Of a stretch of 29,563 nucleotides of DNA, positions 1 through 29,563 are shown piece by piece. The position numbers were made by a program, and so were the translations under genes. This stretch comes from a virus: IMG/VR virus record IMGVR_UViG_3300017741_002240, positions 1 to 29,563 of that record; one strand, given 5' to 3'. The notes below the pieces were generated by a model that did not search any database, was not told the origin of the DNA, and was given only the letters and a program-made list of their open reading frames with translations. Every line of letters begins with the position of its first letter. Within the stretch, counting starts at the first letter, position 1.

Positions 1-1
1 A

Positions 2-298
2 GTTGAAGTAAAGGTCATGAAAGAAATGTTTGAAGCATCAGTAGATGGTGAAGCGTATGACATGGATCGTTTTGGTCAATATTTCCGTCCAGCGGGAATG
101 GCGGCAAGAACAGGTGATCCACAAAATAGAGCGGGTACTCCTGCTCCAGCAACACCACCAGCGGCACCAGCGGCACAAGCAACTCCAGCACCAGAAGCGG
201 CACCTGCTCCAGTAGCAGAAACTGCTCCGGCAACTGAAGCGGCACCGTCAGGTAAGGCTGAAGACATTTTGTCAATGATTAGAGCACGTCAATCATAA
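2..298 (+). CDS. C-terminal part of an Ala/Pro-tailed phage protein, possibly gp32 ssDNA-binding protein
   Basis: The frame is open from the first bases, so the 5' end lies outside the window; 98 residues are visible. It has three parts: a charged segment with KEMFEASVDG and a following FGQYF; a flexible linker of about 55 residues made almost only of Ala, Pro, Thr and Glu; and a short terminal segment, AEDILSMIRARQS. A folded body, a flexible linker and a conserved tip is the plan of many single-stranded DNA-binding proteins, and the start loosely resembles the KELFEQM region of T4 gp32. Lying directly before uvsX also fits. Against this, the tip is basic, not acidic as in T4 gp32, so the name is a guess; a scaffold or other core protein is possible. 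The linker encodes every Ala-Ala pair as GCG-GCA. Confidence 0.45.
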   Translation, partial: VEVKVMKEMFEASVDGEAYDMDRFGQYFRPAGMAARTGDPQNRAGTPAPATPPAAPAAQATPAPEAAPAPVAETAPATEAAPSGKAEDILSMIRARQS

Positions 299-312
299 AA
301 TAAACAAGATTC

Positions 313-340
313 GTAGGGGAGAAATCCCCTACTAGCTTTT
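313..340 (+). terminator. Rho-independent terminator before uvsX
   Basis: An 8-bp perfect stem (GTAGGGGA, 313-320, with TCCCCTAC, 325-332) closes a GAAA tetraloop and is followed by TAGCTTTT (333-340). It lies 15 nt after the stop of the upstream gene. GNRA loops give very stable hairpins, so this is the strongest terminator seen in the window. It should end or attenuate the upstream transcript and set uvsX expression apart. The only AGCT in the window (334-337) lies here, outside coding sequence. Confidence 0.8.
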
Positions 341-354
341 AACAAGGAGAAACT

Positions 355-1449
355 ATGGCTAAATCATTTGATGTTAGTAAGTTCCGTAAGGACCTAACAA
401 AAAGTATAACAGGTATGAGTAGTGGCTTTAACGATCCTACAGATTGGATCTCAACAGGCTCATATGCACTAAACTATCTTATTAGTGGCGACTTCCACAA
501 AGGTGTTCCATTAGGTAAGGTAACAGTGTTTGCAGGAGAATCAGGCGCAGGTAAAAGTTATTTCTGTGCAGGTAACATTGTAAAACACGCACAGGATCAA
601 GGCATCTTTGTAGTATTAATTGACTCAGAGAACGCACTTGACGAAAAATGGCTACAAGCATTAGATGTAGACACATCAGAAGAAAAACTTCTAAAACTTA
701 ACATGAGTATGATTGATGATGTTGCTAAAACAGTATCAACATTTGTAGCAGACTATAGAGCAATGCCAGAGGAAGATCGTCCTAAAGTATTATTTGTAGT
801 TGACTCATTAGGTATGTTACTAACACCTACTGATATTGATCAGTTTAACAAGGGTGATATGAAAGGTGATATGGGTCGTAAGCCAAAGCAATTGACTGCA
901 CTTGTTCGTAACACAGTTAATATGATTGGTTCGCTTAATGTAGGACTAGTATGTACTAACCACACTTATGCATCACAGGATATGTTTGATCCAGATGACA
1001 AGATCAGTGGTGGACAAGGTTTTATCTATGCATCAAGTATTGTTGTTGCAATGAAAAAGATGAAACTAAAAGAAGACGAGGCTGGCAATAAAATTTCAGA
1101 AGTACGTGGTATACGTGCAGGCTGTAAAGTTATGAAAACTCGTTATGCAAAACCTTTTGAAGGCGTACAAGTTAAGATTCCATACGAAACAGGTATGAAT
1201 CCTTATAGTGGTCTTGTTGAATTATTTGAGAAAAAAGGCTTGTTAGAAAAACAAGGTAACAGACTCAAGTACATTGATCTAAATGGAGAAGAACACCTTG
1301 ACTATCGTAAAGCATGGATAGGTGAAAAACTTGATTTGATTATGTCGGAATATGCAGAAAAAACAGCACCTGTGGTAAATACCGAAGAAGATGATATAGA
1401 AGAATCATTGTCTGACAATCAAATTGAGGAATTATCTACACATGAATGA
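355..1449 (+). CDS. uvsX: UvsX, RecA-like recombinase
   Basis: This 364-residue RecA/UvsX-family strand-exchange protein forms filaments on single-stranded DNA, with ATP hydrolysis, for recombination-dependent replication and repair. The Walker A loop GESGAGKS is at residues 61-68 and Walker B (KVLFVVDSLG) at about 144-153. A conserved segment with NHTYASQDMFDP and SGGQG follows near residues 203-222, and the C-terminus is acidic (EEDDIEES), as is usual in the family. T4 UvsX is of similar size (about 390). A strong ribosome site (AAGGAGA, 344-350) sits 4 nt before the ATG. The next genes are a small acidic protein and UvsY, the mediator of UvsX, so this is the recombination block. Confidence 0.95.
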   Translation: MAKSFDVSKFRKDLTKSITGMSSGFNDPTDWISTGSYALNYLISGDFHKGVPLGKVTVFAGESGAGKSYFCAGNIVKHAQDQGIFVVLIDSENALDEKWLQALDVDTSEEKLLKLNMSMIDDVAKTVSTFVADYRAMPEEDRPKVLFVVDSLGMLLTPTDIDQFNKGDMKGDMGRKPKQLTALVRNTVNMIGSLNVGLVCTNHTYASQDMFDPDDKISGGQGFIYASSIVVAMKKMKLKEDEAGNKISEVRGIRAGCKVMKTRYAKPFEGVQVKIPYETGMNPYSGLVELFEKKGLLEKQGNRLKYIDLNGEEHLDYRKAWIGEKLDLIMSEYAEKTAPVVNTEEDDIEESLSDNQIEELSTHE

Positions 1450-1678
1450 AGATCAAATACAAGAAACTTGGACACTATTTAAAGAATATTTAGATAAAAA
1501 ACACATTGAAACTGCGGCAGAACGCTACGTCGATCTATTAGCAGATATGGGAACCGATGATCATACCTTTAAGGAATCTATGGGATCCTGTGATATTCTC
1601 GATGGTGCAATAAAATATTACTTAGATGACGAAGAGGAAGTATTTGATGATGAAGATGGATTTGATTGGGAAGAATAA
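1442..1678 (+). CDS. Small acidic protein between uvsX and uvsY, unknown function
   Basis: 78 residues beginning MNEDQIQETWTLFKEYLDKKHIE. The first two thirds look helical, with the phrase AAERYVDLLADMGTDD; the last 20 residues are extremely acidic (DDEEEVFDDEDGFDWEE). The ATG at 1442 is preferred over an in-frame TTG at 1424 because GAGGA (1425-1429) precedes the ATG. It overlaps the end of uvsX by 8 nt, and its TAA shares a base with the uvsY start, so the three genes are translationally coupled. I recall similar small proteins in marine T4-like phages but know no function. The acidic tail could mimic DNA or contact UvsX/UvsY; that is inference. Confidence 0.75.
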   Translation: MNEDQIQETWTLFKEYLDKKHIETAAERYVDLLADMGTDDHTFKESMGSCDILDGAIKYYLDDEEEVFDDEDGFDWEE

Positions 1679-2130
1679 TGTGGTATAGTGAAGTATCTAG
1701 AAACATAAGTAGAATACCAGATGCAGTTGCATACTTCGAAACAGAGTTAGAAGAAGCAAAGCGTGAAGTTAAACTTACTGGTAATGTTGAACGTGCTTCT
1801 AGTGCTATGCCCGGCTTAGTTGAACATCGATTCAACCAACTTCAAGAAATTGAAGCCATCTTAAATTACTTGAATATCGAACTACGTAGGTTGCGTAGTT
1901 CGTATTTCAAAAAATATCTTGAAAACTATCAACGTGCATTAAGTAGTAGAGACGTTGAAAAGTATGTTGACGGCGAAGCAGATGTTGTTGACTACGAAAA
2001 AATTATAAACGAATTCGCCCTCATGCGTAACAAATGGTTAGGAGTCTTAAAAGGCCTGGACCAGAAGCAATGGCAGATAACTAATATTGTTAAGTTAAGA
2101 GTTGCTGGCATGGAGGACGCATCCGTTTAA
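1678..2130 (+). CDS. uvsY: UvsY-like recombination mediator
   Basis: 150 residues, mostly predicted helix, of a size close to T4 UvsY (137). The middle holds the pattern typical of the family: an aromatic/basic stretch (RRLRSSYFKKYLENYQRALSSRDVEKYV) and then DYEKIINEFALMRNKWLGVLKGLDQKQWQITNIVKLRVAGMED. In T4, UvsY loads UvsX onto gp32-coated DNA. The ATG at 1678 overlaps the stop of the preceding gene (TAATG); an in-frame TTG at 1666 is less likely. The name rests on family pattern and position two genes after uvsX rather than high identity, which is normal for this fast-evolving protein. Confidence 0.8.
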   Translation: MWYSEVSRNISRIPDAVAYFETELEEAKREVKLTGNVERASSAMPGLVEHRFNQLQEIEAILNYLNIELRRLRSSYFKKYLENYQRALSSRDVEKYVDGEADVVDYEKIINEFALMRNKWLGVLKGLDQKQWQITNIVKLRVAGMEDASV

Positions 2131-2927
2131 TGTATACATTTGTTACTAGCCTAAACAAGGCATATTGGAATTCAACTTCCAAAATTAATATTAATAGTTG
2201 GGTAGAATGTTTACCAGAAGATGTAAACATTGTAATTTACAGTGAAGAAGATATCGACATTGGTATTTTTCCAGAGCCACGTGTAAGTCTTAAGCCACTA
2301 TACGACTCTAAACCATTATTAGAATTTATTGCAAAACATAAAGACGATCCTCATTATAATGGACAAATTGGACGCAAACTAGAAGGTAACAAAAAAGCAT
2401 TTAAGTGGCAAGGTATAAAGTTTGCTCATAAAACTTTTGCTATTTTTGAAGAAGCAAAATGTCACGATAACGGTAAACTATTTTGGTTAGACGCTGATGT
2501 TCTTATGCATAATATGATCGATCATGCATGGTTAGATAAGTTATTACCAGACGACAAAGCAATTAGTTACTTAGGCCGACCATCAGAATATGATGAATGC
2601 GGACTAATGGGCTACAATCTTAATACACAGTTTGCAAAAGACTTTCTTACAAAGTTTGAAAATGAATACTTAGGTGGACTAGAACATCTAAGAGAAACAC
2701 ATGATAGTTGGGTATTCTTTCAACTACGATTAGGATTTGAAGATCAAACTCCTTTCCATAATTTAAATCCAGCACCAAAAGATGGCAAAAGTCCTTTCAA
2801 CAACAGTGGCATTAATAGTCATATGGTACATACAAAAGGCAAAAGTAAAGAACGTTTACAACAGAAATTTCTAAAAAGATTTGCTTTAGCAAAAGCAAGA
2901 GAAGAACGAGCATTGCATGGAACTTGA
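2130..2927 (+). CDS. DxD-type glycosyltransferase-like protein
   Basis: 265 residues with a GT-A look: an N-terminal beta-alpha segment (MYTFVTSLNKAYWNS, DVNIVIYSEED), then FKWQGIKFAHKTFAIFEEA and the metal-binding DAD at residues 121-123 within KLFWLDADVLM. Later motifs (YLGRPSEYDECGLMGYNL, ETHDSWVFFQL) match a second protein of the island, at 9406-10251, so the two are paralogues. It most likely transfers a sugar from a nucleotide donor in the host cytoplasm; donor and acceptor are unknown. The start overlaps the uvsY stop (TAATG), so the glycan island is joined to the recombination operon. The last 11 nt overlap the next gene. Confidence 0.75.
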   Translation: MYTFVTSLNKAYWNSTSKININSWVECLPEDVNIVIYSEEDIDIGIFPEPRVSLKPLYDSKPLLEFIAKHKDDPHYNGQIGRKLEGNKKAFKWQGIKFAHKTFAIFEEAKCHDNGKLFWLDADVLMHNMIDHAWLDKLLPDDKAISYLGRPSEYDECGLMGYNLNTQFAKDFLTKFENEYLGGLEHLRETHDSWVFFQLRLGFEDQTPFHNLNPAPKDGKSPFNNSGINSHMVHTKGKSKERLQQKFLKRFALAKAREERALHGT

Positions 2928-3483
2928 ACCTCACCTAGGCGGACACCAAGGTAAAACACATACTGACGAAGGAACACTTCGCTGGGCAATAGATAAATTA
3001 AATGTAAAATCAATGTTAGATGTAGGCTGTGGTCCAGGCGGAATGGTTGAACTTGCAAACAGTTTAGGTGTAGATGCTTACGGAGTTGATGGCGATTATA
3101 CTATTGAACGTTATAATAACGATAAGTTTATTATACACGATTTTACAAATGGTCCTGCACCTGTCGGAGGAACATATGATTTAGCATGGAGCGTTGAGTT
3201 TGTTGAACATGTGTACGAAGAATATATTCCTAATTACATACAAGCAATGCAGAAGTGCAAATTTTTAATTATGACGTATGCTCCAGTTGGGCACGGCGGA
3301 CATCATCATGTAAATGAAAATACACAAGAGTATTGGATTCAAACAATGTCTGACTATGGGTTTATATATCTTAAAGACTCAAGCGAAGAAATGCGTAGAC
3401 ATTCGACTATGGGTACAAAAAAGAAACACAGATTTTTAGCACGTACAGGATTACTTTTTAAAAATGAACGTAGTAGCAATTAA
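2917..3483 (+). CDS. Class I SAM-dependent methyltransferase
   Basis: 188 residues. Motif I, LDVGCGPGG, spans residues 34-42 and is followed by an acidic end of strand beta2 (GVDGDY) and the motif IV region DLAWSVEFVEHV, the usual Rossmann methyltransferase order. A histidine-rich stretch, GHGGHHHVNENTQEYW, follows motif V and resembles the substrate lid of small-molecule or sugar methyltransferases. The start overlaps the preceding glycosyltransferase gene by 11 nt, and the 3' end overlaps the next by 20 nt. In a glycan island the likely substrate is a sugar or a sugar-nucleotide, though DNA or protein cannot be ruled out. It is unlike the second methyltransferase at 17328 except in motif I. 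Confidence 0.8.
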   Translation: MELEPHLGGHQGKTHTDEGTLRWAIDKLNVKSMLDVGCGPGGMVELANSLGVDAYGVDGDYTIERYNNDKFIIHDFTNGPAPVGGTYDLAWSVEFVEHVYEEYIPNYIQAMQKCKFLIMTYAPVGHGGHHHVNENTQEYWIQTMSDYGFIYLKDSSEEMRRHSTMGTKKKHRFLARTGLLFKNERSSN

Positions 3484-4372
3484 AGAATTATTGTGGAGTT
3501 GGCATCCTTTACCGACTACTTGGAATGTTGTTCCATATGCAGATAAAGACACTATCCAAAATGCAGATGTACTTGTACAAACTAATCAATCTGGAAGTAA
3601 GAAAGAACGTAAACTAGGGCACATATATAACTATGTTAGAGATAGCGGGAAGCCTTACATTGTAGCAGAAAGTGCAGTGTTTAGAAAAAACATGCCTGAT
3701 CCAGATCCAGGTAAGCCGGGCAAGTCGTATCATAGATTCAGTTGGACAAGTTATTTTAGAGACGAAGGTGACTATTGTAATGCAAATAGCCCTAGTGATA
3801 GATGGGAACAAATTAAAAAAGATCAAAACTTAATTGTTAAAGATTGGCGCAGTAGAGGCGATTATGTATTAGTAATGTTACAACGTCCAGGAGACAGTAG
3901 CCTTGTAAAACTAATAGCAAAGCATGGATCATATGAAAACTTTGTTACCTTTACATTAAATGAAATTAAAAAATATACTGATAGACCTATAAAGGTACGT
4001 ATGCATCCATCACGCATTGATAGACAAAGGGCAATACTACAAAACTTTGATGTACAGGTAAGTGATAACCTACAAGGTGCAGGATTACTTTCAGGAGGAG
4101 CAGGACTACAGGCAGACTTTGATAATGCTTGGTGTGTAGTAGGATTTAATTCAAACGGACTTACTGAAAGTATTATGGAAGGTATTCCAACATTTAGTAT
4201 GTGTCCTAGTTCAATGGCATGGGATTGTAGTAACAAAGATTTAGCAAACATTGAAAACCCAGAAATGTTTGAAAGACAACAATGGTTAAATAATTTAGCA
4301 TACTGTCAATGGCGTGAAGATGAATGCCTTGCAGGATTGCCGTGGGAACATTTAAGGAAAAAATATGCCTAA
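3464..4372 (+). CDS. GT-B / KpsC-KpsS-like glycosyltransferase, paralogue 1 of 4
   Basis: 302 residues. The middle has GDYVLVMLQRPGDSS, then KKYTDRPIKVRMHPSR; the C-terminal half has CVVGFNSNGLTESIMEGIPTFSMCPSS and ends NIENPEMFERQQWLNNLAYCQWREDE. This order (donor-domain strand, TDRPI..R.HP, N-S....E.I..G.P) recurs in three more genes (7624, 8463, 10241). It resembles the GT-B fold of capsule proteins such as KpsC/KpsS, some of which are Kdo transferases, by the RxHP and S....EAL..G.P motifs. The resemblance is by motif only. With kdsA and kdsB in the same window, Kdo is a plausible sugar. ATG 3464 lies inside the preceding methyltransferase gene. Confidence 0.65.
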   Translation: MNVVAIKELLWSWHPLPTTWNVVPYADKDTIQNADVLVQTNQSGSKKERKLGHIYNYVRDSGKPYIVAESAVFRKNMPDPDPGKPGKSYHRFSWTSYFRDEGDYCNANSPSDRWEQIKKDQNLIVKDWRSRGDYVLVMLQRPGDSSLVKLIAKHGSYENFVTFTLNEIKKYTDRPIKVRMHPSRIDRQRAILQNFDVQVSDNLQGAGLLSGGAGLQADFDNAWCVVGFNSNGLTESIMEGIPTFSMCPSSMAWDCSNKDLANIENPEMFERQQWLNNLAYCQWREDECLAGLPWEHLRKKYA

Positions 4373-5315
4373 AAATAAATTTGCAGATATGACAGTACAT
4401 CCTAATAGTGCTAAACTTAGTGCTGGCAACTTTAAAGTAGAAAAGAGTGCTTGGCACAAAGGAGATTTAAATTATTTTCCTGCCAAAAAAGAACAGTTTG
4501 CAGACTTAGATGCAATGGCAAAAGAATTTATATTTAAAGGATCAGGACCAAGTACACCAATGTTTGGTGATAGTGACAGTGTAGTTACAATGGGTAGTTG
4601 TTTTGCAGATAGGTTACGTACTTGGTTAAATGCAAATGGTAAAGGTACAAGTTATATTAATGTACCCGAAGGACTAAACAATAGTTTTGCTGTAAGACAA
4701 TACTTAGAATGGGCTCTTACAGGTGACAGAAGTACTGATGCATATTGGTATGATAACGATAAAACATTAGGTGCATTCCAATGGCAACCAGACCAAGAAC
4801 AGCAAAAACTATTACAACATTTCAAAGATGTTAGTGCAGTTGTTGTTACTTTTGGACTAGGCGAAGTATGGAAAGATGTAGAAACAAATAATGTATTTTG
4901 GAGAGGTGTACCTGCAAAAAGTTATGATCCTGCAAAACATAAATGTGTATCTAGTACAGTACAAGAAAATGTTGACAACATGAAACGTATTGTAGAACTA
5001 ATCAAAACGTATGCAGGTGCAGATAAAACTGTTATCTTTACATTAAGTCCAGTACCTCTTAATGCTACTTTTAGTGATAGACCAACTATGGTAAGTGACT
5101 GTGTTAGTAAAAGTATTTTACGTGTAAGTTTAGATCAATTCTTCAGTGAAAACAAACATAATAATATATACTATTGGCCAAGTTTTGAAATGGTACGTTG
5201 GGTAGGCGCACATACAGACATACCTACATTGTTTGAAGATAATACAACAAGACATGTCAATAATGATATTGTAAAAATTATTATTGAAAATTTTGTTGCT
5301 AAATTTTTTAAGTAA
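4365..5315 (+). CDS. GSCFA-family protein (SGNH-like esterase/acyltransferase fold)
   Basis: 316 residues. The family signature GSCFA is at residues 77-81 (VVTMGSCFADRL); further on are VVTFGLGEVW, FTLSPVPLNATF, a SKSILRVSLDQF segment and YWPSFEMVRW, all in the order of GSCFA proteins (Pfam GSCFA), which are found in polysaccharide loci. The serine of GSCFA would be the SGNH-type nucleophile, suggesting acetylation or deacetylation of a sugar; the family's biochemistry is poorly known. The start overlaps the previous gene by 8 nt. The 3' end runs 8 nt into the convergent minus-strand gene, so the two transcripts meet tail to tail with no spacer. Confidence 0.8.
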   Translation: MPKNKFADMTVHPNSAKLSAGNFKVEKSAWHKGDLNYFPAKKEQFADLDAMAKEFIFKGSGPSTPMFGDSDSVVTMGSCFADRLRTWLNANGKGTSYINVPEGLNNSFAVRQYLEWALTGDRSTDAYWYDNDKTLGAFQWQPDQEQQKLLQHFKDVSAVVVTFGLGEVWKDVETNNVFWRGVPAKSYDPAKHKCVSSTVQENVDNMKRIVELIKTYAGADKTVIFTLSPVPLNATFSDRPTMVSDCVSKSILRVSLDQFFSENKHNNIYYWPSFEMVRWVGAHTDIPTLFEDNTTRHVNNDIVKIIIENFVAKFFK

Positions 5316-5925
5316 ACAAACTATCTAAGTAACTTTGTTCTATTGCTTTATCTTCTTTGAAGTATAAATTTATAACATCATATAGTTTATTTGACTCTTT
5401 AAACTTAGTTGCAACGCTATGACTGCCGTGCGTAACTAACTTATTAATGTTGTTATCATTAGGAATTAGATCCATATGTTTTGTTTCAGAGCCCTTATGT
5501 CCAGTAATAAATGTGTAATCTGTCCATGGTACAAATTTTAGATGCTGATGTTTATATTTTTTAATATCTTTCCTATACCTATGCCAACGCTTCTCCCAAG
5601 GAACAATTATAGGATCAATACTGTACTGTGGAGCAAATCCTAGTACTTTGTCAACGTTATGTAATAAACTAAAAATTGTTGCATTGAATGCACCCATACT
5701 ATTACCAATAGTATAAACTTTATCAGTTTTTATATGCTTAATAATTTCTTTATGATCAATATTATTAAACCAACTTCTTGTTTCATCAAGAACCCATATA
5801 ACATTATAACCGTGATTTTTTAAATTATAAAATTCTAAGTTTGTGCCTTGTAGTGTATTTCCTATACCACTAAAACTAATAACAGTATGCTTACTACCTG
5901 TGTATAAACTTTTGATTTGTGCCAT
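5308..5925 (-). CDS. Alpha/beta-hydrolase-like protein on the minus strand
   Basis: 205 residues. The nucleophile elbow GNSMG is at residues 74-78 (Ser76), after the strand KVYTIG and followed by a helix (AFNATIFSLL). GFAPQYSIDP then matches the strand-6 region, and the C-terminal HGSHSVA (His169) is the probable catalytic histidine. No signal peptide is seen. The set resembles alpha/beta hydrolases of surface-polysaccharide loci (for example Asp2-like proteins); the substrate is unknown, with an acyl or glycan ester likely. It is one of only two minus-strand genes in the window. The ATG at 5925 is chosen because it begins MAQIKS and divides a 39-nt divergent gap with the next gene. Confidence 0.7.
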   Translation of the reverse strand: MAQIKSLYTGSKHTVISFSGIGNTLQGTNLEFYNLKNHGYNVIWVLDETRSWFNNIDHKEIIKHIKTDKVYTIGNSMGAFNATIFSLLHNVDKVLGFAPQYSIDPIIVPWEKRWHRYRKDIKKYKHQHLKFVPWTDYTFITGHKGSETKHMDLIPNDNNINKLVTHGSHSVATKFKESNKLYDVINLYFKEDKAIEQSYLDSLFT

Positions 5926-5951
5926 ATTATTATTTACCGATTAACTGCGTA

Positions 5952-5959
5952 CATAAATA
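5952..5959 (+). promoter_or_regulatory. Possible T4-type late promoter, CATAAATA
   Basis: CATAAATA matches the T4 late box TATAAATA in 7 of 8 positions. It lies 5 nt before the ATG at 5965, inside the only gap between divergent genes in this island. In T4 the transcript begins about 6 nt after the box, which would be the A of the ATG. A single mismatched octamer in AT-rich DNA is weak evidence; the matching geometry at 24917 is what makes it worth listing. Confidence 0.3.
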
Positions 5960-5964
5960 TCTAC

Positions 5965-6735
5965 ATGGACGTAGTATTAGTAACAGGTGGGTTTGACCCT
6001 TTACACTCAGGACATATTGAGTATTTCAAAGAAGCAAAGAAACTAGGTGATAAACTTATTGTTGGATTAAATAGTGACGAATGGCTTACACGCAAAAAAG
6101 GTAGACCTTTTATGCCATTTAAAGATAGGCTTGCAATCCTACAAGAATTAAAAATTGTAGATACGGTTATAAGTTTTGACGATAGTGATGATAGTGCATG
6201 TGGAGCAATTTACAAAACACTAGCAACACATGGTAATATTAAAGTTATATTTGCTAATGGTGGTGATAGAACAAATGCAAACATTCCAGAAATGAGTACA
6301 TACGGTAGTATGCCATATGTCGATTTTGTATTTGGTGTCGGCGGTGAAAACAAAATGAATTCAAGTAGTTGGATACTTGACGAATGGAAAACGCAAAAGA
6401 CAGAACGCCAATGGGGGTATTGGAGAGTTTTAGATCATAAACCTGAACAAGGATATAAAGTAAAAGAACTTGTAATTTATCCTGGAAAAAGTTTAAGCGA
6501 TCAAAAACATTTTAAACGTTCAGAGCAATGGATTATGCTAGAAGGTAAAGTACAAATGGATACAGAATGGAACAGTATATCTGACTCAAAACTACTAGTA
6601 CCTCATGGTATGCCATATGAAATAGATAAAGAAGTTTGGCATAAGCCTTCTAATCCAGGAACAGAAAATGCCCACATTCTCGAACTACAATGGGGTAGTG
6701 AATGTATTGAAGAAGATATAGAACGGAGAGATTAA
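5965..6735 (+). CDS. Cytidylyltransferase fused to a type II phosphomannose-isomerase-like cupin
   Basis: 256 residues, two domains. Residues 1 to about 140 are a nucleotidyltransferase of the TagD/RfaE2 (HldE C-terminal) type: VTGGFDPLHSGHIEYFKEAKKLGDKLIVGLNSDEW, with the HxGH motif (HSGH), then the PFKDRLAILQELKIVDTVI helix. Such enzymes join CTP or ATP to a sugar or alditol phosphate. From about residue 150 to the end is a cupin like the C-terminal half of ManC: QWGYWRVLDH, LSDQKHFKRSEQWIMLEGKVQM, HKPSNPGTENAHILELQWG and EEDIERRD. The start at ATG 5965 (MDVVLVTGG) places the first strand correctly; the frame is open further upstream without a good start. It probably supplies an activated sugar to the island. 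Confidence 0.8.
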   Translation: MDVVLVTGGFDPLHSGHIEYFKEAKKLGDKLIVGLNSDEWLTRKKGRPFMPFKDRLAILQELKIVDTVISFDDSDDSACGAIYKTLATHGNIKVIFANGGDRTNANIPEMSTYGSMPYVDFVFGVGGENKMNSSSWILDEWKTQKTERQWGYWRVLDHKPEQGYKVKELVIYPGKSLSDQKHFKRSEQWIMLEGKVQMDTEWNSISDSKLLVPHGMPYEIDKEVWHKPSNPGTENAHILELQWGSECIEEDIERRD

Positions 6736-6989
6736 TGAATTGGTTAATAATTGTAGTATTTGCAATGACTATGCAAGATATTGACGGAGGTAGAGATATG
6801 TATGTCTTTACTGAACCAACATATGCATCAAAAGAATTATGTGAAGCAGATATAATCGATCCAAAAGTTTATCCAGGACTAATACAAAAATTAGTTTTAG
6901 AGTATAAAACAGTAAAGAAGATTGAAGCAGTAGTTTGTGTAGAAGAAAATGAATTGAAACAAACACTAAGGGGAGGAACAAGCACATGA
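6735..6989 (+). CDS. Small protein with hydrophobic N-terminus, unknown
   Basis: 84 residues. It begins MNWLIIVVFAMTM, a short hydrophobic stretch that could be a membrane anchor or a weak signal sequence, though it lacks the usual basic start. The rest is mixed and soluble, with YASKELCEAD and EAVVCVEENE, giving two cysteines that could pair if exported. It joins its neighbours with a TAATG overlap upstream and an ATGA overlap downstream, so it is a real operon member. I do not recognise a family. Confidence 0.6.
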   Translation: MNWLIIVVFAMTMQDIDGGRDMYVFTEPTYASKELCEADIIDPKVYPGLIQKLVLEYKTVKKIEAVVCVEENELKQTLRGGTST

Positions 6990-7660
6990 AAGTATTTGTA
7001 GGCTATGACACAAGAGAAGATATTGCCTATCAAGTTTGCAAGCATAGTATCTTAACTAAACAACCAGATGCAGATGTACGACCATTAAAACAACAAGAAT
7101 TAAGAGAAGCAGGCTGGTATAATAGGCCTATTGATAAACTAGCCTCAACAGAATTTACATTCACCCGTTTCCTTATACCTGAACTTACTAACTTTAAAGG
7201 TTGGGCAGTGTTTATGGATTGTGATATGATACTCACAACAGATATCAAAGAATTGTTTGATCAAGCAGATGACAAGTATGCTGTAATGTGTGTACAACAT
7301 GATTACAAAGTTAAAGAAGAATTTAAAATGGATGGACAGAAGCAAACTATCTATCCACGCAAGAACTGGTCAAGTGTAATGTTGTTTAACTGCGGACATC
7401 CTAGCAATGCTAACCTTACACAAGACTTAGTAAACAGTCCAGAAATAAACGGTGCGTACTTACATCGCTTTAGTTGGTTGAAGGACGAAGAAGTCGGTGA
7501 ACTAGATCATACTTGGAATTATCTAGTTGGAGTTTATGACGATATCGAAAAACCAAAATTAATACATTATACAGAAGGAGGACCGTGGTTCGAAAATTAC
7601 AGGAACTGCGAGTTTCATGAATTATGGAAGAAAGAACTAAAATCAATGATGGAAGTGTAG
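6986..7660 (+). CDS. GT8-like glycosyltransferase
   Basis: 224 residues, short for family 8 but with its main features: the N-terminal KVFVGYDTREDIAYQVCKHSI strand-helix, the substrate loop ASTEFTFTRFLIPEL, the metal-binding DCD at residues 78-80 (WAVFMDCDMIL), the GVMLFN-type strand (WSSVMLFNCGH) and the C-terminal metal histidine in KLIHYTEGGPWFENY. GT8 enzymes are retaining transferases using UDP-glucose or UDP-galactose, common in LPS cores. The start follows GGGGAGG (about 6969-6975) with an ATGA overlap. The last 37 nt overlap the next gene. It is not a close relative of the DxD proteins at 2130 and 9406. Confidence 0.85.
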   Translation: MKVFVGYDTREDIAYQVCKHSILTKQPDADVRPLKQQELREAGWYNRPIDKLASTEFTFTRFLIPELTNFKGWAVFMDCDMILTTDIKELFDQADDKYAVMCVQHDYKVKEEFKMDGQKQTIYPRKNWSSVMLFNCGHPSNANLTQDLVNSPEINGAYLHRFSWLKDEEVGELDHTWNYLVGVYDDIEKPKLIHYTEGGPWFENYRNCEFHELWKKELKSMMEV

Positions 7661-8466
7661 TTAATCATTTAGCGATTGATCCACACGACGGCATAGTATT
7701 ATGTTGGCAACAAGGAACAAAAGCACACTGGTTAGATGGATGGAAACAATTACGTAACTGGCCTGTAGATAGACCAGTAGCATTTAGAGGTATGACTGGT
7801 CGTAAAACTGTTGCTGAATGTGAAAAGACAGGACGTGATTATTTTTATATTGACACAGGTTACTTAGGTAATAGACAAAAACGTAAAATATATCACCGTG
7901 TAGTATTAAATGGTATGCAACATAGTCACTTTGTTGAAGTACCAGACGACCGTTGGAAAAAATTAGATTACGATAGTAAGACAATGAACATTAATTTTCC
8001 AGGCTGGAAAAGAGATGGCAAAGCAATACTAGTTGTTACACCTAGCGAAAAACCATGTAAGTTTTATGGAATTAAAAGAGATGACTGGGTTAATGAAACT
8101 GTACAAACACTAAAAGAAAATACAGATCGTCCTATTATAATTAGAGATAAAGGATTGCGTAGAGAACGTATCGGTGACGGTAGTTTATATAATCAGTTAG
8201 ACGAAGATAATATTTTTGCTGTAGTAACTTATAATAGTATTGCGGCAACAGAAGCAGTAGGATATGGTGTCCCTGCATTTACATCAGCACCAGGTGCGGC
8301 AGATATGTTGTGTGAAAAAGACTTTACTAAGATTGAGTCTCCACGTTACGAAGATGATTATACAGTTCGTAAATGGCAACATTGGTTAGCCTACTGTCAA
8401 TTTAGAGTTGAAGAAATGTCAAACGGTACTGCTTTAGAAACAATAGAAAAGTGGGACATACGATGA
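7624..8466 (+). CDS. GT-B / KpsC-KpsS-like protein, paralogue 2 of 4, with altered RxHP motif
   Basis: 280 residues. It aligns with the paralogues at 3464, 8463 and 10241: FPGWKRDGKAILVVTPSEK, ENTDRPIIIRDKGLRRER, FAVVTYNSIAATEAVGYGVPAFTSAPGAAD and the end RKWQHWLAYCQFRVEEMSNG. Where the others read R-[FMP]-H-P, this copy reads IIIRDKGLR, so the histidine and proline are gone. That predicts a different donor, lost catalysis or a partner role. The ATG at 7624 overlaps the preceding gene by 37 nt; no strong ribosome site is seen, so the exact start is less certain than the frame. Confidence 0.65.
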   Translation: MEERTKINDGSVVNHLAIDPHDGIVLCWQQGTKAHWLDGWKQLRNWPVDRPVAFRGMTGRKTVAECEKTGRDYFYIDTGYLGNRQKRKIYHRVVLNGMQHSHFVEVPDDRWKKLDYDSKTMNINFPGWKRDGKAILVVTPSEKPCKFYGIKRDDWVNETVQTLKENTDRPIIIRDKGLRRERIGDGSLYNQLDEDNIFAVVTYNSIAATEAVGYGVPAFTSAPGAADMLCEKDFTKIESPRYEDDYTVRKWQHWLAYCQFRVEEMSNGTALETIEKWDIR

Positions 8467-9404
8467 GTCAGTTATCAGTTGCATCATACTTAATGGGCAT
8501 TCCACCAGGTAATTCAAATCCTGAAAAACCTAAAATTATTCATAACTTTATTAAAGGTGTAAATGCATGTGGAGATAAAGGTGCAGTTGTTACAGGGTGG
8601 CATCCTATGAATACTGATGTTGGTGTTATACAAGGCTTTGTACATGCTAATAGTAAAAATAGTAGACACTTACGTTTACGTAAAGGTGTATTTGATAACC
8701 AAGTTAATAGAGGCAAGCGTTGTATGATTGTTGATGCTAACTTGTTTTTAGCATATGATAAAGGAAACAAACACGGTTATTTACGATATAGTTATGATGG
8801 TATTTTTCCTACTACTGGAGAATATTGTTATGATAGTCCTGATCCTGCACGTTGGAGGAAGTTACAAACTCAACTAGGAATAAGAGTGAAACCTTGGAAT
8901 CTTGACAACGGACCTACTGTTTTGATTTGTTGTCAGCGTGATGGCGGCTGGAGTATGGACAAACAAGATGTTGTTCCTTGGTTAGTAAAAACAATAAATG
9001 AAATTAGGCATCATACTGATAGGCAGATTATTATTAGATTTCATCCAGGTGATAAGAAACAAAGAGATCATGTAAGGAATTTAGCACGTTATAAGATTTC
9101 TAAGATACGTATAAGTTCAAATGAAAATATTATGCAAGACTTTGCACTTGCTAAATGCGTAATTAATTATAATAGTAGTCCTGCTATAGTAAGTGCTATT
9201 GAAGGCATACCGACTATACAATTGGATGCAGAAAGAAGTCAAGCCAAAGGAGTAGTTCATACTAACTTCGAGGCAATTGAAAATCCACAAATGTTTGATA
9301 GAGATCCGTGGTTACATAAATTAGCACAGTGCCATTGGACATTAGACGAATTAGCAACAGGGGAAGCCTGGCGTCATATGCGTAGATGGGCAGTAAAGGA
9401 ATAA
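8463..9404 (+). CDS. GT-B / KpsC-KpsS-like glycosyltransferase, paralogue 3 of 4
   Basis: 313 residues. The signature parts are LGIRVKPWNLDNGPTVLICCQRDGGWSM, RHHTDRQIIIRFHPGDK, the C-terminal nucleotide-site pattern CVINYNSSPAIVSAIEGIPTIQL and the end FDRDPWLHKLAQCHWTLDELATGEAW. The RFHP motif is intact. The N-terminal 130 residues (acceptor side in GT-B enzymes) share little with the other copies, which would suit different acceptors. ATG 8463 overlaps the previous stop as ATGA and is preferred to an in-frame GTG at 8451. Probable cytoplasmic glycosyltransferase; sugar unknown, Kdo a candidate from context. Confidence 0.65.
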   Translation: MSQLSVASYLMGIPPGNSNPEKPKIIHNFIKGVNACGDKGAVVTGWHPMNTDVGVIQGFVHANSKNSRHLRLRKGVFDNQVNRGKRCMIVDANLFLAYDKGNKHGYLRYSYDGIFPTTGEYCYDSPDPARWRKLQTQLGIRVKPWNLDNGPTVLICCQRDGGWSMDKQDVVPWLVKTINEIRHHTDRQIIIRFHPGDKKQRDHVRNLARYKISKIRISSNENIMQDFALAKCVINYNSSPAIVSAIEGIPTIQLDAERSQAKGVVHTNFEAIENPQMFDRDPWLHKLAQCHWTLDELATGEAWRHMRRWAVKE

Positions 9405-9405
9405 T

Positions 9406-10251
9406 ATGAAAATTACAGCAGTAACAACATTTCATGCAGAAGGTATGTTGACATACGGTCAAAGATTAATAGATAGTTGGCAAGAGCGTGTAGATCCAAA
9501 AATTAAATTAATAGTATACGCAGAAGACTGTGAACCACAAACAAATGGTACTAACGTAGAAGTATTAGATGCTAAGTTTGTTTTAACAAAACTAAATGCA
9601 TTTAAAGAGCGTTGGGCTAATGTGCCTAAAGCAAATGGCAAATGTCCTTGGCCAGAAAAACGTCCAAGAGATCATCATAAAGAATTTAAATGGGACGCAG
9701 TTAGATTTGCTAACAAAGTATATGCTGTATTTGATGCATGTGAAGAAGAAGGTAGTGACTGGGTAGTATGGGTTGACGGAGATACATTTGTTCATAGTGA
9801 TTGGAGTTACGATCAGTTTAGTAACCTATTGCCTAAAGAAAGTTGGTTAACATATGTTGGTAGAGGTCAAGGATCGCAAACATGGCCCGAGTGTGGCTTC
9901 TATGGACTTAACCTAACTGACAAACAATGTCGTAAGTTCCTAGCAGACTTTGAAGAAGCATACGAAGATGCTGAAGGACCTAATGGTATATTTAAACTTG
10001 CTGAATGGCACGACAGTTATGTATTTGGAGATATACTGAACAAACATAAAAATTATAATCCAAGAGTACTAGATTATAGTGCAACAATTTATGTCAAGAC
10101 TGCCAAGACAGGCGGTGGCGGACATCCATTAATTAATACTGAATTAGGTAGATGGATTGATCACATGAAAGGTGGTCGTAAACACGACGGTCATAGTAAG
10201 CGTAAAGACTTAATGAGCCATCGGAAAGAAGCATACTGGAATGAAATTTAG
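9406..10251 (+). CDS. DxD-type glycosyltransferase-like protein, paralogue of the 2130 gene
   Basis: 281 residues. GT-A layout: MKITAVTTFHAEGMLTYGQRLIDSW, then KLIVYAEDC, FKWDAVRFANKVYAVFDA, and DGD at residues 124-126 within WVVWVDGDTFVH. YVGRGQGSQTWPECGFYGLNL, EWHDSYVFGDIL and the basic C-terminus (RWIDHMKGGRKHDGHSKRKD) match the gene at 2130, so one duplicated from the other or both came from the same source. Only one base separates the preceding stop and this ATG, and the 3' end overlaps the next gene by 11 nt. In both places a DxD gene sits close to a KpsC-like gene, hinting at a working pair. Confidence 0.75.
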   Translation: MKITAVTTFHAEGMLTYGQRLIDSWQERVDPKIKLIVYAEDCEPQTNGTNVEVLDAKFVLTKLNAFKERWANVPKANGKCPWPEKRPRDHHKEFKWDAVRFANKVYAVFDACEEEGSDWVVWVDGDTFVHSDWSYDQFSNLLPKESWLTYVGRGQGSQTWPECGFYGLNLTDKQCRKFLADFEEAYEDAEGPNGIFKLAEWHDSYVFGDILNKHKNYNPRVLDYSATIYVKTAKTGGGGHPLINTELGRWIDHMKGGRKHDGHSKRKDLMSHRKEAYWNEI

Positions 10252-11074
10252 TCTTTGGACTGATCATGGCGCACTTAATAGCAAGCCTATTTTTTCTGCT
10301 TTTGAGCGGAGTCTTTTGGACCGTAAGCATACTGTTGTATATAATGATAATGACGCCGATGTTAATGTTATTTGGAGTGTACTATGGAACGGCAGAATGG
10401 CTCCAAATCAAAGGATTTGGGAGCAGAAAAAACCAACAATAGTATTAGAAGTTGGTGGTATAAAAAGAGGAACAACATGGAAAGTAGGACTTAATGGGAT
10501 CAACCGAGATGCTTATTTTGGTCCTAGTGGCAACGATAATGCTCGTGCTAATGAACTAGGACTTAAATTAAAACCTTGGAAATATGATGGTGAATACATC
10601 TTAATAGCAGGCCAACACGAAAAAAGTTTACAATGGGAAGGCATGCAACCAATGAGTCAGTGGGTTATGGATACAATACAGACTATTAGAGCCCAAACGA
10701 AACGTCCTATTATATTTAGACCACACCCACGCTGTCCATTACCTGCCATTGAACACGAATTTAAAGACGTAAAAAGACAAGAACCCTTACAAATTAAAGG
10801 GTCATATGATGATTTTGACATGCAATTTAATAACATATGGGCCACAGTTAGTTGGTCAAGTAACCCTGGTATACATAGTATAATTAACGGTGTACCGGCA
10901 TTCACAGGTCCAAGTAGTCTTGCATTTGATGTTGCAGAACAAAATCTACGTAACATTGAGAATCCTTTATACGGTGATAGAACACAATGGCTCAACGACT
11001 ACGCACATACTGAATACACAGTAGAAGAAATTTCTAAAGGAATCCCACTTAAACACTTGACTTCTAAGTTATAA
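10241..11074 (+). CDS. GT-B / KpsC-KpsS-like glycosyltransferase, paralogue 4 of 4
   Basis: 277 residues, closing the glycan island. The clearest family features in this copy are LGLKLKPWKYDGEYILIAGQHEKSLQW, RAQTKRPIIFRPHPRC (intact RPHPR, as in capsule Kdo transferases of the KpsC type), WATVSWSSNPGIHSIINGVPAFTGPSSLAFD and the end NIENPLYGDRTQWLNDYAHTEYTVEEISKG. The gene overlaps the preceding one by 11 nt. Its 3' end contains the -35 box of the next promoter, so the island ends and the UvsW unit begins without spacer. The assignment is by motif, not by full alignment. Confidence 0.68.
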   Translation: MKFSLWTDHGALNSKPIFSAFERSLLDRKHTVVYNDNDADVNVIWSVLWNGRMAPNQRIWEQKKPTIVLEVGGIKRGTTWKVGLNGINRDAYFGPSGNDNARANELGLKLKPWKYDGEYILIAGQHEKSLQWEGMQPMSQWVMDTIQTIRAQTKRPIIFRPHPRCPLPAIEHEFKDVKRQEPLQIKGSYDDFDMQFNNIWATVSWSSNPGIHSIINGVPAFTGPSSLAFDVAEQNLRNIENPLYGDRTQWLNDYAHTEYTVEEISKGIPLKHLTSKL

Positions 11075-11085
11075 TATAGTATAAT
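11057..11085 (+). promoter_or_regulatory. Sigma70-type promoter, leaderless, for the uvsW unit
   Basis: TTGACT (11057-11062), 17-bp spacer, TATAAT (11080-11085): 11 of 12 consensus bases at ideal spacing. Six bases (GTAAGC) separate the -10 box from the ATG at 11092. A start 7 nt past the -10 box would fall exactly on that A, predicting a leaderless transcript. The -35 box lies inside the 3' end of the upstream gene. Confidence 0.8.
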
Positions 11086-11091
11086 GTAAGC

Positions 11092-12390
11092 ATGAAGTTA
11101 GAAACAGTTGAAGATTATCTTGAAGTTCTTGCAGGACTACAAAGTAATCATAAGATAAAAATAGATAACGCTGACTGTACAATTATGTATAGTATTGCAC
11201 GACAAGTTTTTAGAGGTAAGGCTTTTACAGACAGGCAACTTGATGTTGTTTGCTTAAAGTTAAATTACTATAGTGATCAGTTTACTGATTTAGGTTATAC
11301 AAATTTACAGCAAGTTTTAAACATGCAAGTTACACGTACTCCGCTACGTAATGTTGATAGATCACAATGGATTAAAATTGTAGACGAACCTAAAACAAAT
11401 AGGCCTTTGTTTACATCGCAAATGGGCAGACGTAAGCCGAAACCAGATAATGAACTTGCTAAAAATTCACATATTGCTATTAGATTTCCTTTTAGCAAAA
11501 AAGTAATTTTAATGATTGAAAAACTTGCACACTTGCATCGAAAAGGTTATTATCATGAAAAAGGATCGCATATTCATTACTTTAAAATTACAGAAAATGC
11601 TGTCTATGATATTGTAACTACATTTAAAAACAAGAACTATGATATAGACAAAGAACTTTTAGATTATACAGAACAAGTAAATGATATCTTAGATAATAAG
11701 GAAAAATATGTTCCAGGAGTATATAACTTTGAATTAAAAAATACACCAGAATCTTTGAATAAAGCGGTAACAGATCATTTAGGTGAACTGACAGTTAATA
11801 ATGTACACTTATATAAAGATAGAAGTTTACTATATGGTTTAGATCATTTTGACGAAATACATGACTATATTAATCAAACATCTGTACTAACACAACGTAT
11901 TATTAATAGAACAGAGCCTAGTGTATTCATTTCAAAAAACGAATGGTCGTTAGATGCTGTTATATCGTCAATAGTTGAATTAAAAAGATTTCCATTACTA
12001 ATTGTTATTCCTGAAAATAATCCTTTAGATTTTCTTTCTTACACATATCAAAGTTTTAAGGGATTTGTACGAAGAGATAAAATTAGCACTATGTTTAGAT
12101 TAGATAATAAGACAGATGAAAACTTTAACGACTATATTAAAACAAATAATCTTAATAATAAACTAGACAAAGACACAGAAGTAGTGTATATTAGTAGTAG
12201 TAAAAAGTTTCCTAAACCACTTTTTGAATCAGACTGGCAACCAGAATCAGTACTGCTTTTAGAAAGTGTTAGAAATCCTAGACTAGATCCTTACTTTATT
12301 AGAGATTTAGTTATTCATTATGACGAAGTAGAATCGCAAATGGGATCTTACAGGAATAATATTTTGCCAGGATCAATACAAAAAATATGA
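11092..12390 (+). CDS. Unknown 432-residue protein coupled to uvsW
   Basis: Not recognised. It starts with a helical region (KLETVEDYLEVLAGLQSNHKIKID), has a conserved-looking middle (SHIAIRFPFSKKVILMIEKLAHLHRKGYYHEKGSHIHYFKIT) and a C-terminal half of alternating strands and helices (FPLLIVIPENNPLDFL, TEVVYISSSKKFPKPLF, ESVLLLESVRNPRLDPYFIRDLVIHYDE). The C-terminal strand pattern could be a degenerate helicase-like or Rossmann-like domain, but I see no Walker A or DExx motif. The gene has its own consensus promoter and its ATGA overlap with uvsW suggests fixed stoichiometry, so a helicase partner or fork-repair role is the simplest inference. Confidence 0.75.
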   Translation: MKLETVEDYLEVLAGLQSNHKIKIDNADCTIMYSIARQVFRGKAFTDRQLDVVCLKLNYYSDQFTDLGYTNLQQVLNMQVTRTPLRNVDRSQWIKIVDEPKTNRPLFTSQMGRRKPKPDNELAKNSHIAIRFPFSKKVILMIEKLAHLHRKGYYHEKGSHIHYFKITENAVYDIVTTFKNKNYDIDKELLDYTEQVNDILDNKEKYVPGVYNFELKNTPESLNKAVTDHLGELTVNNVHLYKDRSLLYGLDHFDEIHDYINQTSVLTQRIINRTEPSVFISKNEWSLDAVISSIVELKRFPLLIVIPENNPLDFLSYTYQSFKGFVRRDKISTMFRLDNKTDENFNDYIKTNNLNNKLDKDTEVVYISSSKKFPKPLFESDWQPESVLLLESVRNPRLDPYFIRDLVIHYDEVESQMGSYRNNILPGSIQKI

Positions 12391-13850
12391 GTACATGTAA
12401 ACTAATAATTGAAGATGAAGTAAACATCAAACTAGAAGGTCTTGATGTAGACATTCGTCGCAAACTTAGTAATGCACTAAAGTTTGAAGTTCCGTATGCA
12501 CGTTATATGCCGCAGTATAAACTAGGACGCTGGGACGGAAAAGTTGCATTCTTTGGTTTAGGTGGTACAGGTTACGTAAATCACCTTGATACTATTAGTC
12601 AAGTACTTGCAAAATACAATGTTGAAATAGTTGACATACAAGATAACAGGCATCCAATCCAATTAGATTTTAATCCGGTAAGTGAACGCTATTGGGCAGA
12701 CCAAGGTGTATGCTGGCCGGAAGGACACCCTGCAGAAGGTGAAGAAATTATTCTGCGAGATTACCAAGTTGAAGCAATCAACAACTTTATTTCTAACCCA
12801 CAAAGTCTACAACAGATTGCAACAGGCGCAGGCAAAACGATTACAACTGCTACGTTATCACACATAAGTGAACCGTATGGGCGTAGTATTGTAATTGTAC
12901 CTAATAAGTCCTTAGTAGAGCAAACAGAAGAAGACTATATTAATTGTGGATTAGACGTAGGGGTTTATTTCGGCGACAGAAAGCAGTTAGGTAAGACTCA
13001 CACTATTTGCACTTGGCAGAGTTTGAATATACTCGACAAGAAGCATAAGGATGGCGCGGCAGTATTGTCGTTAGCAGAATTCCTAGAAGGTGTAAGCACT
13101 ATTATTGTTGACGAAGTACACCAAGCCAAAGCAGAAGTTCTTAAGAACCTGCTCACTCGCAACCTACGAAATGCTCCTATCCGTTGGGGACTAACTGGCA
13201 CAGTTCCAAAAGAAAAGTTTGAATTTGAAAGTATTCATGCTAGTCTAGGACCAGTTATAGGACAGATAAGTGCTAAAGAATTACAAGACAAAGGTGTGTT
13301 ATCAGAATGTCATGTTAATGTAGTACAACTAATTGATACACAAGCACATAGTGGTTACCAAGAAGAATTAAAATATCTTGTTACTAATCAAGCAAGAATA
13401 GAATACATAGCAAGTTTATTAAACAAAGTAAAACAATCAGGCAATACTCTAATCCTAGTAGATAGGATTAGTGCAGGCGAAATGTTAGCAGAACTAATAC
13501 CAGATAGTACATTTGTAAGTGGTTCTGTTAAAGTAAAAGACAGAAAAGAAACATATGACACAATACGTGAAGGAACTAATGAAGTCATCATTGCAACTTA
13601 TGGAGTTGCGGCTGTAGGACTTAACATACCAAGAATTTTTAATCTTGTTCTTCTTGAACCTGGTAAAAGTTTTGTTCGTGTAATTCAAAGTATTGGTCGA
13701 GGCGTTAGAAAGGCAAAGGACAAAGACTTCGTGCAAATATGGGATCTTACATCGACATGTAAGTATGCGAAGCGGCACCTTACCCAGCGTAAAAAGTTTT
13801 ATAAGGAAGCCCAATACCCATTCACAATAGAAAAAGTGGATTGGAATTAA
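12387..13850 (+). CDS. uvsW: UvsW-like superfamily 2 helicase
   Basis: 487 residues (T4 UvsW is 503). An N-terminal DNA-binding-like region (about 1-115, with YMPQYKLGRWDGKVAFFGLGGTGYV) is followed by the helicase core: RDYQVEAINNF (Q-motif area, about 124-134), Walker A ATGAGKT at 145-151, DEVH at 242-245, GLTGT at 268-272, and in the second RecA domain GVAAVGLNIPRI and the arginine finger QSIGRGVRKAK. UvsW rewinds and unwinds branched DNA, regresses stalled forks and in T4 ends origin-dependent replication by removing R-loops. Its start overlaps the preceding stop (ATGA). The catalytic motifs are intact. Confidence 0.95.
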   Translation: MSTCKLIIEDEVNIKLEGLDVDIRRKLSNALKFEVPYARYMPQYKLGRWDGKVAFFGLGGTGYVNHLDTISQVLAKYNVEIVDIQDNRHPIQLDFNPVSERYWADQGVCWPEGHPAEGEEIILRDYQVEAINNFISNPQSLQQIATGAGKTITTATLSHISEPYGRSIVIVPNKSLVEQTEEDYINCGLDVGVYFGDRKQLGKTHTICTWQSLNILDKKHKDGAAVLSLAEFLEGVSTIIVDEVHQAKAEVLKNLLTRNLRNAPIRWGLTGTVPKEKFEFESIHASLGPVIGQISAKELQDKGVLSECHVNVVQLIDTQAHSGYQEELKYLVTNQARIEYIASLLNKVKQSGNTLILVDRISAGEMLAELIPDSTFVSGSVKVKDRKETYDTIREGTNEVIIATYGVAAVGLNIPRIFNLVLLEPGKSFVRVIQSIGRGVRKAKDKDFVQIWDLTSTCKYAKRHLTQRKKFYKEAQYPFTIEKVDWN

Positions 13851-13857
13851 TTAAACT

Positions 13858-14364
13858 ATGAGAATATTAACGTTAGAAAATCAGACTTATCATTTAGATA
13901 AAGTTCCTGATGAAATAGAGGAAGACATTAGATTTAGTGTACTGGATAACAGTGATCCTAAAAACCCTGATTTCTTTTTTGTTCCTTTAATTTTCCTAGA
14001 ATCATTTAGTGCGCCTGCAATGGTACTTGACATTGGAGGTCAAGAAATCACTATGCCGTTAGATTGGTGTATAGCAGTTGGCGACAGTGAATCAGGAAAT
14101 GACTTAGAAGTATTACCTTTAACAAGTTTGAATGATAGAGGATTTGAAGCATTTCTTTTCAATCCTTTAACAAGTTATACAACTAGTTTTACAGAAGTAA
14201 AAATTGTAAACTTTTATAATGATGTTAAATGGTATTTTCCAAAAATGAAAAACGGGCAATTACTTAGTGTACCAATAAAAGATGGTAATGATCCTAAGTG
14301 TGCGTTTTTCGTAAAAGACATTAGTCGACAAAGTGAATTAATCGACTATGCGGCATTGCTTTAA
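13858..14364 (+). CDS. Unknown protein after uvsW
   Basis: 168 residues, rich in strands and acidic. Notable pieces are DFFFVPLIFLESFSAP, a compact motif ITMPLDWCIAVGDSESGNDLEVLPLTSLNDRGFEAF that looks like a conserved core, and VKWYFPKMKNGQLLSVPI near the end. No membrane segment or catalytic motif is evident. It begins 7 nt after uvsW and is followed by a perfect ribosome site (AAGGAGGT) at its own stop codon, so it is probably cotranscribed with uvsW and the cupin gene. I recall no named family. Confidence 0.7.
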   Translation: MRILTLENQTYHLDKVPDEIEEDIRFSVLDNSDPKNPDFFFVPLIFLESFSAPAMVLDIGGQEITMPLDWCIAVGDSESGNDLEVLPLTSLNDRGFEAFLFNPLTSYTTSFTEVKIVNFYNDVKWYFPKMKNGQLLSVPIKDGNDPKCAFFVKDISRQSELIDYAALL

Positions 14365-14374
14365 GGAGGTAACA

Positions 14375-14725
14375 ATGAAAGCAGGAAAGATATGGGGTCA
14401 GACAGAATTGATCCACGCAAACGGTGTACTAGAGTTTCATCGCATTGAATACAAGGCTGGATTCAAATGTTCAGAACATGAACACCAATTTAAATGGAAT
14501 GGTTTTTATGTAGAGTCAGGAAAGATGCTTGTACGTGTATGGCAAGACGACCAAGGACTAGTTGATGAAACTATTCTTAATGCAGGTGACTTTACACAAG
14601 TTAAACCTGGTAAGATTCATCAGTTTGAAGGACTTGAAGACGGTGTAGCATTTGAGTTATACTGGGCTGAGTTTAATCATAACGATATTGTAAGACGAAC
14701 AAGCGGCACATCAGTTAAAAAATGA
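14375..14725 (+). CDS. Small cupin-fold protein
   Basis: 116 residues. The cupin signature is clear: EYKAGFKCSEHEHQFKWNGFYVESGKMLVRVW (first cupin box with His-x-His, then the distal glycine turn) and NAGDFTQVKPGKIHQFEGLEDGVAFELYWAEF (second box with the metal histidine in KIHQF). Such proteins bind a metal and act as isomerases, epimerases or dioxygenases. ATG 14375 is preferred to one at 14348 because AAGGAGGT (14363-14370) lies 4 nt before it. It overlaps the oxygenase-like gene by ATGA. A second, unrelated small cupin lies at 19644. Confidence 0.8.
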   Translation: MKAGKIWGQTELIHANGVLEFHRIEYKAGFKCSEHEHQFKWNGFYVESGKMLVRVWQDDQGLVDETILNAGDFTQVKPGKIHQFEGLEDGVAFELYWAEFNHNDIVRRTSGTSVKK

Positions 14726-15384
14726 TAAACATCAAACAAAATATGTTATGGCCCGCAGTAGTCCTAGAAATGGAAATGCCAGATTACGACAAGATCAAAA
14801 AAGAACTTGTAGAATATATCAAAACATGTAAAGTTGAAGAAATCAATTTGAAGCACGGTATAGGACCTCATGAGCAAAGACACAAAAAGTTTTTGGAAGA
14901 AAGTTATCCAACGTTGTTTGCTAATAATGATAATGAAACATTTAATAAAGTAAAAGACTTTTGTATGCAAATGACATTAGAAGTTGCTCAAGGTATTAAT
15001 AAAGATCATACAGATACTAGTGATTGGATTATACGTCCTACAGATAGTTGGTATCATATAACTAAAGATAAAGGTTACCATGATATACATACTCATTCTC
15101 TAAGTCCATGGTGTGGAATCTTTTATGTTGATAAAGGAGATTCTAATAACGAAACACAAAACGGTATAAATCGATTCTATAATGATAAGGAGTTTCCTAT
15201 ACTAGGAGTAGGTAATGCTTATTACGGAGATTACTTTGACGTTGATATCGAAGATGGAAAACTTGTTGTGTTCCCAGGTAACTTAGGTCATTCAGCATTA
15301 CCCTATTATGGTGATAAAGATAGAATTGTAATAAGTTTTAATACTGAAATCATAGATAAGAAATCATTGGATGAAAGAAAATAA
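14722..15384 (+). CDS. 2OG-Fe(II) oxygenase-like protein
   Basis: 220 residues. The C-terminal half resembles the 2OG-FeII_Oxy_5 type seen in marine T4-like phages: DSWYHITKDKGYHDIHTHSLSPWCGIFYVDKGD (candidate iron histidines in HDIHTH), then GKLVVFPGNLGHSALPYYGDKDRIVISFNTEI with the distal His (GHS) and the Arg that binds 2-oxoglutarate (DRIVISFN). The N-terminus (WPAVVLEMEMPDYDKIKKELVEYI) is the usual family start. The substrate is unknown; phage members may hydroxylate proteins, nucleotides or sugars. It overlaps the upstream cupin (ATGA) and the downstream gene by 14 nt. Confidence 0.75.
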   Translation: MINIKQNMLWPAVVLEMEMPDYDKIKKELVEYIKTCKVEEINLKHGIGPHEQRHKKFLEESYPTLFANNDNETFNKVKDFCMQMTLEVAQGINKDHTDTSDWIIRPTDSWYHITKDKGYHDIHTHSLSPWCGIFYVDKGDSNNETQNGINRFYNDKEFPILGVGNAYYGDYFDVDIEDGKLVVFPGNLGHSALPYYGDKDRIVISFNTEIIDKKSLDERK

Positions 15385-15850
15385 ACTACATCAATGGATC
15401 GCTGATTGGGTTGAGCAGTTAGACAAAAATAAAAAATGTCCTTATGCAAAACCAACATTTGATAAAAACAAAATGAAAGCAGTTATGTTAAATAGCATTG
15501 ACGCTTACCATTTCTGGTCAAGTGTATCTAATGAAGCAGAACAGTTTGACGACACTTACGATGTTGTTATTATAGCAATGGAAACAGATGAAACTATAAT
15601 TACCCCACAGCAAATGCAAGGCGGTGTAGATAGTTTTAACGCCGGCTATAATAATAGAAATATAGATTTGTGGTGTTTGAATCTATATAACGATGTATAC
15701 ACAATGGTATTAATCCAACGTGTAACTAAACTAGACGATGCAAGTAAGGCATTTGAAAAGAAAGATTATTACAAAAATCAACATCCTTACATGTATAATA
15801 AACACATAGTAACAAGAAGAAACATGAGAAAACGGTTGACAAAAACCTAA
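15371..15850 (+). CDS. Unknown protein ending at the folE promoter
   Basis: 159 residues. It begins KENKLHQWIADWVEQLDKNKKCPYAKPTFDKNK; a tryptophan-rich helix and a CPYAKP turn resemble small uncharacterised proteins with a CPFA/CPYA motif, but I cannot name the family. The middle (DVVIIAMETDETIITPQQMQGGVDSFNAGYNNRNIDLWCLNLYNDVYTMVLIQRV) is an alternating strand/helix fold. The end is basic (RRNMRKRLTKT). The last codons contain the TTGACA of the next promoter. It overlaps the oxygenase-like gene by 14 nt, suggesting a joint role. Confidence 0.65.
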   Translation: MKENKLHQWIADWVEQLDKNKKCPYAKPTFDKNKMKAVMLNSIDAYHFWSSVSNEAEQFDDTYDVVIIAMETDETIITPQQMQGGVDSFNAGYNNRNIDLWCLNLYNDVYTMVLIQRVTKLDDASKAFEKKDYYKNQHPYMYNKHIVTRRNMRKRLTKT

Positions 15851-15864
15851 ATACCTTATATAAT
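15836..15864 (+). promoter_or_regulatory. Consensus sigma70 promoter for folE
   Basis: TTGACA (15836-15841), 17-bp spacer, TATAAT (15859-15864): a full 12 of 12 consensus. The predicted start near 15871 gives a 39-nt leader with a small 5-bp hairpin (TAGAC 15875-15879 / GTCTA 15886-15890) and a ribosome site GGAGAG (15897-15902) 7 nt before ATG 15910. Unlike the promoters at 11057, 25712 and 28051, this one produces a normal leader. It should be read by host RNA polymerase early in infection. Confidence 0.85.
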
Positions 15865-15909
15865 ATTAACAATATAGACATCCACGTCTAAAACTCGGAG
15901 AGATTAAAA

Positions 15910-16620
15910 ATGGAACTAAAATACGAAGATGCAAGCATTTCAGAACTTATTAAAGAAAGGCTGGAAGACGCTGGCATGAGATATTGGGCTAATGATAATA
16001 TTAGTTCAGTACTAGAAGAAGGCGATAAAGAAAAACTAATTCAAGAAGCAATCCCCGCTTTTGAAAACGTGCTACAAAAATTATTGATAGATACTAAGAC
16101 AGATCCTAACAGTCAAGATACTGCAAGGCGTATGGCAAAGATGTATATCAATGAGATTATGTCTGGTCGTTATGATCCTATGCCTAACCCAAGTGCATTT
16201 CCTAACTATATCGAAAATGGTTATGAAGGCATGTTAGTTGTGCGTAGTGAACTTACAAGTTTATGTTCACATCATCATCAGACAGTAAAAGGTGTAGCAT
16301 ACATTGGTATAATTGCAGGACCTAAACTATTAGGACTTAGCAAGTATACAAGAATTGCACAGTGGTGTGCGATGAGAGGTACCTTACAAGAAGAACTTAA
16401 TGTTATGATTGCAAATGAAATGCAAAAGCAAACAGGTAGTGAACACGTAGGAGTATACGTTCAAGCAACACACGGCTGTTGTGAGAATAGAGGCATTAAG
16501 GCACACAGTAGTTTAACACAGACTACAGTGTTGCGTGGTGCATTCAAAGACGATCCGGCAACGAAGAAAGAGTTTATCGATAACGTTAAACTACAACAAT
16601 CATTTGCTTGCGGGAACTAA
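15910..16620 (+). CDS. folE: GTP cyclohydrolase I
   Basis: 236 residues. FolE opens the GTP ring to dihydroneopterin triphosphate, the first step to folate and, through QueD/E/C, to 7-deazaguanine. Motifs: LTSLCSHHHQTVKGVAYIGII with zinc ligands Cys119 and His122; LLGLSKYTRIAQWCAMRGTLQEELN at 140-164; GVYVQATHGCCENRGI with Cys190 as third ligand and His188. It departs from the usual sequence at CEHH (here CSHH) and at RR.Q.QERL (here MRGTLQEEL), so it is divergent but keeps metal and active-site residues. Several marine phages encode FolE. The next gene is a 7-deazaguanine precursor transporter, which favours the deazaguanine use. Confidence 0.92.
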   Translation: MELKYEDASISELIKERLEDAGMRYWANDNISSVLEEGDKEKLIQEAIPAFENVLQKLLIDTKTDPNSQDTARRMAKMYINEIMSGRYDPMPNPSAFPNYIENGYEGMLVVRSELTSLCSHHHQTVKGVAYIGIIAGPKLLGLSKYTRIAQWCAMRGTLQEELNVMIANEMQKQTGSEHVGVYVQATHGCCENRGIKAHSSLTQTTVLRGAFKDDPATKKEFIDNVKLQQSFACGN

Positions 16621-16641
16621 TTAACTAAAAGGAGAACATAT

Positions 16642-17328
16642 ATGTTCACAAAACTACTAGAAGGTGTTGATAAAACACTCGTAAGAAATCTAGTTATTTT
16701 ACACACGTTAGTAATTGCTGTGTCAAATTATCTAGTAACCATTAGGTTTGATCTATTCCCAGGTGCAGAACTGCCCTTGTTTGGATCATTTCCTTTAGCG
16801 GCGGCGGCGTTTACATTTCCGATCGTTGTCGTAGCAACTGACTTGACAGTCCGTCTTGTTGGTAAAGAAGCAGGAAGAGCAGTCGTAGCGATGGCTATTA
16901 TTCCGGCTATCGTTGCATCGGTACTTGTGCTATTAGCACTAGGTGACGAACATGCCTACAGAGTAGGACTAGCATCTGGTACTGCATATGCAGTAGGTAC
17001 AATGCTTGACGTATATGTATTCCAACATATTCGTGAACGTTACACACAAGCATGGTGGGCGGCACCAGCAATTTCAACTATTGTAGCCAACATCATTGAT
17101 ACATATGCATTCTTCTACACAGCATTTTATCCTGCGCCATGGGTTGGACCAGTAGCATTCAACAATACATTAACAAAAATTGTTGTAGGCTTAATTGTGT
17201 TCCTTCCAGCATATGGATTGTTACTTTCATTCTTAAAAAATAAGTTTGGTGTTGACGCACTTGTACTTAAAGACGAAGTAAAGCCAAAAGCAAAAGCAAA
17301 GGCTAAAAAGAAAGCAACAAAAAAATAA
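16642..17328 (+). CDS. yhhQ: YhhQ/VUT-family 7-deazaguanine precursor transporter
   Basis: 228 residues with about six membrane segments. Family pattern: LHTLVIAVSNYLVTIRFDLF, FPIVVVATDLTVRLVGKEAGRAVV, ASGTAYAVGTMLDVYVFQHIRER and STIVANIIDTYAFFYTAF. YhhQ (DUF165/VUT) proteins import preQ0 or preQ1 for queuosine, and phage copies accompany 7-deazaguanine DNA modification. A segment of four Ala codons is GCG repeated four times (16798-16809), striking in AT-rich DNA. The tail is a short Lys/Ala repeat (KPKAKAKAKKKATKK). Ribosome site AAAGGAGA lies 8 nt before the ATG. It follows folE by 21 nt, so one transcript is likely. Confidence 0.87.
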   Translation: MFTKLLEGVDKTLVRNLVILHTLVIAVSNYLVTIRFDLFPGAELPLFGSFPLAAAAFTFPIVVVATDLTVRLVGKEAGRAVVAMAIIPAIVASVLVLLALGDEHAYRVGLASGTAYAVGTMLDVYVFQHIRERYTQAWWAAPAISTIVANIIDTYAFFYTAFYPAPWVGPVAFNNTLTKIVVGLIVFLPAYGLLLSFLKNKFGVDALVLKDEVKPKAKAKAKKKATKK

Positions 17329-17861
17329 TGCTTTACACCGAGTCGTATGTAAAGCAACTACAAGGTGTTCATAGTTATGAACACAGACCTTCGGGTTTTG
17401 GCGCCAACACAAAGAAGTTAGGACAGTTTCATTACTACTTTGAAAAATGGTTTCCAGATAGTTTGTTAGACTACGGCTGTGGTAAGGGATGGATTTTAAA
17501 ATCGCTACAGGAAACGTATCCTACTTGTAATATGGTAGGATACGATCCTGCGGTTTTAGAATATAAACAAGTACCCAATAAAGAATTTGACTGTGTGTTT
17601 TGTATAGATGTATTAGAACACATAGAACCAACATGCATAATAGATGTACTACAACATATAAACCAATTATCGTCAAAGTATATATGGCTAAGGATAGATA
17701 CATTGCCTGCTAGAAAAAGATTACCTGATGGCAGGAATGCACATTTAATAGTAGAACAACCGCCTTACTGGTTAGACTTAATAGACAAGCACATCAAAGG
17801 TACAGTTGTTTACAAAACATTTGGAAAGAAATCTAAACTTGACATCGCAATCGAAAAATAA
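17328..17861 (+). CDS. Class I SAM-dependent methyltransferase
   Basis: 177 residues. SAM motif I LLDYGCGKG at 46-54, motif II end MVGYDPAV, and the FDCVFCIDVLEHIEP motif IV, followed by IWLRIDTLPARKRLPDGRNAHLIVEQPPYW, the substrate side. The NAHLIVEQP phrase recalls small-molecule methyltransferases of marine T4-like phages. Target unknown; both DNA modification and sugar modification fit the neighbours (folE/yhhQ before, sugar genes after). The start ATG shares a base with the transporter stop (TAATG). Confidence 0.8.
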   Translation: MLYTESYVKQLQGVHSYEHRPSGFGANTKKLGQFHYYFEKWFPDSLLDYGCGKGWILKSLQETYPTCNMVGYDPAVLEYKQVPNKEFDCVFCIDVLEHIEPTCIIDVLQHINQLSSKYIWLRIDTLPARKRLPDGRNAHLIVEQPPYWLDLIDKHIKGTVVYKTFGKKSKLDIAIEK

Positions 17862-17862
17862 A

Positions 17863-18120
17863 ATGATACCAGGAGAAGCATTAATATACACTAGGGCAGA
17901 CGGAGTTGTATATGCACAGTATAGAGATCCTCCACATAACAATATTCCAAGATGGGTCATAGGTGGAGACCCCGGAGGTGTAGCAAGAGCACAAGGCGAA
18001 TTATTTGATTATTTAGAATGGCAGGATTTATGCAAACTGTCAATGTCTAATCCTACACTAAAAAAATTAATGGATAAGTTAATTAACACCTACTATATTG
18101 CTAAGGAGGAAAATCAATGA
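17863..18120 (+). CDS. Small conserved-looking protein, unknown
   Basis: 85 residues: MIPGEALIYTRADGVVYAQYRDPPHNNIPRWVIGGDPGG, then a helical end (AQGELFDYLEWQDLCKLSMSNPTLKKLMDKLINTYYIAKEE). The ATG at 17863 is chosen over an upstream in-frame one at 17806 because the latter would overlap the methyltransferase by 56 nt. It ends in an ATGA overlap with the HAD gene. I recall similar short proteins in cyanophages but no function. Confidence 0.65.
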   Translation: MIPGEALIYTRADGVVYAQYRDPPHNNIPRWVIGGDPGGVARAQGELFDYLEWQDLCKLSMSNPTLKKLMDKLINTYYIAKEENQ

Positions 18121-18455
18121 AATATGTTATCGATATAGATGGAACTATTTGTAAGGAAGTAATTATTCCTGACAGCGGCGGTAAGAAGGATTATGCAAAT
18201 CATATTCCTATGCCAGAACGCATTGCAAAAGTAAATGCATTATATGATGCAGGACATACAATCAAATACATGACTGCAAGAGGTTGTGTAAGTGGAGTAG
18301 ACTACTACAACTTAACAAACAATCAATTAGTTAAATGGGGTGCTAAGTTTCACGAACTAAGTGTAGGACAAAAAGAAAACTACGATATATGGATTGACGA
18401 TAAAGCGTTTTGGAGTGAAAACTTTTTTAGAGAAACAGGAGAATCATATGAGTAA
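18117..18455 (+). CDS. HAD-type phosphatase, small capsule-biosynthesis type
   Basis: 112 residues. HAD motif I DIDGT at 6-10 (nucleophile Asp6, acid/base Asp8), motif II threonine in YMTARG at 51-56, Lys86 as probable motif III, and motif IV IDDKA at 93-97. The TARG..SG...YN.T..QL..WGAK order and the 112-residue length match the small EcbF/BcbF-like phosphatases of capsule clusters rather than true KdsC (about 180 residues, tetrameric). Its substrate is probably a sugar phosphate; Kdo-8-phosphate is possible because kdsA and kdsB follow in the same operon. The start follows AAGGAGGAAAA at 18105-18115. Confidence 0.8.
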   Translation: MKYVIDIDGTICKEVIIPDSGGKKDYANHIPMPERIAKVNALYDAGHTIKYMTARGCVSGVDYYNLTNNQLVKWGAKFHELSVGQKENYDIWIDDKAFWSENFFRETGESYE

Positions 18456-19242
18456 ATTTATTGCGGCAATGGACCATAGCGGAGGCTCAACAGGAGGAGT
18501 ACTTGAACGTTACGGTTGTGAATATACAGAAGATAACAAAATGGACCTTGTACATGAGATGAGGTTGCGTATGATCAATAGTCCAAAGTTCACAAGTGAT
18601 AATATTTGGGCGGCAATTTTATATAAGGATAGTGTTGAACGAGGTGCAGTAGATGTGCTTGCAACAAAGGGAATTCATTCTATTTTAAAAGTTGATAGTG
18701 GGTGTCATATGAACGGTTTGCTTAAAGACTTTCCATTAGATGATATGATTGATTATGCCTTAGCAAAAGGATGTACAGGAACTAAGATGCGTAGCATTAT
18801 AAAGACTCCTAATATAATGAATGCAGTATTAGATCAACAATTTGAATTAGCAACAGTTATATCTGCGGCAGGACTAATGCCAATTGTCGAACCTGAAATT
18901 CCAATTGAGCATGAAATGAAAACAATGATAGAAGAAATGATTGCACGAGAATTACAAAATAGATTAGATAGATTTGAAGGCAAGTGTATTTTAAAACTTA
19001 CATTACCTGAAACGCCTAATCTATATTTGAGACTATCACAACATCCTAATGTTGATAAAGTAGTTGGCCTAAGTGGCGGATATAGTACAGTTGAAGCATG
19101 TAATAGACTTGCTTTGCAAGAAAATATGACTGCTAGTTTTAGTCGTGCATTAAGTGAGGGGTTATTTGTTAATCAAACAGATGAAGAGTTTAACCAAAGG
19201 ATTAGTGAAAACATTAAAGCAATTACAATAGCAAGCGAATAA
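18448..19242 (+). CDS. fda: Class I fructose-bisphosphate aldolase (microbial type)
   Basis: 264 residues (bacterial proteins about 295). It follows the staphylococcal-type class I aldolase closely: FIAAMDHSGGST at 4-15, ILKVDSGCH at 79-87, GTKMRS at 111-116, IVEPEIPI at 146-153, the probable Schiff-base Lys183 in ILKLTLP, LSGGYS at 208-213 and ASFSRALSEGL near 237. The enzyme splits fructose 1,6-bisphosphate to DHAP and glyceraldehyde 3-phosphate, or the reverse. ATG 18448 is chosen for AGGAGA at 18437-18442. It overlaps the HAD gene by 8 nt. In infection it could shift carbon toward pentose or PEP-derived sugars, which would feed Kdo. Confidence 0.9.
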   Translation: MSKFIAAMDHSGGSTGGVLERYGCEYTEDNKMDLVHEMRLRMINSPKFTSDNIWAAILYKDSVERGAVDVLATKGIHSILKVDSGCHMNGLLKDFPLDDMIDYALAKGCTGTKMRSIIKTPNIMNAVLDQQFELATVISAAGLMPIVEPEIPIEHEMKTMIEEMIARELQNRLDRFEGKCILKLTLPETPNLYLRLSQHPNVDKVVGLSGGYSTVEACNRLALQENMTASFSRALSEGLFVNQTDEEFNQRISENIKAITIASE

Positions 19243-19245
19243 ATT

Positions 19246-19647
19246 ATGGCATACAGAACAGAAGCAAAATTATTTCAAGACGGTGACTTTACAAGTCATG
19301 CAGGATTACCTTTAAAATGGAAATTAGAATGTGATGCTATTCGTCCAAGTGAATGGAAAACAATAGCAAAGATGATTATGGATTATCAAATAGGTCCTTT
19401 TTATAAAGCAGAAGGAATACCTAGAGGTGGTGTAGCATTAGGTGATGCACTAAATGAATATGCAAGTGGTAATCCAAAAGATCCTATTCTAATTGCAGAT
19501 GATGTATACACTACTGGTACAAGTTTTCGTGAATACATTGATACATTTCATAAAGACAAGTTTGTATATAAATGGTGTGTCTTTGCTCGCAAGCAACCTG
19601 ACAATGAAGTTAAAGCATTGTTTACTATGCCGGAGCCACGTAAATGA
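19246..19647 (+). CDS. Type I phosphoribosyltransferase-like protein
   Basis: 133 residues. The PRPP-binding signature ILIADDVYTTGTS is at 81-93, with the loop GIPRGGVALGDAL at 57-69 in front of it, as in type I PRTases such as PyrE. It is shorter than most full enzymes (about 180-210), so the acceptor hood is reduced. It could act in nucleotide salvage or as a binding relative of PRTases. It starts 3 nt after the aldolase stop and overlaps the cupin by ATGA. Confidence 0.8.
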   Translation: MAYRTEAKLFQDGDFTSHAGLPLKWKLECDAIRPSEWKTIAKMIMDYQIGPFYKAEGIPRGGVALGDALNEYASGNPKDPILIADDVYTTGTSFREYIDTFHKDKFVYKWCVFARKQPDNEVKALFTMPEPRK

Positions 19648-19973
19648 AAGTAAGTATCAACGAAATAGGCGGCGAAGTTGCTAAACAAGATGAACGATAT
19701 GTTGTAAAAGATAACACAACACTAAAGAATTTAGTAGTAAGTAGTACTAGATTACAATCACGAAAATCAACATCAGGCCATAAGCATGAAGGCCAAGAAG
19801 AAGTATATTACTTTATTGAAGGTACTGGTAAGATGGAACTAGACAACGAAATGATTAAAGTTGAGCCAGGCGATGTTGTATTAATTGAAGACGGAGTATT
19901 CCATAGAGTACACGCCGGCATGCACGAAGAACTTTACTTTGTATGTGTGTTTGATGGAAGGAGATCACATTGA
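19644..19973 (+). CDS. Cupin-fold protein
   Basis: 109 residues, a full single cupin: GHKHEGQEEVYYFIEGTGKMEL (metal His, His, Glu) and PGDVVLIEDGVFHRVHAG (second box, His). The domain resembles sugar or small-molecule cupins found in LPS clusters. It has a clean cupin box, unlike the one at 14375. A ribosome site for kdsA (GGAAGGAG, 19956-19963) is embedded in its last codons, and the stop TGA overlaps the TTG of kdsA. Its place between PRTase and kdsA suggests a role in the same sugar pathway; the reaction is unknown. Confidence 0.8.
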   Translation: MKVSINEIGGEVAKQDERYVVKDNTTLKNLVVSSTRLQSRKSTSGHKHEGQEEVYYFIEGTGKMELDNEMIKVEPGDVVLIEDGVFHRVHAGMHEELYFVCVFDGRRSH

Positions 19974-20743
19974 GAATTATTGCAGGTCCATGTCAACATG
20001 AGACGCTAGAACAAAGTTTAGAAACAGCAAAGCATTGTGCTGAAGTTTGTAGTAAACATAATATTGAATATATTTTTAAAGCAAGTTTTGACAAAGCAAA
20101 TCGTAGTAGTGACCAAGGTGTAAGAGGTGTTGGACTACAAACTACTATGGAAGACTTTCGTGCGATTAAAGAACAAGTAGATTGTAAAACTATTACAGAT
20201 GTGCATAACCAAAATGAAATATTAAAAATTGCGGCATACTATAATGATGCTGTAGATGTTTTACAAATACCTGCGTTCTTATGTAGACAAACTGATCTCA
20301 TAAAGGCGGCTTGTCGCACAGGCAAGATAGTAAATATAAAGAAGGGACAATTTCTTGCTCCCTGGGATGTCAATGGTATACTAAGCAAGTGTGCTGACGC
20401 TAAAGAGATATGGATTACTGAGAGAGGAACTAGTTTTGGTTACAATAGCCTTGTGGTCGACTATACTGGTCTTATGTATATGCTCGATAATGTTGACGCT
20501 GATATCGTTTTCGATGTTACACACTCTGTCCAAAAACCCGGAGGACTTGGAACTAGTTCAGGTGGTAATAGGGATTACGTTCCTGGGTTGGCTCGTAGCG
20601 GGTCTGCTCTTGGGATCAGTTCCTTCTTCATTGAAGTACACCCATTGCCTGATCAGTCCCCAAGTGACGGGCCGAATATGTTACGACTAGATGATTTTGA
20701 GGAGGTAGTAAATGACATCGTCCGCTATTCTTATACCCGCTAG
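19970..20743 (+). CDS. kdsA: 3-deoxy-8-phosphooctulonate synthase (KdsA), metal-dependent type
   Basis: 257 residues. KdsA condenses arabinose 5-phosphate with PEP to Kdo-8-phosphate. Markers: AGPCQHE at 5-11; the family loop FKASFDKANRSS at 36-47; LQIPAFLCRQTDLI at 98-111; NIKKGQFLAP at 122-131; FDVTHSVQKPGG at 181-192; SSFFIEVHP at 218-225; DGPN at 233-236. Cys8, His185, Glu222 and Asp233 are the metal ligands of the metal-dependent class (Aquifex type); E. coli has Asn in place of the Cys. The start is TTG, set by GGAAGGAG 6 nt before it and by a first strand beginning RIIAGPC. It overlaps kdsB by 32 nt. Confidence 0.93.
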   Translation: MRIIAGPCQHETLEQSLETAKHCAEVCSKHNIEYIFKASFDKANRSSDQGVRGVGLQTTMEDFRAIKEQVDCKTITDVHNQNEILKIAAYYNDAVDVLQIPAFLCRQTDLIKAACRTGKIVNIKKGQFLAPWDVNGILSKCADAKEIWITERGTSFGYNSLVVDYTGLMYMLDNVDADIVFDVTHSVQKPGGLGTSSGGNRDYVPGLARSGSALGISSFFIEVHPLPDQSPSDGPNMLRLDDFEEVVNDIVRYSYTR

Positions 20744-21407
20744 ATACGGAAGCACACGATTCGAAGGCAAACCGTTGTGTATGTTGGACAACGTTCCTAT
20801 GATAAAACGTGTGTATGACGCTTGTATTGCGTCTAAGATACCAACATACGTGCTTACTGATGACATACGTATCTTTAGTTTGTTTGGTTCTAACAAGTGT
20901 TGGATTGAAGAAGAACAAATAGCACCATATGCAAACGGTACTGAACGATGCGTTGGCGCTGTAACAAAGTGGGATGAACTAAAACAATACGATCAGTTCA
21001 TTAACGTACAAGGTGATATGCCAGATGTTACACTACAAATGATAGAACGTTGTGTTGAGTGGTTGAAGTATTATCCTATCAGTACAGTATGGACAGACAT
21101 GCCAGAAGAAATGCAAAACAATCCTGACTCAGTTAAAATGGTTAGAGCAGGTGACCAAGCCCTTTGGTTTGGTAGAGGAATGACTGGCTACGGAGATTGG
21201 CACTTAGGTATATACGGATATAAACGAGAAGCATTAGAACTATACAGTGGTTTAGAAGTTACACAAGAAGAAGAAGTTGAAAAACTAGAGCAGTTACGTT
21301 GGCTAAAAAATGGTTGGCAAATAGGCTGTAGTAGTGTACAATTTAATGGTACAGAAATTAATTCACCAGAGGACGTCGATATATGGCACAATCAAAACTC
21401 CCAATAA
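20712..21407 (+). CDS. kdsB: CMP-Kdo synthetase (KdsB)
   Basis: 231 residues (E. coli 248). The enzyme activates Kdo with CTP. The nucleotide loop IPARYGSTRFEGKPL is at 8-22, followed by YVLTDDIRI, the GTERC segment near 76-80 (GTDR in the family) and the metal motif INVQGDMPD at 97-105 (INVQGDEP in the family). The EEEVEKLEQLRWLKNGWQI stretch near 187-205 matches the conserved EKLEQLR helix. AGGAGG lies in the kdsA 3' end just before ATG 20712. Paired with kdsA this gives two of the three steps from arabinose 5-phosphate to CMP-Kdo; the HAD protein at 18117 could be the third. Confidence 0.9.
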   Translation: MTSSAILIPARYGSTRFEGKPLCMLDNVPMIKRVYDACIASKIPTYVLTDDIRIFSLFGSNKCWIEEEQIAPYANGTERCVGAVTKWDELKQYDQFINVQGDMPDVTLQMIERCVEWLKYYPISTVWTDMPEEMQNNPDSVKMVRAGDQALWFGRGMTGYGDWHLGIYGYKREALELYSGLEVTQEEEVEKLEQLRWLKNGWQIGCSSVQFNGTEINSPEDVDIWHNQNSQ

Positions 21408-21841
21408 AAGATATACTAGCCGCTATAGATATGGGCGGTAAAAGTGTATGGGATGAGTTTACTGAAGAAGAACGTAAAACTGTGTCATTTTGGCTTCTTA
21501 ATCGTTATATAAGCGCCGTACAAGGGTCTACAGACGATCAAGCACTAGCATTGTTCAAAACAAATGAATACTATAATAAGAACTATATGGTAGCATCAAA
21601 GCACTTAAAACTTATGTGGCAACTGCTTTGTATATCAGGCAACACACAAAAGATTGAATATCATCCATGGATCGGATTTAAGAAAAAACCTACTAATAGT
21701 ACAGCAGGAGCAATTAAATTATTTCAGCAACTGTATCCAAATATGAAACAAAATGAAATTGAAATGCTTGCAGGTATGCATACTAAAAAAGAACTAAAAC
21801 AGATTGCAGAAGATTATAACATACAGGGCATAAAATTGTGA
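21383..21841 (+). CDS. Clamp loader small subunit, gp62-like
   Basis: 152 residues. The order KDILAAIDMGGKSVWDEFTEEERKTVSFWLLNRYISAVQGS, then NKNYMVASKHLKLMWQLLCISG, YHPWIGFKKK and LYPNMKQNEIEMLAGMHTKKELKQIAEDYNI matches the short gp62 of marine T4-like phages. With gp44 it loads the gp45 sliding clamp onto primer ends. gp44 and gp45 are not in this window. The gene overlaps kdsB by 25 nt and the SGNH gene by GTGA, so here the replication block resumes directly after the sugar genes. T4 gp62 is longer (187), and identity to it is probably low. Confidence 0.8.
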   Translation: MAQSKLPIKDILAAIDMGGKSVWDEFTEEERKTVSFWLLNRYISAVQGSTDDQALALFKTNEYYNKNYMVASKHLKLMWQLLCISGNTQKIEYHPWIGFKKKPTNSTAGAIKLFQQLYPNMKQNEIEMLAGMHTKKELKQIAEDYNIQGIKL

Positions 21842-22569
21842 GTACACTTTACGCTGTAGGTTGTTCTCATACACGATACTGTTGGCCTACCTATGCAGAC
21901 ATATTAGGTCAAGAATATGATAGGTTTGAAAATTGGGGACAGTCAGGATTTGGTAACCTTGCTATCATGCACAGGGCATTAGAGATTGCAGAGCAAGCAG
22001 GACCAGATGATAAGATAATTGTACAGTGGACTTATCCAACTAGATTTGACTTTCATCGTAAAGGAGATGGTTGGTATCAAGGCGGAAACTTACAACATAA
22101 CTTTGACCAAGTACAACAAACTATTAATAGATATTGCTATGACCCAGATAGTTATCAATGGCATACAGAAACTTATGTTAAACTTGTTAAACAATATCTT
22201 GATATGAACGTTGGAGACTTTCATATGATAGGTGCAGACTTTGATGTAACTGAGATAGTAGAGTTTCCTGACAGCAAAGAAGCACTACCACCATTATGGA
22301 TTATGCATGATCTTGATATACCTCATAGAAAGTTTTTAAATGTACGACCAAGTAGGAATGCTATTCCTCGTAAAGAACAAGATGATCATTGGACACCTAG
22401 GCATCATTTAAAATATTTAGAACATGCGGGGTTTACAATTACAGATAAGATGTTACAATATGTTAATGAAGCAGAAAGTATATTAGATGAGATTACAGAT
22501 TGGAAATGGATTAACCACACAATGGTTGAAAAAGGCTACACTGAAGGCGGCGACTATGGCAGATTCTAA
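21838..22569 (+). CDS. SGNH/GDSL-like esterase or acetyltransferase fold
   Basis: 243 residues. Block I is GCSHT (8-12, Ser10 in the nucleophile position), with the WPTYADIL helix after it; block II/III is ENWGQSGFGN (31-40, Gly and Asn of the oxyanion hole); block V is DDHWTPRHH (182-190) with the Asp/His pair. Such proteins often add or remove acetyl groups on sugars. It differs from the GSCFA protein at 4365. GTG 21838 overlaps the gp62 stop as GTGA, and the 3' end overlaps the zinc-finger gene by 14 nt. Confidence 0.75.
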   Translation: MSTLYAVGCSHTRYCWPTYADILGQEYDRFENWGQSGFGNLAIMHRALEIAEQAGPDDKIIVQWTYPTRFDFHRKGDGWYQGGNLQHNFDQVQQTINRYCYDPDSYQWHTETYVKLVKQYLDMNVGDFHMIGADFDVTEIVEFPDSKEALPPLWIMHDLDIPHRKFLNVRPSRNAIPRKEQDDHWTPRHHLKYLEHAGFTITDKMLQYVNEAESILDEITDWKWINHTMVEKGYTEGGDYGRF

Positions 22570-23245
22570 ACCATATGTTTGCAAGTATTGTGGTACAGGT
22601 TATACAAGAGAAAAAACACTTGCAGTACATATGTGTGAAAAGAAGAGACGTGCTTTACAAAAAGATGAAAAGAGAGTACAGTTAGGTTTGTATGCATTTC
22701 AAAGATTTTATGAAATGTCAATGTCAAGTAAGAATAAAAAAACATATCAAGAATTTTGTGACAGTCAATACTATAATGCATTTGTAAAGTTCGGCAGTTT
22801 TATAAGCAATGTAAAACCTTTATATCCTGAAAAGTATATTGACTACGTAGTAACAAGTGGAGTAAAACTAGATCATTGGTGCAAAGAAGAAATGTATGAA
22901 AAGTATGCGGTTGAACTTATTCGTAAAGAAGGTGTACAGACTGCACTAGAACGTAGTGTTATGACTATGATGGAATGGGCTGATGAACAAGAGCAAGCAC
23001 CATGGAACCATTACTTCTATCATGTAAGTTTAAACAGAGCAGTATGGCATTTGAAGGATGGTAAGATTAGTCCTTGGCTAGTATTAAATTCAAAGTCAGG
23101 AAAAGAAATGTTAAGTAAATTTACTAACGAACAATTAGAATTAGTTTATCATGTAATGGATCCACAACATTGGGCCATGCGTTTTAAACGTAACCCAAAA
23201 GACGTCGAACTTGTAAAAGACGTTGTAAAAGAAAGTAATTTATGA
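22556..23245 (+). CDS. Protein with N-terminal C2HC zinc finger, unknown replication-block gene
   Basis: 229 residues. Residues 7-27 form a classic-looking finger, VCKYCGTGYTREKTLAVHMC, whose last ligand is Cys instead of His. The rest is helical and charged: FQRFYEMSMSSKNKKTYQEFCDSQYYNAFVKFGSFISNVKPLYPEKYIDYVV, WCKEEMYEKYAVELIRKEGVQTALER and LSKFTNEQLELVYHVMDPQHWAMRFKRNPKDVELVKDVV. The helical body and location between gp62 and gp61/gp41 make a helicase loader (gp59-like) role possible, but I cannot show homology. ATG 22556 is chosen over an in-frame one at 22487 that would add a long overlap with the SGNH gene. Confidence 0.7.
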   Translation: MADSKPYVCKYCGTGYTREKTLAVHMCEKKRRALQKDEKRVQLGLYAFQRFYEMSMSSKNKKTYQEFCDSQYYNAFVKFGSFISNVKPLYPEKYIDYVVTSGVKLDHWCKEEMYEKYAVELIRKEGVQTALERSVMTMMEWADEQEQAPWNHYFYHVSLNRAVWHLKDGKISPWLVLNSKSGKEMLSKFTNEQLELVYHVMDPQHWAMRFKRNPKDVELVKDVVKESNL

Positions 23246-23736
23246 ATCTAATATATTATCCAAATGCTTTTTTAGATAAGCAAGTAAAAGTTTTTGATAT
23301 AGAAAATCCACCTGTTGATCCTAAAGAACTAAAGGCTAACATGGTTGAGATTATGTTAAATAATAACGGAATTGGATTAGCCGCTAACCAAGTAGAGTTT
23401 GACGGACAAGTTTTTGTAATGGGTGACAAGGAAGATAATGCAACCATTTGCATCAACCCACAGATACTACAACACACAGAAGAAACAGTGCAAGACATAG
23501 AAGGATGTTTAAGTTTTCCGGGTATCTATGTAAACGTTACACGCCCAAAAGAAATATTAGCAGAATGGTATGATGAAAACTTAGAAAAACAAACTGTAAA
23601 AATTACAGGATATTCTACTAAATGTTTCTTACATGAATGGGATCATTTACAGGGCGTTACATTCAAAGATAGAGTAAGCAAACTTAAATGGGATATGGCA
23701 AACAAAAAAGCAAGGAAGTTACGTAAGAATGTTTAA
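23242..23736 (+). CDS. def: Peptide deformylase
   Basis: 164 residues. The three family motifs are intact: GIGLAANQ at 43-50, EGCLS at 87-91 (metal Cys89) and HEWDH at 131-135 (metal histidines and catalytic Glu; the family form is HExxH). The enzyme removes the formyl group from new proteins. Marine phages often carry one, which may speed up maturation of phage or host proteins during infection. It is somewhat short at the C-terminus, which ends in a basic tail (ARKLRKNV), as in phage forms. ATGA overlap upstream, 8-nt overlap downstream. Confidence 0.93.
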   Translation: MNLIYYPNAFLDKQVKVFDIENPPVDPKELKANMVEIMLNNNGIGLAANQVEFDGQVFVMGDKEDNATICINPQILQHTEETVQDIEGCLSFPGIYVNVTRPKEILAEWYDENLEKQTVKITGYSTKCFLHEWDHLQGVTFKDRVSKLKWDMANKKARKLRKNV

Positions 23737-23995
23737 GTGGTTTGAACCTACCGCACAGATGCAAGGAAAGTTTATCAAATGGACTAGTGATAATACTGAA
23801 TCTTTCCAAAGACTATTGACAGAAGTGGGGCAAGTGTGTATACTAATAGAAACAAAATTAGATCCTAAAGACCCATATAGTTTTGAAAAGCGTAGTGCAA
23901 AGATTATAGGAATACTAGGCAAGTTAGATTACATAGAAGGACAACAATATATTATTATGCAATTACCAAATATAACAGAGAAGTACAATGCCTGA
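23729..23995 (+). CDS. Small protein, unknown
   Basis: 88 residues, MFKWFEPTAQMQGKFIKWTSDNTESFQRLL, then a mixed fold with RSAKIIGILGKLDYIEGQQYIIMQLPNITEK. No family is recognised. The start overlaps the deformylase by 8 nt, and the 3' end overlaps the DnaE-like gene by 8 nt. A sigma70-like promoter (23816-23844) lies within its coding region. Confidence 0.6.
   Translation: MFKWFEPTAQMQGKFIKWTSDNTESFQRLLTEVGQVCILIETKLDPKDPYSFEKRSAKIIGILGKLDYIEGQQYIIMQLPNITEKYNA
23816..23844 (+). promoter_or_regulatory. Possible internal sigma70-type promoter
   Basis: TTGACA (23816-23821), 17-bp spacer, TATACT (23839-23844): 11 of 12 consensus bases at ideal spacing, but wholly inside the gene at 23729. It could give extra expression of the DnaE-like gene starting at 23988, about 140 nt downstream. 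Chance occurrence inside coding sequence cannot be excluded. Confidence 0.4.
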
Positions 23996-24548
23996 TATTG
24001 ATATAGATTTTGCTGACAGAAATATTATCTTAGATAAGATAAATCATCGTGTGGCAAAATTAGATACAGGTAAAAAACATAACACAGGTGTATATGTAAC
24101 TGAATGTCCTCATAACCCAGTGGATAAACTTTCAACTATTGATTACGAAACAGCAGAAGATAGAGGATACTTTAAATTAGATTTTCTAAATGTGTCTATT
24201 TACAAAGAAGTAAAAGACGAGACACATTTAATGAGCCTAATGAGAAAGGAGCCACTATGGGAGTTATTAGTTCACAAAGACTTCGTCGAAAAAGTCTTTC
24301 ATGTAAGCGGACACGACAGTCTGTTGAAACAATTGAAGCCGCAATCGGTAGAACAATTGGCCGCGACACTAGCGATAATAAGGCCAGCAAAGAGACATCT
24401 AGCAAGCAAAGACTGGGAAACGATAATGAAAGAAGTCTGGACAAAGCCGACAAACGGTGAATATTATTTTAAAAAAGCACACGCTGTTAGTTACGCTATG
24501 GCGTGTGTAGTACACATGAATTTATTGTGTGAGCAGATTAAGTCTTAA
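23988..24548 (+). CDS. Miniature DnaE (Pol III alpha)-like protein
   Basis: 186 residues that follow, in compressed order, the polymerase core of bacterial DnaE: the palm acid motif PDIDIDF at 2-8; HNTGVYV at 31-37 (like the DnaE TGVHAAGVV loop); DYETAEDRGYFKLDFL at 52-67 (third palm Asp, Asp65); VFHVSGHDSLLKQLKPQSVEQLAATLAIIRPA at 103-134 (the finger region with the RP...); and YYFKKAHAVSYAMACVVHMNLL at 159-180 (the FxKSHA..Y motif). PHP, beta-binding and OB domains are missing. It is too small for a replicase; T4-like phages use the B-family gp43. Function unknown; a polymerase relic or a regulator are possible. Its 3' end overlaps a convergent gene. Confidence 0.75.
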   Translation: MPDIDIDFADRNIILDKINHRVAKLDTGKKHNTGVYVTECPHNPVDKLSTIDYETAEDRGYFKLDFLNVSIYKEVKDETHLMSLMRKEPLWELLVHKDFVEKVFHVSGHDSLLKQLKPQSVEQLAATLAIIRPAKRHLASKDWETIMKEVWTKPTNGEYYFKKAHAVSYAMACVVHMNLLCEQIKS

Positions 24549-24556
24549 TCTTTTTT
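24535..24556 (+). terminator. Possible weak terminator at convergent gene ends
   Basis: A 7-bp AT-rich stem (AGATTAA 24535-24541 / TTAATCT 24545-24551, loop GTC) is followed by five T (24552-24556) on the + strand. It overlaps the stop codons of both convergent genes. The stem is weak, so this may act only as a pause or partial terminator. The minus strand has no T run after the hairpin. Confidence 0.45.
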
Positions 24557-24909
24557 ATTAATTGAACGTTTTTACGTTTAACTCTTTTTATAGACATATT
24601 GTTTAAGTTTACTGTAGGTCCTACACTCACTTTAACGTCTTTACTATTCATAGTCATAATACAATATTTAAATTGTTCTAAGTCTTTACGTAAGAATATA
24701 TTAATTGGTATTAGTCTATTTGATTCCCACCACCATACTTCGCCTAAATTTAAAAACTCTTGGCGTTCGTAATCACTACGCAAGTCAGTATACACATACA
24801 TTGATGTTACATATTGATCTTGATTAATTATAATTCCAACATATTCAGCACCACCGTACTGTACAACACTTATGAATGGAAAGTTTGATTCTATGTCTTT
24901 TGTTAGCAT
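24538..24909 (-). CDS. Minus-strand protein of unknown function
   Basis: 123 residues: MLTKDIESNFPFISVVQYGGAEYVGIIINQDQYVTSMYVYTDLRSDYERQEFLNLGEVWWWESNRLIPINIFLRKDLEQFKYCIMTMNSKDVKV, ending in a basic tail (KRVKRKNVQLIKKIKT). The GEVWWWESNR and IPINIFL core looks highly conserved, and I recall such proteins in cyanophages, without a function. AGGAAATC precedes its ATG. It runs opposite to the neighbouring operons and faces a late-promoter gene, so the promoter region is shared. The Trp-rich motif and basic tail would suit a protein-nucleic-acid contact; that is inference. Confidence 0.75.
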   Translation of the reverse strand: MLTKDIESNFPFISVVQYGGAEYVGIIINQDQYVTSMYVYTDLRSDYERQEFLNLGEVWWWESNRLIPINIFLRKDLEQFKYCIMTMNSKDVKVSVGPTVNLNNMSIKRVKRKNVQLIKKIKT

Positions 24910-24916
24910 GATTTCC

Positions 24917-24924
24917 TATAAATA
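24917..24924 (+). promoter_or_regulatory. T4-type late promoter TATAAATA
   Basis: A perfect TATAAATA, the T4 late box read by phage sigma gp55, is 4 nt before the ATG at 24929. In T4 the transcript starts about 6 nt after the box, which here falls at 24930, so the mRNA would carry almost no leader. It is in the 19-nt gap between the divergent minus-strand gene and the virion-like gene. Confidence 0.75.
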
Positions 24925-24928
24925 CAAT

Positions 24929-25711
24929 ATGCAATTAATACCTAGATATTTAGTCAATAACAGAACCGCAGTATTAATAAACGATAGCGGATTCGCAACG
25001 GAGTATAGACCAGTGTACAGTAGAAATCTAAAAATTTACAGAGGCATTGACAACAACTTAGAATTTAAAATTCTCAATGCAGATCAAAAACCTATATCGC
25101 TTACTAGTAAGACAGTAAAGTTAGTAGCGTTTGATGAAAATAATAATCAAGTGCTTGATGAAACAGGTACTAATCATTTAACTATAAAAGGACTGACAAC
25201 AGTTATTGTAAGTGAAAACGATTTGCTAAGTGTAAAAGATCAATTCTTAAAATATGCAGTACACGTTGAAGATGCAAGCCAAAACAAAACTATCACATAT
25301 TCAAATGTACACTTTGAAAACGATGGTGTAATGCAAGTATCTAGCGAAGCGTATCCGGGTGCAAAAGATAGTAAGAGTATTACTACGTTTACAGAAGACA
25401 CAGGTGAAACAGGAGTAGACGATAGTGTATGGCACAGTGAAAGTATAAGTGCTGAGCCAGGTATTAATGGCAACGAAGCAGTACATACAGCCGCAATATA
25501 TACTGACAGTTATGTAGGTGATGTAAAAGTACAAGTTACGCTAGATAACCAAATAGTTGTTAGTACAAATTGGGCAGACGTTGCAACTGTAAGTTTTAAC
25601 AATGAAACTGCACCAGTACCAGTAAACTTTACAGGTGTATTCAATTATGTTAGATTTGAAGCATCTGCAGACCCTGCAAGCAAAATAACCAACATATTAG
25701 TCAGAAATTAG
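24929..25711 (+). CDS. Probable virion structural protein (tail-fibre/neck type, beta-rich)
   Basis: 260 residues, rich in Thr, Val, Asn and Ser and with little helix. Two parts are visible: an N-terminal Ig-like domain (RPVYSRNLKIYRGIDNNLEFKILNADQKPISLTSKTVKLVAFDENNNQVL), which resembles the BppU N-terminal fold of phage baseplate/fibre proteins, and a C-terminal beta domain (VHTAAIYTDSYVGDVKVQVTLDNQIVVSTNWADVATVSFNN...VNFTGVFNYVRFEA). The late promoter in front of it supports a virion role. ATG 24929 is preferred because an upstream ATG (24872) lies within the minus-strand gene and before the late promoter. Confidence 0.7.
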   Translation: MQLIPRYLVNNRTAVLINDSGFATEYRPVYSRNLKIYRGIDNNLEFKILNADQKPISLTSKTVKLVAFDENNNQVLDETGTNHLTIKGLTTVIVSENDLLSVKDQFLKYAVHVEDASQNKTITYSNVHFENDGVMQVSSEAYPGAKDSKSITTFTEDTGETGVDDSVWHSESISAEPGINGNEAVHTAAIYTDSYVGDVKVQVTLDNQIVVSTNWADVATVSFNNETAPVPVNFTGVFNYVRFEASADPASKITNILVRN

Positions 25712-25740
25712 TTGACAAACTAACACAAGTACGTTATAAT
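25712..25740 (+). promoter_or_regulatory. Consensus sigma70 promoter, leaderless, for primase
   Basis: TTGACA (25712-25717), 17-bp spacer, TATAAT (25735-25740), 12 of 12 consensus. It is followed by AATAGT and ATG (25747), so the expected start, 7 nt past the -10 box, is the A of the ATG. The 16 nt from the -10 box (25735-25750) are identical to those in front of gp41 (28075-28090). Confidence 0.88.
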
Positions 25741-25746
25741 AATAGT

Positions 25747-26730
25747 ATGAGTGTAGTAGCCGAGACAGTTCTGACATATCTGCCGCCTAAGCGGAAAACA
25801 ACGCCTAGTGGCTGGACTTCATTCAACGCTCCGTGTTGTCATCATAATGGTCATACAGCAGACAAAAGAAACCGCGGTGGTCTTATATCTAATCCGGATG
25901 GTGGTGTAAGTTATCATTGTTTCAACTGTGGCTTTAAGGCTAGTTGGCAACCCGGACGTAACTTTTCACATAAACTGCGTAAACTTCTACAATGGTTAGG
26001 AGCACCTGACGATATAATCAATAAGGTAGCATTTGATGTTATGCGAGAAAACGAAGGCGTTGATGTGCAAGAGCATGTTGCTAAACTTCCTACATTCAAT
26101 ACAGTGCCATTACCAGATGATGCTACAAAAGTTGCTGACATAAAAAACTTTGACAAGTATAGTCTTGCTATACTTGAATATATGTCTAGTCGTAATCTTA
26201 ATTTAGACGATACTGATTATTATTGGTCTCCAAGTTTAGGATACCGTGATAGACTTATTGTTCCTTTCTATTATGAAAAACGTATTGTAGGATGGACTGG
26301 TAGAAGTATTGTTGCTGATAAAAAACCTAAGTACCTAACAGAAGTACAGCCTGGCTTTGTATATGGGTTAGATGAACAAGGTCCTAATAAAATCTTTTGT
26401 ATAGTTGTTGAAGGACAACTTGACGCTATACATATTGATGGATGTGCATTAGGTGGAAGTGAGATAGCAGATCAACAAGCCATGCTTTTAAATAGATTGC
26501 AAAAACAAATCATAGTTGTTCCTGATAGAGATAAAGCAGGAAGTAAACTAGTAGAGGAATCTATTGAAAAAGGTTGGTGTGTTAGTATGCCTGAATGGAG
26601 CCAGGATATTTGCGATGTTGGTGATGCAGTTAGTAAATACGGTAGACTATACACATTATACAGCATTGTAAATGCGGCTAATGAGAGTCCACTTAAAATA
26701 AGATTGAGAGCAAAGAAATGGTTTACATAA
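25747..26730 (+). CDS. DNA primase, gp61-like
   Basis: 327 residues (T4 gp61 342). The zinc-binding domain at about 30-61 has Cys/His pairs (PCCHHNGH) and YHCFNCGF. Residues 135-200 carry YRDRLIVPFYYEKRIVGWTGRSI, the start of the catalytic domain; the TOPRIM core follows as VVEGQLDA at 220-227 (acidic Glu222) and VVPDRDKAG at 257-265 (Asp260, Asp262). It makes the RNA primers of the lagging strand with gp41. A promoter sits directly before the ATG with no leader and no ribosome site, so translation probably starts on a leaderless mRNA. The small gene at 26718 overlaps its end by 13 nt. Confidence 0.92.
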   Translation: MSVVAETVLTYLPPKRKTTPSGWTSFNAPCCHHNGHTADKRNRGGLISNPDGGVSYHCFNCGFKASWQPGRNFSHKLRKLLQWLGAPDDIINKVAFDVMRENEGVDVQEHVAKLPTFNTVPLPDDATKVADIKNFDKYSLAILEYMSSRNLNLDDTDYYWSPSLGYRDRLIVPFYYEKRIVGWTGRSIVADKKPKYLTEVQPGFVYGLDEQGPNKIFCIVVEGQLDAIHIDGCALGGSEIADQQAMLLNRLQKQIIVVPDRDKAGSKLVEESIEKGWCVSMPEWSQDICDVGDAVSKYGRLYTLYSIVNAANESPLKIRLRAKKWFT

Positions 26731-26840
26731 AAAAACTAATAGAGTGGCTTTGTACTCCGTATACAAGGTATAAGGAAAACAAGGCTTTTAAAAAACGTAT
26801 GGAAGAACTTAAGAAAAGGGATCCATTTATATACAAGTAA
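26718..26840 (+). CDS. 40-residue basic protein, missed by size-limited gene finding
   Basis: A short frame from ATG 26718 to TAA 26840: MVYIKKLIEWLCTPYTRYKE, then NKAFKKRMEELKKRDPFIYK. It is strongly basic and helical, with a WLCTPYTRY turn and a terminal KKRDPFIYK. It fills the 123-nt space between primase and the next gene and overlaps the primase stop by 13 nt, as the phage's other coupled genes do. I recall similar short proteins with the KKRDPFIYK end in cyanophages. Its place between primase and helicase genes suggests a replication role, which is inference. Confidence 0.65.
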   Translation: MVYIKKLIEWLCTPYTRYKENKAFKKRMEELKKRDPFIYK

Positions 26841-26856
26841 GGAGTATTGAATATTG

Positions 26857-27078
26857 ATGACTGAGTTTACAAAAGGTATAGGTAGCATATTCAAAAATAA
26901 TAGCCTTGCACTAGCAGTAATCTATACGCTAGGACATGTTGTTATTGCTATGACAGTTGTTAGTATGATGACTGGCGCAAGCCTATGGGAAGCAGGTGCA
27001 GTTGCACTAGTTGAACCTGCAATTAACGGTGTATGGTTTTATGTACTGCACTCATTATGGAAGAAATTTAATACATGA
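26857..27078 (+). CDS. DUF2061-like small membrane protein
   Basis: 73 residues. Two membrane segments: SLALAVIYTLGHVVIAMTVVSMM and ASLWEAGAVALVEPAINGVWFYVLHSLWKKF. The second carries the VEPAINGVWFYVLHSLWKK phrase that matches DUF2061 (VE...K...YYLHE..W). Function of DUF2061 is unknown. The ATG at 26857 or a TTG at 26854 could be the start; AAGGAG (26839-26844) is 12 or 9 nt before them. It overlaps the carbamoyltransferase start by ATGA. Confidence 0.7.
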   Translation: MTEFTKGIGSIFKNNSLALAVIYTLGHVVIAMTVVSMMTGASLWEAGAVALVEPAINGVWFYVLHSLWKKFNT

Positions 27079-28079
27079 ACATAACATGGGGTGTGGTTGG
27101 AAACAGTCACGATGCTAGTCTGGCAGTGTTTAATACAAGACTTGCCGGTCTAACAGATCATTACACAACAGAATTACTTTGGGCAAGTTTATCTAAAGAC
27201 TTTTCAAAAATTCCTAATGACCCTCACTTAAACCAAATGCAAGTTGATGTAGCAATACAAAGTTTTGGTAGACCAAATAAAGTTGTTTGGTACGAACGTC
27301 CATTACTTAAGACATGGCGTCAATGGCGAGCAGGCCAGGGTTGGTTATATAAAGAAAATAATATTAAAGAATATCTCAAACGTTGGGATATAAACTGTAA
27401 GATTGAATACACCCAACACCATCTTTCACATGCGGCATATGCGTACTACACTCAACCCTATGACGACTGTGCAGTGATTTGTTTAGATAGTATTGGAGAG
27501 TTCGAGACCCTAACAGTATGGCACGGGAAGAACAACAAACTTGAACAAGTATACAGCCAAGGGTATCCGCATAGCCTAGGACTTTTTTATAGTGCTATGA
27601 CACAGCGTATGGGGCTAGTGCCACAGCGTGATGAATATCTTGTTAGCCAGTGGGCAAAAAAAGGCGACCCTAAACGTTTATTACATGACATGCGTAAAGA
27701 ACTTATCGACGTTGATCATGATAAGGCTAACCCACAAGAAATAAGAATGAGAGAGAACATGCACCGTGGATGTATGTGGTGGAGGCCTGAATTAGAATCA
27801 AAACAAGACATGTATGATATAGCGGCCGCTACACAGTTCTTGTTTGAATATGCAGTAAATATACTAAGCATATATGCAAAATTAACTACAGGTTCAAAAC
27901 ATATTGCATTAGCAGGTGGTGGTGCTCTTAATAGAGATGCAATAGAGAAAATTAAACCTCATTGGGATACAGTATACGTACCAACTAATCCAGGCGATCC
28001 TGGTAGTTGTATAGGTGCTGTAGTAGCAAAAAGTAAACAAAAAATAGTGCTTGACAAACAGTGGTATCAGAAAGTATAA
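27075..28079 (+). CDS. NodU-family carbamoyltransferase, N-terminal domain only
   Basis: 334 residues, corresponding to the Kae1-like N-terminal domain of NodU/TobZ proteins (full length about 570). Present: MNITWGVVGNSHDASLAVF, the metal motif HHLSHAAYAYY near 115-125, CLDSIGEFETLTVWHG, YPHSLGLFYSAMTQRMGL and the ATP site ALAGGGALNRDAI followed by VPTNPGDPGSCIGAV. The C-terminal YrdC-like domain, which makes carbamoyl-AMP, is missing, and the next gene is the helicase, so no partner is adjacent. In marine T4-like phages NodU-like proteins recur; the acceptor (sugar, nucleobase, protein) is unknown. Its stop lies within the -10 box of the gp41 promoter. Confidence 0.85.
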   Translation: MNITWGVVGNSHDASLAVFNTRLAGLTDHYTTELLWASLSKDFSKIPNDPHLNQMQVDVAIQSFGRPNKVVWYERPLLKTWRQWRAGQGWLYKENNIKEYLKRWDINCKIEYTQHHLSHAAYAYYTQPYDDCAVICLDSIGEFETLTVWHGKNNKLEQVYSQGYPHSLGLFYSAMTQRMGLVPQRDEYLVSQWAKKGDPKRLLHDMRKELIDVDHDKANPQEIRMRENMHRGCMWWRPELESKQDMYDIAAATQFLFEYAVNILSIYAKLTTGSKHIALAGGGALNRDAIEKIKPHWDTVYVPTNPGDPGSCIGAVVAKSKQKIVLDKQWYQKV

Positions 28080-28080
28080 T
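28051..28080 (+). promoter_or_regulatory. Consensus sigma70 promoter, leaderless, for gp41
   Basis: TTGACA (28051-28056), 18-bp spacer, TATAAT (28075-28080). AATAGT and ATG (28087) follow, so the predicted start is the A of the ATG, as at 25747. The -35 box is in the 3' end of the carbamoyltransferase gene, and the -10 box contains its stop codon. Confidence 0.85.
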
Positions 28081-28086
28081 AATAGT

Positions 28087-29496
28087 ATGACAAGACAGAA
28101 TACAGATTACGGATATGATATACAAAAAGTATATCTAGAAATGATGATGACAGACGCTGAGTCGTTTGTTAGATGTCAGGCTGTGTTTGATCCAAAAACA
28201 TTTGATAGACGCTTGCAACCACAAGCAAAGTTTCTTAATGATTATGTAACTGAACATAATGCTATGCCTACATTTGATATGATTAATGCGGCAACTGAAG
28301 GAGACTTAAAACATCCAGGCGAACTAATGGAGAATCATTATGATTGGCTGTTGCAAGAGTTTGAAACATTTAGTAGACACAAAGCATTAGAAGCGGCTAT
28401 ACTTAAAAGTGCAGACTTACTTGAAAACGGTGAGTATGGTCCAGTAGAAGATTTAGTTAAGAAGGCTGTACAGATTGGATTACAAAAAGACTTGGGTACA
28501 GATTATTTTAAAGATCCAAGAAGCAGACTAGAAGGCATCAAAGATAAGAACGGACAGATATCAACAGGCTGGGCTAACTTAGATAAGAAACTATTTGGTG
28601 GGTTCAACAGAGGTGAACTGAATATCTTTGCAGGTGGCTCAGGGTCTGGTAAGAGTTTGTTCTTGGCTAACTTGGGTGTGAACTTTGCACTTACAGGGTT
28701 GAACGTTGTATACTTGACGTTTGAACTTTCAGAAGCATTAGTTAGTATGCGTGTTGATAGTATGACTACAGACATTCCAAGTAGAGACATTTTCAAGAAC
28801 ATTGATGATGTTGAAATGAAAGTTAAGATGATTGGTAAGAAGTCTGGGGCATTCCAAGTTAAGTATATGCCAACAGGTAAGAATGCAAACGACATTAGAA
28901 GTTATTTGAAAGAGTATGAGATTAAGACAGGCAAGAAAGTAGATGTATTGCTTGTAGACTATTTAGATTTGATGCACCCTATCGCGGCTAAGATTAGTGC
29001 AGAGAACTTATTTGTAAAAGACAAGTACGTATCAGAAGAACTACGTAACTTGGCAATGGAACTAAACACTATCTTTGTTACAGCATCACAGTTAAACAGA
29101 AGTAGTGTAGAAGAAATTGAGTTTGATCATTCGCACATCAGTGGTGGTATATCTAAGATTAATACAGCAGATAACTTAATTGGTATCTTTACAAGTAGGG
29201 CTATGCGTGAGCGTGGCAGATATCAAATACAACTTATGAAGACTAGAAGCAGTAGTGGTGTTGGACAAAAGATTGATTTAGAGTTTGATGTAGACAGTTT
29301 GCGTATTAGAGATTTAGATGATGACGATGATCAACAAAGTTATTCAACGCAAAGAAGTAATACAGTATTTGATCAAATTAAAAGAGGAACAACTACAAAC
29401 GAAGAACCAGATGCAGGAACTTCGGCTCCTAAAATAAAAGCAGAAGCAGATTCAACTAAACTAAAACAATTCTTAAATAACTTAGGTGACGAATAA
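28087..29496 (+). CDS. DnaB-family replicative helicase, gp41-like
   Basis: 469 residues (T4 gp41 475). Walker A GGSGSGKS at 183-190, the STGWANLDKKLFGGFNRGELNIFAG entry to the RecA core at 159-183, Walker B VDVLLVDYLDLM (Asp291), the ASQLNRSS motif and HISGGISKINTADNLIGIF, then the arginine-finger region LMKTRSSSGVGQK. The acidic tail (DLDDDDDQQSYSTQ) ends the protein; tails of this kind contact partners. It forms the hexamer that unwinds the fork and activates primase. The ATG at 28087 has no ribosome site and follows the -10 box by six bases; the frame continues upstream without a better start. Confidence 0.94.
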   Translation: MTRQNTDYGYDIQKVYLEMMMTDAESFVRCQAVFDPKTFDRRLQPQAKFLNDYVTEHNAMPTFDMINAATEGDLKHPGELMENHYDWLLQEFETFSRHKALEAAILKSADLLENGEYGPVEDLVKKAVQIGLQKDLGTDYFKDPRSRLEGIKDKNGQISTGWANLDKKLFGGFNRGELNIFAGGSGSGKSLFLANLGVNFALTGLNVVYLTFELSEALVSMRVDSMTTDIPSRDIFKNIDDVEMKVKMIGKKSGAFQVKYMPTGKNANDIRSYLKEYEIKTGKKVDVLLVDYLDLMHPIAAKISAENLFVKDKYVSEELRNLAMELNTIFVTASQLNRSSVEEIEFDHSHISGGISKINTADNLIGIFTSRAMRERGRYQIQLMKTRSSSGVGQKIDLEFDVDSLRIRDLDDDDDQQSYSTQRSNTVFDQIKRGTTTNEEPDAGTSAPKIKAEADSTKLKQFLNNLGDE

Positions 29497-29498
29497 CC

Positions 29499-29563
29499 GT
29501 GTTAGAAAAATTAGAAACACTAGAACAAGTGTATGCACTATGTCAGGATGATCCGGTCCGCCC
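29499..29563 (+). CDS. Start of a gene after gp41, cut by the window edge
   Basis: A GTG at 29499 opens a frame that runs off the end: (V)LEKLETLEQVYALCQDDPVRP, 21 residues visible. It follows the gp41 stop by two nucleotides, with AGGTGA close before it, so it is probably cotranscribed. The segment resembles the start of small acetyltransferase-like phage proteins, but 21 residues do not allow a name. Confidence 0.5.
   Translation, partial: MLEKLETLEQVYALCQDDPVR

Follow-up and report, generated by a model that had tools for sequence, protein, structure and literature searches.

Loss of AGCT and GCWGC from the window

The stretch of DNA analysed here, which we call the window, is a 29,563-base fragment (G+C 35.6%) of an uncultured jumbo T4-like phage, whose lineage has very probably eliminated the sites of two putative host Type II enzymes, one directed at AGCT (AluI-type) and one at GCWGC (TseI/ApeKI-type). 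TseI and ApeKI recognise GCWGC, and AluI recognises AGCT. Selection against Type II restriction sites, as the initial annotation had proposed, is the best-supported reading of the sequence, because both words are palindromic, their depletion exceeds a synonymous-codon null and is specific to lineage and word, and because composition, codon use, library artefact, decay of methylated cytosine, a phage methyltransferase and a phage nuclease are unsupported, the case against the last three being the weaker one.

A maximal-order Markov k-mer count over the whole window returned no GCAGC and no GCTGC, against 22.4 expected for the pair (z = -5.9, the lowest 5-mer), and a single AGCT, at positions 334-337, against 60.9 expected (z = -10.1, the lowest 4-mer). 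This agrees with the initial annotation, which had read the same numbers by eye and had named more than a few sites as a finding that would contradict it. Its rough expectations of 20 GCWGC and 100 AGCT are also sound, as independent bases of the window's composition give about 18 and 93, and the words it listed as present are all there: GCGGC (32), GCCGC (8), GATC (99), CCWGG (30), GGCC (23) and TCGA (36). Mild deficits are seen for CATG (95 observed/141 expected), GGCC (23/38), GCGC (12/25) and CGCG (4/16). Both AGCT and GCWGC lie below 0.1 of an expectation greater than 15, judged by the Markov counts rather than by the statistic of Rusinov 2018. Each is palindromic by inspection and a known orthodox Type II site, GCWGC being named as the TseI site in the part of PMC6329791 consulted.

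In 500 synonymous shuffles of a mechanically called set of 44 ORFs (29,622 bases, with overlaps counted twice and one 52-aa ORF omitted), AGCT numbered 79.5 ± 7.5 (minimum 60) and GCWGC 31.8 ± 3.0 (minimum 24), against none of either in the ORFs themselves, and the GATC control stood at 97 vs 94.3 after shuffling. The loss itself, and its excess over composition and codon use, are thus read directly from the Markov counts and the shuffles for both words. The same avoidance is visible in alanine codons. Every one of the 32 Ala-Ala pairs in the window ORFs opens with GCG (27) or GCC (5), as had been pointed out from the sequence, although GCA (347) and GCT (135) outnumber GCG (55) and GCC (35) among alanine codons overall. 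Two alanine runs that had been singled out, four consecutive GCG codons in the Vut_1 transporter gene (16798..16809, + strand) and GCG-GCC-GCT in a carbamoyltransferase gene (27822..27830, + strand), are both present and are examples of synonymous escape from GCWGC.

The sole AGCT (334..337, no strand assigned) is intergenic, with a perfect 7-bp inverted repeat immediately on its 5′ side and a T run after it, an arrangement that by eye looks terminator-like. A UvsX/RecA-like recombinase gene (355..1449, + strand) serves as the tree marker for the window and its relatives. A DnaB-like replicative helicase (28051..29496, + strand) has jumbo phages as its top cultured matches.

Word states across related phages

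In 38 of 158 related records both words are gone; another 36 are without GCWGC only, 5 are without AGCT only, 56 retain the pair and 23 are uncalled, where purged means <0.25 and present >0.45 of expectation, with an expectation of at least 4.5. Observed/expected counts on long contigs reach 0/140, 0/131, 0/106, 0/99 and 0/85 for GCWGC, and 0/216, 0/183 and 0/100 for AGCT. All 4-mers were scanned in 25 contigs, to within 0.6-2.5 kb of the end in G001, G015, G023, G035 and G002; every strongly depleted 4-mer is a palindrome, and other contigs are purged of CTAG, GTAC or CATG. The two pressures are separable: some relatives retain AGCT and GCWGC, some are without one or both, and some have been purged of other palindromes such as CTAG, GTAC and CATG.

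A further scan of 169 records covered palindromic 4-mers and eight 5-mers, with near-elimination defined as <0.12 of an expectation of at least 9. Among testable records, near-elimination affects AGCT in 39/162, GCWGC in 34/122, CTAG in 13/166, GCGC in 6/105 and CATG in 5/169, and more rarely CCWGG (2/121), ACGT (2/167) and GTAC, TGCA and CGCG (1 record each). The comparison with related phages that the initial annotation had called for therefore finds, in the 25 contigs and the 169 records, depletion specific to lineage and word. GATC and GGCC, which are common restriction specificities, were eliminated in none of 169 and 134 records, respectively, which speaks against the host-enzyme reading. 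The observed/expected distributions of both words are two-peaked, which favours that reading; the records with intermediate values, 0.05 to 0.5 of expectation (23/151 for AGCT, 20/111 for GCWGC), run against it, as do non-palindromic words that are strongly low in some relatives, namely ACGCT (1/20 in G038, 1/26 in G016) and AGCGA (1/20 in G038).

On a UvsX tree built by a quick method from 93 of the 95 records that carry a UvsX-family member (>250 aa), the least number of state changes is 9 for AGCT, 12 for GCWGC and 3 for CTAG, each below all 100 shuffles (purged, <0.2; present, >0.4; expectation at least 5). Switches occur also inside the window's own group, whose forks are partly unsettled. 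G001, L085 and L086 have a UvsX similar to that of the window, yet have AGCT and GCWGC in normal numbers; word states thus change within a single group of the tree, and the description of the selection as long, made at the outset, needs qualifying.

Proposed course of site loss

Under host restriction, each unprotected site would be a chance for the enzyme to cut phage DNA, so that variants with fewer sites would be favoured and synonymous changes would strip sites until nearly none remained, the enzymes themselves being putative. At positions where site-bearing relatives have a site, the window's group retains AGCT at 0/402 and GCWGC at 0/225, values that are zero by choice of group, and control words are kept at 16-32% of such positions. 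The word states may follow host range. Acquired genes would bring in new sites that are later purged, as suggested by clustered leftovers in some contigs (10/10 within 1.1 kb in G015, 7/16 AGCT within 3 kb in G041 and 5/7 in G039). Leftovers are unclustered in 2 of the 5 sets tested (G011, p = 0.25; G038, p = 0.99), an observation that counts against the host-enzyme reading.

Should host restriction be the cause, the missing words would form a record of the restriction enzymes encountered by a phage lineage and could aid host assignment of uncultured jumbo phages, and a comparison of sister phages would allow the speed of purging and of site regain to be measured. The counts also show that large phages can clear stretches of 80-120 kb of words expected 100-200 times. 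An aldolase-gene search for a host led to two small contigs, one belonging to a Hellea MAG and the other to a Bacteroidetes MAG; these share further genes with the phages and carry both AGCT and GCWGC, and they are therefore uninformative on the host.

Cultured relatives, control loci and known systems

In sampled pieces of cultured jumbo relatives, GCGC is gone from phages of five host genera (0/268 expected), which under the host-enzyme reading needs widespread systems, present or past, and CTGCAG and GACATC are each missing in four of these relatives, from different host genera. Strong lows of non-palindromic words, which likewise count against the host-enzyme reading, include GACATC, CCCAG (2/62 in Atu_ph07, 8/66 in an Erwinia phage) and CTCTTC (0/28 in the Erwinia phage). 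Samples of 130 kb from PA5oct, 40 kb from MIJ3 and 110 kb from Vibrio 2.275 contain no word below 0.3 of expectation at p under 1e-5.

By the near-elimination threshold given above, 52/1199, 48/1306 and 35/1251 locus-word pairs are nearly eliminated in three jumbo-clade sets; loci L412-L487 entered this comparison only. The rate is similar in control loci with a cyanophage-type UvsX (L332-L411, fetched with the UvsX of Synechococcus phage S-RIM2), where 50/1109 pairs are eliminated, in 38/80 loci, AGCT among them in 12. The words differ: CCGG, GATC, TCGA, GGCC and TTAA are eliminated in the cyanophage-type loci and in none of the three jumbo sets, whereas GCWGC and CTAG are eliminated in jumbo sets and not in the cyanophage-type loci.

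Word elimination is a known strategy, here unusually complete and changeable. The portion of Rusinov 2018 consulted (PMC6286503) describes elimination of orthodox Type II sites, most strongly in non-temperate dsDNA phages, with 3.9% of phage-site pairs excluded, a figure only roughly comparable to the jumbo-set rates given its different statistic and word list. In those phages, as in the jumbo clade, orthodox Type II palindromes are almost absent. As far as that portion goes, hosts and enzymes were known there, whereas the jumbo clade is uncultured, has more expected sites per genome and shows many switches within one clade. For Lake Biwa Chloroflexi and Thaumarchaeota, parts of PMC6329791 give m4C at GCWGC (M.AbaBS3I) and m4C at AGCT, so both specificities exist in aquatic prokaryotes; the two methyltransferases are in different organisms and are listed there without a partner nuclease, which counts against the host-enzyme reading. 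Among the matches listed, no title or abstract opening describes jumbo phages that have eliminated AGCT or GCWGC, and a search of PMC9516812, PMC12570018 and PMC11094077 for both words gave no passage of relevance.

Alternative explanations

A phage-encoded sequence-specific nuclease might destroy host or competitor DNA, the phage having no methyltransferase and being protected by its own lack of sites. The loss of GCGC, CTGCAG and GACATC across differing host genera would fit, and so would fam55, a family of ~100 aa whose 13 carrier records have all been purged of AGCT and GCWGC (AGCT p = 8e-9, uncorrected for relatedness). This family is absent from the window and from G029 and G038, which are long contigs in the purged state, and it has no Pfam or PADLOC match. 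Clustering of 4418 ORFs from 158 records gave 1288 clusters, and the families associated with the purged state resemble markers of lineage; some are annotated, as 2OG-Fe(II) oxygenases, as radical SAM enzymes or as a Vut_1 transporter, and others, including fam55, lack annotation. When long contigs were screened, 18 families emerged for GCWGC and 3 for AGCT, 20 distinct; the 17 scanned with Pfam (all except fam154, fam45 and fam74) contain no nuclease domain. PADLOC on ten proteins gave one 2OG match, one weak Cmr5 match and no nuclease match. HNH domains exceed the cut-off in 2/22 records, G001 and G010, both site-bearing, with a sub-cut-off match in purged G003, and GIY-YIG domains occur in 0/22. 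No nuclease or methyltransferase tracking the purged state was found in these partial genomes; the purged contigs span 30-117 kb, probably out of genomes of ~300 kb, and a gene could be missed. A constantly self-cutting enzyme should not permit the clustered leftovers, and we regard such a nuclease as very unlikely. The broader idea of a phage-borne cause, in which an exchangeable nuclease module or an inherited packaging or replication enzyme attacks palindromes and forces each lineage's purge, has an equally slender chance; if true, it would also account for cultured relatives, whose phages of five host genera have lost GCGC.

A word-reading host defence other than a restriction-modification pair could also drive the loss, as restriction enzymes and other word-reading nucleases cannot be told apart by sequence alone, and the non-palindromic lows in relatives would suit it. 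Palindromes of classic Type II specificity are, however, what is depleted, both in the window and among the strongly depleted 4-mers of the 25 contigs, all of which are palindromic. With Type I and IIG sites not avoided and few Type III cases in the portion of Rusinov 2018 consulted (PMC6286503), such a defence seems decidedly improbable.

Decay of methylated cytosine, in which the words are marked by a cytosine methyltransferase of host or phage origin and the marked base deaminates, draws on the lake m4C data (PMC6329791, in part) and on AGCT, where C-to-T and G-to-A account for 96/195 listed single changes, against 79/316 for TGCA, though ACGT gives 68/148. That half of the AGCT changes are of this kind raised the weight of methyl-cytosine decay and lowered that of restriction selection. 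At GCWGC, C-to-T and G-to-A make up only 11/109 listed single changes and 68/109 fall at the middle W (W-to-G/C); to judge from these changes, GCWGC loss is mostly through synonymous-type changes rather than C-to-T decay, which is disfavoured for this word. Methyltransferase profiles match 0/41 records (PF00145) and 1/41 (PF01555), a set outside which the window's own record lies; 20 window ORFs were scanned with Pfam. Taken together, decay appears extremely unlikely.

Composition, codon bias or a library artefact has practically no chance despite the mild general palindrome deficit of the window, being refuted by the synonymous shuffles and by two contigs from one metagenome (3300020442) that differ in state, G016 lacking both words and G033 GCWGC only.

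Absence of GCWGC and AGCT from the window

The window contains neither GCAGC nor GCTGC and a single AGCT, at 334-337, and our k-mer counts for both words agree exactly with those of the initial annotation. A maximal-order Markov model predicts 22.4 GCWGC and 60.9 AGCT, and the two words have the lowest z-scores of the window among 5-mers and 4-mers, respectively. We also applied a stricter null, in which synonymous codons were shuffled among the 44 ORFs while every protein and the codon usage were preserved. These shuffles yield 31.8 ± 3.0 GCWGC and 79.5 ± 7.5 AGCT, where the ORFs contain none of either, while the control word GATC occurs 97 times against 94.3 expected. The codon choice described earlier for alanine pairs holds as well, with GCG or GCC as the first codon in 32 of 32, and GCA and GCT together supply 482 of the 572 alanine codons in the window's ORFs.

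Distribution among relatives

Relatives were taken from three scans of viral contigs (loci L001-L160 and L412-L487), and 24 long contigs were examined whole or nearly whole. The observed/expected ratio for AGCT, across 151 records, is below 0.05 in 28, between 0.05 and 0.5 in 23 and higher in 100; for GCWGC, across 111 records, the corresponding numbers are 34, 20 and 57, so that each distribution is two-peaked, with a minority of records in between. Both words are missing from 38 of the 158 records; a further 36 are without GCWGC alone, 5 are without AGCT alone, and 56 have both. The other 23 are unclassed because one word was uncallable or intermediate. Absence of one word is associated with absence of the other (odds ratio 11.8, p = 4e-8, uncorrected for relatedness). 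In the long contigs, GCWGC is absent where 140 (G003, over 117 kb), 131 (G007) and 106 (G033) are expected, and AGCT where 216 (G029, over 96 kb) and 183 (G038) are expected, while the longest contigs (G010, G001, G018) have near-normal counts of both. Other palindromes are missing in other kin: GTAC (0 of 102 expected, G040), CTAG (0 of 87, G011; 1 of 88, G015) and CATG (2 of 117, G002). Strongly depleted non-palindromic 5-mers are ACGCT (1 of 20 in G038, 1 of 26 in G016) and AGCGA (1 of 20 in G038), perhaps reflecting a further, asymmetric target in these two contigs (L168-L172 and L173-L175, respectively). Separately, when uncultured relatives are pooled, low counts of GTGCAC and GCACGC mark three of the four state classes, including the class with normal AGCT and GCWGC, and GTGCAC is flagged individually in 9 of 25 contigs.

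On a tree of the recombinase UvsX (93 rows), the minimum numbers of changes are 9 for AGCT, 12 for GCWGC and 3 for CTAG, compared to means of 24.5, 27.2 and 8.7 after shuffling of states; the trait is inherited yet labile. The 12-row group of the window, whose forks are partly open, includes purged members (the window, L081, G029, L083), site-bearing members (G001, L085, L086) and GCWGC-only members (L087, L089, L090, L092), as well as L084, where GCWGC is present and the AGCT count is intermediate.

Control loci (n = 80) were fetched with the UvsX of Synechococcus phage S-RIM2. Palindromes are eliminated in 50 of 1109 locus-word pairs (38 of 80 loci), a rate similar to that of three jumbo sets, with 52 of 1199 (40 of 80 loci), 48 of 1306 (36 of 80) and 35 of 1251 (24 of 76). 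The words differ, with CCGG, GATC, TCGA and GGCC eliminated in the control loci, GCWGC and CTAG in the jumbo sets, and AGCT in both. Such phages thus commonly eliminate palindromes, and the distinctive feature is which words are lost.

In cultured kin, GCGC is absent from XaC1, RaK2, 121Q, CBB and Erwinia phage SNUABM_47, phages of five host genera (L281, L284, L289-L308), where 268 are expected in total from the 80-130 kb sampled of each. CTGCAG is absent from four of the five. The non-palindromic GACATC is nearly gone from four of these whole records (XaC1 7, RaK2 2, CBB 0, Erwinia phage 1, against 160, 80, 143 and 126 copies of the reversed word), while 121Q, with 41 against 92, is depleted in part only. 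CCWGG is eliminated in Atu_ph07 (1 of 84 expected; L279, L313-L316) and SCTP-2 (0 of 53; L283, L323-L326), which have unrelated hosts, and Atu_ph07 retains 2 of 62 expected CCCAG.

Loss and persistence of sites

Codon alignments compared the purged group of the window with site-bearing kin at 67% nucleotide identity. The purged group retains 0 of 402 AGCT and 0 of 225 GCWGC sites of its kin, zero by choice of group, while control words are retained in 16-32%. For GCWGC, 68 of 109 listed single changes convert the middle A/T to G/C, in agreement with the excess of GCSGC, and 11 are C-to-T or G-to-A, a pattern that speaks for selection. For AGCT, C-to-T or G-to-A makes up 96 of 195 listed single changes (controls: ACGT, 68 of 148; TGCA, 79 of 316), so on the substitution test alone decay of methylated cytosine could be the cause of its loss.

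Where purged phages retain sites, these are often bunched, a pattern not seen in contigs G011 or G038. G015 has 10 leftover sites (AGCT and GCWGC together), all of them inside 1.1 kb near one end. In G041, 7 of 16 AGCT lie inside 3 kb containing most of a tandem pair of related ORFs (L179:16938-19474), each ~420 aa long and carrying CxxCH motifs, which is unique to this contig among the 158 records; the ORF of the pair that was scanned had no Pfam match. In G039, 5 of 7 leftover sites surround a porphobilinogen deaminase (hemC-like) gene (PF01379; L236:4930-5787), which lies in an AGCT-bearing stretch, is present in no other record and is probably a recent gain. The simplest reading is that bunched leftovers are recently imported DNA in which purging is still incomplete, which means that purged phages tolerate a small number of sites.

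Proposed origin of the missing words

The missing words are palindromes, sites have been shed beyond what codon bias explains, the trait is inherited but switches, and a few sites are tolerated; this combination fits putative host Type II restriction enzymes, which, met by a phage lineage for a time, would drive site elimination. The initial annotation's reading of selection by restriction is well supported from the phage side. The absence of GCGC from cultured phages of five host genera is the result least readily predicted by a host-specific account. Site elimination is an already known kind of phenomenon, described as a strategy by Rusinov et al., 2018 (PMC6286503) and stated again in a review (PMC12707154), according to which nucleus-forming jumbo phages are instead shielded. 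What goes beyond routine is the completeness across long stretches and the turnover among sister phages.

A phage-encoded nuclease whose target words the phage's own genome avoids was also sought, and none was found by gene-family association and domain scans of these partial genomes. The ORF family fam55 (~100 aa, function unassigned; L235:5248-5562 and 12 other records) occurs in 13 records all purged of AGCT and GCWGC. Three likewise purged sequences, the window, G029 and G038, have no copy of it. The 20 window ORFs scanned contain no methyltransferase domain, and no nuclease domain except the ResIII match of a UvsW-like helicase.

Gene content of the window

The record of the window totals 29,563 bases, and its helicase has its best cultured matches in the jumbo phages PA5oct, Atu_ph07, Phosso, XaC1, Vibrio 2.275.O and SCTP-2 (43-56% identity). 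The other Pfam matches among the 20 ORFs include GTP cyclohydrolase I, a Vut_1 transporter, aldolase, DAHP_synth_1, CTP_transf_3 and carbamoyltransferase. A small ORF, the class I aldolase gene and the DAHP_synth_1 and CTP_transf_3 genes, whose products we take to be KdsA-like and KdsB-like, form a block at 18117-21407. The DAHP_synth_1 family occurs in 18 of the 158 records and the CTP_transf_3 family in 20; AGCT is present in 17 and 19 of these, respectively, and in both cases the remaining record is the window.

Follow-up and report, generated by a model that had tools for sequence, protein, structure and literature searches.

The DNA analysed here, referred to as the window, covers 29.6 kb of a larger genome from an uncultured marine bacteriophage (an IMG/VR record). 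As it is a fragment, genes missing from it say little. On its forward strand, folE (15910-16620) and yhhQ (16642-17328) are separated by 21 nt. The FolE product, a GTP cyclohydrolase I of 236 aa, was assigned to PF01227 (E 3.8e-37; 127.9 bits, cut-off 27), also matches phrog_2197, and retains the Zn ligands and the catalytic motifs CxHH, GLSK and HxC when aligned to E. coli FolE. It scored below the NCBIfam FolE equivalog cut-offs (136 vs 202; 116.7 vs 181.6). The second product (228 aa) is a member of the YhhQ/COG1738 (QPTR) family of 7-deazaguanine-precursor transporters and passes TIGR00697 (93.3 bits vs a cut-off of 50.95) and PF02592 (74.4 vs 27.2). Its best E-value was obtained with NF008406, the model for the 7-cyano/7-aminomethyl-7-deazaguanine transporter, at a score of 136, which lies under the cut-off of 252. 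E. coli YhhQ is an experimentally tested queuosine-precursor transporter (PMC5372724), and the substrate differs among members of the family (PMC11130926). When the phage YhhQ was used as a query against bacterial genome contigs, no bacterial relative was found. A class I SAM methyltransferase gene (17328-17861, forward strand; PF13489, 8.2e-13) overlaps the yhhQ stop codon and adjoins yhhQ in loci L004 and L005 too; it is possibly co-transcribed with folE-yhhQ, and its membership of the module is uncertain.

The pair is preceded by a sigma70-type promoter, TTGACA-17-TATAAT (15836-15864, forward strand), which matches at 12/12 positions. Together with the family matches, this bears out the initial annotation, which had described folE and a YhhQ-type transporter gene under an exact promoter. 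The window holds four promoter-like sites with at most one mismatch, against 0.69 expected, and two further sites match at 12/12 (25712, 17-nt spacing; 28051, 18-nt spacing), so that an exact match by itself is weak evidence. The promoter upstream of folE is kept at 12/12 in L050, L083, L084, L004 and L005 and at 11/12 in L017, and it is missing from the yhhQ-only loci among relatives. This conservation before folE and absence at yhhQ-only loci is stronger evidence than the exact match.

A leader RNA upstream of folE

Between the promoter and the folE start codon at 15910 lies an RNA hairpin, TAGAC-AUCCAC-GUCUA (15875-15890, forward strand), with a covarying 4-bp stem and a constant loop, AUCCNC. 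It is followed by the sequence UCGGAG (15895-15900), which holds the Shine-Dalgarno GGAG and is invariant in the alignment (A4). All 88 hairpins with a GGAG tail in the fetched loci, many of which were fetched because they hold folE, lie upstream of folE. Permuted loops gave 0-7 matches compared to 91 for the true loop. A stem-free pattern scan of viral contigs returned at least 80 loci; 62 of those listed precede folE, and all 62 can pair over at least 3 bp. Among the listed loci with a stem of at least 4 bp, 55/61 precede folE. In the other six, the hairpin and UCGGAG stand before a different protein of about 130 aa in L415 (reverse strand) and L438 (L438:1451-), the next ORF stops after 17 codons in L437, and the sequence ends near the hairpin in L367, L439 and L442.

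In 30 hand-chosen folE-linked sequences, the four pairs were 98.3% paired with a covariation of 1.013, compared to 0.169 after shuffling; in the unselected set of 118 sequences, which includes chance matches, 93-108 were paired at the four positions. A covariance model gave eight strong matches in 1.23 Mb (E <= 1.5e-11; next best 0.46), some of which are one record counted twice. Strong matches occur only upstream of folE, with a single one in the 236-kb G018. No Rfam family matched at the gathering score in the window or in L017, L078, L087, L119 and L161. By folding energy the window hairpin does not stand out (z -0.42); the case for it rests on covariation. We propose, from the sequence, that an H-type pseudoknot could form between UCC in the loop and the Shine-Dalgarno GGA.

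PreQ1-I riboswitches are likewise small leader RNAs, on queuosine genes, that involve the ribosome-binding site. The leader also resembles the THF-II RNA (folE motif; PMC6800512), a small leader RNA on folE involving the ribosome-binding site. In THF-II, however, this site is in stem P1, whereas here it lies 3' of a single hairpin that has no Rfam match. The covarying folE leader is a candidate regulatory RNA in viruses with near-total loss of specific restriction sites.

Pathway genes and c7 in related phages

The initial annotation had found queD, queE, queC and dpdA lacking from the window, which holds within the 29.6-kb fragment, and had suggested searching for them in the rest of the genome. 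The search was run on records of relatives. QueE was detected in 24/49 IMG/VR records (E<1e-50) and QueD in 9/49. In contrast, no convincing QueC was present in the scanned whole records of relatives, with no match in G018, G015, G028, G066, G029, PA5oct or Phosso; the QueC search controls W01, W02 and W05 were positive at E<1e-50. Weak QueC-like matches in G004, G047, G048 and others (E 1e-8 to 1e-3, 20-80 aa) were attributed to chance or to unrelated ATPases. The known DpdA models phrog_887 and phrog_7068 detected no DpdA among relatives, and the Vid5 control was positive with phrog_7068.

The missing insertion enzyme now has a candidate, c7, which was out of reach of the initial annotation and is unmatched in three public family libraries (Pfam, PHROGs and NCBIfam). 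It is encoded, for example, at L078:3267-4721 and, in phage PA5oct, as EST35_0316. This protein of about 485 aa was found by reading motifs in the replication module after the PHROG DpdA models had given nothing, and it keeps the TGT motifs DSGG (DSGGFQ), LQG and FDCASP. Residues D100, S101, G102, G103, Q105, D145, Q194, G195 and D292, which we take to correspond to the TGT catalytic residues, are invariant in an alignment of 26 marine c7 proteins. The ten best PDB structure matches of an AlphaFold2 model of c7 (pLDDT 89.4) were all TGTs (E 3.5e-6), with a Z of 19.8 across 299 residues. Viral structure matches include the Motura TGT and nt-1 R9TGF0, presumably the nt-1 DpdA2 described in PMC6884629. 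A c7 profile matched a GR7B 'TGT domain' protein (probability 96.7) and found nothing among PDB sequences, the TGT likeness there coming from the fold alone. Neither phrog_887 nor phrog_7068 matched c7, and c7 and the Vid5 DpdA gave no sequence alignment; c7 could consequently act on tRNA rather than on DNA. These motifs and the modelled fold suggest that c7 is a candidate divergent DpdA that would insert the base into DNA. The sequence comparison covered phrog_887, phrog_7068 and the Vid5 DpdA; work on phage 7-deazaguanines published in 2023 reportedly deals with dCDG, dDG, DpdL and DpdA3.

FolE and c7 occur together: c7 is present in 25/29 of the FolE-bearing IMG/VR records searched, the other four being fragments whose FolE lies at the window-type locus, and in every record whose FolE occupies its usual place. 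That place is a replication module (pol, clamp, c7, c14, c3, c6, FolE, QueE), and YhhQ in relatives is usually found at the window-type locus, unaccompanied by FolE. In 59/59 related loci reaching far enough, c7 directly follows the clamp, in a sample biased by a clamp profile built for fetching from c7-linked clamps. Between FolE and QueE, a conserved phosphoribosyltransferase (c5, xanthine/hypoxanthine-PRT-like; L078:12555-13115) and a HIT protein (c18; L078:14984-15415) recur and could act on the modified base.

A single contig, G018 (236,751 bases), which could be misassembled, holds the window-syntenic locus uvsX-uvsW-cupin-yhhQ-kdsA (42.8-66 kb), QueD (158.8 kb) and pol-clamp-c7-FolE-QueE (210-226 kb). 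Among the records scanned, a FolE at the window-type locus was never on the same contig as c7, QueE or QueD; the records with FolE at that locus (G001, G003, G007 and G008), each a fragment, have none of the three. In G053 (L208), c7 and QueE are present and FolE is absent within 45 kb, which is consistent with relocation of FolE. The nearest cultured match to the window DnaB is that of the Pseudomonas jumbo phage PA5oct (55.6%). PA5oct has homologues of the c7-locus clamp, c7 and QueE in the order pol-clamp-c7...QueE, carries FolE-QueD elsewhere and lacks QueC; unlike the window, it has no YhhQ, and no AUCCNC hairpin was found before its folE. An unannotated c7 homologue (35.6%) occurs in PA5oct and in two further cultured Pseudomonas jumbo phages, MIJ3 and Paride, so that their DNA is directly testable. 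The window's own genome presumably also encodes c7, QueE and QueD.

On the FolE tree, the window FolE groups with those of L002, L050 and L083 (support 100/99) and next with the c7-locus FolEs L085 and L086 (97/93), and is thus nested inside the c7-locus FolE clade. FolE-YhhQ adjacency required nine changes at the c7 locus (eight forced) and four at the window-type locus (two forced); it is recurrent across the tree. In L083, the position between folE and p17806 is taken by an NCS2 permease (PF00860, 6.8e-49; L083:3745-5037). Many permease loci show the same cupin-X-p17806 slot, others have the permease beside folE or c7, and yhhQ is nearby in 0/80 of them. The interchange of YhhQ and an NCS2 purine permease in one slot supports a role in base import, and in L055 the gene after YhhQ encodes a PnrA-like receptor. 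The bacterial permeases closest to the phage NCS2 proteins are mainly from SAR11 (78-85%), which, as the signal of one gene, suggests a SAR11 host for these phages.

Probable supply of a 7-deazaguanine base, and alternatives

We considered these results, namely the gene identities, the module linkage in relatives, the TGT fold and motifs of c7, the absence of QueC, the transporter interchange and the hairpin covariation, alongside four readings of the locus. We favour, with a probability of roughly 0.63, the reading in which FolE and YhhQ form the supply side of a pathway by which the phage modifies nucleic acid, most likely its own DNA, with 7-deazaguanine. The strong host-type promoter would drive folE-yhhQ early in infection, and FolE would convert GTP to 7,8-dihydroneopterin triphosphate. 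QueD and QueE, whose genes would lie in other parts of the genome, would turn this into 7-carboxy-7-deazaguanine (CDG). YhhQ would import ready-made 7-deazaguanine or guanine-like bases, as the NCS2 purine permease would in sister phages. The divergent TGT-fold enzyme c7, encoded beside the polymerase clamp, would then swap guanine in DNA for the base, its substrate presumably being DNA rather than tRNA. The hairpin, possibly a pseudoknot, including the ribosome-binding site, would tune FolE output.

The 7-deazaguanine supply proposed by the initial annotation thus gains QueE, QueD and a TGT-fold candidate in relatives, and it loses preQ0 as a phage-made product. With QueC lacking, the chain to preQ0 is incomplete, and YhhQ is known for preQ0/preQ1. 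The base is hence expected to differ from preQ0 made by the phage itself, and it would probably be CDG-derived, host-finished or imported. The identity of the base, like what the leader RNA senses, is something we infer. Both dCDG and dDG have reportedly been found in phages. For phages that lack QueC alone, CDG use has been predicted (PMC6884629), and in a Vibrio phage, a related pathway that includes QueF yielded 15% dPreQ1 by mass spectrometry (PMC12028318). A more speculative proposal, to which we give less than even odds, is that marine, likely SAR11-infecting jumbo phages carry a QueC-less, CDG-type DNA modification with a new clamp-coupled DpdA subfamily, and that a new AUCCNC RNA class sets FolE translation as a riboswitch or protein operator, maybe folding onto the Shine-Dalgarno sequence.

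Queuosine precursors for tRNA would offer another use for these genes: c7 would be a tRNA TGT, or FolE and YhhQ would feed the host TGT, giving better decoding during infection. Such a role has been proposed for phages with pathway genes and without DpdA (Hutinet et al., PMC6884629), the best structure matches of c7 are tRNA enzymes, and the tested function of E. coli YhhQ would fit (PMC5372724). We regard this as unlikely, however, as in all 59 loci c7 accompanies the polymerase clamp rather than tRNA genes, of which the window has none, the module is without QueC in a search that covered QueC, QueD, QueE and DpdA, and the c7 structure also matches R9TGF0, from a phage with DpdA2 (PMC6884629). 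Ordinary purine salvage, in which YhhQ and NCS2 would import guanine or hypoxanthine for dNTP supply and FolE would be unrelated, appears improbable. It draws on the purine permeases among NCS2 (PF00860) members, on the SAR11 origin of their nearest bacterial copies and on a PnrA-like receptor that follows YhhQ in L055, but a permease or YhhQ adjoins folE or c7 in many loci, and the best E-value of the window YhhQ is with a 7-deazaguanine transporter model.

A FolE that serves folate, for dTMP synthesis, with YhhQ a neighbour by chance, seems improbable too. FolE is common to folate synthesis and a lone FolE is ambiguous (PMC6884629), THF-II riboswitches lie upstream of folE in Rhizobiales (PMC6800512), and in PA5oct a thymidylate synthase gene stands two genes before FolE. 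Against this, FolE-YhhQ adjacency recurs, FolE has QueE neighbours and co-occurs with c7, and a purine permease substitutes for YhhQ. That FolE serves folate alone in the window's own species is unlikely.

The favoured pathway resembles the phage 7-deazaguanine systems of 9g, CAjan and nt-1 (Hutinet 2019, PMC6884629) in combining, in relatives, FolE, QueD and QueE with a TGT-fold enzyme, and YhhQ is known in some such phages. Unlike those systems, it has no QueC, its TGT-fold enzyme lies outside the known PHROG DpdA families and beside the polymerase clamp, folE carries a leader RNA, and YhhQ is interchangeable with an NCS2 permease. FolE and YhhQ also cluster with QueD and QueE in Pantoea phage Vid5 and Providencia phage PSTCR4; Vid5 differs in having its own QueC-type protein as well as a DpdA matching phrog_887.

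The avoidance of AGCT and GCWGC claimed earlier is real. The window contains one AGCT compared to about 100.7-102 expected and no GCWGC compared to about 28 (27.6), and both deficits persist against shuffles of the coding genes that preserve codons (AGCT 0 vs 73; GCWGC 0 vs 26.8). Site loss and base modification had been proposed as two layers against restriction. The coexistence of site loss and module is seen in L078 and L092, which have neither AGCT nor GCWGC alongside c7-FolE-QueE, but the two are not strictly coupled, as G018 has the full module and no GCWGC avoidance (410 vs 380 expected). The sites lost differ among relatives (TGCA 4 vs 85 and GCGC 0 vs 11 in L158; GCWGC 0 vs 119 in G006). 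Since avoidance of AGCT/GCWGC sits beside the module, the modification, if any, is probably partial, site-restricted or unprotective at these sites. With site loss and the gene module in one phage group, loss of sites can be weighed there against base modification.

Elsewhere in the window, the genes at 19970-21407 encode KdsA, which passes two NCBIfam equivalog cut-offs, and a KdsB-like protein, which scores below cut-offs, beside several glycosyltransferase-like genes, suggesting a KDO/sugar-synthesis module. A protein with a carbamoyltransferase N-terminal domain (27075-28079; PF02543) adjoins DnaB.
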